This document shows, piece by piece, positions 1 through 64,000 of a stretch of DNA of 64,000 nucleotides. The translations under genes and the position numbers were made by a program. Each line of letters opens with the position of its first letter. Position 1 is the stretch's first letter. The notes below the pieces were generated by a model. It ran no database searches, was not told the DNA's origin, and saw nothing but the letters and a program-made list of their open reading frames with translations. Origin of the DNA: Haliclystus octoradiatus (Eukaryota; Cnidaria; Staurozoa; Stauromedusae; Haliclystidae). Location of the stretch: positions 20,051,482-20,115,481 of the forward strand of contig OU744451.1 of NCBI GenBank assembly GCA_916610825.1, written 5' to 3'.

Positions 1-180
1 TGCGAAAAACAGTTCAGGAGTTCATGAACAGTTCTTGAACGTTAAATGACTCCAAATTTCCTGAACTATTCATGAACAGTTCATGAACCCTCACAGACAG
101 TTCATGGACAGTTCATAAAATTTTGGGGCCATTTAACGTTCATGAACTGTTCATGAACTCCTGAATTTTTTTCGCGGGGG
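1..180. mobile_element. Palindromic GTTCATGAAC element, cut by window edge
   Basis: The window opens inside an inverted-repeat element. It begins TGCGAAAAACAGTTCAGGAG and ends with the mirror image closing TTCGCGGGGG. The interior is dominated by the self-complementary decamer GTTCATGAAC. The missing left end should be CCCC, as in complete copies. Confidence 0.7.
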
Positions 181-295
181 TAGATTGTGAATCGTTTTTA
201 ATTTATTCCAAGTATTGGCTACCCTGAGGTGTTTTCTATAAAACTTGAGAGAACACCTGTCATTTTGATGCTCAGAATATGTATTTTGTGCGCAT

Positions 296-361
296 CCCCT
301 GCGAAAAACAGTTCAGGAGTTCACGAACAGTTCATGAACTCCTGAATTGTTTTCACTGGGG
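296..361. mobile_element. Palindromic GTTCATGAAC element (66 bp)
   Basis: Ends are CCCCTGCGAAAAA and TTTTCACTGGGG. It is flanked on both sides by AT, a possible 2-bp target duplication. It is almost a perfect foldback and is the shortest full copy in the window. Confidence 0.75.
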
Positions 362-1162
362 ATGGCCCTTGCTTAGAGATCTGTATATTTTGGGACGCTA
401 CCATTTAACATCTGGAGCCACAGGATATTGTGGGATGGTTAAACACTTTCATCAAAGCTAAAAGACAATTGTATCGCTGTGATGATCTTAATAGCAATCA
501 ATGTTTAAGCCATATTTTATTTATTATTTATTACTATCCATGAGTTACCCACGTTTCTGGGTTGAATGTGGGCAGAGTTGGAATGATAGATCCCTTGCGA
601 AAAATAGCAGCTATGATGTACAGCCGCAAAGACCGCAAAATTAAAAGATACATTTTGTTTCGATACAAAGAGTAAAAAACAAGAAGAAAAAAAGGATTAT
701 GAAAATACAGATACAGCCAGGGGTACTCAAATGATACTACTGTACTTGCATACATTTTGATTGTGAATTCGGAATTTCTGGTATTGTAGCTCGTCAGGCA
801 TCACAACAACATTATTATTTTTCATTTAATTTATTTAACATCGCAATATCATATGATCGGTACAATTTGCCTTTGCATGTTTTAAAAGGTCGATGTTGAA
901 TAACGGCAATACCTACATCGTTTTCATCAACAGCTGTAAATATAGATAGTCAAGTAAGAACAAAAATGGCAATGATACATATTACAATTATAGTAGTAAT
1001 ATGATCTAATATATCCTATCCTAAACCTTAACCTAACCTATGTAGCATTCTCATAAGATATGTTAGGTTTACTAACCTCAATGTACCTATTTACAATACT
1101 GTAGATGTGAAAAGAGTTTTATTTCAAAATGGTAACAAAAGACCATCTGTTCCCCTGTGAAA
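362..1162. other. Gene-less stretch
   Basis: AT-rich sequence upstream of the first visible ASB exon. No exon with convincing coding content or splice sites was seen. A CCTAACCTAACCTA-like run occurs near 1030-1050 but is too short to call a telomeric tract. Confidence 0.5.
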
Positions 1163-1570
1163 AAATTCATGAACACCTTAAAAACATTCCATGAAAAGTT
1201 CATAAACAGTTCATGAACACCTTGAAAACAGTCCACACAAACTTCATGAAAAGTTCATGAACATTTCACGAAAACTTCTTGAACAGTTCATAAACACCTT
1301 AAAGCATTCCATAAAGAGTTCATGAACAGTTCATGAACACCTTGAAAACATTACATAAAAAGTTCATAAGCAGTTCATGAAAACCTCAAGAACATTCCAT
1401 GAAAACCTCATGAACCCCTTAGAAAATTCCATGAAAAGTTCATAAACAATTCATGAAGACCTTGAGAACATTCCATGAAAATTTCATGATCAGTTCATGA
1501 ACACCTTACCATTCCATGAATATTTCATGAACACCTTGAAAATATTGCATGAAAGGTTCATGTACAGTGC
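1163..1570. repeat. Minisatellite-like array of TTCATGAAC units
   Basis: Degenerate tandem units of roughly 45-50 bp repeat the pattern CACCTTGAAAACATTCCATG, then AAAAGTTCATGAACAGTTCA. About eight to ten units are visible. The unit shares the palindromic decamer with the CCCCTG family, so the array may be an expanded interior of one copy. Confidence 0.6.
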
Positions 1571-1811
1571 ACAAGTAGTATCATGAACTAGTTCATGAAC
1601 GCTAAATGACTCACGTTTCATTGACTTCTTTATGAACTGTTTGCACATATGTTGTACCGCAGATTGTTTGTCCGAAGGGCGTACAACAATTGTAACATAT
1701 TCTGGTCAGCAACTTGTGAGGTTGTGAGGGCTATGTCTCACACGAGGCGAACACCAAGAGTTAGTACTGCATTAATAGTATGCTATGGCTATTGATATTC
1801 TTTCATTGCAG

Positions 1812-4800
1812 ATTTGGTAGCACCGCATTGCATCAAGCTGTTTATTTCAAGCGCAAAGGATGTGCAGAATTGTTGATAAAACATCATGCTCCTTTGGATG
1901 CACAGGAAAACTTTGGAATGACACCACTGGCCGTTGCTATTCGTGAGCATGAATGGTGAGGGGATTTTTTTCTGTCCTTTGTGTAGTGGCTAGGAAGTTG
2001 GACCACGGCCCTCAGGGTCTTAGGTTCAATCCCTGATCGAAGCACCATTGGTTGGCGTTAGGGAGAGCATCCGACAATTACGCGCACAAGATTCAAAATA
2101 CTAACAACATAACCAACCACCCCGGTAAGCAAACCTTTAAGCTTACCCGGCTTGTGGATAAATGATAAATCAAGAAAACAGACAAAACAACATGAATCGT
2201 GAAGGGGTACAACACTGCTATTGACAAAACTCAATTCATCAAAATGAAATTTTCCTTTTTCTGAACTTTCTTATTATACAATTTTATGCTAGAATATTCG
2301 TAACCTGTTCATGAAGATTTTGCCAATTGTCTTAACGTCCACTAGCCTAGTTCCATAGATGTAAACTGGGTTGTATCTTTTGATCTAATAGCTACCCCTG
2401 TGTAACATTTACTGCGTTTATGAACTTTACAAAGATTCATGAGCAGTTTGTGAATATTTTATGAACAGCTCATCAATGTTCATTAATTTCTGAAAGACAT
2501 TTCAATGAAAATTATGGTTGCGGATAGCAATACCTTTTGGCAGATTAGTCATTATTATTAAATATATTTATTTGATGTTATAGGTCCATGGCAAAATTTC
2601 TTCTTGACTGTGGAGCCAATGTTGATATTTGGGATTATCTTGACTGCAATACTCCTTTACATCTGGCTGTTATCGATCGATCCATTCGACTAATTGTTTT
2701 GCTGCTTGATGCTGGAGCGTGTACTAAACTTAAAAATACTAAAAACGAAACAGCATTAGACATAGGTAGGTTACTGTAATATCTGCCGCCTGGTTATTTT
2801 TATGCAGAGGAAGTCAACAACCCTATCACAAACCGATTGTGGAGTTCATAAACCCAACAAAAGCTATTGAAAATTAATAATAAGCTCAAAACACTTGAAC
2901 ATGACTTGAACATGTTACATGACCAGGTTTTCACTTGTTTTCATGAACCCTTAATTAATTGATATATCATCAATTACCATAAACTGTCTCTCCACAGCAC
3001 AGCTTTTTGCAACAAATCCTCTCTAGACTATTCATTAATTTTGGATAAAGACAAGGCTGAGTTAGCCTTTTTTTAATTAAAAGAAATTTGACAATTAGCC
3101 AGTGCAGCAACTGAATTGTTAGGGATGCGAATCGATAGTCAAAGCAGTAATCGAATATTTGACAAATTAGTATTCGATTCGAATCGATTATTAATGGCAA
3201 TCTTTTGTTATATTCCCCTGCGAAAAAATCCATGAGTTCATGAACAGTTCATGAACTTCATGAACAGTTCATGCACAGTTCATGAACAATTCATCAACTT
3301 TTTTTCGCAGGGGTTGTTACCATTCAAGTAGACAATGAAAACACAAACAAAACCTTTTCCACGACTGCGAGAAATGCGTTGAAAATATCATATTCAACTT
3401 GACTATCTTTACATAGATTTTGAAATATTCTGAACACATTAATACAGCAGTTAGTTCGCTCAGTTTGTCCGCTTCGACGTTATAGAATTCATGTGATTCA
3501 ACACGCTTCATGTTTCATCATCAAAGGTTGCTTTATATTTGTAAACAAGCATATTTATTATTAATTTGAATAAACGAATACTTCATTTACTATTCGAATA
3601 ATCGATATTTCATTGATATTCGATTATTAATCGGTTAATCGATATCCGATTCACATCCCTATGAATCGTGAATTTATAACAATTCTAGGGATGTAAAAAT
3701 CAAGGACGCTATGATAAGGATCATAAATACCTGGATCAGTTGATTATTTGACCGATTTAGGCAAAACGTCCCGTTAAACATTTCTTCATATAATAGAATA
3801 CTCTTTCCCGGTAAAGTTATGTTATCTACTCTATTCAAAAAACTTTTATCTGGTTGGTGGAAAAGTTGGCAATTCCATAAATAAATAACAGATTGCTAAC
3901 GTACACAGAATGGCTTGTTACATAGTCTTCGATAGATTCTGGCCAACTTAAAAAGTTTATTCGAAATTTTTCCATACCGGTAATTATTTTGAAAATATAT
4001 ATTTTAAAATTGTTATACTCAATGACCACATGCAAGTAACTAAATTTTATCTTTTTAAATATCTCTTACACTTGTATTCATTTTCTCACTTAGTTAACAC
4101 ATTCTAGTTATTATAGCCCTCTTAATTGGTACTGCAGTAATTTGCAAAATGTATTTTTGCTGATATTTTAGACTTGGCTACTCTGTTGAATAAAGTTACA
4201 TAGAATAGAAGGATACCATTTACCTACATGCATACATGCACATCGTTGGCTAACCTTATTGGTATTTGTAACAATACAGTCAATACCCCTGCAAAATAAT
4301 TTGTTGAGTTAATAAACTGTTCATGAATACCTTAAAACAGTTCATGAACAGTCCATGAACTGTATATTTGATTGTAATATTTAATTCGATAATTTCTATT
4401 TTTATATTAGCCATTTCACAAGGAGAAATTTCTTTATCAATCGTTTTAATACTTCTTGAGTATGGAGCTGCAGCAGAAGTTACTCCATTAAATACAATAA
4501 AAAAGAATGATGCGAATGATGAACAAGTTATAGAAAACGTGGAGGAAATTGCACAAGTATTCACAGATTTGCTTGAATCGTTAAATGGTGAGCCTGTTAT
4601 TTATTGTCTGTAACAACATGCGGCATATGATTCATGGTTTTGTCATATTACTGACTACCCCTGTGAAAAAAGTTCAGGAGTTCATGAACAGTTCATGAAC
4701 AGTTCAGGAAAATTGGAGCCATTTAACGTCCATGAACTGTTTATGAACTGTTCATGAACTCCTGAACTGTTTTTCACAGGGGTATCCTTTTTTTAATGTT

Positions 4801-5408
4801 GTAATCTTGAGTTGTATTTTTATTTTACATTATTCCAAATATAGCAATTACTAATTGAAAGAGAAACGAGAATTACAGTCAGTAATATGACACTGCTAAT
4901 TACATTGGTTAAGTTAAACAAATCTGTTTAATGTCTTATTGTTCAATCTCCAAGTCAAAGTTTGGTTATACAACAGGTTAATACAGTAGTTTACTCTATG
5001 GCGGTTCTCTAGCTAATATCGAGTTGCTGTGTCATACTGATCTTATTACCAAATTAATTTTAAGATTTGACATATTAGAGACATTTTACATTTGAATGGA
5101 TTAATAACAATTATCGGTATATGTATAGCGGTATATGTATTATAATTTTTTCTTGAAGGCACACGTCTTGTTCCCTTACCTCAAATACAGTCGCCACCTG
5201 TTCAAATCGTCCATGAACTAATGTTTGCTGATACAAAACTAAATTACCTTCTTTCTTTTTTTTATACAACTGTTTAGGCACACCAAGAACACTGAAAAGT
5301 CTTTCAAGAATTGCCATTCGGAGACTATTGTCAAAACACCAGCTTAATAAATCTAGTTACCATAAACTGCCAAACACATTACGTGAATATGTTCAAGAAT
5401 TTGGCTGA
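1812..5408 (+). CDS. Ankyrin-repeat and SOCS-box (ASB-like) protein, 3' exons
   Basis: Four exons join in phase: 1812-1955, 2584-2765, 4411-4587 and 5278-5408 (stop TGA 5406-5408), giving 210 visible residues. Exons 1-3 encode ankyrin repeats; seen are GSTALHQAV, LLIKHHAPLDAQ, GMTPLAVAI, LLDCGANVDIWD, NTPLHLAV and LLDAGACTKLKN. An acidic linker follows. The last exon begins GTPRTLKSLSRIAIRRLL and ends KLPNTLREYVQEFG, which is the layout of a SOCS box (BC-box helix, then a Cul-box-like LP motif). In ASB proteins the SOCS box recruits Elongin B/C and Cullin 5, with ankyrin repeats binding the ubiquitination substrate. Exon 1 starts in the middle of a codon, so more ankyrin exons must lie upstream, probably outside the window. 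Introns contain a SINE, a hAT-type MITE and palindromic elements. The ASB class is confident; the paralogue cannot be named. Confidence 0.85.
1978..2172 (+). repeat. tRNA-derived SINE, family 1
   Basis: The head has Pol III-like boxes: an A-box-like TGGCTAGGAAGTTGG and the B box GGTTCAATCCC. The body includes GTTGGCGTTAGGGAGAGCAT and a tail CGGCTTGTGGATAAATGAT. Related copies lie at 19825-20026 and, interrupted, 47891-48278. It sits about 20 bp past the splice donor of the first visible ASB exon. Confidence 0.75.
3120..3661. mobile_element. hAT-type MITE (TAGGGATGCGAATCGA family), copy 1
   Basis: Terminal inverted repeats read TAGGGATGCGAATCGA and ATCCGATTCACATCCCTA. Flanks are TGAATTGT (3112-3119) and TGAATCGT (3662-3669), an 8-bp target duplication with one mismatch, as expected of hAT elements. 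A palindromic CCCCTG element is nested inside at 3215-3313. Only short, unconvincing reading frames occur, so it is non-autonomous. Confidence 0.85.
3215..3313. mobile_element. Palindromic GTTCATGAAC element nested in a hAT MITE (99 bp)
   Basis: Ends CCCCTGCGAAAAAA and TTTTTTTCGCAGGGG are flanked by TT on both sides. The uninterrupted relative at 59358-59918 lacks this block at the same place, which shows it is a separate insertion. Confidence 0.8.
4658..4782. mobile_element. Palindromic GTTCATGAAC element (125 bp)
   Basis: Ends CCCCTGTGAAAAAAGTTCAG and CTGTTTTTCACAGGGG are flanked by TA on both sides. It lies in the last ASB intron. A degraded half copy starts at about 4288. Confidence 0.8.
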
Positions 5409-6172
5409 TGATATTAGTAAAGTACGCTTTTAAAGAAAGCAATTACCATGTAAATAGGCGCAAATGTCATTAATGTAATATTTTATAGAAAAAAGATATA
5501 TTGAAAAATTACATTTATATTACCAATTTCAAAACATGTATTTTAGTTACGGTACAAACTAATAGAAATTTTACCAAAAAAGATCAGAAGTTTTTGATGT
5601 TTAAATTCATTTAGGTAGTTGGCCTAATTAGGAGTTAGACATACTCCCTTATCCTGTGTGATCAGGTCAGACCACAGGCTAACAGCTCAAACACATGGTA
5701 ACAAGTTGTTCTCCTTTCAGTCAGATAAATAAGAAGAGTTTGACCGCAAAACTAGAACTTTGTCAAGCTGTGATTTCCCATCCATCAAATCTCATTAGCC
5801 AATCACCTTTTTAGGAACGAGATTACGAGAAACGACTTTTAGTTAGAAGTTCCTCTAGTTGTTTATGAACTTGATAAACTTCATGAGCTGTTTATGAACA
5901 GTTCATGAACAGCTTTTGAAGAATTTATGAATATAAAATGTCTCGATCTTCATCGACTTCTTTGTGAACTGTTTATGGAAATTGGTCCATTTAACGTACA
6001 TGAACGGGGCAGGAAGACTTGGCTAATGAATGATCAGTTTGTTGTATCAAGATTGCATTTTATTGTCATCTTCTCTTTGCCAATAGTTTTTCCAGCTCGG
6101 GATTGAAGCGAATGCTCTAAATGACTTATTCTTAATTTGCATTTTTCAAAACCCAAACTTTGCATGGGGCAG
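5409..6172. other. Intergenic stretch after the ASB gene
   Basis: It should include the ASB 3' UTR. A degraded GTTCATGAAC-type inverted repeat lies at about 5865-6005. No further gene was seen. Confidence 0.5.
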
Positions 6173-6180
6173 TTATTGCT

Positions 6181-7336
6181 TAGCCTGCGTGCAGACAGAC
6201 TTTTTCTTTAAAAAGTCCATCTGCGCATTAGCGCCAAATTTAATGTACTGATTGTTCTTTCCACTGCCACTTTTTTGGCATTAAATTGTGATTGGCTAAT
6301 AAAATATATGAACAATTGGCTAGTAAGTTAAAATATAGAAAATTGAGTAATAACAGGAAACCACACTAGGTAAATATTTGATTTAATATGAATTCAGTAC
6401 AAACACTTAAGGGCCATTTACACTGCAGCAAAATAGGCACGGTACTCGTCAATTAACACCCGAGGTGTTAACAAGAATGCCGCCCGTGCTGTTTTTTTCA
6501 GGGTTTACACAGCTTATTAAAAACTGTTTTCAAGATCGCCCATGCCTATTTTTACGCGGGCGGAGATTGAAAACTTACAAACTGAATTATAGGTTTCTCA
6601 TTATTTAATGGTTTTACAGGTGAAATTCGATAAATTGAGATTCAATTATGGTAAATAACTTGTAAGGATTCTGTTGAACTGAAAATCACTATGTTTTTCA
6701 TCAATTATAATATTTAAATTTTTGTTACATTCCCTTCTCCATTGAGCAAAATTCAAATACATTTGGGTTAGTCTTTCACCTCCTGAAGATGCTACCACGC
6801 CAGATCAGTACTTCTGTGACAAAACACACATCTAAATTTACGCTCCGCACTCGTAGTTACAATTTGCATAATTAAACCTTATACTACAGAAACTTCATTA
6901 ATTTTCAAAAGAAATATGTAACAAAATATGCTTAATGTGCTTATCTAGCTTTGGTAATCTTTAGTCTGTTACTGATTTTATTAGAAAACCTTGGAATTCC
7001 ACTGTAAAGAGACGCAACTTCTACGATGACGTCATAATTACTGCAAAACGGCACGGTGCCCACTTTTTGAGCGGGCCGAGACTACCTCTAGAAATGATCT
7101 CGGCCCGATCAAAATAGTAGGCACGGTGCCGCTTTTCAATGTCTGAAAAAGCCGTTTAGACAGTGTTTTTGCTTGGCCCGTGCTCAAAAACACTTGACAC
7201 CTTCACACCTTTGATGTGTTAATTGACGAGTACCGTGCCTATTTTGCTGCAGTGTAAATGGCCCTTTAGTACGCGATACTCTGCTCCAATACGCAGACGG
7301 ACAATACGAAGGAAGAGTCTATTTGCACGCAGGCTA
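6181..7336. mobile_element. hAT-like DNA transposon remnant (1156 bp) with a nested element
   Basis: Terminal inverted repeats begin TAGCCTGCGTGCA and close TGCACGCAGGCTA. Flanks TTATTGCT (6173-6180) and TTATTGAT (7337-7344) form an 8-bp duplication with one mismatch. No transposase frame is present. A second element (6411-7264) lies inside it. Confidence 0.8.
6411..7264. mobile_element. Nested MITE with perfect 49-bp terminal inverted repeats
   Basis: Both ends begin GGGCCATTTACACTGCAGCA when read inward and match for 49 bp without a mismatch. Flanks are TTAA (6407-6410) and TTTA (7265-7268), suggesting a TTAA-type target with one change (piggyBac or Kolobok-like). There is no coding capacity. 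Confidence 0.8.
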
Positions 7337-7546
7337 TTATTGATAGCCAGCTGCTGATACTTAGCAATGAATGGTGTTAAAATAGGAGAATCATTTTATA
7401 ATAAACCATTTCATTTACCTTTCAGTGTTTTTGAGGCTGAGTAACGAGTGAAATGTTTTGGTAGGCAAGGACACAGTCTGACCCATTACGGCCCTCACAC
7501 AGTGACGGAAGTGGTCAGCTGCTCCCGAACATCACGACAAGGACCA

Positions 7547-7635
7547 CCCCTGTGAAAAAAGTTCATGAGTTCATGAACGTGAAATTGCCTAAAAGTTCAC
7601 GAACTGTAATGAACTCATGGATTTTTTCACAAGGG
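7547..7635. mobile_element. Palindromic GTTCATGAAC element (89 bp)
   Basis: Ends CCCCTGTGAAAAAAGTTCAT and TTTTTTCACAAGGG are flanked by CA on both sides. Confidence 0.75.
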
Positions 7636-7826
7636 CAGACTCCTTCAATTTATATCTCATCTTAGTGAATAACAATAAACTCCAATAGTGAAGTATGTCT
7701 CCGTTAGAAATGGCAGGTGGAGTAATCACATAGTGAGAGAAATAGCTTCAATTAGATTTATCCATACAGAAGATATTGATAATAATAAAACGTAAACGTT
7801 GATTAACTTTCAAAAGAATCACATAT

Positions 7827-7832
7827 TTTATT
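7827..7832 (-). promoter_or_regulatory. Candidate polyadenylation signal of CYC1
   Basis: Read on the minus strand this is AATAAA, about 170 nt beyond the CYC1 stop codon. It is the nearest canonical hexamer I noticed, but no transcript evidence is available. Confidence 0.4.
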
Positions 7833-7998
7833 GATGGCATAAAATGACTTTACAACTGCCAAGCAATCGGCAAACTATGAACATGCCACAAATGAATTTT
7901 TATTTATTTTTTTATTGTACTATAAGTAAACCTGATCAAAACATAGATTATTTTCGTTTTGTTCAGCATATTATTTTAGTTCTAGCAATTACAATTTT

Positions 7999-10900
7999 TT
8001 ATTTACTTTTGTAGACAATTTTTCTGCTTTTCAATACAGACCAACGGAAACGTTTGTAATACCACACAGTGCCTGTTACCAACACCATAAGAGTTATTGC
8101 CTAAAAACAAGAAATCATATCGTTGTTAATCAGTTGTTCATCAATTCAAATTACAACGAATAGAAATAAATATATCAAAATTATTACATTTTCTCCAACG
8201 ACTGTTTTGCATAGAAGACATGTGTGATACGCTCATTTGAAAAAATCACAATGACAAATCACAGCTTAGCATGTATAACATTGGTTCCATCTGGTAGGTG
8301 ATGATTGGCCAATTTGAATAATTGATGACATTATTTTGTAACAAATTGTAATTGAAATCTTTGAAAAGGCGATAACTCACATCATTTCACAAGTAAATTA
8401 CATTTGCGTGTTTAAAGTGGTCTATGATATTTTGTTTTAAAAATTCACATTTTTTTTTAGTACGTACGGACGAATAATGTATTTTTTTATTATTGGTACG
8501 TACGTAAGAATAATAGGGATTTCGTCAGTATCTGTCCACAGATTACGGACCAATAATCAAAACAATTTGATATATTTGTCCATACGAACCATTAAGGGTA
8601 GCCTTATAAAATAGGGCAAAGGTTTAATCAGCGTATCACTTCATTTGCTAAAATTTTACAAGGCCCAGATGGAGAGTAACGGAATACTGGGGATACTACC
8701 AGGCTTGCGCTCATTGTAAGCCGCTCATGGACTGATTGCTGTATCATTATTATACAGTATATGAATAAAAAGAAGGAAACGATTTAAACAACATTAGTGT
8801 ACCTTTATTCCCATCCTTTTCCTTTCGTCATGCTCGGGAGCTAAACAAATTTGATCAATATCAGAAAATCAAACATCATAATAGATTTCGCACATAGATA
8901 AACGATCAGTATATCTACAGAACAGCGTTAGGAACAGTGCGTGAGGGACCTGTGTGATAGCAATGTGACAATCAAACGATGTATTCAGAGATCGATAAAG
9001 TTGCTAGTTTTGCAATAATATTTCCCCTATTCATTTGATCGACTTTTTACTAGACTTTCAGATAGATTGCTTTCTAAAATGGTCATCCAGTACATGATTG
9101 TACATGCTTAAGCAGTTTGACTCGAGCGGTGCACAGAGTCAGCATTTTTAGACTTAGATTCAATAAAGTCCATAAAGAGAATAAAATAAGTTTTAGTCCA
9201 AGTTGTTAATAGAAGGATATAGACAATTCGTTATCAAATTTCAACGGAAGAGAGTAAGTATCTGTTGCTCAATTTGTAATGAAATAACAAACTTTTTCGT
9301 ATGTAGAGCTATAAGTTGTCTTCTGAAATACATGCAAACAAAGTCAGAAATTTCTTTTATGACATATATACATTACATCTCGATTTTTACTTTCAAATAA
9401 AGAGCGCAGTAAGTATTTAGCTAGTACTATAATGAATTTATAACAGATAACAATAAACAATATTTAGAAAATGAAACACACCTGATGCCCAGGAAAGAAA
9501 CACGCTGACGTCCTTTGCCATTTGACTAACTGTAGCAGGTGTACCTAGAATACAGACAAAAATTTGAAGCAAAATCAGACAATGAAGTCAATCATGAACA
9601 ATTTTTATGCTCAATAATTATACTTCAACCTAAAAGTATTTTTATGATGGCACATTCTGCAAGTCTGCATCTGAGCAAGCAAAAACAATTTCAACAGGAA
9701 ATCACACAGTCAAACTTGTTACAGCGGTCACCTCTAGAAAGCGACCACCTGTCTATAGTGGCCACTCATGTGTAAAATAGTAATTTTCTATTAAATCTAT
9801 TCTGTATATAAAGGCCAACTGCATATAGTGGTCAATGTATCTATTTCTAATAGCTGACTGATATTTACAGGGTTCACTGTACGCAATTGATTCAATAATT
9901 AAATAAATGTTATATTTGTTATGTGAACAGTTCTTACATATATCCAGTGTGTCATTTTTTCCAATAAACACAGTTACAGTCAAACCTGTTATAGTGGTCA
10001 CCTCTATAAAGTGGCCACCTGTCTACAGTGATCACTCTTGCAATGTCTAAAATAGTATTTTCTATTGAATCAAACCTGCATATAAAGGCCACATGTCTAT
10101 AATGGTCAATTTATATATCTCTCGTAGCTGGCTGTTATATACAGGTTTCACTGTAGTTGGTTCGGTCATATTGGCTTTCTATTGGATTAGGATCGCTTTC
10201 ATATTTTACAAAAAACGTTTTGAATAATTCTCTAGTGCCTCATCTGATCCAATCTACATTTTCCTATACTCACCATCTTCATATTCGACAGATTCAGGGT
10301 AGAGTTGTTGTGCCATGGCGATTGCTTGTCCAGGGAAATATAAATTATAATGTAATCCATCTCTCAATTCAATACCGGTTGGAGGGTCATTATATCCAGT
10401 CAAAATGGAGAACACATAATCCTACAATGAAAACAGATTTGAATAAACTTTCTGTATTCCTAATCAATCTGAAAATAATTTAAATTAACTCTTTTGGCTT
10501 GATCGGACAAAATAATCTGATTTTAGACCCTTGTCTTAACAAATTGAAAGTAGAAAACATTTTCAGATTTGCTACAGAGTTGAAGATGCCAGAAGACATA
10601 TGGGTTAACATCATCAGCGTGGCACCAGCAATCCGAATTTGCAAACGTAGTTTGCTGAAGCAAAGGCAAAATTTCAAAGTGTTTATTTTCATTTATTTAT
10701 TTATCGTCAATTTAAAGAAAGTTAATTTTATTATCTTCATATTCCAAATCCAAAGACTTTGCCTTCAGAAATATCAAAACTAAACAAAATCCTTAAAGTG
10801 GGAATAAACCCCCATACCATCTTTACATATGTAGTAGAACCCGACGTGAAAAAAACAATGGCGTAATTTTTTTTTCGATCTGGAAATTATTCCTTGGTGA

Positions 10901-13900
10901 AAAACGCCTTCAAAGTGGTGTTTTGACCCAAATGTTGCTGAGAAAAAAAGGGATTGGATCTAGCTTTATGACGAAAAAGAGTGGGCTTATCACGCGACGT
11001 CATCTTTGAGGTGACCTAGCTCTGAGAAGTCACACAAAGAAAATTTCTGACAAAGCTGAGCCAAGAACAAACATATAAACTCGCGAATTGTGTAAAAAAG
11101 CTGCAATTTGTGATTTCAGGAGCAGAATAATATCTATTGAAACGCTCAGTCGAAATAATTTCTCGTAGCGTCATTAAGCGCGATGAATCTGATATAGATT
11201 GGGGATTAACACAAATGTCAGGCGGTGCGAGTGTTCCTTTGTGACTAGTCTAGTGACACATATTAGTTACCTATTCTGGGTGACCGCAGTACTTCTTAAA
11301 TCTTAATTTGTAGACACGTGCCCTTCGAAATAGCTTTATCCTACGCTATATAAGTTATACCTATTTTTAAGTCTATCTGCAAGTTGTTCTCGAGTAAACA
11401 TTTCTACAATATATCCTTTTCATGATTTACATGTGAATGTAAACTGACTCGATTTGCACAGTCATGCACAGACGACTATTCCACAAGATAGATGATACTG
11501 CAAAGTATTAATTGTACTTTTTCGGATTTAATTAAGTATTACTAAAACATTAAATAGACATTCTTCAATTATCATTTCAACGTTTAAGTTTGAAATTGAT
11601 GTTTGTCTAGTAACACTTGAACCATGTAATCGTATAGTTTATACAACTGTAGATATATATATTATACTCAATAGTCTAACAAAGTGTTCATCATTTATTC
11701 ACCAAGTATTCAATTATTATAAAACCATTGAAAACTCTTCAGTACATTACACTGTAAAATTCTACAAAATATCAGAAAATAGTAAAACATGGTAGAGGGC
11801 TCGGACGTTCTTATTCAAGTTTACAGCCATATACTAGAAGTACAGTAATGTATATTCTATCATTTTTCAGTTTTGGGTATATATTCATTGCATAAATTGT
11901 TATCCTCTCTACCAACGTTATCTGATTAACAAAATTAGGGTTTTGCAATGTGAAGTCTCGTTCCTGATTATACATACGCCACCAAATTTTTTACCAGTCT
12001 AGTATTCATTCCTTTGGCTAGCATCATGTCACAATCTATAGTTCATAGGATGCGGTAATACAATGCAGAAGCTACTTTGCACAAAATACCTTTCTACAGA
12101 GACGATAAATCAGATGGCTGTGAAAAAAGAGGACTATAAACCAACGGGTAATAGGGTTTCCCACCATACATTTTGATATTTACCCTCAAAAGATTACTCC
12201 ATTTTCAGTTCAGACATATGCTTACAACAATAAATTCTACTTAGCTAGCTATTGTGGTCACCAAAGAATCTTTTGATATGTGTTAAATATGTGTGAGAAT
12301 GATATGTCAAAATCTAATCTGTATAATGCGCGCTACGAATGAAACATTTTCTGATTTTTATTTTCTTCAAATTCGTGAATTTTAAAATCATTAAATCATC
12401 TGGAATTTTGATACTCTTGAGTTTAAATGTTCTTCCTTACCTCAGTTTTGTGGAAGAGAAAAATAGATTGCCGCTACAGAGCTACGCCATCTCAAACGCA
12501 ATATCGCGTGATTAATCGGATCTAAAGTCTATTAGAAAACCACACGACTTGTGACTTTGTCGTCATAAAGCTAGATCCAATCCCTTTTTTTCCCTCAGCA
12601 ACATTTGGGTCAAAACACCACTTTGAAGGCATTTTTCACCAAGAAATAATTTCCAGATCGAAAAAAAGATTACGCCATTGTTTTTTTCACATCGGGTTCC
12701 ACTACATATGCAAAGATAGTCTGGGGGTTTATTCCCACTTTAACACGTTGGATTTCAATTCATGAAATGTTATTAAACAGCTCATATGTGAGCTGGGAAT
12801 TACCCCCTTTTTAGTCATATACTTGACAATCATGCTTTTTAAGTGAATAAAGTTACTTTTAAACATATAAAAAAATAATAACCCACTCACCTCCCCGCCA
12901 TTTCTTCCGGCCACAATCCAACTCATATCCGGAGGATAGGCACCTAGATTCAATAAATACAAAATTTTACAACACAATCTCAAGTTGAGACCTTTGCGAG
13001 GCCGGATCTACAATTTGAGGCTTAAACACATGCCTTGCTGTCTATTAAGTCTACTATAAAAGCTTTGGTCAAATCAATTTTGAATCAGGTCTATTTCTCT
13101 CTAGGCCTAAAGCATTTGCTTACTCTACTTACAACTACATCCAGCCCTCATGACCTGTATTTTTTCGCAATTCAGTTTAGTGATACTTCTTATGATGACA
13201 AATTTTAATTCAATCATTAGAAAAATATATTTAAAAAGTGCATTTGTGTGACTGCATTGTCGTGGCATAGACTGATGTATAAAATAGCATTAAGAACCTA
13301 CCTCCGTTAGCAGCTCTGGCTGTTTCTTCGTTGGGATAAGGATTTGGAAAGTAATCAGATAGCTGAAATACAAAGAAAAGAAAATCAATTTATTTGATTT
13401 GATGATCAAACAGATTTCTTTCTTAAACCCTTATTGGAAACGGTAGTCCAAAAACCCATTAAAAACATACATCCTTTCATTAGACCTAAAAGCAGCAAAC
13501 ATGGTCCGACAAACATGGTCCTTAAAGACTAAGTGAAATCCCCAAGGCTGGCGGACACATTCCGAAAAATAGCTCAAACGCTTCTTCAATTGTTTCTGAA
13601 CTTTTTTTTTTCAAAGTTAGCATATATTCCGTAAATACATAGAAATCCTTTGAAATCACCTCGATGCAATTCGCAGAGCATTACTTGTTTCATGTAAAGC
13701 ATCTGACAAAAGGTTTAGCCTTCTGTAATCCTAGAGGCGCTTCAACATTTTCTTCCGAGTTTTTTGTTGAGGTTTGACCAATAAATCATAAAAATATCAA
13801 TTTTCGGCTGAATTTACTCTAGCATTCCGATTCTAGGATTCCTACTTTTGTCAGACCTTGTTCACGTATTACCAACGAGATTTATGAAAACATTTGCCTA

Positions 13901-16689
13901 GAGGTATGAAAAAGCAGTATATTAAGACCCCTACCTTTCCTGGTCGTTGAAACATATTTCCGTCTTCATCTGGTCCATCTTCAACTTCAATCTTTACAAC
14001 AACAATAACAACAACATTAAAATGCATGATGAAACAATATTGATAATTGATAAATTAGAATGAGACATGCTAGAGTTACGCTACTTCAAGTTTCACTCTA
14101 CTTTCAAAACACTTTCGATTCTTTCGAACGATATGATTTTGATCTGTCTCGTTTCTCATTTCTGCTGTGTCGCAATCTTTTGCTGGTTTTGTAGTGGGCA
14201 TATTCGTCTCTGAATAGCCACTATAACCAAACAAACTGACGCAAAGAAGACAAATGTCTTGAATTATAATAATGTACCCTGAAACATATATCATCAACGA
14301 TGTTATAATGCAATTCTTTTTTTGCAATTATTTAGAAATTTTGTGTGTTTTTTTTCTCCCATGATGTCTAAGCTGTTTTGGCTCTGCACACCCAAACAAG
14401 GGAGTTAGCCAATCAAATCACTAGAACAGCATTCGAAAATCTCTTGAGTTGTACAAATTCTATGTGATGGATAACAAGGCTAGATTCAGCACACATACAT
14501 ACCTCTTCAGCCAGAGCCCTAGCCTCTAATTCAGTATGAGAAACACCAACAAGATTTCTGAACGCAATCTGTTTCATACTATGACAGGCTGCACAAACTT
14601 GTTTATAAACAGTGTAACCACGACGAATGCTGAAAAGTAAAACAGAATACATTTATAAACATGTATGTAGCAGCCAGCTTATTATATGTTGAGAAAGTGA
14701 CCCCTATATACAGGTGGTATTTATATACAGGGTTGGTATATACCTGGCATGATCAAATGATTTGAACATTCCATTGTGACTCCACATGTATTTGGGCGGA
14801 GGAAGATCTCCATCTGATGCTTCAACTGGAGGCTGTAAAAGCATTCCAGTGCCTAAGCCTGCAGCCGCAGTACCACCAAGAAATGCCAAATGCTACAATG
14901 ATAAATAGAGTAAAATATCATCTGAGAGGCTTATAAGTTAGTTATTTTGTTCTGTCTGAATCAAGTACAAGGAGAATGCCTTTTGCTTAAAATTTGAGTT
15001 ACTATCATATATTCCTAAAGAATTACTGTACTTTCCTTCATGTTTAAGAACAGTAATCGAGACTATGTATCCACATCCATTTATTTAAAAGAGTTGGAGC
15101 ACGCTTTCACGCGCCGCTATCATCCCCTGTTGGACAGATGCCAGTCATGTGATTTTTGGACACCATTTTAGATCTTTCGGAAACAGGATTCCCATTTCAA
15201 GCGAAACGCTCAAAAAATAAAACTTTTGTTGTGAAAGAAAATTAACATAGGTAATTAATTTTTGTATTAATGGACACAATAGTAATCAAAAAAACAGTAT
15301 TGTTTACTACACCAACTGCGGACAAGAACTAGAAAAAAGGAGTCATTGTCTGCAAAGAATAGAGCGTACGATGTCGTCCAAAAACTCCTTTTCCATGTAG
15401 CAATTCCAATAGCATTGATTGTATGTATTTACGCCTGAGCAACAAGATGATGAGATTCAGAGATAGATAACAGAGTATACACTAACGTAGATTGTTATGA
15501 TAATTTTGAGAGTCCAGCAAATTAATATTGAAAAAGACAACTATTAATTAAATGGTTATATTACTCTTGTCTTATTAAACAATCCAAATCATTTCACACG
15601 GTACCAAAAAAAAAATTGCAGAAGAAAAACACAATATTTTACCGCATATGCGCACTGTTAGAAACGATTAAAATGGTGTGAATGCCCCAACTCTTGTAAA
15701 ATAGATGGCTCTGCCTGTATCGCCCTACAGAAGGCACCCATACTAGCTCTTTTCAGCCTTGACACTGCAGATCAATTTAATAGACTTTATGGCAGATTGG
15801 CCTTGATGGGTCTACATCATGTTTATAGCTAGTTAGACAGACTAGTTGACATCGCTGTTTATGTTATGATGTAACATAACATCCTATTGTTATATTTATG
15901 CAAATCAGAGGTAGGCTTACAAATGTAAACAGTGAATTTTCAAATACAGAAATGTACCTTACAAGTTTGAGCTGGCAATAAGAATGACAACCGCATTATA
16001 GAAACAAAACTGTATAACTTCTACATGGCAATTTGATTGAATGTGATAGCGAGCATACTAAATATCCGAATAAAGCATGAATTCGGAAAACAAATACAAA
16101 CGAAGTTTAGTGATAATTAGTGAACTACGGAATCGAGATATATGCCTATTCTATACGTACCAGAGCATTAGCTTTTTGTTTTGAACCAGATGCTGTTTGG
16201 GATAGCTAATGAATTGGAAAATAATAATCAACGTAGATATTAGATAAATAGAAGTAACATAGTAATAGCCGTTTGTCTTGATATGAAATGCAACATGGCA
16301 TGCTGTTGACTCGTCACGTTCTTCTACTATTATAATAATTACGGAATATTTGAATACTCGCTGGCTTCATAAGCTCTGGAGTTAGTAAAGTTAGCCTGAA
16401 ATTTCAAATATATTATTAAACGATGATTGATAGCAATTTGCATATCATGCAGTATTGAATAACAACCATAGGCACCCTAGAAATAATTCTAATTATCAAG
16501 TACAAAATGAAATAAATCAGTTTCAAACCGGCCTTTAAGGTGTCCAATGAAAGTGATGTTTACACATCGGATATGAAGAAATTGATGAAATAAACCATCC
16601 TGTTCTATAAATAAAGGATCGAACTTTACCTTGCAAGACTTCTGTAATAGTTTTGCACCATTTTCCAGGCAGTATTTAGAGCGAAACAT
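7999..16689 (-). CDS. CYC1: Cytochrome c1, heme subunit of respiratory complex III (complete, 11 exons)
   Basis: Exons in coding order: 16630-16689, 16161-16205, 14744-14892, 14503-14629, 13935-13991, 13302-13362, 12891-12943, 10274-10421, 9482-9544, 8803-8840, 7999-8100. They total 903 nt (300 aa plus stop) and every junction keeps phase. The protein carries electrons from the Rieske protein to cytochrome c in the inner mitochondrial membrane. Seen: a basic N-terminal presequence followed by a small hydrophobic segment (residues 36-50), the covalent heme site CAACH at residues 97-101, GYNDPPTG and [11 protein letters not shown] (the expected axial Met is residue 220), [26 protein letters not shown], a C-terminal membrane helix from residue 268, and WSVLKSRK near the end. 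Length is normal for the family (about 300-325 aa). The first ATG at 16687-16689 is used because it begins a presequence-like exon. Large introns hold DNA transposons. Other identities are unlikely. Confidence 0.95.
9707..9879. mobile_element. pogo-type MITE, copy
   Basis: It starts CAGTCAAACTTGTTACAGCG and ends CAGGGTTCACTG. The core contains ACCTGTCTATAGTGG. It belongs to the CAGTSAAACCTG family seen throughout the window. Confidence 0.75.
9977..10153. mobile_element. pogo-type MITE, well-preserved copy
   Basis: It runs from CAGTCAAACCTGTTATAGTG to TATACAGGTTTCACTG and is flanked by TA on both sides, the pogo/Tc1 target. It lies between two CYC1 exons. Confidence 0.85.
10797..12739. mobile_element. 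TTAA-flanked DNA element with about 190-bp inverted repeats (1943 bp)
   Basis: Both ends begin AGTGGGAATAAACCCCCA reading inward, and similarity continues for roughly 190 bp (for example CAAAGTGGTGTTTTGACCCA in both arms). TTAA flanks both sides (10793-10796, 12740-12743). It occupies most of a CYC1 intron. No transposase frame was seen. TTAA targeting fits piggyBac or Kolobok; the superfamily is not certain. Confidence 0.8.
13700..13860. repeat. hAT-like MITE copy (CAGGG..ATCCTAG family), degraded
   Basis: It shares GTAATCCTAGAGGCGCTTCA and a tail ATTCCTACTTTTGTCAGACC with copies at 37932-38108 and 47097-47266. Confidence 0.6.
14893..16160. other. CYC1 intron, mostly unassigned
   Basis: About 15695-15830 resembles the body of SINE family 2 in reverse (GACACTGCAGATCAATTTAA). 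The rest shows no exon or clear element. Confidence 0.5.
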
Positions 16690-16793
16690 GTTTTTAGAGA
16701 TTGCACCCCTCCGTTAATGGAGAAGTTGCTATTGCCGAGAGATTATTGCGGTGGGAGCCCTGGGAGCAAATCATAGTTTGAGATAGATTCAAA
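16690..16793. promoter_or_regulatory. Candidate bidirectional promoter between CYC1 and a short plus-strand gene
   Basis: Only 104 bp separate the CYC1 start codon (minus) from the plus-strand ATG at 16794. The stretch is more GC-rich than its surroundings and no TATA box stands out. Short head-to-head spacing suggests shared promoter activity. This is inferred from position and depends on the plus-strand gene being real. Confidence 0.35.
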
Positions 16794-18014
16794 ATGGCAG
16801 AAATCCCTCTTATGAACGGACAGCATAGATTGACCGTTTACAAAGGTATGCATGTTTTGGGCTTTCATTGCTCTTATTAGTCCATGTACAATAGCCAAAT
16901 CATGAGCATAATGATGTTCGTTTAAATTGTGACAAAATAAAAGAGATTTGAAGAAGGTCGTATGAGAAATAAGATCTAAGAAAGATTAATTGGCGTCAAA
17001 CGTATATGGCTGTATTGGTACCTAATACATATCATCATTGTTGGTCCCTATACGTAAGTGGGAGCCTTAGGTTTTCCTTGCATTAATTGCCCGCCAAGTT
17101 TTAAACCATTGACAAATAAAACGACAACAACCCGGTCAGGGATATCGATTATGATGGCACCATTATCATTATTGAAAATTGTCTACATAAAAATTGGATT
17201 GGTTAAATATTTCAAATGATGCAAATTTATTTTGTACATTCTTATTTTGTACTTGGCTGCCAGCTTAATTTTGAGTTGATAAACTAATCCAGTTTCGGAC
17301 TATTTACAGGAATTTGTCTGACATATTTTGGAGTCAGAGTCTATCTTTCTTACATTTTTGGAGTCGGATTCGGAGTCAAACGCTTCTATAAGAACTTTTG
17401 TTTGGATTCTTAGTCTGAAAATTCAGATTTTGTATCGTCCTTTGTTATCCAAGATTCAAAGTGGTGGAACAATATTAATTTTATCTAGATTCTACGATCA
17501 AAATCAAAAACTCAGTAGATATACGATCAACAAAAATATCAGTAAGCATAACAATAACGAATTATACAAATAAAATCTCAACATAACATAGTATATAAAC
17601 ATCAAAAATAACTAATGTAATAATACAAACATGGCATACTAATACATTAAGTCTACTATTACATCTAGTTTGGACAATTTGTTTTAAACAAAATCAATTG
17701 TATGAAAAGACATATAATCAAAAAAATAAAGGTTCACAGCAACATAAATTTCAAAGAAGGTTAGCAAGACTCGTAGGTTAGCAAAGGGTAGCACTCAGCG
17801 TTGATAATGCTTTTTTACAGATGCTGCTCCAATTGAAGAGTCATTTTGCATAACTAATCATGTTTCTTTGCGATTTGATTTTTCTAACATCAAATCCTTC
17901 CCGACATTAATGTTTTTTATTATCAAATCCCATATAGTGGAGTTATTCACATATATTAGTAAAACAGAACAGAAATACCAGGGGATATATAAAGTTCAGA
18001 TGGAAGAATTGTAA
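16794..18014 (+). CDS. Candidate small two-exon gene, about 81 aa, function unknown
   Basis: Exon 1 is 16794-16845: an ATG in good context (aaaATGG) opening MAEIPLMNGQHRLTVYK, then a donor G|gtatgc. A strong acceptor (cttttttacag) at 17820 opens an in-phase frame from 17821 to a TAA at 18012-18014, giving 64 further residues that start DAAPIEESFCITNHVSL. No family was recognised. A weaker alternative second exon starts at 17310 (acceptor ctatttacag), also in phase, ending at TAG 17411-17413 after 34 hydrophobic residues; that stretch contains GAGTC-rich repeat sequence, so I rank it second. The gene would lie head-to-head with CYC1 and tail-to-tail with EDC4, filling the gap between them. Exon 1 is better supported than exon 2. 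Confidence 0.35.
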
Positions 18015-18120
18015 AACTGGATTATGCATCTAAGTTGTTGCTCAACGCCCACATGAAATCACACCAAATCCTTCTCAACAGCAACAGAATTTCACAATAT
18101 CAAATCAATGATTCAAGACT

Positions 18121-21100
18121 TTACTGCACTCTAGCCCCACCAGCAATTATCGATAACTGTCTTAACGCTTTGATATGTAATTTGGATTGGTCATCATTTA
18201 TTTGTAATTTTTCATCTTTGACAATGGCGATTTGTTTCAATAGAGCATCAATGATATCAGTGATGTGCATCATAGTCATGGGATCATCAGGGTCTAACGC
18301 AAATATTGCATTTTGAAGCCAGCTATAAAAATGTAAGAGAAGAAGACACATAGTTAAAGGAGCAACATTGACAGGCGGTCGCTACAAGCTCAAGTTGAAT
18401 TAAGCACAGCGTAAATCAACAATCAATGTCAGTCACCGCTTCAGCACCAGGCTACAAGTTTCAAATTTTAGTATGGTTTCAGGATTAGAAACAATACAAA
18501 CAACAGACACGCACATGACTCTGAACGCGTAGAGAAAACCGGTCAATTTTGCCCTTTAAAAGAAATAAATTTTCAAACTCATAATCACTTAGTTAAATGC
18601 TAATCATGTTGGTTAATATCAATCCCATCACTACAAAAATGAGATAGGTGTCACATGATGCAGCGACAACATAACATACAGTAAAAAGTTAAAGCCTGTA
18701 TCAAACAGCCTGCTATGAGAGGTAAACAAATTGAACACTGTGTACAGGTTTCTATATACAGGGTTGATTCAACAGAAAATAGTATCTTATTTCTATTATC
18801 TTATTAATAGTATTCTAGAGGAGTGGTTCTTTTTGCTAAGAGCAATGATTGTAACTATTCTTTAATGATCTCAGCCGCGACACTGCAGTTCAATTTCAGC
18901 AGATTCCCATGACAGATGGGCCTCGATTGTAAATGGGCACTAATTTAATGTTTAGATAACGTCAAGGCTGAGTTGACCTTTGAGGGATTTGAACTGAAGT
19001 CAGCTAGATATGATCAGATCTGAGCTAGGCTGCTCTGCCATCTGAGCTAACACCCCCTGTCCCTGTAATTAACTATTCAAAAACGTATCCAATACATCAA
19101 TGTCGCACTGAAAAGACTTTTCATGTTTTTCTGTAAAAATTATGACCGTGATAAGGATTGGTAATGATGATACATCTCACACTTACTTTGTTTTCTTCGG
19201 TGTTTCGTTACTTAAATCAGCTGATAATTGCTGAATCAACGATAAGATAATTGCCTGTGGTAAAGGTGCTGCTGTTGAGTTGAATAAAGTTTTTGGATCA
19301 ACAAGATCACATGTATGCGACAAAATAGGTAAATTTGTTAATGATAATGCCAATTCAAAGGCTTTTGGTATTTGGTCATCTTGAATCAATGCATAAATCT
19401 CAGCCTGAAAACAATTGAACAAACAAAGCATTACAACAGTGTACAGTATATTAATAATACAGTGAAACCTGTATATAACAACCAGCTACGACAGGTAGAT
19501 AAATTGACCACTATAGACAGGTGGCCATTGTATAGAGGTGACCGTTATAACAGGTTTTACTGTAATAATAAAAAATTGCTATCTACAAAATATGTACAAT
19601 GAAAAAAAATACATCAGCATCTTGATGAATAATATAAAACTAATTAAAAACAACCATGTATATTTATAAAAATGTTTAAAGCCAAATTGATCATTCTGCA
19701 GTTGTTGGATTAAAGGTGGGCGTAAAGCTCACCCTCGTTGAAATGGTTCTGATGGCTGATTAGCGGAGGCCAGGAACAAGGCCAAAGTTGTTTTGAGACA
19801 ACATGAGGTGTGGCTGATTTTTTTTTGATTTATCATTTTTCCGCAAACCGGGTAAGCTTCCAGCTTTTTTTCCCCAGGGTGGTTGGTTAATTTGTTAGTA
19901 TTTTGAAGCTTGTGTGAGTTTAATAGCCGGATGCCCTTCCTGACACCAACCTATAGTGATCCGGACAGGTATTGAACCCGAGACCCTGCAGGCCGTGGTC
20001 CAATGCCCTAGCCACTACACCAAGCCCGTATATGAGGGAGATCTGTTTTCTCTTGACTGTTTCTTCTGCTTTTGGTATACCAGAATTTTGACTGGCTCAA
20101 GTCCCGCTTTCTTTTTGCTGCCTCATTTTCATGATTGGAAAGCGGGACTTGTGTCCTTTGAGAACCGTTGTGCAGAATGCTGCACAATGGTATTTTGTTT
20201 GATCCTATTGTTTCATAAATGTTCACGCGCTCATAAAGCGGAAAAAGACGGGGCACCCAACACAAGCAAGTGTTCTAATGGCGTATAAAGTTATAGAGAA
20301 TTTTAGCTTGGAATTAGAAAGTTTTACAAACGTTTAGGATAATTGATGTTCATTCAAGTCTTCCAAAGTAACACAAGTAATTGTTTTTATAGAGTAGATT
20401 GGTCTCTCGTTAACATATCAAATGACAAATTTATGATCAGAACAAAATATTCACGATAATCCGAAATCACGACTTCACGAGGTTGGCTAGGAACGGGAAT
20501 TTGATCATTATTGGACATCAATTAAAGAAATGCCACAGCCAATTGACTAGGAAACATATCTGCCATAGAAACACCTTCGGCAGCGCCGACTTGATGATCG
20601 GAAAAGGCTTCAATGTTTAGTTTTTGCAGTCCAAATGTTGTGTTTACCATATTAACAGTTTACATTAATTATGTTTGTATCACGTCTTGCTCTGCATGTA
20701 CACTGTAATTTGCAGTCGCTCTTTTTATAAATCAACCTTTGGTGCGGAATCAACATGTAATAGTATGTAATCTTTCAGAACTTTAAACAAGCTTAATAGC
20801 TTCGCAAATTTCAGGTGCCACTGATTTCACATTCCACATTGAGCCTCCCTGGAACACTAACAGCTACGTGCATCACTTCCTGTAAACTGAGGCGGTTTCT
20901 CTGTGTTTTGAGACAATAGATTTCTCAAAGGACACAAGTCTCATTTCCCAATCGATCAAGATCGGCATAACACAGAAGTGAGACTTGAGCAAGTCAAACC
21001 AGAATATTGAGTTGTGTATGACAACAGTGTATTATACAATCATCAGCATCATATTATGCAATATTGAATAATTTTCTGTTCTACATGAACAATACTATTA

Positions 21101-24100
21101 CAAACAATATTGAATACTATGGGTTGTATAAATAAGATTGTTTGTGTTGCATTTAACTGATAACGTTTCGATATTAGGGCTTTAATGGAAGTTCCACTCA
21201 TTCTATTTTAATATCGAAATCGAGATAAGTAATCAAACAAAATAAAGCCATCTGAGAAACAAGCAAGTTATTTCAGCCTTTTGGGTGTCTCATAGCATCT
21301 CAAGTGTATTAAATTCTAATGGTGAACAGTAAGGCTTAGGGTTATATGGACGCACCGAACTCAATTCGAATTAGGTGCGACACCGAATTGCATTAAATTC
21401 GCATTTGGGGTTATACAGACGAACCGAATGTCGACGATCTTTACAAACTGGCCAAAATGTAAAGTGATAGGAAGTAGTTTTCTTGGAATTATACCGCATG
21501 CTTTGAAACCAGAGTGTTTTGTTTGCATTATTTTTCATTTTCAGCGATCTTTCAGTTCTATTTTGCCTATCTATAATTTGAAGCTTGTAATGAAGTAGTA
21601 ATCTCAAAGGTTTGAAAGCATTTTTACGGGAGACAGTTTTTGTTCTAACAAGGCATAGTACTCAAAGCAAATTAAATGCAAATTTCCATTAAAATAACGT
21701 ATTATGATAAAAGCGACCCCAATTCTAGTGCTGATGCATTGCGATTGACTAAAATAAAACGTTTTTAAAATGTTTTAAATCATGATTTTGGAAAACATCA
21801 GCTTCCCTGTCAGCCATCTTTCAATCATATAAACAAGCCACCATAACAACATCCCAAAAGCGATGTTCTTTCTATCGTATTGCCATGGAAACATCCTTTA
21901 AAATGATTTATGATTTGCACATCTCCAGGTTTATTGCCATATAAGGTAGATATAGTAGCTATGTCACGGCACCGTGAGTCGAATGTATTTAGTTCGGTGC
22001 GATGATAGCTCGCTCGTATAACACGGCGATGAACTTAATTCATGGAGAAGAGCTCCGCACGTCAAGGCATGACGTGCGGAGCTAGCTTGGCGCACTTAAT
22101 GTTTTTTGAGGAATGTTGATGAACCGAATGATGTTATACGAAGCGCGCTATCATGAGATTTAATTCGAATGAATGAATCAATTGAGTTCGGTGCGTCCAT
22201 ATAACCCTAGCCTAAAGCAGTTTATAATTGGTTTATAAAATAGCTAGCACATTGTTATTGTGTTTAATAATTGAGTTTAGAAGATTTTATTTCGGTTTTT
22301 TGAAATTTTGACATCAGCAATATTTTAAATGTATATGAACGAAACTGAAAGGAATTTGAACGTCAATTCGAGTCTTACCTTGAAAGGTCTGTTATCTATG
22401 TTTTTTGAGCAAAAAGAATTGAGAATATGACTATAAAATTTTACACAGGGTTATACATCATTGGGAGAAGCAGTTTATTCCAATCATGGAAGGTAATTAA
22501 ACTGACAACTATTAGAAGTGGCTTTTACATACAGGTTTGATTCTATAAAAAATACAATGTTAGACATCGCAATAGTGACCACTATAGACAGGTGGTTGCT
22601 GTATAGAGGTGCCCATTATAACAGGTTTGACAGGAATCAACATTTTCCTGTATAAAAATTGGCATTGTTTACACTCGGCTTTACAATGATCTTGTATATA
22701 ATAGCCAGCTAAATTGGTAGTAGGTAGATAAATTGACCATTATAGACAGGTGACCTTTATATACATGTTTGGTTCAATGGAAAATACCATTTTTGACATT
22801 GCAAGACTGACCACTATAGACAAGTGGTCGATACGTAGAGGTGACCGTTATAACAGTTTTCAGGTTTGACTGTACTGTGACAAGTCCTACTTGTTCATAG
22901 CAAACACATTATAGGTTCATTTTACATAATTAAGCATCCAAATTGAAATCAAAAAGAAAGGGAAACAATGGGTACAAAGTGTATACAGTATATCAGTATA
23001 CACTGTACCCAGCGTTTGATAAAATAGGGGATTCCAAAACTGAGAGTACCGGAAGACTAGAACAGATTCAGAAGGAGGGGAGGGAAAGCTGTATTTAAGT
23101 TTGTATAAAATTTCAGAAGTAATATGATTTGCTTTCTTTCCTTTGGAAGACGAGTAAAAACGACAGGAGTCGAAAACATTTTTCAGTGCCTGCGACTACA
23201 TAATTTTACCTTGTGTTCCGTATGATGAAATATAATTAAAAATAATAATAATAGGCTAGACCTAGAAGCGTCAAACCTACGGGTTGTCGTAGCCTTATGA
23301 TATAGACAGTTACTACGCGCCTAGACTTTAGAACTTTTGTAGACTATAAAATATAACCACGTTTTTAGTATTAGAATAATTATATATGTATGTTTATGTT
23401 TTACGCCTTGTTGAGCAAAGTTAATTGACTTATATTGTTCTATTATGTAAAATAAGAAGAATAGATTTGTAGACACCTTTGTTATGTTATTTTGTATATA
23501 AACTCGTTAATATGCCGGTAAAATCAATTAGTAAAGTCGAAGAAAGAAGAAGGCTAATTCACGAAGACAGAAGAAGAAGATCAACACAGAAAGATATGAA
23601 AGACAGAAAACCCGTGGAAAATTACCGATGTAAGAATCTATAATAATGCTGTATAAATAGACAAGTTTCATAAGAATAGTATAATCACATAGTTAATAGC
23701 ATTTATTTACGATTTGTATTTTGTTTCATTATTTAGTGAATTTTACAGTTTAATATAATCTCAGTCAATCTACGGCGTCTTTAATTTGGCCTTAGACTTC
23801 AGAACATAAAGATTCAATCGACGACTTGAGAAGAAGTTGTGTTCGAATAGACGATGGCCAATCCAGATGTAGACACCCTCATGTACCAGAGAAGGAGTGC
23901 CAAAGGAAGAGTGACGAGAGTCATGCGAAAGATGGATGATCTAGTTGAGCAAGCAACTGATGATATCAATGAACTCGATGATGACCTCCGTACACTCTAC
24001 ATATGCTATGAGAAAGCAGAAAATATTCATGAAGAATTATAACTTCTGCTATCAATAGAAAATACAGACCAAGATGATGACACGTGGATAGAACAATTGC

Positions 24101-27100
24101 ATAAAGCGATGTGTGATAGTAGAAAACGCATACGATCATATATCAACCAAGAAAGAAATGCAGCACCACTACAGACGTCATCAATAATTCAAGTAATAAA
24201 GACAGCCAGTCAAGAAGCAGATGATGTATTTGAAGACAGCTTCCAGACAATGGAAGAAATGATATCATCTGGACAAACACAAAATAGAAGAGACAGTGAA
24301 CAAGGTGCAACAAATTCGCAAAAGGAATTGACCAAGCAACCACTGCCTACACAACAAAGACGTAGCGTTGATGAAAGAAACCTAGATTTGACAAAGCATG
24401 AAGAAGCATTGGCAAAGCAGGAAGAAGCATTGACAAAGCATGAAGAAGCTACACCAACAAGAGTACCAAGTGGTACACCCATGGTTAGATATAAATTGAG
24501 TTTACCATTCTTTTCGGGAAAGTTAAAGGACTACAGAAAGTTCAGAACGACGTTCAAAACATTGGTAGACAAAGACAATACAGATCAGAATACAAAGCTG
24601 CATGTACTTCGCGGTAGACTAGAAAAGATACCGGCAAGGTTGATTTGGAACATGGAGAATTATGATCAAGCATGGAATAAATTAGACAAAACATACGGCC
24701 GCGAGGATCAAATCACAGACCTATGCTACAAAGAGTGAGATGATTTACGACCAGTAAGAAAAGGAGATGCGGCAGGATTTCTGAACTTTGCAACTACAGT
24801 GCAGGATATAGTCATCCAATTACAGAACGCCAACTGCGAAGCAGATCTGAAATCAATGGGACTACTGAAGACCATTGCATCAAAGATGACGGACGAAGAT
24901 AAGGAACGCTGGGGTAGAGAGGCCCGAGAAAACAAACAAAAAGAAACAGTGCTAGGACTTAACGAATGGTTGGAGAGTGAAAGCATAATCAAAAGTCAAG
25001 CATATTCTCTAGAGCCTAGTACTATGAAAACTAAGACTGGATCCTCACATGCTACACAAAGTAATAACTATACCAGAAAAAGGGAATGTTTCGTCTGCAC
25101 AGAAGATCATTTGGTAGAAGATTGCAAATCATTTCTAGATTCAACTATCGATGAAAGATGGTCAAAAGTAAAGCAAAATAGAGCGTGCTTCTGCTGTCTA
25201 AAAATGGGACATGGGATCAGAGAATGTCACAAGGTAAAGGAGTGCAATTCAGAAGGATGTACCAAGAAGCATCATGGTTTGATCCACAAAGAAGCAACAA
25301 TTTCAGCGGCATCAAAGGAAGATAATAATAAAAAGGTGCAACTGGCAACTACGAGAGTCATAGTAAAAGACAATCATGGTCGCTCAAAAGAAGCCAATGT
25401 CCTGATAGATGCTGGATCGCAACTCACCTTTATAAGAGAAGGATTTTCAAAAAGTTTGGGAATCCAAGGTATCAAAACAAACCTCAATTTGTCAGTGGTT
25501 GGAGGAGTAAGAACTACGACAACTACAAGAAAAGTGTGCATAAGCCTAAGTTCTGTAACAAACAAAGGATTGGAACAAGAAATCAAGGCGATTGAAATGA
25601 AAAAAATATGCGAAAATATCGTCAGCGTAAAAGATAAAGATTTAAATAAGTATGAACATTTGAAGGATGTGAAGTTCAATAATGTCAATGGCTCTGTCGA
25701 TATACTTATTGGTTGTGACAATCCACACTTTCATGTCGGTGAAACAAGGATGGGAAAGCCTGGCACACCAATTGCAATCAACACGATACTTGGATGGGTG
25801 GCATTTGGACCAACTAAGATGTCAACACAGGACTCAACAACAGCAGTGACGAATATGGCAAATGCAACAGAAGAGCAACAAGTGGATCTCACTTCATTCT
25901 GGAAGACAGAAACTTTCGGAGTCAATGGACAAGAAGAAACATCTACAACAATCAAGACAACATCGATCGAAGACATCAAAGCTGGCAAAATGCTGAGAGA
26001 ATCATGCAAGAAAGTCGGTGATAGGTATCAAATTGCCCTACCATGGAAAGAGAGTCCTACAACACTAGAAGACAACTACGAAATGGCCCTGAAAAGATTA
26101 GAGGCAACAGAAAGGAAACTCTCAAAGGACAATGACTTGGCACACGAATATGACAACAAGATCATGGAGTACGAAAAATTGGGTTTCGCAAGGAGATTGA
26201 CAGAAGAAGAGCTTAACAATTACAAAGGATCAAAATATTACATTGCTCACCATGCTGTTATCCGACGAGAGAAGGAATCCACTCCATTGAGGATCGTATT
26301 TGATGCTTCTGCCAAACACAACAATAAAAGCTTGAACGACAGATTGATGAAAGGTCCTGATCTGCTGAATTCACTCTTTGGAATAATTCTTCGATTCAAA
26401 GAAAACCACACGGCGCTTTGTACAGATATTTCCAAGATGTTTCCACGAGTGATGATGCCAATAGAAGACCAACATGTCCACAGATTTCTTTGGCGAAGTA
26501 TGGACACATCAAAGCGACCAACTGTATTTATGATGGAAAGAGTGACATTTGGTGACAAGCCAGCACCAGCTATGGCTCAAACTGTTTTGCTGAGAACGGC
26601 TGAAGACAATGAAAAAGAATTTCCATTAGGTGCCGCATCAGTGAATTCCTTCAGTACAAAAGAACAAGCTCCAAAGACAAAAGACGAAATCATCCAATTG
26701 TTGAAGAATGGAGGGTTCACAATGAAGAAATGGATTTCAAACAATAAGGACTTGTCAACAACATGTGATGATCAAAAAGCCAAAAAGATCATCAAAGAAA
26801 TCAGCATGGGGTGTGTAGAGGAAAAGGTTCTAGGAGCTGTGTGGAAACATGAGGAAGACATCGTCAAATTCAGGGTAAAAGACTTTGAAATTGATGTCCT
26901 GACTAAAAGATCAATTCTGAAAACGATAGCAGCACTGTTCGATCCAATTGGCCTGGCAGCAGCATTTCTTATAAAAGCAAAAATTGGAATGCAACACTTG
27001 TGGATAGAAGGTCTTGGTTGGGATGACAACATTGGAAAAGACACACAAGAATTCTGGCAGCAACTGTTTGAAGAAATGAAAACCTTGAATGAAGTGCAAT

Positions 27101-30100
27101 TCAAAAGATGTTTAACACCAACAAATGCAAAGGGTATACCAAGTCTGCATATATTTTGTGATGCCAGTGAAAATGCCTTTGCAGCATGTGCATACATCAG
27201 ATGGGAAGTCACAAGCGAAGAGAAGGAGGCTGAATCAACATTTGTAGCTGCAAAGACTAGAGTGGCACCCCTCAAACAGCTGACGATACCACGCCTAGAG
27301 TTACAAGGAGCAGTTCTAGCAACCAGATTGGCAAAAACAATACGTGAAGAATGTAGATTCAAGCTAGCCTACACACAATTCTGGTGTGATAGTACAGTAG
27401 TATTATCTTGGATCAAAAGTACAACGAAAGACCTGAAAACGTTCGTGGCAGTAAGAGTTGGAGAAATTCAAACTGAAAGCGACCCTTCTGAATGGCGTTA
27501 TTGTCCGACTACAGAGAATCCAGCAGATGAGGCAACACGTGGCATCTCGGTAAAAGCCCTGGAAGGAAGATGGCAACATGGCCCTGAATTTCTCCAATGC
27601 AAAGAAGAAACCTGGCCGGAAAACATCATAATCAAAGAGAAATCAGATGAAGGACGAAAACAACAAAAAATCACAATTAGCTGCGCAATCACGAAAGTAG
27701 AAGATGAACTACACATTCACAAATTCAACAGTTGGTCAAAAGTCAAGAGAACCATGTGCTATGTGTTCAGATTTATCAATATCTTAAAGAACAAGGGAAC
27801 AATGATCAACAAAGGACCGTTAGACAATGATGAACTACAAAGAGCAGAAATTTCACTTCTAAAGATAGCACAAAAAGAAATGCAGAATGACGTCAATAAA
27901 GGCCGGTATGAACAGTTAACTCCATTTGTTGACGAAAATGGGATAATCCGAGTTGGCGGAAAGATTGACAAAACAGCTACACTACCATACGACCAAAGAC
28001 ATCCGATCCTGATAGCAAGAAATAATGTGCTTTCAAGATTACTGATGATGCAGTGTCACAAAGATGTTCGTCACCATGGCACCGAAAGAGTATTGGCTCA
28101 AAGCAGATTACGATTCTGGATAGTACAAGGAAGACAATTGGCGAAATCCATTGCTACAAATTGCGTCACATGTAAAAGGCTCAGAAGTGTACCTGAAGAA
28201 CAACTGATGGCCGAACTACCAAGCTATAGATTGAAGCCTTTCAGTCCAACGTTTTGTTATGTCGGAATAGATTATTTTGGACCAATCACAGTCAAAATGA
28301 CAAGAAAACGAAGAGAGAAAAGATATGGTGCATTATTCACATGTCTTAACACAAGAGCAATTCATCTAGAAGTCGCTGAAGACATGTCAACAGAAGCGTT
28401 CTTACAAGTATTACGAAGATTTTATGCATGAAGAGGACAGCCAAAATTGATCAATTCTGACAATGGTTCAAACTTCGTAGGTGCAGAGAAAGAATTAAAA
28501 AAGATGATAGAAAACTGGGACAAAGATGCACTCACAGATTTCAATGCAGAAAGGCAAATTTCCTGGAAGTTCAACACGCCCTTGGCATCACATCATGGTG
28601 GGGTCTTTGAAGCAATGGTCAAGTTAGCTAAAAAAGCTATGAAGGCAACGATTGGGGATCATGTTCTAACGGAAGATAGTTTACACACACTACTTTGCGA
28701 GGTGGAACAATTAGTAAATTCTAGACCACTTGCACCCATGTCATCAGATCCTAACGATGGAGCATATTTAACACCAAATCATTTGTTATTGGGACGCTCA
28801 ACAGCAACAGAAAAACAAGGACCATTTGAAGAATCCAAAGATCCAAGTAAAAGATTTCTATTTATACAAACGTTGACGAACCTATTCTGGAAAAAGTGGA
28901 TAAGAGACTATCTACCGACGCTGATGAGACGAAAAAGGTGGTGCAAAGAACAGCGAAAGGTATCAATTGGTGATATAGTTTTAGTGATTGATTCAAATCT
29001 ACCTAGAGGGAAATGGCAAATGGCAAAAGTTATAGAAGTTTATCCAGCGAAAGACAATATGGTTAGGTCAGTTAAAGTTAAAACACAAAGTGGAGAATAC
29101 AATAGACCAATAACAAAACTATGCCTCTTGCTACCTATCGAATTACAATAAGATGAAAGATCTCCTAGATGCTTTCATGGTGGCGGGAATGTTCCGTATG
29201 ATGAAATATAATTAAAAATAATAATAATAGGCTAGACCTAGAAGCGTCAAACCTACGTGTTGTCGTAGCCTTATGATATAGACAGTTACTACGCGCCTAG
29301 ACTTTAGAACTTTTGTAGACTATAAAATATAACCACGTTTTTAGTATTAGAATAATTATATATGTATGTTTATGTTTTACGCCTTGTTGAGCAAAGTTAA
29401 TTGACTTATATTGTTCTATTATGTAAAATAAGAAGAATAGATTTGTAGACACCTTTGTTATGTTATTTTGTATATAAACTCGTTAATATGCCGGTAAAAT
29501 CAATTAGTAAAGTCGAAGAAAGAAGAAGGCTAATTCACGAAGACAGAAGAAGAAGATCAACACAGAAAGATATGAAAGACAGAAAACCCGTGGAAAATTA
29601 CCGATGTAAGAATCACTTATCACTTATATACATAATACTGTCTGTTTATATATCACAATATTTCTATATTTCTATATTTCGATATTTCGATATTTCTGTG
29701 TCTGTCCGCGACTTATGTACGTCTTACTGGCGATATAATACGGATAATCCGTTGTCGGGAAATTATGCAAACATTTGTGTCGAGATAACCGTGTACAGTA
29801 ACAAATTTGTTGTATGAAAAGTATGGGTCTATGACGTTGTTTTAAAATAATATACTTCATCAGATATTTTATTTGATATCCTTGCATTAAAAAATTCAGA
29901 GATTTTGAAAAATTTCATAGGTCGATAATCTAGCGGGCAGCCAAATCGAAGTCAAATTGAAATCCCCAGAACAAAAATATTTTGCTTTGAATTTAAAAGC
30001 TGCGTGTAAATTGTTTGAACAAGTGAAACTTAAAACTGAATCAGTTTTATGATAATTAAAACAATACGAAATACTGAGTTACATTGAATTACCAATATAA

Positions 30101-33100
30101 CTAGGCCAGACAAAATATGTTTTGAAATCAAAGAAACGTAGACCTATTTCATGTAGTGTTGATATCAGCAATACATATAGCGCGGCACAAACGCTATGAA
30201 ATTAAAGAGACTTTAGGTCTTAATTTAATTTATTAATGAAACCAAATGCCGTTCATTACTTTTACCAAAATCGAGATACAAAACATTTCACTCTTAAAAA
30301 GGCTATTTTGATATATAACTTGTGAGAACACTGAGCAAACAATCTGTTTTGAAATGAATAATCTATCGCGGGGCATAAAAACAAATTAACTTGCAAGAAT
30401 TTTCAAAATGACGTTGGCGTTCGATCAATTCGAAAAATATTCAAAGTTCGAATAGATTATCTGTCTACAGTTTAAAATTATAGAGTTTAGAATTAATCAA
30501 GGCATTGCACAAAAGTATTTCTATAATTTATTATTTAATATAAAAAAACGAATCATTTGGTTTTGAGCAGCAAGGCTTTTATTTCGGATTTTGCTTCCAT
30601 AATTAACGAAGGAATTATAGGCATCGATAAAAATTAAAATTTCATTTTGTTGACTTGCTATACGAATAAGACACAGTATGTTACTACAGTTTCGAGAATA
30701 AAAATAGCGGTGTCTTGTTATTATCGTTGATCAACATTTAATAAAGTAAATTTCAGGTATATCAAATTTAACAAAGTTAAATTGAATTGAGCGTATGATT
30801 TGTGATAAATAATAATAATTATAATATTTTCAGCGTTCAAAAATTTTGCTTTGAATTTAAAAGCACAAAAACATAATTTAAAAACATTTTTAAATAGTTA
30901 ATACAGTTTGGATGAGTGTAACAAACCTTGTGTTACAAAAATAAAAAGCGAAAAGGTTGCATGAAATAATCGATCATAGCAAACAATATTTATTAAAATA
31001 CAACTTACCATTTTCCAAATGAGATCCAAATAAAAACTATACGAGCGGCATAATCTCCGAACAACATTTAAATACATAATAGCGGGTTCTCTGAGTTAAT
31101 ACACCAATCAATAATAAGTTAACAACCATATTTTATCGAAGGAGAATGTACGCCCGATAAGAATAAAATAAAGATTGTCTTTTATTCGAAATAATTCTGA
31201 CAAAAATGATCATTTCATATCGTGATCAAATGCATGGTAAAGTAGATTCATTTTCTACATAGTAAATTATCCTTTTCGTCAGACATCATAACATGAGCAT
31301 TTAATTATTACCATCGGCTGTGGTATTTTATATCTTTGAAGCTGCACTAAACATTTCAACTCTTTAAACCATCGCGTCCGTTTCAATAAATTCTGAATAA
31401 ATATGCATATCACGAATCTGGCAAAATGAGTTGTTTTCGTTTTTCTATCAAAATAATTAATTTATTCATAATCATCTTTCCTTTCATTCGACATCTGTAA
31501 TGTTTTATAAATAGCGCGTAGAAATATTGACAACAAGATGTAACATAATATCAATATCGAATTAGTATAGCGATTTATTATAGAATTTTATTTCCTTTTA
31601 AAAGAATGTTGATGCTATTATTTTGGAAAATTTGATAACAAGAACCACTATCAGACCAATTTTTCAGATCTTTTTTTTACTTATAAAATTTTATTTTCAA
31701 CGAACTCTTAGTATTTTGATAGACTGCCATGAAAATCACAGGCATACTTGCAGAGATTGCAAAGATCAAAAATATATAGGCTCATATACTATCATATCAT
31801 AATATTTTCAGAATATATATATAATTTGAAATCAATACACGCGCTGTCGCCTTGTTCAGTAATACGTTGTCGAAGCAGTAGGTTTGTTGATTAGTACAGT
31901 CAAAGCGCGTACAACAGTATGTAAGGGGTTGGCTTATTGGTTAATGCTCTGGTATTACAATGTCAGGGTCGTCAGTTCAAATCCGCCATTCGGCAATTTT
32001 TATCAACGATTTTTCTGATTTTTTTTTAATATGAAGCAGTAAATCATTGTTAATTAGCAAAAGATATCGTTTGATCATGTTAATAACAGAAATTAGTGGA
32101 CCATGTGTCTTGTCGAAGCTAAATTAATTTAATACTGAATATATTGCATGCAATGCCACGAGTTTGACCAGCCACACCTTGACGGCGTTATTTTGTGAAC
32201 ACCACATTAGTGTTGTATATATTGCAATAAAGATTTATGAATTCGAACCGAACGCGATCCGATCGTATCAGGTCAGATTCGGGTTAATATTTTAGGTCTT
32301 CGGATCGGATCGGATTTGAAGTGATTTTTTATGGATAGTTTCAGATTTCGAAATTTGACTGAGTATTTGTAATTTATAATAATTAATGTGTTCTGGCTTC
32401 CTTTCAACACATAAAATAAAGTTTTTCTATGTAGACAAAGCTACGTTAAATTATACATTTCAATCGACTCAATTGATGTGAAATAAATTAAATTTTTATT
32501 AAAGGAATGATTAAGATGTATTGATTAATGCTACATCGTTTCAATGCGTATTGTGTCTCATGTTCTCCTCCAGAGTTCATACTCCGTATTATACAGCGAT
32601 AGTCAGCTTAGTTAATTGTTTAATTATAAGTGATCTGAAAGTTTTATCATAGAAGGTCCATTATGGACTACACTCATTGCTAGTATATAATAATACTGTA
32701 TAAATAGACAAGTTTCATAAGAATAGTATAATCACATAGTTAATAGCATTTATTTACGATTTGTATTTTGTTTCATTATTTAGTGAATTTTACAGTTTAA
32801 TATAATCTCAGTCAATCTATGGCGTCTTTAATTTGGCCTTAGACTTCAGAACACCTTGAGAGTGTCTGCAAATATTTGACCCAGAATTTTCCTGGTCAAG
32901 CAATTTAAACTGTCCTTAATTCTACATAGAGTAATTAGTTTCATCCTTATGCACTTCTTATTCGGTTTTATTAATTATATACCTTATGAATAATTAATAG
33001 ATTCAGAATACTTTTTAATTATAAAAACAATTGTGCCTGCAGCGGGGCCTGCAGGAATTCTATTGTTCAATAATTGTGCCTGCAGCCGCCGCTTCCAATA

Positions 33101-36100
33101 GTCCCAACAATTTCTACCCCTGAAAAAAGATGCAGTTTTTATAATATTTGCATGACAATTACTCCCTCCTACAATAAAAGTTGAACCGTTTGCATAATGT
33201 AATCGCTGGAAAAATTTCGAAGCAAAATTAAGAATCCCAGAAGGAAAATTATTTTATCAGACCCTGACTGTACCTCATGATCCTCTTCGGGATGTTCAGA
33301 TATCTTTCCAGCAACTGTTTCTGAAAACTCAGAAAACATTTTTCCAATTTTCTCTTGTATAATATCAATGGTATTCTTTTGACTCTTCTCAAAAGCCTTG
33401 ACGAAGCTAAGAAATAAAAATTTGACATTTTATAATATGGATATCATTAGTAAACCTTTTGTCCTGTCTACATATTATTATATTGTAAAATACAGCGTTT
33501 AGACCGTGGCCTCACTTCAATGGGAACAGGTTATTGCGGCCTCTCAACAAATTGGCTCGACTCTTTTACATATATGGCTCTGGAGTGACATACACATTAA
33601 ATGGCCCTTTATTTAACGCCACACTAAAATAGGTAGGAATTCTTACATAAAACATTGTACTCCGAACTTGAATAGAGGAATACAGCAACAATACTTTCTA
33701 GCACTTGAAATATCAATATCACTTTAAAATATAGTAGCCTATAACTAGCACTTAATTTATTACAAAGATAGACATTTTTCATCGCACACATTAATGAAAG
33801 CGCGCTTAATAATCTTAATTTCAACATCAGACAATTGTTTTTAGCACTTCTCCGTTAAGTTGGTCTGATCCGATTAGAAAACAATTGGAAGGCCTTGATG
33901 AAATATTTTGTTGTTATTGACCAATTAAACTGTCATGGAAGTTGGAGTCCGAGAAAAATGAAATTGTATCACACACAAAGAAAGTTGTTTCAACACTTCT
34001 GTCTCAAACCTTTCGAATGAAATAAAAGGACATATTTAAATCCACGATATCGGAATTGCATTTACAACTAAGGGTGTACTTCATTTTAAGCGAAGAAAGT
34101 TGTGGCGTGCCACATGTTTTTTGTTATAATGACTTGTGACACTTGTCATTTGTTTCCACTGTCACTACATGTTGATTTTATTTCTTTTCCTTCGGTATCA
34201 ACGTAAAGATCCATAAAGCAGTACCGCTGTACCGTAAATATAAAAAAATATCCATAATATTCATGCCATTAAATTTGGTTCAGTAAAAGCATATAAATAT
34301 ATGATCAAAAACCCTGTGGCCTTTGCTGTTTACATTTTTCCAAAGTTAGATCACAAATGATCAAATCAAGCGCGCCAAGTATTTGTTAAAGTGCTCATAA
34401 GTATTTGAATCACAAATGATGAAATTGGTGCTCTAACCAGCTGTTTAGGTCATCCCGTCTAGTACAGGTCCTATACAGAAATCCTATTGAATGAAGTGTT
34501 TAAGCCAATTAAGTTCGCAAAACCATTATTTAAGAACACAAATAAATTAAACCCATACTACATAGACGGTCCCTTTTATCACAGACCACAATTTTGTGTA
34601 AAAACAAAAAAAACTTACTTTGCAAAATGATTTGTCATTTCCTTTGAAATATCTTTCACAGTAAGCTTTGAATCAGTATTTTTTTGCAGAAGATCTACAG
34701 CTTTGCGTAAATCTTTAGCAAGCGGTTCTTGTCCCTTGGTTTGGTCCGTCTTTATATTTCCAAGATGCGATTCTAATTGACGAAGGTCTGGAATAAATGA
34801 TTAATAACAGGTTAGAGGTTAGCACAAGTAGAGATTTGATACTTCTGTGTTGGTAGACACCTAAGTGGGATATTTGTTTTTCATATTTTTTATTTGTTCT
34901 TTCGCATTAGCCAAGTTTTAACAAGTTGACACTGTCAACAAAGGGATTTCAATGCCACATTTTTTGCGTTCTTCTATTGCAGTGTAACCCCCTTAAACGC
35001 AATCTGGACAGCAGAAATTCCCAATTATTTGCAACCAGGCTTTGAAACTCTATAAATAATTTTCTGTAATAATAAAGTCCTTGCTAAACACTTTCTGATA
35101 AGTTTTGCAAATTCAGTTAAATGCAATGGAAATCATTGACAATTTTGACTAGCACTCAAGCAGGTTAAATTGTATTACAATATATATTGTATCAGCTTCC
35201 TATAATAAAGTTAAACAAAAGCGCCCTTCACTGATCTGTCAATTATTGGATAATGTAGGACAAATTTTCATGCTCTACAATGCTCTTACAGCTTGGGGTA
35301 GAATTTATCTGTAAGCAGACACGCACAAACAAGCATTTGTCCAAGACAAATGGGCCCTTTCCAAATTCAAGTATGGGTATGTACTGTCAGATGTCTCAAA
35401 CTATACAATTATGTGCATCTCATGTGCCACACAATTATAAAATTTACAATGATATAACAGCCAGTCATGAGAGGAAGACAAATTGACCACTATAGACAGG
35501 GGGCCTTTATATACAGGGTTGACTCGATAGAAATGTTATTTTAGACATACAGAGAGAAAGGTGTTGAAATTTTTTCAATGCCTGCGGCCACATAAATCTG
35601 CCAAGCAAGCAATCGGAACTGACATTATTTAAAGCTTGAGAATACTTTTTTTAAATGTGCTTGCAGGAATTTCATTGTTCAATAATTGTGCCTGTAACCG
35701 CCGGCCCCAGTGGTCCCAACATTTTTTACCCCTGCAAAGAGTGACCATATACAGTAGACAGGTAGCTGTTGTATAGAGGTGACCGTCAAGGTTAAAGGTT
35801 TCGCTTTTATCTCGAAAATACTTACATTCTGATGTACCACTTGAGAACGCATTGTTCAATTGCGACAACATTAAATTGGAAGTCTTGTTAAAAGAAGGTA
35901 CAAGATTATTTCTGATTTCATCTCGGAACGTTGACGTAATGGTCTTGTGCATGGCATTAGAACAGGACTGTGCAAATGCATTGGATACATCCTGAAACAT
36001 GTAATTAAATGAATATTACACAGTTTACTAATGTAGCATATTCAACAGTGTATGTCAAACTGGTTCTAAAAGTCTTGCTATTGCGCGACCATGGCTGATA

Positions 36101-39100
36101 ATCCATGTGGAAGCAGCTCATGAAGTATTAGCCTGTGTACCAGCACCAAGGTTTGTTCTGAAACCATAGGGTCTGTGAACTAATATGTGATTTTTAGCCC
36201 AACATTTCCCCATGAGTTTGGGATATAATTTATGCGTTACGTCGTATTATCATTAAGATCATTGTCGCTGCTAGTAACTATGACGTGTCTGACAAAAAGT
36301 TGTTATTTTATGACAATTGATATTTTGTGACAGAGTGTGAGTTAATTTAACAAAATTATATAGGTGTTACTTACAATGGACTAAAAAACACATTACTTCT
36401 CAGAGCCTATGACTTCAGAAGCAAGCCTCGGGGCTGGTACGCAGGCTAGTGAAGTCTTTGATTGTGAAATAGATGGCACTTCATGAACAGTTCATTAGAA
36501 ATGACAATTCAGCGATGAATAACTTGCATGAGCAATTCTTCATGAACATGACAGCGAAATGTCCACTAAGTGTCTGTTTCATGAACTGTACTTTGTAATT
36601 TTATTATTAGCAGTTGTTATTACTGTAATACTGATTGATTATTTATCGCTGTAAACAAAAATATAAATAAAGTTCCAACATTTGAAAGTTCTATAAACTG
36701 TACATGGCTTTTATTTTTACACTGTAAAAAACATGATAGATCTACATTCAGAATAAGATAATTATCTGTTTACCTTGCTCTTGGCAATATTCTCCATGTC
36801 TTCTCGGACTTTTTTCTCAATTGAAGACATTTTCTAAAGAAAGATAAATATGAACAAGCATTTGATTGATTTTATAAAAATGGATGATTTTAAACAGAGG
36901 TTAGATACTGGATGAAATTTTATAAATATTACTACTACACATTCTAAAATTGAAATCAATAAAAATTAAATCAAACAGATTGTGAGATAGCGCTAGTCTC
37001 CTAGAGGATATTTCAATATAATTTTTTCTTCTGTGATCGTTTTGTTACCTACAATCGTTCGTTGTTATTCTGAGGGGTATTAGTCAATTTCTGCCTTCAA
37101 ATTAATAGCTCTCCTTAATAAGGGAGAAAGATTTCCCTGAGACGGAAAATCAAAGTTTGGGCAATTTCCAGTTCATGAACTCATGAACATTTTTCGCAGG
37201 GGAAATTTCAAACTGTTAACAAAAATAAAATTACTGAAACCACCCCTGCGAAAAAAATCCATGAGTTTATGAACAGTTCATGAACTTCATGAACAGTTCA
37301 TGAACATTTTTTTGTTAGTTCATGAACAGTTCATGAACAGTCACAAAGAGTTCATGAACACTTCATGAACCAGTAGTTCATGAACTCATGAACTTTTTTC
37401 GCAGGGGCATCCAAGATGTTTGCACTTACAACAACAACTTCAGCGTTAACTTTATCCATTGATGATCTTATGGTGTTATTTAGAGCTGCAGAAAAAATAC
37501 ACGAGAAATTCACAACATGGAAATGATAACCATTATACAATGTGCATTGCACTATAACAAAAATTCTTCGATCAATCTGATTGGTTTAGAGTTACAAGCC
37601 AACTCACCATATCAACGCAGAACAAACTACGGTTTGAAAACAACGCAATCGATCATTCAATTCAAACTTGATATCACAGAAATAAGAATTTACAATTTTA
37701 TCAGGAATTTTCAAAAACTTGAACAAACTATGAATTAGATGGTCCAATAAATTGTAGATTTTGCAACTTATTATAGATTTGCGTATACCATGCCGATTGT
37801 ATTTGCATTTTAGTTAAGAAATGCTTTGCGTAAAATCACTGTCCTCGTAAAATCTATTGTAAAAGCTAAAGTGATTGTTCTGTTTCATCTGTTTAACAAC
37901 TCAACTGAGCTTTGCAAATTACTGTCATTGCCAGGGCCCGGCAAAAGATTCAGCCTTCCGGAATCCTAGGGGCATTTCAACATTTTCTCCCAAATTTTTT
38001 GTTGTTGAAGATTGACCAACAAATCATAAAATTATCAATTTCATTTTGAATTTGCTGTAACCTTTCAGAATCTAGGATTGCAGGATACCTATTTTTGTCA
38101 GGCCCTTGACATTGCTATCTTATTCAGTCGTATAGATCAGAATTATAGGATTATAAGATTATCAGATATGGAGTCAGTCAGTAATAAATAACTTTAACTA
38201 ATTGGCAAAAATCATGAAAGGATCAAATTGTAGAAAAATATGAAATAAGAAGATCAATACATTAAAAAATCTGATATATTGTCTGGCTACAAACAACCTT
38301 ATGAAATTGACTGCGTTTTAACTCACTAGGTAAAATTGATTCTCTCATGCCCTCTTTTATTGTGGAGACGGTTTTCTCCTTAATTGTGGCCAGCAAAGGT
38401 GCTGAGAAGGTTTGAAGCAAATGTGCTTCTCTTTCTTGACTACCATATTTCATTTCGTTAAAATGAGCATCTAATTTAGTATCTAATGAAATATGTTAAA
38501 GGAAACAATCAATAGTGGGTAACTAGATTACAAGCATAAATGAAAGTAGCACAATCAACCTCAAGTGAGCCAAGTAATGCAGACATTATCGCCTTTTTGA
38601 AGATGTCTGTAATGGAGACGTCTGTACCACATTAAACCTGTGAAAACAGTTCATGGACGTTAGATGGCCTGATTTCATGAAGTGTTTATTCAAAGTTTAT
38701 GGACTGTTTGTAAAGCCCTGGCCAATAAATCTTCACTAATCCACATAACATATCACTGATGTTGACAAAAATGAAATAAAATAAATCCTACCAATGTTGA
38801 TGAAAGTAAAAGTTCATTCGGCCACAGCCAAGATCATCTTCATCATCATCATCATCATTTATTGAGTAAACCTATCCAAGCCAATTCAGGCTTTTTCATT
38901 GAAGATGTTGATCCTACCAATGACTAAATCTTACCAATGTTGGCTAAATAAAAAGTAATTCGGCCGGGGCTCAAGGTGTCCATGCTGAAGTTTTCAGAAA
39001 TAAATTAATGGTCCATGAATTCAGTCAGATTCAGAATTCTTCTGCTAGAGGTATGACTCTTTCATAGAGCAATGCTGGTAAATGGCTCTTATAATTGATC

Positions 39101-42100
39101 TCAGACGCAACACCACAAATCCAATATTTCCCATACAGAGTACAATGTTTACTTTTTTACTCAAAGTATTTCTTAATGCTGAGAAAATAATTTAGTCCTC
39201 ATAGTTTTACAGTAGTAAAGTAATGAAGGCAGTATCGTCTTACTGAATGAGTCCCTATCACATTCAGAACATTCTGGAATGATGTCTCTATATGACAGTC
39301 TCTATTTGATGGCCTGATACCCTTCCTGTCGCCAACCAATGGCGTTCCTGTAAGAGGATAAAATACAAGAACCTATGGGTCGATTGAAGCCCAATAGAAA
39401 GAAAAGGATGTTAGAGAAGGTAAAGAGTAACTCTTCTCTAGGTGTTGCATATCAAAATGTGACATTTAAATAACAAATATATCCCTATAATTCTTCAAAC
39501 AAACAAATATCATATCAATAAATGAAAATAAACTCCAAAAAGGATACTAATATTCTTTGTTAGCTCTTTAGCTGTTTTGCTAAAATGTGATGAACTTGAT
39601 TTTGAAATTAATTTAAAATCCAATTTAATTGCTTCTCTTTCCTTCAATTGTTCGTTCATAGTATTAGTTATTAATTCTTGTTGGCTTGCCATAGTTTCCA
39701 TGATTTGCATCAACATATTACGCATGTCTTTATTCTCTTCTCGCATTGCACGTAATGCATCTGAACAGCATGAATGCTTATCCTGAAAATGGTAACCACC
39801 AGATATTGAAATACGGTAGGTATAACAAAAGATAGAAACATTGTGCCATCTGGAAATGTTGAATTTTAGGGCATGTTTGACATGCATCACAGATCCAATT
39901 TATTTACAAATAATTGAATCTGTCTAATACACTCTGTCAATATGTCCCGTTGCGTTATTTCCTGTCCATAGATTACTAGACCATGCAGGAAGCGCATACT
40001 AACATTGTCTTGTTCAGTTTATACCACAGTGAAACCTGTTAATAACAGCCAGATATGAGGTAGATAAAATGACCATTGTATACAGGGGGCTGTTACAGAC
40101 AGGGTTAATTCAATAAAAAAAACTATTTTAGATATTGCTACAGTGACCACTATAGACAGGTGGTCGCTGTATAGAGGTGGCCGTACAGCAGGTTTGACTG
40201 TAACAATATTTCCTGTTTTGATAAGTCGTTGTGATCAGTAGTCTGAAATTTTCCACTCATTTCAAACTAAAGGTAAAATGGTATTAACATTATTTTACTA
40301 ATAGTTTTACAATTTGAAGATGGGAAAATCTTGCATAACTGAAATGAGTTATATGCCGACATGTGACGGGACAGAACAGACATTTAGTCTTTTGTAAATG
40401 CAAGCTAGGACAGATTGGAAAAACGAAAATAAAGGAGAAATTTATTGAAAAATGTTTAGCAAGGTATATTTTGTTCTTCAGATATGTAAGTGAGTATATC
40501 ATATGGACATTAGACTGATTAGGACAAAAACAAAAAAGTTTGAAAATGAATTGCATTTTCCATTTTATTGTTTTAATGGATAAAACCTGCATAAAGTGGT
40601 CAATTTGCCCACCTCGTATAGCTGGCTGTTACGTACAGGTTTCATTGTACAGTTTATAGTTGAGATAGTCTATCATTGGAAACATACCTGTACAGGCTTT
40701 ACAGTAGCTTCTGATGGAATATTGACAGATTTTACAGGTGACTGTTCAAAACTATAATAGAAATAAAATGCAAGACTATGATACACATACATGAGAGTAA
40801 AGATCATTTCGAAGTGAGGAAGTATTTGAGATTTCTCAAACTAGAAGCTAAGCAATGTTTATTTGTTATGAGGCTAGTAGAAAATGATAAGTCCATTGAT
40901 TCGTGTAGCTCTTTCGCAACCAGATGATACAGTACAATGTTATAGACTGACCATTGCAAAACTTAATGGACTTTTGAATCACTTGTGAGCGAGGGCTGAT
41001 AAAATACTTATCTCTTCCGATGTAAACATTTTGTCAGTTTTTTTTATTAAAAGGGATATTGTCATGAACATATTGTCATGACAACAACTGTGCTTTTTGC
41101 TTATCCCCCAAAGAAAGGAAAGCAAGTTATTTTCCTTCGTTTAATAAAAACTGAAATATAGTTATTTCCTCCACTTCCTTCTGAATTTGTGCTAGCACAA
41201 TTCAATAAATGACCTGTCCTGGCTGTCCATGAACAATTACTTATTTGAAATTTTGTGAGCGTGAAAAAGTAAACTTTTTTAAGAATTATTTTTGAATAAA
41301 TCATGCATATGAACACATTTTATAGAAGGCCTGTTGAAGTGACAGACATGGCTATTCAATTATTTTTAAGAGACGCTCTCCAGCAGCCTTAGCATATAAA
41401 CAGGACCAGAATGCTATGTTTAAGGCATAAGGAACTCTTCTAATCATGCCTCTGTTATCTTTAATAAAGTCTACTATAAAAGCTTTTCTGAGTACATATT
41501 TGGTCTATTGTAATACAATTGAATGAAAGTTATTAAGCACAACATCTTGATCATCAATTTTCTTTTTGTAAAATAGTTTTCTTCAATTTCAAGAATTTTT
41601 TTTATCATGCTTCAAAATACCAAAAAGGTTTTGACAGTGAACTATTGAATGTAAATTTGAAATTCTGTTTGCTTGAAAATTGCTAGTTTTCATGAACATA
41701 TTAACTTTTTTCAAAAAAAAATCAACAATGTACAGTATTACCTTTCTGTTTTTGTTAATTTGGTAGTAGTTGTAATAACAGACTTTGTACCAATAGTACT
41801 AGCAGCAGCTCCTTCATACATCATATCAATGCTGGACGCAGGTGTAGAACTAATAGGTGTACTTGAAACTACACTGTTAGATACATCTTGGCTTGTAATA
41901 TGTTGTTCATGTGTTATAACATCAACAGGATTTTCCTCGTCCTGTTTAACATTATGTTGTACCATATCAGGTGGTGACGATTGGATAGGAGAGGGTTCTT
42001 GTTCTTGTTCGGCACATACATCAACAGATGGTATTTTAATAGTAGCTGAAGCAGACGATGCAAGAATATCAGGTAATTCATCTTCGGGGGCTTTGACAAC

Positions 42101-45100
42101 ATTTGATTGAATTGAAATTGGTCTTTGTTGTTCTGCTTCGTCATTTTCTATCGGAGCATTTGTTGAACTTGATAAACCCAGACTTTCAAGGGCAAAATTA
42201 AGCTTTTCTGTTAATGTTGATCGAACTGAGGAATTAGAAAGTGCTGCATTAGATGCAACATTAGAACTATCAGCAACGCTACTTGACTCTGATAACGACA
42301 AGTCATTTACACCTAGAAGAAAATAAAAATAAATAAATAAAGTTGTGAATAGAACATTGATTGTGTAGAAGATGGGCATATTACCCTGTAAATTATGAGG
42401 TCAACTCAGCCTTGGCTTTATCAAATCAGTTAATATGACGGAGAAACAAATTATCAAAGAGGAAATGAATTATAATGAGTTGAGACTAGGGTTTCTATTT
42501 GAATAGCAACTATTCAAATAATATCTAAATAGTTTTCAAAAGCCAACTATTCAAATAATTTTTCAATTATTCAACCTTGTTTCGAATAGTGAAACGTTAG
42601 TTTCGAATAGTGAAACGTTAATATAAATGGTATGAAAACGGAAAATCAAAATAGCATACTTAAGAAAAGAATACAATTACAATAACCCATTGTTTTCATA
42701 AACAATAGGATTGTTTGAATACTACAGCATTCGAAATTACTAAAATTCTCGAAATCCAAATATTTTCGAATAGCGATTTCGGTGTCAAATAGCATTTCTC
42801 AATGCGACAATGCTCTATGCCTTGGTAATCAATGCCTATCTGCTAATTCCCTGTGTGGAACAATTTATTAAACAAAAGTTCATGGATATTTTATAAATAT
42901 TTAATGGCCCGATTTCCATGAAATGAATAATAGTTATGTATGCAACTTACTTGTGAAATCCTCTTGAGTGGCTGTTGTAGATACAGATGGTGCGTTCATA
43001 ACACTACTGTTAGGAGAAGGTAAACAATTGATTTGAAGTTGTTGGAGTGCTCTACAAAATAAGAGACATATATAGTGATCACTTTATCCACCAGTCTCTT
43101 CTATACACAGAGACTTTCTTTTTATAGAGGTCACTCTTGCAATGTCTAAAATAGAAGTTGTATTGAATCAGCCCTGACATGTCAGCAGAAGCACACATAC
43201 AATTACGAAATGTAGATTGAGAGAAGATTGAGCCCCAAGAAAAGTAAAGAAAAGTATTGTAAAGTACGTCAGCATTACAATCAGTACCTCCTAATAAATA
43301 CGGGCTACACCTACCAGTATTTTTAATAAGGCTAGATTAAAAACTCTATTTTGGCTGAAGGTACCTATTGTGAAATCTTTGTGAAATAATTTTCAAGGAA
43401 ATTAATGCACTAATTGTGTAGAAACTTATTCAAAATAGTTGTTGTTGTCATAGTAACATCACCTTGTCCCATTGTTCCACATGTGAATAAAAAATTTTAC
43501 ACTTCCCAGCCACTGGTAGTCTTGGGACCAGACTGGTTGGTTGTGAAATATCTTTATTAGAGTTACAATCTGTGTTTTCTCTGAACACTTCTTTACTTTA
43601 AAAACAACTTCTCTAGAAATTGTTTATTTAAATTTTAGGTTTACCTTAAAATTGTAACAGTAAAATTGTTTAGCACTCTGTGTTTGATTTTGCCTGCAAC
43701 CCATTTGCATAAAGATAAACGTCTAAAGAGTCATCCTTTTACAAATAATAGCCATAATTGAGATATGTATTGTATTAGCTGTAGACAAAGTAGTTATTTC
43801 TGTATTTTTTCATAGGTTAAGTATTTGAAGCAAACTGGCTTTTCCCAGTTTTTGAAAAAAATTTGAACGAATAAAACACATGATTGAATTTTAAATCCAA
43901 CAAACTAGTGCATTATGTTAGACAGGATGTTGACTAGGAACTATATACTGATCATTGAAAAGTAGATAAATAGTTCAGCATTATAAATATTATTGCAAGT
44001 GATACTATTTAAGTAACAAACAAACCTGGTATGCACTCCAAAGATACGAATCATAGTTGATAAACATTGTCCATCATTACCAATATCATTCTCATCGATA
44101 TTTTCTTCACTCTTATCATGCACACCATTCATCATACTATCATTCGTATGTCCATTTATATCATCTTTTGATGATTTATTAGCGATATGTTTAACTTGAT
44201 GTATAACAAAACTTAAAAGAGGTTGAGTTAAAACAAATTCTGATAATTTATCAAAATAAGCAATGCCTTCATCAGCATCTTGTACAAAATTTAACACATA
44301 AAGAACCTAAAATAAATACATAAAATAATGTATAGAAAATGATTACAGTAAAACCTGTTACAATAACGGTCACCTCTATACAGCGACAACCTGTCTATAG
44401 TGGTCACTCTTGGTATGTATAAAATTGCAATTTCTATTGAATAAACCCTGTATCCCACCTGTCTATAGTGGTCACTCTTGGTATGTATAAAATTGCAATT
44501 TCTATTGAATAAATCCTGTATATAAAGGCCACCTGCCTATAGTGGTCAATTTGCCTACCTCTCATAGTTAACACAGTTATATACAGTTTACACTGTATAA
44601 AGTTCAGTGAAAAGAGAGGAAACCCTGAAAACCCCTTGAAAAGCCATCAAAACAATAGCTAGATCAGTATTTGTTTGTTTCCATATCAACAGAGAAGAAG
44701 GAAATCCGCTGATTAGAAGAACTTTCTCATGATTGAATGTATAGAAAATGGATATAACAGGTGCACAATAGAATACAGTCGGATTTGCTAGAGTGCATAT
44801 GATAGCGGAAATTGCGAGAAAGGAGCAGAAAAATACTGGAAAAGACAAGTGAAAATTTGTAAATACAAAAACGGAATAATTTCAAGGAAGATATCATTTC
44901 AGCGTGTGCCAGATTTTTGAATTTAAACATCAAATTGCATGAAATATGCCCTATAGATTTTGGTAGAAAGCACAAATTTAAGCGCATAGCTTCAGACATT
45001 AGAATTCAAATTTTGAAAATAGTTAGAAATCAAGGATATTCAGATTATTTAGAATTGATTTTAATGGGAAAATGTAATAAAAGTTCACAGAAGTGGAGTT

Positions 45101-48100
45101 CTGCTAAAGTTCTGCTAAAATTAAAAAAATTCTCAGACTACCCAATAGGGTTAACTCATAAAGTGAGCAGTAAGCAGTTAAAAAAGTGATAATTTCAAAT
45201 CTTGAAAAATGGAGGATAAAAGTTAAGTAATGTCATATTGTAAAAATTTCTATCATGACGAGTGAGCGCGACAAGATCCCCATAACTATCGACCATTCGT
45301 CCATAACAACAACACGATTTTCAAATATTTCGTTTAGACGAACAAATGCTTGATAGTTTTGGTGATTTTATCACGCTCATTCGTCGTGATAGTAATTTTC
45401 ACAGTATGATGTCATTTAACTTTCATTTTCCATTGTTTAAGATTTGAAAGTTTCAGTTTTTCAAATGCCTATTTCTCAGAAAATACTTATCTGTTTATCG
45501 GAAAAAAAAACTTGGCAATATAATCAAGGCACTTAGTATCACAAGCTAAGGTAAAAGTCTTAAGTTTTTCTATGAGTCGACCCTTTTTGATGCTTCCTGT
45601 TTGAAAATGCATATTTCTTAGATACCAGAAAGCAGCTGATCAGACGTACACTGATTACTTACAGTTGATGATACAGCAATTATAGTATGTCAGTCATACT
45701 TACATGACGTGTGACATCAGACAATAGCAGGTAAGTTCCACTTAAATCCATTGTGATTTTGAAGGCAGCATTACGTCTATAACAACAATTAGCACAAATC
45801 CATTAAAATATTTATCCTCCAAATCCAGATCCTAGTATGCCAAAAAGATGTATTGCTGAACATGAGATCAGTCACATGAATTTACCATCTTTGCTCTTGG
45901 AGAAAACACACCACTTTATACTCTCTTGGAAACATGGGAATGTTACAGGCCCCAAGGCAATTCTGTCTGAAGTATATTTTTATCCAAATATTGTTGTCAA
46001 CAGTGTGGGATAGAATTCCTAGGGGCCTAAGGGTACTGGATTCCAATTAGGTTTGTATCAAGAGACTTGTGACATTAAGATTGGCAGCTATTTTTCTGTC
46101 TGTGAAGCCAGAAACCATCTGCATTAGAAATATTGGAATTGAAATATCTTTTATTGCTCTACTCAGAACTAATTTCAAAATATTGCATATCTGCAACCTG
46201 CTATTGTGAACCTCAAGATCACAATAAAATGTAGGAGCAAAAACTTGTAGGTCGTACAGAGTGACCGGTGCCTGGGGATATACCTCGTTAACCCCCATAC
46301 ACTTGACGGCCCTGTTCTGCTTCTCCATCACTTACAACCAAGATTTGGATTACAAGTTTTGTTGTGATTTGAATACAGACATGTATAAAATTTGGATTCT
46401 TACAAACACAATATCAAGCTGCGTTATATTGAATACTCAATTAGCAAATTAACCACATTTGCTATTGTTACGGAAACATTAAAAACAAAGCACACTCTGA
46501 TATAAAACATTACAAAGCCCTAAACGTTTTGATTACAATGAACCAGCTGGCACTAAAACTCTGGTTAAAGGAGTCAACATTTTATGTAAAAGAAAAAATA
46601 TATCCATGTATATTAATGATATTGTCCGTTTACTTACAAGTCTATGTTGCCTTCAGAACTTTCGCCATCAAACCTATGAAATACAAAAAAATGATATCAT
46701 ATCTTAATCAGACATGAGAATTCAATTTCACAATTAGTTTGCAATCAAGGATATGCAGATTATTTTGCATATTCAGCATATTCCCGGCAATGGATTATAA
46801 TTATTATTTAGCCAGTGAGACGTACATAAGTCACAGACAGACCACAAATATAGAAATATAGAAATAATTTATTAACAAACAGACAATACTATTAATATAG
46901 AGATAGATTTCAATGTGAAAAGCACAATAGCTATAGAGCCTCAAAAAATGGAAATGATCAACAGTTGACTTAACAATCGTGATATACAATATCAATTTGA
47001 ATTTAAATTAATTGGCTGATTAAACAAGCAAGTACAACGCAATGCCATCATTGACTTTGTTTCGTTAAATAGTTAAAGTTTTTTCACACCTATAATCAGG
47101 GTGCGACAAAAGTTTCAGCTTTCTGGAATCCTAGAGGTATTTCAACATCTTCTGAATTTGTTTGTCTGTAAGTTTGACCAATAAAACATTGTATCAATTT
47201 CGTTCTAAATTTGCTCCAATATTCCAGAATCTAGGATTCCAGGATTCCTACTTTAGTCGGACCCTGCCTATAATTATGTGAATCATTTACTTACCGTAAA
47301 GTCTGTAGCACAGTCCAATTAACAGCACACCATAATTTTATTTCAGAATTCTTTTTTGTTCCAGTAATAAGAAACCTCCACATCGGAGGTGCTTCTTCTC
47401 TTTTGTCATATTGGTTATCACAAAATATCAACTCGTCGACTGGTTCACCATCATGAGGTTTCCAATCATGTAAACATCTAAATGTTATAACAGAAATGAT
47501 CAATAGAGCTGAGCTCAATTACTGTTTCAGTCAATGGTTGGCAAATTTGGTGTGCACTGGGGGGACACTGCAGCACGCTTTTCATTTGTTTTGTTCATTA
47601 AAAAATTCACAAAAAGTGCATCATTTCATGGACATATTTCTTAAGGGTTTGGTAGTATAATTGTGTATCAGGAATAATAAAATATACATACTCTGGCTTT
47701 TCTGTAATTTCAAAATCCAACTGCCAGAATTTTACAAATCCATCTAAACTACTTGTTGCCATAACATTACCCTCAGGTGAAATGACAACTTTTGTGATAG
47801 TCTGAAACATATAATGTGAAACAATGCATCATTGTGAGAAAAATACATCGCTATTCATCATCATCATCATCATCTTTATCTTCATCGCTATTGATTTAAA
47901 TTTATCATTTTAACACAAACCGGGTAAACTACAGTGAAACCTTCATATAACAGCCAGCTACTAGAAGTAGATAAATTGACCACTATAGACAGGTGGCCTT
48001 TATAAGCAGGTTTGATTCAATAAAAAATACTATTTAAAACATTGCAAGAGTGGCCACTATAGACAGGTGGCCGCTGTGTAGAGGTGACCGTTACAACAGG

Positions 48101-51100
48101 TTAGATTTTTTTTACCAGGGTGGTTGCTTAGTAAAATCATTAAATGGTTAGCGTATTTGGAGCATATGTGAGTTTAATGACTGGATGACCTTCCTGGCGC
48201 CAACCAACGGTGATTCTGCTAGGGATTGAATCCAGGACCATGCAGGAAGAGGTCCAACACCCTAACCATTACACTAAGGCATATGTAACATGACACTTTA
48301 TGTAATGAATGTTGTTGTGCAAGGTCACAGGCATGAAGTAAAAATGTTGAAAATAGATATAGACTGAAAAAAGAACAAAAAAGACAAATTTCAGAGTTTA
48401 TAAAAGCAAAAAAGACAGAAATCAGCCAAAAGACTTGTTAATTTCATTGTCCTTGCATTTTACTTCTGAAGAAATGTTTATGAAGTCCACAAACCAAGTC
48501 CAGGTGTCTGCACTGTTACTTCTAATACTACTCCAATTAACCACAACAAATGCAGGATTATCTCTCAACCTTTCACATGGTAAACCGTCAAGATTGAATA
48601 TCAAATGCCTGTAATTAAAACCATCCCTAGGTAAAGTCAAAATCAAACCCCATGGTGTTACATTGGTTTTAGTCTACCAGCAACCACTTTGTCAAATTGA
48701 AAAACCTTCTGCAATTGAATTAAATGTTTTCGTTATTCCGTTGAAATGTCATAAAAATGTCTGGTATTTGACTTATCATGAAACATGACAAGAATACAAA
48801 GTCATAAATTTAAATAAGAAAACAATATTCATACTTGAAAAAATTCTGTACTTGTGCCGATCTTCCGGGCTGCCAGGATCACATGCTTTGAGACATCCTG
48901 CTCAACACTGACTTTATCTGAGCATCATTGAACATGAGTATAAATTATAAATAGCTGCAGCTTATGACTGCATGTTGACATACAAACACATTCTGAAACG
49001 ATTCTATTGGTTTGATCTGCAGTTTTGCATGTTGGGGATAAAAAAAGTGGGGATCTGAAGTGTTGCATGTTGCCTTTGAGATCAGTAAAACACCTTACCC
49101 AGGGTGCGGCAAAAGTGAGGATCTTGCGATAGAGAAAAGATTAGCTTAGATAGTAGAGAAATCAGACATCAGATCTGATCATATCTGATTCAAATCCCTT
49201 GAAGATCAATCCAGCATTGATATCAAATGAATACCATCTTCTGATATCGGATGGATTAGTCCAGAGGGAATTGAATTGTGAGTCGCTGCACATTGATAAT
49301 CAAGGCTCATTTGCCATGAAATCTGTTAAAATTGATCTGTAATGTTGTTGGCTGGGATCAGCAAAAAAGCATCTACAATCATCGCTCTTAGCAAACAGAA
49401 CCACTCTCCAAGAAATAAAAGAGCGGTACTGGTCCCTTCAGTTGGGCGATACCGTCTCGCATAGGCCAAATTTCAAGAAAAAGCTCTACAAAGAAATAAG
49501 ATGGAAATGTTTGAGAATCCCTGAAGGCTAAAGCTTTTGTCATACACTGGCCTTAATTAGTATTGAATTTAACAAAAAAGAAACACTTATAGGGCATTGC
49601 ATCCTGCATTACGTTACTACAGGGCAATTCCATGTAAGGTGAAACCAAAGCGTCAAAATTAAACCAATGATTTGAGCAAAAATATGACAACTAATATCAA
49701 ATATAATGCTTCAAGGTTACTAATATCTATTTTTCGTTAAGAAATTATATTATTGATGTCGAGAAAATCAATGTTTTTTATCATGCATTGCGTAATGGCC
49801 GCTCTAAAATGCTACCAAAACAAAATAATCACAATTCAACATTTTCCGCTCTCCTCACATTACCTGAATACAAAAGTTATATAAATCAGTGTTATAGTCC
49901 TTGTTTTACACTATCCAACAATTAGAATTAACAGAATGAGTGTCTTTTATCCCCAAACATCAGAAATGTTTCATGATCTTCGACCTTGTTGGCAAAGTCA
50001 TTCATTTAATCTGGGTGACCCACTTACAGAGAGTTTGCTACGGCCAGTTTTTTACAAACGCAAGAATCGGCAGTTCAAACAAAATACCGCAATGAAAACA
50101 GAATCAAAGATACCGCGTGACCGCTTGCACGTGTGTTGGACTCCTTAACACCACATTAAATTTTAACGTCGCTGTTGTTGAAATCAGCTGATGATATTGC
50201 ACAATATTTGCCGCTTTTGGGGTGGAAGGAAAACGAAAGTTATCGCGTTGTTTAGAAAAGTTCCTTACAGCATTTTGAACAATTATATCAGTCAATCTAC
50301 ATTCAATGATGATTAGAGATTCAAAATACACTCAGAAAAACTTAGATTATCGCGGAATATTTGTGTTTAACAAGAAAATGTCGAAGCTCATAATAAGCTG
50401 CTTCGCAGCTGCAAGTGGATCACAAAACATGTGTAAGTGGGTCACATCGTAACTTCGTTGATTTTTCCAAGTTGAATGAAGGAATTTAATGAATTTGATT
50501 TCATACCTAAGCTATCATGTCTAAAGAAAATGATGACAGGGAAATTTTACCAATTTTCGCTAAGAATTCAGAGAAGTTTTATGTTTTTCGTGTCTGATTG
50601 GGGAACATGGCTGAGTGCGATAAGTGGGTCACGGCTCTTCAACTCATTCTAATTTACTTAATTTTTCATATCTGTTGAATTATTTTGAATAATACAGTTC
50701 CTCTTATCAATCTAAACAACTGTTAACAAAAATGAAGCCAAATGTTAAAATAATTTCGAAGCCCTGAAAGAACAAACTCTCCGACTTGAAAATGGGTCAC
50801 GATGGAATTGCCCTACAATAACAACTACAGTCAAACATGTTATAGCGGTCACCTCTACAAAGCGGTCACCTGTCTATAGTGGTCACTCTTGATATGTCTC
50901 AAACTGCATATAAAGACCACCTGCGTATAGTGGTCAATTTATTTACTACTCCTAACTGGCTGTTATGTACAGGTTTCACTGTAGTCTACTACAGCTATGT
51001 AAATTTAATAAACAAACCTACCTTTTCGTGACCATCTTGAATTCTAATAACCCCAGTAGATAGCTCATCAATTGCCAAAGCAACATTTTCATTATTACTG

Positions 51101-54100
51101 GGTATTTGTTTTAGATCCAATACATCTACACTGTTACCGTATGTAACAGCAATTAAATTGGCATCATGCGATTGAGCTGAAGACGTATGACTATCAGGTA
51201 AAAGTATTGACCAAAATACACGGCAATCATTATTACCATAGGAATCTTCATCATCAGTTAATATAAGATGATGTTTTTGTTCATATCTTTACATCAACAG
51301 TTAATGAAAATATGTACAGAAAAAATATGTAAATGTTTGTTCCATGGCAGTCATCATCATCATCATCATCATTCGACAGCATTGATTATAGTAATCATAA
51401 TAATAATAAATTAAAATAATTAATTAGAGTGAGTGTAAACTCAGATGCACATATGTATATGAAAGTGCTCAATGTCGGATAAAACAAAGCATTATAGCAC
51501 TATATTTCTGTGTTAATATTTCTCGGCAATTGCACTACAGGATTTATCATATTTTATTATCAGGCATTAATATTGATATCCACAGTCTGACAACATAGTT
51601 CAATTTCCGCGAACCGCGAAATTTTATTTGCCACGTTTCAATTGTATGAAAGCGTAAAATCAAACAAATTGATCACTGAAAAATTTGAATTGAATTTTTT
51701 GTACAGTCGAACTCGGTTAATATCCCCTCTTTTAGTATCCCATCTTGCTTAATATCCCCACATAAAACTGATTTCTATTTTCCATTCTCCATACAAACTC
51801 TCATAATCCTACCTCACTTGATATCCCACCTCGCTTAATGTCCCGCTTTTCATCTGTACCAGAGGGGGGATATTAAGCAAGTTCGACTGTATTTGTTTCT
51901 GACTTCAAACTTATATCTAAAATCTTTTTATTTTGGCCAACATCGGTAGAATTTGTGGAATATGAGCCTTCTTCTGATTGATCGACAATGATGTAGCTCG
52001 ACTCAGGATTGATTGGCTCAATGTTGAGTGAACGGCCACCAACCCTCGAAATATCACTGAATTTTAATTCAATTTAATCCTACGGATGTTGACGAAATAG
52101 AAAGTCATTTGGCCACCCCCCAAGATGTTGGCAAAATCGACAACATTGGTATCATTAAATCCTATCGATGTTGGCGAAGTCATTTGACCGGGGCTTAACG
52201 ACATTGCTTTTTTCTTCTGAAATTTCCTAGCCTTTAGCAAATCAGGTTTCCAGGTTTATGGACTTTGTCTGACCCTATTAATAGCTATGCGAATAATCAC
52301 AACAGCGTTGTAGCTGCATCTCCAACAATAACAAAAGTCAAACAAAACACCATCGAAAAGGATACTCTACATTACCATCAACATCATTGATATTGAATAC
52401 TCGCAAATTATTGAAATCATCAATACATGCCAGTTGATTAGATTCAGGGCCAGCAAATGCCAAGTCAGGAACTTTACCTTCAAAGCACTTCAACAACGTA
52501 CGTGATGAAGTCGTATGATTAAGAATCCTTACTTGATTATTGCCGCTTGCCTTAACTATAACAAAAATGCATTAATGATTAGATGCCAATGCATGTATAA
52601 CGTAGAATCAAGATAAACAAAAGCATTTTGATTCAAATCAGATAGATACATCCTGCGCACAGGGAAATATGTGTATAGCCGGCCATTTATGAGTTTAAAG
52701 AATATTGGGTACTAGGGATGCTATTTGACGGCAAAATCGCTATCAGAATATTCAGATTTTGAAATTTTTAGTATTTGAATAGCATTTGAATAAGTTAATT
52801 ATTTACAAAAACAATTGGTTTATTGTCCACAAACAAAAAGAATAGCATCGCTCACAAGATATCAGACAAAACTAGTTTTAATTCTCCATTCTGCATTATG
52901 TTTTCGTATGTAAAAAAAGGATTCACAGAAAATAAATAGTTGCAATTCGAACAGCATCCGTATTGACCACTAAGTGTATTGAGAGAGGGACTAAAGGAGT
53001 TGACTCTCTTTAGAGGATAATTCAATAGATGTTAACATTTATAGTAACAGTGCATGGCTTGTATTCCGAGGCGTGCGATCGCACGCGCACACCTCCGCAC
53101 ACGCCTCCGCGTTCCAAGGCGTGCGATCTATCGCACGCCTACTTTCTTTTCCTTTTTTCGAATTTATCAATGTAAAGCAAATACAAATTTATTTTTATTA
53201 GGGATACAATTCGATTATTTAAATTAATTTTAAATATGCTTGTTTCCAATATAAAGCAACCTTTCTTGGATAAATTTTTCTTCAAAATCAAATGCTCTTT
53301 TCGCCGATATAAAATACGAAACAAACACGCAAAAAATCATTCAAAGCGACGTCTTTTGCATGCTTGATTGGTCTACGGAACTCCTCCTAATTACCATAAC
53401 AAAGAAGATCTCAAGTTACGCACCATTAGTTCTATTTCAGACTCTGTTGCTATGACAATTAATTGATCGAACAGACGTGATGAAACATAAAGCGCGTTGA
53501 ATAACATGAATTCTGTAAACTAATGTCCAAGCGAACTAAGCGAACAAACTGTTATATCTATGTATTCAAAATCTTTCAAAGTCTATGTAAAGATAGTTAA
53601 GTTGATTTTGATGTTTTCAACACATTTCTTGCAGTCGTGGAAAAGGTTTTGTTTCTGTTTCGATTGTCTACTTGCATGGAAACAATAGAACAAGAGATTT
53701 TGAATAATATTCAATCAGAATCGAATAATGCATTGTCGAATATTCGATTACTGTTTTGACTTTCGCCTAATTTTTATTGTATTGAAATTCAACACCTTGA
53801 AAAAAGTTACTAGTGTGATATTGTTGGAAAAAGTTATCACCTTTCAACTTCCTGTTTTATTAGAATCAATCAAGCGAATAACTGTGAAATGAGATCTTCA
53901 TGTTGAGAATAGTAATGTTAACTAACCAAAGGCAAGACTAAAGTAGCAAGGCTTTTCTACATGTTAATAATTAACTTTTAATATGTACATCTTCTACCTC
54001 GTGGTTTTAACTATTATATTGTGTTTCAGTTTAACAACGTTGATGTGTGCTTTATTTGTCAATCTTGCATTACTATATTAATCATATCGTTTACTGCGCA

Positions 54101-57100
54101 TAAGTCTGGTTATTATACAGTAGGTTATGGGCCCAGGAGCGTAGAACGATATATTTTTTACTTTAGTTATTTAATTGTTATTTTATATTCAACAATTATA
54201 ACTCGTGTTTCACCAAGAAATTTTCAATGGCAGATATAACTTTAAAAGTAGACAAATTCAAAGGAGATGATTTCCATCACTGGAAATTCAAAATGAAGAT
54301 GTTACTTATTGAAAGGAACTATTGGGAAATTGTGTCGGGTATTGAATTGGTTGCAGATGGCGCTAACATCGCTGCTAAAGCAGCGTATCAACGTCGATCA
54401 GATAAAGCTCTGGCTACGATTTGTTTATCGGTAGCAGACAGTCAATTAATTCATGTTAGAAATGCCAAAACAGCTAGAGAAGCGTGGACAAGTTTGGAAG
54501 CTCATTTCGAGCGAAAATGTCTAAGTCAAAAACTGTATTATCGTCGGCTATTTTTTACCACCCGTATGGAAGAAGGCAGCAACATGCTAGCTCACATTAA
54601 TAAGATGAGAACAATGTCGGAACAATTGGATGCCGTAGGTGCACCTGTAGATGAAGGAGATTTCTTAATAACATTGTTGGGAAGTCTGCCGGATTCATAT
54701 GCAAACTTAATTACTGCTCTAGAGAACATAGATGAAGACAAGCTTACATGGGATACCGTAAAGGCACGACTTATGCATGAAGAAAAAAAGAGAGAAGACA
54801 GTAATTTATCAAATAAATCGAAAGAAAATAATAGCGCTCTTTTTACAAATACAAAGAAGAATAACGATCAGTCTAAAAGAAAAGGTAGATGTCACAATTG
54901 TAATATATATGGACATTGGGCGCAAGATTGCCGAAAACCAAAAAAGGTAGATAAAGTTAAATCAGAACAGGCGACTTATGCTTTCGCCAGTAACAATAGC
55001 GAGCCTGATATCGCATGTGTAGCAGATATTATTTGTAGCCCAGAATGGTTCATTGATTCTGGGGCCACTTTGCATATGACACATGAGAGGTCCGCATTAT
55101 TAAAATTTGAATCGTATGCGACACCTTCTAAAATATATTTAGGAGACAACAGAGTTGTAAATGCTGTTGGTGAGGGAACAGTAAAATTAAGAGTTGGGTG
55201 TGACGAACATGATATTAATTTAACATTGGCGAACGTATTATATGTACCAGAGTTAAAACGTAACCTATTATCAGTCCCTACTATGACAAAAAGAGGCATA
55301 AAAGTGACATTTACGGGTAAAGAGTGCCAAATAGAGACAGCAGGACTTAGCGTTAAACCCATTATTGCTAAACGGTCAACAACTGATAAACTTTATAAAT
55401 TATGTATCCGAGAGGTATCGAACAATAGCGCAGCGGAAATCGCGTGTTTCAGTGAGAGCACTGGCGAAGTTGGAAAACAAATGTGGCACGAACGCTTTGG
55501 CCACATAGGAGTTACTTACCTAAACAAGCTAATATCAAACGATTTAGTAGATAACATGAATGTTAAAGTTAATACAAACGTAAAGGAACATTGCTTCGGA
55601 TGTGGAATAGGAAAACAACATCGGAATAAATTTAAAAAGAAAGCCAAAACTCGCAGTGAAGATTTATTAGGCAGAGTATTTAGCGATGTTTGCGGACCGA
55701 TAGAAGTACCTTCAAAATCGGGGGCAAAATATTTTGGGACATTTATAGACGATAAAACGAGACAAGCACGTGTATGTTTTTTGAAAAACAAAAACGATAT
55801 TTTACAAAAGTTTCAGAGTTATGTTACACTGACTGAAACGGAAACGGAAGCTAAACTAAAAGCCTTCCACTCAGACAATGGGGGAGAATACATATCTGAT
55901 AAATTTAAAAATTATTGCCAACAAAAGGGAATTAAAAAAGAGGTGACTATACCTTATACACCTCAGCATAACGGTACTGCAGAGAGATTAAACAGGACAT
56001 TAGTCGAAAAAGCGCGTTCTATGATACATCATGCTAAATTACCAGCAGAATTTTGGGCGGAAGCTATTAACACAGCTGCTTATATTCATAATGTGTCACC
56101 GACGTCAGCTTTACAAGATTTTAAAACACCTCACGAGGCATATTACAATGCGAAGCCAGATGTTAAAAATTTGAAAGTTTTTGGATGCGATGCTTTTGTA
56201 CACATAGAAAAGTGCAAAAGAAAGAAATTAGATGCTAAATCAACATTATGTTGCTTTGTTGGTTATGCCGAAGATAGTTATGGTTATAAATTATTCGATC
56301 CTGAGAACAAGAAATTTATAATATCAAGAGATGTGGAATTCGATGAGAATTCATTTACAGCATTACAAAAAGCAGGATTATTATTAGACAAAGATTATTC
56401 GCAATTTGAAATTTATAATTATGATAGCGATTATTCAGATATTGATATTGGAAACAACAATGAGGAACCAGAGGGTAACGCGAATGAGGAACCAGAGGAT
56501 AACAATGATGATGAAATACCTAACGATATCAATGAAGAACACGATGATTCTACTGAAGCAGTGAGAGCATCAACAAGGGACAGAAGACCAGCAACAAAAT
56601 ATGCAGATACAGTCTATGGAGATTGGTGGGATGACCTAGAATTTGCGGGTGTGGCTGCTCAAAATGACCCTGATACTCCAGTTACACTGAAGGACGCACA
56701 TGAAGGTGATCATTCAACACAATGGAAAGCTGCTACAGACGCAGAATTTGATGCATTACAGAAGAACACAACATGGACACTAGTTGACCCACCTGAAGCG
56801 GGAAATATACTAGGAAGCAAGTGGGTCTTCAAGATAAAAAAGAATGCCGAAGGTCAAGTCGAAAAGTACAAAGCACGGCTTGTAGCTCAAGGGTTCAAAC
56901 AGCAATATGGAACTGATTACACTGAAAATTATGCACCAGTGGTAAGGTTTGATTCCATAAGAACAGTACTATCAATTAGTAACAAATTGAATTTAGATAT
57001 TCACCAAATGGATGTGAAGTCAGCTTATCTACAGGGAGAATTAAATGATGACATTTATATGTACCAACCTGAAGGATATATTGATTCTACAAATTCTAAG

Positions 57101-60100
57101 AAGGTATGCAAGCTCCAGAGAAGCTTATATGGACTTAAACAGTCAGCAAAATGCTGGAATACTGCGATTGATACATACTTAAAATCAGATGGATTTATAC
57201 AAAATGAAGCAGATGCATGCATTTACATGAAGTCAAACAAGGGGAGTATACTTATATTATGCTTATACGTTGATGATCTCATTCTAGCTTCTAATGACAT
57301 GCAGACGATGAACAACGTTAAGAAAGGATTATGTAATAGATTTGAGATGGAAGACAAACATGCAATAAGCTCTTGTCTTGGAATCAGAATCGAACGTGAT
57401 AGAAGTAACAAAACTCTAGACCTAGATCAAGAAGCTTACATCGAGGAAGTGCTGATGCGATTCAACATGAGAAATTGTAAACCAACAGCTACTCCATTAG
57501 AAAATGGTAAACAATTTGATAAACGTACATGTGATGATAATGCAGTAGATTTATCTTTATTTCAATCAGCAATAGGATGTCTGATGTATATATCACTGGG
57601 TACTAGACCAGATATCTCAGTGGCAGTAAACTTACTTAGTCAGCATATGGCAAAGCCTGATCAAGATCACTGGAAAGGTGTTAAACGAATTTTAAGATAT
57701 TTAAAAGGAACAAGTAATTACAAACTGCATTATACCGCAGACGAAGAATTATTATTATCTGGCTATAGCGACGCAAATTGGGCAGGTGATCCAAACGATA
57801 GAAAATCAGTTACTGGGTATATATTTTTATTAGGCGGTAACCCTATTACATGGAAAAGTAGGAAGCAAAAGTCTGTAGCAATATCATCTACAGAGGCAGA
57901 ATACATGGCGTTAAGTCAAGCTGCACAAGAGGCAATTTGGATTCGTAGATTATTGAATGGTATTGGTCAATCACAGAAAGAACCTACATTATTAAACGAA
58001 GATAACCAATGTGCAATATATCTTAGTGAAAATCCAGCAGATCATCCACGCACCAAACACATTGCGATCAGATTTCACTTTGTAAGAGAAAAGATTATTA
58101 GTAATGAAATTACTGTTAAATATTGTAGATCAGAGAATATGTTAGCAGACATTTTTACTAAAGGACTCAGCCGTGATAAGTTTGAAGATTTTAGATCAGG
58201 AATGAAAGTTATTAATATTAAACAATAAATTTGATAAGAATGATAATTTGAACAAATACTTTTTATATTATTTTAGTTACAGTTTTGATTATAAACAAAG
58301 TTGATCATTTTTTATCATAGTGGTAAATTAACATTCAGTGAGAGTGTTGAGAATAGTAATGTTAACTAACCAAAGGCAAGACTAAAGTAGCAAGGCTTTT
58401 CTACATGTTAATAATTAACTTTTAATATGTACATCTTCTACCTCGTGGTTTTAACTATTATATTGTGTTTCAGTTTAACAACGTTGATGTGTGCTTTATT
58501 TGTCAATCTTGCATTACTATATTAATCATATCGTTTACTGCGCATAAGTCTGGTTATTATACAATACTTCAGGCAGGAGTGTTTTCAGAATTGTGTTTGT
58601 TTCAATATTACATTAAAAAAGCAGAATTTTTTTTAGCTTGAATAGAAAATCCTTAACTTTATATAATAAACGTGATGTTTAGTTTGTATTTATCACCAGT
58701 AAAATTAGCTTGTAAAACAGCTTGAAATTGTGTTGCCCTGACAACTGGTTTATCGTGTTGTCATGGTAACAAGTGATCGCACGCCATCGCACGCCATCGC
58801 ACGCCTTAGATTTCTTACAAAATTTACCACCGCAATATAGCCAATTAGTTTCCATATTTTTAGGTATATCCTGCCCTCTAAGACATGGTTTTGATTTGGA
58901 TTCTATAACTGCTACTTCCGCATGACACAAGTGGTTTTCATCATCTTTAAATACGACCCATGAATGATCTTCTGATAGAGCAAGATGAACATCGTGTAAT
59001 CCATTATTTCACCATTAGTGACCATTATAGACAGTTGGCTGCTCTATAGTTCCATAGGGTGACCTTTTCTGACCTTTCTATTAAGGCTTCATTATTGGCT
59101 GATCTGGTATCAGAATTACATTCAGTAGTATTTCGCAATTGTGCATATAGGTAGATAGATAGTTACTTGATAATGATAACTTCTGAGCACAGAATACAAT
59201 GCTAAAGCGTTACATATAGGAATTTTTACATGATTACATTATACCGTAAGCATTCAATACTTACTTATTACGGACACCTTATATTACAGAGATTTACAAA
59301 AGAAATTTGAACCTGTGACAAAATTCCCCCTTTCCAAAGTGCCTGCAAGTTGTTTAGTAGGGATGCGAATCGACAGTCAAAACAGTAATCGAATATTCGA
59401 CAATGCACTATTCCATTCGAATCGAATATTAATCAAAATCTTTTGCTTCGTTGTTACCATTCAAGTAGACAATGAAAACACAAAAAACCTTTTTCGCGAC
59501 TGCAAGAAATGTGTTGAACAGTTTGTTCGCTCAGTTCGCTTCGACATTAGTTTACAGATTCATATTTTTCAATGAGCTTCATGTTTCATCACGTCTGTTC
59601 GATCAATTAATTGTCATAGAAACAGAGTCTGATCTGAAATAGAACTAATGGCGCGTAACTTGAGATTTTTTTTGTTATGGTAATTAGGGGGAGCTCCATA
59701 GACCATTCCAACATGCAAAAGATGTCGCTTTGAAAGATTTGTTGTGTGCATTTGATTTTTGAAGAAAATTTTATCCAACAAAAGTTGCTTTATATTTGGA
59801 AACAAGCATATTTAAAATTTATTTATATAATCGAATATTCATTTTACTATTCGAATAATCGATATGTCATTGATGTTCGATTATTAATCGATTAATCGAT
59901 ATTCGATTCGCATCCCTATTGTTTAGGTGACTGACTTATCAAAGCACATTATTATAGTGAGAATAACAAAGGTTATTAATTCAGAACAATCAACAATAGT
60001 CACTCCACTGTCCCCAAAATGTGCCTGTGACCGGGCGTTTCCAGCTATCCCTGTTTTATTAAGCCAGGTTGTATATATTTGAATAAAAGTTTGCAAAAGA

Positions 60101-63100
60101 TAAAATAATTGATTTGACATTAGAGCTAATGTAGCCTATTCAGCTAATAAAAATCATAATGCAAAATAAAATAAATTAGAATCAAATTCATAATAATCAA
60201 TAACAATACCATTAGATAAATCTATTGATAAAAAGCTGCAGGTTGTGGCTTACAAAAAATTCAATAGCAACCGATTTTTATTCATAGTCACTAAGTTTCG
60301 ACGTTTCTAACGTTATCATGTGGTTGTTTTAAATTTCATTTCATTTACAGTTCGATATTTATATGGTTAAAACATTTATACATTTCAAAGGAAAACCTAA
60401 AAAGAAAGGTTAAAATACACTGCACCTGTCTTTATATAAAAGAAAGCTAGTAAGCTACCTACAACTATTCAATTAATAAAGTTTTGATTTTAACGAATCC
60501 TATGTGTATTCAAAGATGTTGGTTTCAAGTCTCTGATAAACAGCATTTCATGTATTAAAGAAACGAATTAGTTTTTACATTTTTTCAAAACTGAAAATAT
60601 TTTTGTCTTGGTTAATGGTTATCATATGTTCTTTAACATGATGGACAATTGCAAAATATTTAGATTCAGGAAATCGTTCATGTAAGTGTTGGCAAGTGTA
60701 ACCGACATGGCCTGCATCGCACAGGTCACACTGATATGTATACAACCGTGGACCTAATGATGACGTTAGAGCAGTTGAAAAGCAGTGAGATTGAATAAAA
60801 ATCTGTTGGGCGATTCCATCAGAAGTGAAACCAAAAATTTTACAAGCGTCAAAAATAAAGCAAGGAATTCAGACAAAAATCAATTGTTTTCTCCAAAATA
60901 GATACTTTTACTATCATTATATATATGTTTGATTGAGATTATAGACTTCGATGTGGATAAAATTAATGTTTTAGAGAGAGCGTCGAGTTGGCCGCTCGTG
61001 AATTTATGAGAACAACAACAAACTAAAACATGAAATTTTGTGTTTTTCTGTTCATGATTTTCTAACAAAAATTACATCAATCAATATGAATTCACTTGTT
61101 TTTTATTATTAAGTAGTAAAAATAAAGAATAATGAGTGTATTTTACCTTGAAATTATATAAATGTTTCGATCACTTCGGGCCGCTGTCAGTCAGACACGA
61201 AAAAGTCCTAAATGTTTTGTTTACTCCACAGCGTGACACTTGATCGCTAAATCCTTTCGTATGCAAAGTAGAAAATAACTCATTTGCATATTTGGCGGGA
61301 AATATTGCTCTTTTCTTCAACGTCATCCTTTAAATCAGCGTGTCTGACTGACAGAAAATATTCATACGGACAGTTTCGGCATAAGCGCAACAGTCGGCAT
61401 CTCAAAGCTAATGCCGTAATGATCATATAATCAAAGGAGCCGTGTGACCGCCTACCCGTTGTTTTGGACACTTCACACCACGTGGTAATTTGAGGTCGCT
61501 GTCGTCAATATTTAGTCATGCGTGTTGACTGTTTTATCGCATGCGAAATGGAAATGGCAGTTCAACTTGGCCTTGTTGTTTAGAATATTATCTGTATGCG
61601 TGCTACATTTTGAACAAAAAGAACAACCAATTTACATTACATGATGATTATAGATTTGGAAGGAATATATAAAAGTTTTAATAAAAGTGTATTACTTGTG
61701 TTTTATGTCAAGTTATGTCAGTCAGACACAAACTGCTTCGGAGAGGTTAGTCAGACACGAAATCTTGTCAGTCAGACACGAGAAACATTTGTTAATTGCC
61801 GTATATATTTTGAAAGTATTTAATAAAATGAATAATATTTGTAAAGTATAGTATCATAAGAACATGATGAGAGTGATTTTATTCTTCTTTATGCCAACAC
61901 TTCGCAGAAATCTACAAATGTTCATCTCCAATTGGCAAAATGGCGAGCGCCCGTGTCAGTCAGACACGGACCTTATACTTGATGTAGTTTATTTATATTT
62001 TGATAAATTGTGAATATTTTTACTTTGTGGGAATGTTTTTGCCACTCTTTATTTGTAAGAAATGATAATTGATCAAACTTTGCGTGGATGTTGATGCCCT
62101 ATTCGAAAATATCTTCCGATATGTCAGTCAGACGCGATGGAACCGCCCTGTTGCCATTTAATTTGTTATTAAATAGATGAATCATTGATAAAATCATATT
62201 AAGGAAATAAGTATAGCATCAAATAATTTTCATGAATGATTTCATACCTTTCACAACATATGCAATGTATTTATGATTACATGCAACAAGATTGCCAAAA
62301 TAGAGCTTTTGTTCCCAATCAAATTTTGAAACTTGACTTACGCGAACCTAAATCAAACAAAAAAATAATGGTAGCAGTGTTGCATTAGTCTGTCATAACC
62401 CTTTTGAAACATGGGAGATGGATTTTAGGGAAATAAGCTCCCTCGAGTTTCTCACAACTCACAAGTCACAAGTTACATCTGTTGTTCTCCAAGGAGATAA
62501 ACAACAGTCATATCACCTGAAAACACATGTAAATTTATCAATCATTGCCGGGTTGTCCCTTGGGACATAAATATAAATGAATGTTTGCTGCTTACTTTAT
62601 TTGAAGCAGTATCCGAATCAGAACCACTTGCATCGCTGCATTTGATTGTAACAAGTTTGGCATTGACGTCATAGAAAGAGTCCACATCATTTGCACCACA
62701 CTGACTGCAGGATAAACATTAATTTAAAAAGAATCTAGTAAAAAATGCAATTCAAAATTTGTAAGTATACTGAACTTGAACTATGGATACATTTCTGACA
62801 ACATCAAACACTACTTAACGGAATAATAAGGCTCCTAACATTTTATAATTTCTTCTTGTTGATATTTTTGGTATGCAAATGCCATTCTAAAAAAATCACC
62901 TACAGCCAAGATAAGACAACCTTTTCTACACATCATTTTTCTACAGATACATTGGAAATTTAAATTAGATTGCAAATGAAACTATAAAACCCTTGCTTTG
63001 TTTTTACATCATATATCTGATTGCAAAGCGATTTCATTACAGCATCCAAGGATAAGTTGCCTTTGAAAAGATACAATACAAACAACAAGAGGCTGAGACA

Positions 63101-63699
63101 CATCATCATTAATTAGCTCTTACATTTCTTGAGTTTCATTCGTTAAAGCAGCAAGTGACGGTTGTCGATCAACAGTTGAATCCTGCTAAAACATAGTTCA
63201 AACAAAGATCAAGTTTATATCCTGTTAAAATTCTGTTCAAACCCTGCTAAAATCACTATAAAATATAATTCAATGTAGTTAATGGTATAGCAGAAGGATG
63301 AGTGTATTCATTTAAAGTGTATATATCGCCTTCTGGGACACAACGGATTTGGATAGAACTTTTTCTCTATCCGCACATTATCACTGTTGCGTTTTAGTTA
63401 TCCGATGCACACCTCTTAATCTCAGATGGCCTAATTAGATACCATAAGTCCAGAAGTCCATGGCAACCGAATACAGTAGAAACTGTTTACAGTTTAAATT
63501 TTTATAGCAGATTATTGTTTATAACATATTGAATTTAACTGACGTTACTGGTGAAGTTTGGTATCTATCTTCTTATAAGTAATTGGCTATAATGGCACAT
63601 CGCCTATAATGTACATTTTGAAAGTACTGATATAGACATACCGTTGTAGTAACGTCTAGTGATGTTGATGCACTTTCTGTCATTACTTCAGATTGCAAA
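18121..63699 (-). CDS. EDC4: Enhancer of mRNA-decapping protein 4 (EDC4/Ge-1), 22 exons, 5' end outside window
   Basis: Exons in coding order: 63642-63699, 63124-63182, 62596-62704, 62248-62347, 52366-52555, 51022-51286, 47692-47801, 47295-47477, 45704-45776, 44026-44306, 42951-43051, 41742-42312, 40688-40751, 39548-39782, 38327-38482, 37430-37485, 36774-36833, 35826-35991, 34619-34787, 33274-33406, 19187-19404, 18121-18322. They total 3559 nt: one partial codon, 1185 residues, then TAA. EDC4 is a P-body scaffold linking DCP2 to DCP1 and XRN1. Residues about 75-480 form the WD40 region (LACIDDFNNLRVF, FWSILLP, VMATSSLDGFVKFWQ, WKPHDGEPVDELIFCDN, WRFLITGTK). About 510-700 is a Ser-rich linker. 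About 720-1185 is the helical C-terminal part (GTSEYLRQLESHL, KAFELAL, LSLIQQLSADL, ALDPDDPMT), which in the family drives oligomerisation and P-body targeting. Two donors are weak (A|gtatcc at 39548, GA|gtatcc at 52366). Large introns host retrotransposons. Confidence 0.93.
18700..18800. repeat. pogo-type MITE fragment
   Basis: Degraded pieces of the CAGTSAAACCTG family (GGTTTCTATATACAGGGTTG) beside a SINE family 2 copy. Confidence 0.5.
18815..19055 (-). repeat. tRNA-derived SINE, family 2
   Basis: On the minus strand the head reads TGTTAGCTCAGATGGCAGAG (A-box-like), then CAGTTCAAATCCC (B box). The body ends near TCTTAGCAAAAAGAACCACT. A diverged plus-strand copy lies at about 49138-49440 and a fragment at 15695-15830. 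Confidence 0.7.
19460..19562. mobile_element. pogo-type MITE, internally deleted copy (103 bp)
   Basis: Both termini are intact (CAGTGAAACCTGTATATAAC .. ATAACAGGTTTTACTG) with TA on each side, but the middle of the roughly 175-bp family is missing. Confidence 0.8.
19825..20026 (-). repeat. tRNA-derived SINE, family 1
   Basis: It lies in reverse orientation. On the minus strand it starts near GGCTTGGTGTAGTGGCTAGG, has the B-box-like GGTTCAATACC and ends with CGGTTTGCGGAAAAATGATA. Confidence 0.75.
20075..21015. repeat. Foldback element with about 85-bp arms
   Basis: The left arm (about 20079-20165) contains GGGACTTGTGTCCTTTGAGA. The right arm (about 20925-21012) is its diverged reverse complement, sharing TCTCAAAGGACACAAGTC and TGACTTGCTCAAGTCTCACT. 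The centre is unassigned AT-rich DNA. No target duplication was settled. Confidence 0.5.
21333..22212. mobile_element. Harbinger-like MITE (880 bp, TAA target duplication)
   Basis: Ends read GGCTTAGGGTTATATGGACG and CGTCCATATAACCCTAGCC; the matching arms extend about 33 bp. TAA flanks both sides (21330-21332, 22213-22215), the 3-bp target typical of PIF/Harbinger. Near the right end is a perfect 13-bp hairpin (22051-22083). No transposase is present. Confidence 0.75.
22051..22083. repeat. Perfect 13-bp stem hairpin
   Basis: AGCTCCGCACGTC, a 7-nt spacer, then GACGTGCGGAGCT. It is GC-rich in an AT-rich setting and lies inside the Harbinger-like element. Confidence 0.85.
22470..22632. mobile_element. 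pogo-type MITE, degraded left end
   Basis: The core (GACCACTATAGACAGGTGG) and right arm (TTATAACAGGTTTGACAG) of the family are present. Confidence 0.65.
22690..22872. mobile_element. pogo-type MITE
   Basis: It contains TATATAATAGCCAGC, ACCATTATAGACAGGTGACC and a right terminus CAGGTTTGACTG followed by TA. Confidence 0.7.
23214..23806 (+). repeat. 5' LTR of the BEL/Pao element
   Basis: It begins TGTTCCGTATG and ends AGAACA. It contains a small basic reading frame at 23512-23643. No canonical TGG-type primer-binding site follows directly. Confidence 0.9.
23512..23643 (+). CDS. Small basic ORF inside the BEL LTR (43 aa), uncertain
   Basis: It opens MPVKSISKVEERRRLIHED and is rich in Arg, Lys and Glu. 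A good splice donor (GAT|gtaaga) lies inside its last codons. The same frame is identical in the 3' LTR up to the Helitron. It could be a leader exon or simply an open stretch of the LTR; no acceptor giving a long frame was found. Confidence 0.25.
   Translation: MPVKSISKVEERRRLIHEDRRRRSTQKDMKDRKPVENYRCKNL
23854..29151 (+). pseudogene. BEL/Pao gag-pol polyprotein with three nonsense codons
   Basis: One reading frame of 1766 codons (including the nonsense codons and the terminal stop) starts MANPDVDTLMYQRR. It is broken by TAA at 24040-24042, TGA at 24736-24738 and TGA at 28429-28431, with no frameshift. Domains in order, counted from the ATG: DUF1759-type gag (about codons 210-400; LPFFSGKLKDYRKF), zinc knuckles (about 412-460; CFCCLKMGHGIREC), aspartic protease-like DUF1758 (about 517; VLIDAGSQLTFI), Pao reverse transcriptase (from about 800; RIVFDASAK), RNase H (about 1100; IFCDASENAFA), integrase (HHGTER, GIDYFGP at about 1472, SDNGSNF, GGVFEAMV), then a DUF5641-like tail (IGDIVLVID). 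The YVDD box expected near codon 934 is absent. The element is therefore unlikely to be active. Confidence 0.9.
29190..29612 (+). repeat. 3' LTR of BEL/Pao element, first part
   Basis: It matches 23214-23636 with one difference by eye (T for G at the ACGKGTTG site). It is preceded by a purine-rich tract (GGTGGCGGGAA) that could prime plus-strand synthesis. Confidence 0.9.
29613..32683 (+). mobile_element. Non-autonomous Helitron (3071 bp) inserted in the BEL 3' LTR
   Basis: The inserted block starts TC (TCACTTATCACTTATATAC) directly after an A and ends CTAG directly before a T. There is no target duplication, as shown by the interrupted LTR. A hairpin GTCCA-TTA-TGGAC (32656-32668) lies 11 nt before the terminal CTAG. 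These are the defining marks of a Helitron: insertion between A and T, 5' TC, 3' hairpin plus CTRR. No Rep/helicase frame is present and the interior is AT-rich with only short frames. A related 5' end lies in reverse at about 46790-46915. It contains a tRNA-like segment at 31923-31997. Confidence 0.8.
31923..31997 (+). repeat. tRNA-like Pol III segment
   Basis: It has an A-box-like TGGCTTATTGGTTAATG, the B-box match AGTTCAAATCC and a T5 run just after. Acceptor and other stems do not pair well, so a tRNA pseudogene or SINE head is more likely than a working tRNA gene. Confidence 0.4.
32684..32853 (+). repeat. 3' LTR of BEL/Pao element, second part
   Basis: It matches 23637-23806 with about three differences by eye and ends CTTCAGAACA before the CCTTG duplication. 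Confidence 0.9.
32859..33273. other. EDC4 intron downstream of the BEL element
   Basis: It contains a small repeat at about 33028-33123 (AATAATTGTGCCTGCAG occurs twice, then GCCGCCGCTTCCAATAGTCC) that recurs at 35636-35735 inside a pogo-type MITE. Confidence 0.5.
35455..35805. mobile_element. pogo-type MITE interrupted by another short repeat
   Basis: The left half (about 35455-35557, GACCACTATAGACAGGGGGC) and right half (about 35744-35805, GTATAGAGGTGACCGTCAAG) are separated by about 185 bp. That block contains AATAATTGTGCCTGTAACCG and GGTCCCAACATTTTTTACCC, seen also near 33065-33123. Confidence 0.6.
37160..37202. repeat. Half copy of the palindromic GTTCATGAAC element
   Basis: The right-hand terminus only: TTCATGAACTCATGAACATT .. 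TTTTCGCAGGGG. Confidence 0.6.
37243..37407. mobile_element. Palindromic GTTCATGAAC element (165 bp)
   Basis: Ends CCCCTGCGAAAAAAATCCAT and TTTTTTCGCAGGGG are flanked by CA on both sides. It lies 22 bp from an EDC4 exon end (37430), so it is close to the splice donor of that exon. Confidence 0.8.
37932..38108. repeat. hAT-like MITE copy (CAGGG..ATCCTAG family)
   Basis: It begins CAGGGCCCGGCAAAAGATTC and ends TTTTGTCAGGCCCTTG. The flanks share CATTGC, a blurred target duplication. Confidence 0.65.
40027..40200. mobile_element. pogo-type MITE
   Basis: It runs from CAGTGAAACCTGTTAATAAC to AGCAGGTTTGACTG and is followed by TA. Confidence 0.75.
40575..40647. repeat. pogo-type MITE, right-end fragment
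   Basis: It contains AAAGTGGTCAATTTGCCCAC and GTACAGGTTTCATTG. Confidence 0.6.
42480..42802. repeat. Short inverted-repeat element rich in ATTCGAATAG
   Basis: TTCTATTTGAATAGCAAC on the left is mirrored by GTCAAATAGCATTTCTCAA on the right. A related copy at about 52727-52965 begins TAGGGATGCTATTTGACGGC and ends AACAGCATCCGTA. It is probably a hAT-type MITE family. Confidence 0.5.
43062..43180. repeat. pogo-type MITE fragment
   Basis: It contains ATAGTGATCACTTTATCCAC and CTCTTGCAATGTCTAAAATA from the family core. Confidence 0.5.
43182..44025. other. EDC4 intron, unassigned
   Basis: AT-rich sequence with no exon or clear element seen. Confidence 0.4.
44346..44595. mobile_element. pogo-type MITE with internal 68-bp tandem duplication
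   Basis: Termini CAGTAAAACCTGTTACAATA and ATACAGTTTACACTG are flanked by TA. The block starting CTGTCTATAGTGGTCACTCT is present twice, offset by 68 bp and nearly identical. Confidence 0.8.
45183..45462. repeat. Long foldback (arms about 120 bp)
   Basis: The left arm (TTTCTATCATGACGAGTGAG) is the diverged reverse complement of the right arm (CTCATTCGTCGTGATAGTAA). Pairing can be followed for about 120 bp each side of a centre near 45325. No target duplication was settled. Confidence 0.6.
46790..46915 (-). repeat. Helitron-like 5' end fragment
   Basis: On the minus strand it starts TCTATCTCTATATTAATAGT after an A and continues ATTGTCTGTTTG .. GACTTATGTACGTC, matching the start of the Helitron at 29613-29770 in diverged form. 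No matching 3' end was found. Confidence 0.55.
47097..47266. mobile_element. hAT-like MITE (170 bp) with perfect 8-bp target duplication
   Basis: Ends are CAGGGTGCGACAAAAG and CTTTAGTCGGACCCTG. CCTATAAT flanks both sides (47089-47096, 47267-47274). It lies just downstream of an EDC4 exon (47295). Confidence 0.85.
47891..48278 (-). repeat. tRNA-derived SINE, family 1, interrupted by a MITE
   Basis: The SINE tail (AAACCGGGTAAAC rightmost at about 47939) and body (from about 48110, ACCAGGGTGGTTGC to the head at about 48278) are separated by a pogo-type MITE. The B-box-like GATTGAATCC is visible on the plus strand at about 48221. Confidence 0.7.
47942..48105. mobile_element. pogo-type MITE nested in a SINE
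   Basis: It starts CAGTGAAACCTTCATATAAC after TA and ends near GACCGTTACAACAGGTTA; the last bases are degraded. Confidence 0.75.
49138..49440 (+). repeat. tRNA-derived SINE, family 2
   Basis: It shares CAGATCTGATCATATCT and ATTCAAATCCC with the copy at 18815-19055, and CGCTCTTAGCAAACAGAACC near the end. Confidence 0.6.
49622..50813. mobile_element. GGGCRATTCCAT family DNA element, copy 1 (1192 bp)
   Basis: Terminal inverted repeats are GGGCAATTCCAT and ATGGAATTGCCC. TACA flanks both sides (49618-49621, 50814-50817). The interior repeats GTGGGTCAC near both strands' ends and holds no transposase frame. It is related to 60808-62148. Confidence 0.75.
50828..50981. mobile_element. pogo-type MITE
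   Basis: It runs from CAGTCAAACATGTTATAGCG to GTACAGGTTTCACTG with TA on each side. Confidence 0.8.
51351..51371. repeat. (CAT)n microsatellite
   Basis: Seven CAT units. Similar short ATC/CAT tracts occur near 38835-38857 and 47857-47875. Confidence 0.8.
51704..51889. mobile_element. pogo/Tigger-type MITE, second family (186 bp)
   Basis: Ends CAGTCGAACTCGGTTAATAT and ATTAAGCAAGTTCGACTG are flanked by TA. The inner repeated motif TTAATATCCC recurs four times. It is distinct from the CAGTSAAACCTG family. Confidence 0.85.
53067..53148. repeat. CpG-rich GGCGTGCGAT repeat patch
   Basis: It contains GGCGTGCGATCGCACGC and, later, GGCGTGCGATCTATCGCACG, with CTCCGC repeats between. It is strongly unlike the AT-rich surroundings. 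The same motif recurs three times at 58775-58806. Confidence 0.7.
53198..53768. mobile_element. hAT-type MITE (TAGGGATGCGAATCGA family), degraded inverted copy
   Basis: The left end TAGGGATACAATTCGATTAT and interior (GTTACGCACCATTAGTTCTA, CAATTAATTGATCGAACAGA) match the copy at 59358-59918 in reverse. The right end is eroded. Confidence 0.7.
54123..54136 (+). promoter_or_regulatory. Copia primer-binding site (initiator tRNA-Met anticodon region)
   Basis: GGTTATGGGCCCAG directly follows the 5' LTR. Its complement, CTGGGCCCATAACC, is the anticodon stem-loop of eukaryotic initiator tRNA-Met (CAT anticodon inside). Internal half-tRNA priming of this kind is known for Drosophila copia. Confidence 0.8.
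54227..58228 (+). CDS. Copia gag-pol polyprotein (1333 aa, uninterrupted)
   Basis: A single frame from MADITLKVDKFKGDD. Domains with approximate residues: UBN2-type gag (1-200), CCHC zinc knuckle CHNCNIYGHWAQDC (221-234), aspartic protease WFIDSGATLHMT (about 275), GAG-pre-integrase with paired H and C (419-470; MWHERFGHIG), integrase D-D-E residues in SDVCGP, HSDNGGEY and NGTAERLNR (about 487, 549, 586), an acidic linker with repeated NEEPE, RVT_2 reverse transcriptase (835-1085) with YVDD at about 1015, and RNase H (from about 1180; SDANWAG, SSTEAEYMA). It copies RNA to DNA and integrates it. All catalytic motifs I looked for are present. The ATG is 91 nt past the primer-binding site region. 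Full length and lack of stops imply possible activity. Confidence 0.95.
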   Translation: MADITLKVDKFKGDDFHHWKFKMKMLLIERNYWEIVSGIELVADGANIAAKAAYQRRSDKALATICLSVADSQLIHVRNAKTAREAWTSLEAHFERKCLSQKLYYRRLFFTTRMEEGSNMLAHINKMRTMSEQLDAVGAPVDEGDFLITLLGSLPDSYANLITALENIDEDKLTWDTVKARLMHEEKKREDSNLSNKSKENNSALFTNTKKNNDQSKRKGRCHNCNIYGHWAQDCRKPKKVDKVKSEQATYAFASNNSEPDIACVADIICSPEWFIDSGATLHMTHERSALLKFESYATPSKIYLGDNRVVNAVGEGTVKLRVGCDEHDINLTLANVLYVPELKRNLLSVPTMTKRGIKVTFTGKECQIETAGLSVKPIIAKRSTTDKLYKLCIREVSNNSAAEIACFSESTGEVGKQMWHERFGHIGVTYLNKLISNDLVDNMNVKVNTNVKEHCFGCGIGKQHRNKFKKKAKTRSEDLLGRVFSDVCGPIEVPSKSGAKYFGTFIDDKTRQARVCFLKNKNDILQKFQSYVTLTETETEAKLKAFHSDNGGEYISDKFKNYCQQKGIKKEVTIPYTPQHNGTAERLNRTLVEKARSMIHHAKLPAEFWAEAINTAAYIHNVSPTSALQDFKTPHEAYYNAKPDVKNLKVFGCDAFVHIEKCKRKKLDAKSTLCCFVGYAEDSYGYKLFDPENKKFIISRDVEFDENSFTALQKAGLLLDKDYSQFEIYNYDSDYSDIDIGNNNEEPEGNANEEPEDNNDDEIPNDINEEHDDSTEAVRASTRDRRPATKYADTVYGDWWDDLEFAGVAAQNDPDTPVTLKDAHEGDHSTQWKAATDAEFDALQKNTTWTLVDPPEAGNILGSKWVFKIKKNAEGQVEKYKARLVAQGFKQQYGTDYTENYAPVVRFDSIRTVLSISNKLNLDIHQMDVKSAYLQGELNDDIYMYQPEGYIDSTNSKKVCKLQRSLYGLKQSAKCWNTAIDTYLKSDGFIQNEADACIYMKSNKGSILILCLYVDDLILASNDMQTMNNVKKGLCNRFEMEDKHAISSCLGIRIERDRSNKTLDLDQEAYIEEVLMRFNMRNCKPTATPLENGKQFDKRTCDDNAVDLSLFQSAIGCLMYISLGTRPDISVAVNLLSQHMAKPDQDHWKGVKRILRYLKGTSNYKLHYTADEELLLSGYSDANWAGDPNDRKSVTGYIFLLGGNPITWKSRKQKSVAISSTEAEYMALSQAAQEAIWIRRLLNGIGQSQKEPTLLNEDNQCAIYLSENPADHPRTKHIAIRFHFVREKIISNEITVKYCRSENMLADIFTKGLSRDKFEDFRSGMKVINIKQ
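58775..58806. repeat. GGCGTGCGAT triple tandem repeat
   Basis: Three tandem copies of the decamer (minus-strand reading) directly adjoin the menin fragment. Confidence 0.8.
58805..59002 (-). pseudogene. Menin (MEN1) coding fragment, 66 codons
   Basis: On the minus strand a continuous frame reads GLHDVHLALSEDHSWVVF, then HAEV, RGQ and NWLY spaced as in menin. The first motif is one of the most conserved in that tumour-suppressor scaffold protein. The frame is stopped by TGA just upstream, at the junction with a pogo-type MITE fragment, with no splice acceptor. Downstream it runs into a GGCGTGCGAT triple repeat with no clear donor. No other menin exon was found nearby. It looks like a stranded or captured exon piece in an EDC4 intron. 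An exon of a real menin gene broken up by transposons is less likely but not excluded. Confidence 0.7.
59018..59058. repeat. pogo-type MITE fragment
   Basis: AGTGACCATTATAGACAGTT .. GCTCTATAG matches the family core. Confidence 0.5.
59358..59918. mobile_element. hAT-type MITE (TAGGGATGCGAATCGA family), best copy (561 bp)
   Basis: Ends TAGGGATGCGAATCGACAGT and ATTCGATTCGCATCCCTA. TTGTTTAG flanks both sides exactly (59350-59357, 59919-59926), the 8-bp duplication of hAT elements. Confidence 0.9.
60808..62148. mobile_element. GGGCRATTCCAT family DNA element, copy 2 (1341 bp)
   Basis: Ends GGGCGATTCCATC and GATGGAACCGCCC with TGTT on both sides (60804-60807, 62149-62152). The interior carries the inverted motif GTCAGTCAGACACG at least six times (near 61187, 61338, 61711, 61752, 61769, 61953 and diverged at 62123). 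It ends 100 bp from an EDC4 exon (62248). Confidence 0.75.
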
Positions 63700-63725
63700 C
63701 TAAAATAGAATGAAAAAGGTAAGTA

Positions 63726-63775
63726 CAGTGAAACCTGTATATAACAGCCAGCTGAGAGGAGTAGATAAATTTTAC
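63726..63775. repeat. pogo-type MITE, left-end fragment
   Basis: CAGTGAAACCTGTATATAAC and AGCCAGCTGAG, then the copy stops. Confidence 0.6.
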
Positions 63776-64000
63776 TCAAATTAGTCTTCAAAATTACTAT
63801 TGATTCTAATTCCTTAACTCATCTACAATTTATACAGGGTTCAATGATCAGTGTGAATCAGAAAGGGTTGTTCATTGGCTGGAGCCACTGGACTGACCCT
63901 GAGTAGTATAGATGTAATCGAGACTATCGGAGGGGTTAAGTCATTCGTGCTCTCAAACTCGTAACAATTTTAGACCACATTCATTGATTATCGAATGAAA

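What the first reader, a model, noticed from the sequence alone, without database searches (positions are those of the whole stretch)
1..37407. Palindromic element family with CCCCTGYG ends and 2-bp target duplications of varied sequence
Five complete copies (296-361, 3215-3313, 4658-4782, 7547-7635, 37243-37407) end in CCCCTG..CAGGGG-like repeats and are flanked by AT, TT, TA, CA and CA respectively, identical on both sides. Interiors are made of GTTCATGAAC, a decamer that is its own reverse complement. Sizes range from 66 to 165 bp. Dinucleotide duplications that are not limited to TA fit no common superfamily I can name, and the near-total palindromy suggests an unusual mobile or hairpin-driven replicating sequence.
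Basis: partly seen in the sequence, partly recalled or inferred. Interest (0 to 1): 0.75.

Follow-up and report, generated by a model that had tools for sequence, protein, structure and literature searches.

The report
Palindromic mini-transposon family, two-base duplications
A large family of tiny non-coding jumping DNA pieces in an animal genome inserts by duplicating just two bases of varied sequence; it behaves like an ordinary cut-and-paste mini-transposon, but the enzyme that moves it was not found.

Summary
All five copies exist as described, a sixth straddles the window start, and each is flanked by a direct 2-bp repeat. Of 56 paired elements scored, 32 have identical flanking dinucleotides, against 5.9 in shuffles; with both ends perfect, 13 of 17. 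At uninterrupted paralogous sites of the window 3215 copy the second dinucleotide is missing in all 10 fetched, one of them in an ambiguous T run. So these are true insertions with a 2-bp target duplication. TA, TT, AA and AT are commonest, within a weak palindromic AC|NN|GT preference. The interior is an array of the GTTCATGAAC palindrome, often at 11-bp spacing. The 262-Mb genome, probably of a non-bilaterian animal, holds 1,179 exact 14-bp ends and 6,283 exact two-palindrome arrays (1 and 0 in reversed controls). It is a MITE family. Best mechanism: cut-and-paste in trans by a DDE transposase with a 2-bp stagger. The arms resemble a CACTA element of the same genome, but the CACTA pair examined ends CACTATG and shows longer duplications. 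No autonomous partner was found. Hairpin-driven replication is unsupported and unnecessary.

The parts
1..180 (.). Copy 1 (starts 4 bases before the window), TA duplication (right copy 181-182)
296..361 (.). Copy 2, 66 bp, AT duplication (294-295 / 362-363)
3215..3313 (.). Copy 3, 99 bp, TT duplication (3213-3214 / 3314-3315), nested in another dispersed repeat; empty sites known
4658..4782 (.). Copy 4, 125 bp, TA duplication (4656-4657 / 4783-4784)
7547..7635 (.). Copy 5, 89 bp, CA duplication (7545-7546 / 7636-7637)
37243..37407 (.). Copy 6, 165 bp, CA duplication (37241-37242 / 37408-37409), six exact decamers
1152..1600 (+). Degraded long relative: perfect left end at 1152, decamer-like repeats to about 1600, no matching right end found within 700 bp
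2395..2470 (+). Probable degraded copy, left end CCCCTGTGTAAC (right limit by eye)
4286..4360 (+). Degraded copy, left end CCCCTGCAAAAT (right limit by the last decamer-like repeat)
37171..37202 (.). Right-end remnant (CGCAGGGG at 37202)
3121..3661 (.). Host repeat (AGGGATG..CATCCCT, bounds read by eye) into which copy 3 inserted
53534..53765 (-). Uninterrupted copy of the host repeat: empty site with a single TT
59358..59518 (+). Second uninterrupted copy of the host repeat; no element at the matching place, but the 2-base gap falls elsewhere in the alignment

Best explanation
These are MITEs: short, non-coding, non-autonomous DNA transposons with imperfect terminal inverted repeats (CCCCTGYGAAAA...) and arms built from a repeated palindromic decamer. 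Shown: they insert between the two copies of a 2-bp target duplication. Inferred: a DDE transposase supplied in trans binds the ends and the decamer arrays (a palindrome every 11 bp puts sites on one face of the helix), excises the element and joins it to a target cut with a 2-bp stagger, preferring a loose AC|NN|GT palindrome; host repair makes the dinucleotide duplication. Leading guess for the enzyme (about 0.4): a member or relative of the CMC (CACTA-like) clade, because a CACTA element of the same genome also carries short subterminal motifs spaced 11 bp apart, and 2-bp duplications are known in that clade. The enzyme's gene was not found. The confidence below is for the MITE and 2-bp cut-and-paste reading, not for the CMC guess.
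For: 2-bp flank identity: 32 of 56 paired elements (both ends at most 2 mismatches in 11), 24 of 37 (at most 1), 13 of 17 (perfect); shuffled means 5.9, 4.2 and 2.4. Extension to 3 bp holds in only 1 of 56, so the duplication is 2 bp. In another set, 7 of 9 facing pairs of exact ends on contig C1 match. Empty sites: joined flanks of copy 3 match 40 of 40 scored genomic places (302 candidates) without the element; in 10 of 10 fetched junctions the second TT is missing, one of them (L087) lying in a T run that cannot be counted cleanly. In loci already held, 10 of 19 hand-picked alignments, covering 5 of 8 insertions, show a 2-nt gap exactly at the junction. Target symmetry: C at -3 in 32 of 64 flanks (p 1.9e-9), A at -4 in 32 of 64 (p 0.003); C at -3 in 30 of 100 exact ends on C1, a few of which lie in fetched loci (p 0.002). 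Decamer spacing peaks at 11 bp (43 pairs; next 22 bp, 16) in 56 elements. No coding capacity: longest stop-free run 65 aa, median 31, in 32 elements. Two CACTA elements of this genome, L077 and L078, end CACTATG; L077 carries GTTGTGAAAAA-type subterminal repeats, with 11-bp spacing measured in its right arm.
Against: 24 of 56 pairs lack a matching dinucleotide; some are tandem-array units (L016) or false pairs inside a CACTA element (L075, L076), but 4 of 17 perfect-ended pairs also lack it. In one search, 9 of 19 alignments are not clean (gap shifted, or of another size), and of the 10 clean ones L019 is weak (mismatches beside the gap). Only 7 of 32 insertions have both C at -3 and G at +3, so the target preference is weak. 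29 of the scanned loci were chosen for likeness to copy 6, so the sample is not random. For the CMC guess: ends are CC..GG, not the CA..TG usual in that clade; the CACTA pair examined has duplications of 3 bp (L078) and 3-4 bp (L077); L077's left arm gave no clear 11-bp peak because of a microsatellite; none of 10 fetched PF02992 loci carries these ends and PF18759 gave no match.
Confidence: 0.88

Rival explanations
1. The partner is a PHIS-type transposon (Harbinger/ISL2EU/PHISTA), in which 0-, 2- or 3-bp duplications occur.
For: PF13359 (DDE_Tnp_4) genes are abundant here: 414 candidates, 150 scored and matched, many with long open frames. PHIS groups with 2-bp duplications exist: ISL2EU (AT) and PHISTA (TA) (PMC4482050, passages; PMC12730594, passages).
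Against: ISL2EU duplicates AT in A|AT|T; here AT is 3 of 32. None of the 30 best PF13359 loci, fetched with 1.5 kb flanks, is bounded by these ends, though ends farther out would have been missed. Of 11 PF13359 hits on C1 below 16 Mb, the nearest to an exact end listed lies 7.9 kb away, and that end is one of a facing pair 195 bp long (compared by hand; both lists are capped at 100 places).
Confidence: 0.2
2. A Tc1/mariner relative with relaxed target choice.
For: 2-bp duplication, and TA is the commonest dinucleotide (8 of 32; 23 of 100).
Against: 24 of 32 duplications are not TA. PF13358 (DDE_3) gives 0 matches in the genome, while the model rings in 3 of 14 control genomes. Other Tc1/mariner models were not searched.
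Confidence: 0.05
3. A so far unnamed transposase superfamily, without a Pfam model, moves the family.
For: No group in the passages I read combines CC..GG ends, unrestricted 2-bp duplications and an AC|NN|GT target. None of the five transposase models searched (PF13359, PF02992, PF18759, PF13358, PF18758) could be linked to these ends.
Against: The searches were few and only part of their matches was examined for ends; an extinct partner, or one missed among the 262 Mb, is as likely. Unclassified 2-bp-duplication elements are, from memory, already catalogued in Repbase.
Confidence: 0.3
4. Hairpin-driven or self-primed replication of a palindrome.
For: All five complete copies fold far better than shuffles (z -7 to -17).
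Against: 2-bp duplications with the second dinucleotide missing at empty sites and recurrent defined ends point to a transposase. Palindromy is expected of paired subterminal arrays.
Confidence: 0.03
5. Simple satellite or recombination spread of GTTCATGAAC repeats without transposition.
For: Tandem arrays exist: L016 has about ten 97-bp units, and internal duplications occur (L005).
Against: Dispersed copies with defined ends, duplications and empty sites.
Confidence: 0.02

Closest known systems
MITEs in general (Tourist, Stowaway recalled; CMITE of corals, PMC2872659: abstract and first of four parts of the text read)
   Same: Short, non-coding, inverted-repeat ends, high copy number. CMITEs also form tandem arrays, as seen in L016 for this family.
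   Different: CMITE proliferation is tied by its authors to piggyBac-like transposons, and the 60-base internal consensus printed in that paper is different. Here the duplication is a varied dinucleotide and the interior is a palindromic decamer array.
[quoted passage not shown]
   Same: 2- to 5-bp duplications in the clade, 2 bp in PlavakaA. The CACTA element L077 of this genome has short repeated subterminal motifs, spaced 11 bp in its right arm.
   Different: Ends CCCC..GGGG instead of the CA..TG said to be usual in the clade. The CACTA pair examined here shows duplications of 3 bp or more. No linked transposase found.
PHIS: Harbinger, ISL2EU, PHISTA (PMC4482050, PMC12730594: passages read)
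   Same: Some groups duplicate 2 bp at a short palindromic target (ISL2EU A|AT|T).
   Different: Their dinucleotide is fixed (AT or TA); here nine dinucleotides occur among 32. No linked PF13359 gene found in the part examined.
IS30 family of bacteria (recalled; no call tested it)
   Same: 2- to 3-bp duplications of variable sequence and palindromic target preference.
   Different: Bacterial; no eukaryotic counterpart was looked for.

Membership tests
MITE | Short (under about 600 bp), non-coding | tested here: met
   55-270 bp, longest stop-free run 65 aa in 32 elements; the pairing rule itself allowed only 40-450 bp
MITE | Terminal inverted repeats | tested here: met
   Median 15.5 bp with at most 2 mismatches in 32 elements
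MITE | Target-site duplication, supported by empty sites | tested here: met
   32 of 56; 10 of 10 fetched empty sites lack the second TT, one in an ambiguous T run
MITE | High copy number | tested here: met
   1,179 exact 14-mers, 1 in reversed control; 1,294 longer ends, 0 in control
MITE | Autonomous partner with the same ends | tested here: inconclusive
   Not found. L061, L062, L073 and L074 (stretches between facing exact ends) hold further MITEs; L073 and L074 have no frame above 124 aa, L061 and L062 were read by eye. Of 7 longer facing pairs (4.7-17.3 kb), 1 matched in flanks; its left end is a complete 93-bp MITE and its right end looks like part of one
CACTA/EnSpm (CMC) | CACTA/CACTG ends | tested here: not met
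   CCCCTGYG ends
CACTA/EnSpm (CMC) | 3-bp duplication (2 to 5 bp in the wider clade) | tested here: not met
   2 bp; 3-bp match 1 of 56; within the range of the wider clade
CACTA/EnSpm (CMC) | Short repeated subterminal motifs | tested here: met
   Decamers at 11-bp spacing; compare L077
CACTA/EnSpm (CMC) | Transposase_21-type gene between the same ends | tested here: inconclusive
   36 PF02992 matches; 10 loci fetched, none with these ends. L077/L078 end CACTATG at both ends; for L075/L076 only one end (CATAGTG) was seen. A weak group of 17 matches was not delimited
ISL2EU/PHIS | AT duplication in A|AT|T | tested here: not met
   AT in 3 of 32
Tc1/mariner | TA duplication | tested here: not met
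   TA in 8 of 32
piggyBac | TTAA duplication | tested here: not met
   4-bp match 0 of 56
hAT | 8-bp duplication (5-8 bp in variants) | tested here: not met
   4-bp match 0 of 56; CAGGGG would be in the reverse orientation for hAT (recalled)

The most novel reading that the evidence does not exclude
An undescribed branch of DDE transposases, inside or beside the CMC clade, that cuts targets with a 2-bp stagger at loose AC|NN|GT palindromes and recognises its ends through helically phased palindromic decamers, so far visible only through its many MITEs.
Probability: 0.3. Interest if true: 0.6.

Novelty: new variant of a known kind. Interest (0 to 1): 0.35.

Why it matters
The dinucleotide duplication is a fingerprint of the enzyme's cut. 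A family with a varied 2-bp duplication, a palindromic target preference and arms made of phased palindromes narrows the search for its transposase and gives a ready test bed (more than a thousand exact ends, several copies nested in other repeats) for how end arrays and target choice work in a CACTA-like system. As a mobile element it is otherwise ordinary.

Tried and rejected
Autonomous partner, by gene: PF13359 (150 scored, 30 loci with 1.5-kb flanks; none bounded by the ends; L057 carries a MITE copy and L055 the right part of the same copy). PF02992 (36 matches, 10 loci fetched, 4 longer stretches read; CACTATG ends at L077/L078). PF18759 Plavaka: none, but the model rang nowhere in the controls, so this does not show absence. 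PF13358: none. PF18758 KDZ: 42 matches, the one on C1 below 16 Mb lying about 77 kb from the nearest listed end (by hand).

Autonomous partner, by ends: four stretches between facing exact ends (L061, L062, L073, L074) showed further MITEs; L073 has two frames of 113 and 124 aa, L074 none above 100, and L061 and L062 were only read by eye. Seven longer facing pairs had flanks read (14 of the 16 stretches fetched; the other two were unpaired and unused): 6 of 7 do not match, and the one match dissolves into a complete MITE at one end and a MITE-like stretch at the other. Unpaired ends in L004, L005, L015, L017, L028 look by eye like mutated or truncated copies.

Papers: end sequences as text gave 120 papers; the 20 listed are biomedical by title, none about transposons. 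Decamer arrays as text gave no paper. Searches on 2-bp duplications, CACTA/EnSpm ends and MITEs gave 0, 2, 5, 124 and 112 papers, of which I opened PMC10741241 (passages) and PMC2872659 (abstract and part 1 of 4); (ISL2EU, 13 papers) led to PMC4482050 and PMC12730594; (Lanisha) gave only PMC12730594; (subterminal repeats) was seen as a listing only. The library is open-access only, and Repbase was not available, so no claim is made that the family is absent from print.

An alignment of L055/L057/L060 intended as an empty-site test was uninformative because L055 and L057 share the insertion.
Full report
What was checked. The window lies in a 261.9-Mb genome of 33 contigs (C7:20051482-20115481). 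The five reported elements are present as described. A sixth begins four bases before the window: the genome reads ACTA|CCCC then TGCG at window base 1, and TAGATT follows base 180, giving a TA duplication. The window has 14 element-like ends and 27 exact decamers, against 0.43 and 0.125 expected from 40 order-1 simulations.

Is the dinucleotide duplication real? The window and the 77 loci over 1 kb then held (L002-L078; L001 left out because it repeats the window) were scanned; 29 of these loci were chosen for likeness to copy 6, the others for transposase genes or facing ends. 56 simple pairs of ends (at most 2 mismatches in 11, 40-450 bp apart, no further left end between, duplicates dropped) were scored without regard to flanks. 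32 of 56 have identical dinucleotides; shifting both flanks together by 1 to 3 bases in either direction gives 1 to 6. With at most 1 mismatch it is 24 of 37, and with perfect ends 13 of 17; shuffled means are 5.9, 4.2 and 2.4. A 3-bp match is found in 1 of 56 and a 4-bp match in none, so the duplication is 2 bp. The dinucleotides are TA 8, TT 6, AA 5, CT 3, AT 3, CA 3, AG 2, TG 1, GA 1. A list of 100 exact ends on contig C1 gave 9 facing pairs, of which 7 match.

Empty sites. Copy 3 (3215-3313) sits in another dispersed repeat. Its joined flanks match 40 of 40 scored genomic places (of 302 candidates) without the element. The junction was fetched for 10 of these. In all 10 the second TT of the occupied site is missing; nine read plainly with one TT, and one (L087) lies in a longer T run and cannot be counted cleanly. 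In loci already held, one search listed 49 junction-spanning hits (my count), some of them to the same locus or to other decamer arrays; 19 of them, covering 8 insertions, were picked by hand and displayed. 10 of 19, covering 5 insertions (window 3215 TT, L009 AA, L025 TT, L023 AA, and weakly L019 TA), show a two-base gap exactly at the junction. The other 9 have the gap shifted or of another size, and L008, L062 and L074 have no clean case.

Target. In the 64 flanks of the 32 duplicated insertions, C stands at -3 in 32 (background 0.17, p 1.9e-9) and A at -4 in 32 (p 0.003); by symmetry this is AC|NN|GT around the duplicated pair. In the 100 C1 ends (position -8 was required not to be C; a few ends lie in fetched loci; duplications not verified for most), C at -3 is 30 (p 0.002), A at -4 is 44 and G at -7 is 38. 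Only 7 of 32 insertions have both C and G, so this is a preference and not a rule.

Anatomy. The 32 duplicated elements are 55-270 bp (median 194.5), with imperfect inverted ends (median run 15.5 bp), 39% G+C and no coding capacity. Two end types recur: CCCCTGYGAAAAACAGTTCAGGAG and CCCCTGYGAAAAAAATCCATGAG. The interior is an array of GTTCATGAAC; in the 56 pairs, successive decamers lie 11 bp apart in 43 cases, then 22 (16), 21 and 26 (13 each). An 11-bp period is about one helical turn, so the sites would face one side of the helix; that they are protein-binding sites is inference. Single strands of the five complete window copies fold strongly (z -7 to -17), as any such sequence must.

Abundance. 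The 14-mer CCCCTGYGAAAAAA occurs 1,179 times (reversed control 1), a longer end pattern 1,294 times (control 0) and GTTCATGAACAGTTCATGAAC 6,283 times (control 0). Density is uneven: 3 ends in 179 kb of 44 loci chosen for transposase genes (several of them copies of one another) against 14 in the window.

Host. The mitochondrial contig C33 encodes COX1 with 8 in-frame TGA. Of its 3 AGA/AGG codons, against the two solved COX1 chains displayed, one aligns with Arg in both, one with Arg and Lys, and one with Gln and Lys. TGA = Trp with AGR = Arg is the code recalled for cnidarians, sponges and placozoans, so the host is probably a non-bilaterian animal. Its species is not known.

Partner. Five transposase models were searched: PF13359, PF02992, PF18759, PF13358, PF18758. 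CACTA elements are present (L077, L078; 7.3 and 7.2 kb; CACTATG ends; flanks CTTCATTT/ATTTCATA and TTGACATA/ATATATCA, that is, ATTT and ATA duplications). L077's arms carry repeated GTTGTGAAAAA-type motifs; in its right arm the spacing peaks at 50 and at 11 bp, while a microsatellite swamps the left arm. This likeness, and the 2-bp duplications of some CMCT groups (PMC12730594, passages and section 16), are the basis for a CMC-like enzyme as the leading guess (about 0.4). The ends and the duplication of this family do not meet the CACTA definition, so it is not filed there.

Verdict. It is a MITE family, moved most likely by cut and paste with a 2-bp stagger. The striking palindromy is explained by subterminal arrays of a palindromic motif, and the hairpin-replication idea is not needed. 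What remains open is which transposase makes varied 2-bp duplications at CC..GG ends.

Noticed in passing
L016:280-1250: About ten tandem units of 97 bp that look like a partial MITE plus spacer: a satellite apparently born from this family.
   Followed up: partly
window 3121-3661, 53534-53765, 59358-59518: A second dispersed repeat with AGGGATG..CATCCCT ends, matched at 40 scored places in the genome.
   Followed up: partly
L077, L078: Two CACTA elements of 7.2-7.3 kb, 99.7% identical over 6.9 kb, so probably recently active.
   Followed up: partly
window 24043-29151 and 54167-58228: Long retrotransposon-like open frames: one run broken by in-frame stops (BEL/Pao-like by eye) and one of 1,353 codons (copia-like by eye).
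   Followed up: no
window 1812-5410: Exons that read by eye as an ankyrin-repeat and SOCS-box (ASB-like) gene; copies 3 and 4 and some degraded copies would lie in its introns.
   Followed up: no
window 9979-10153, 48101-47932, 40198-40027 and others: A further repeat (CCTGTATATAAAGGCCACCTGTCTATAGTGG..) that recurs in many fetched loci and served as an insertion target (L023).
   Followed up: no
G000: 17 weak PF02992 matches to the same part of the profile (about 7-64) with near-equal scores, 12 of them in 115-aa frames: an undelimited multi-copy CMC-like family, worth testing as the partner.
   Followed up: no
G000 C1, flanks of 100 ends: G at -7 in 38 of 100 flanks, unexplained; weaker in the duplicated set (19 of 64, p 0.0096).
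   Followed up: partly
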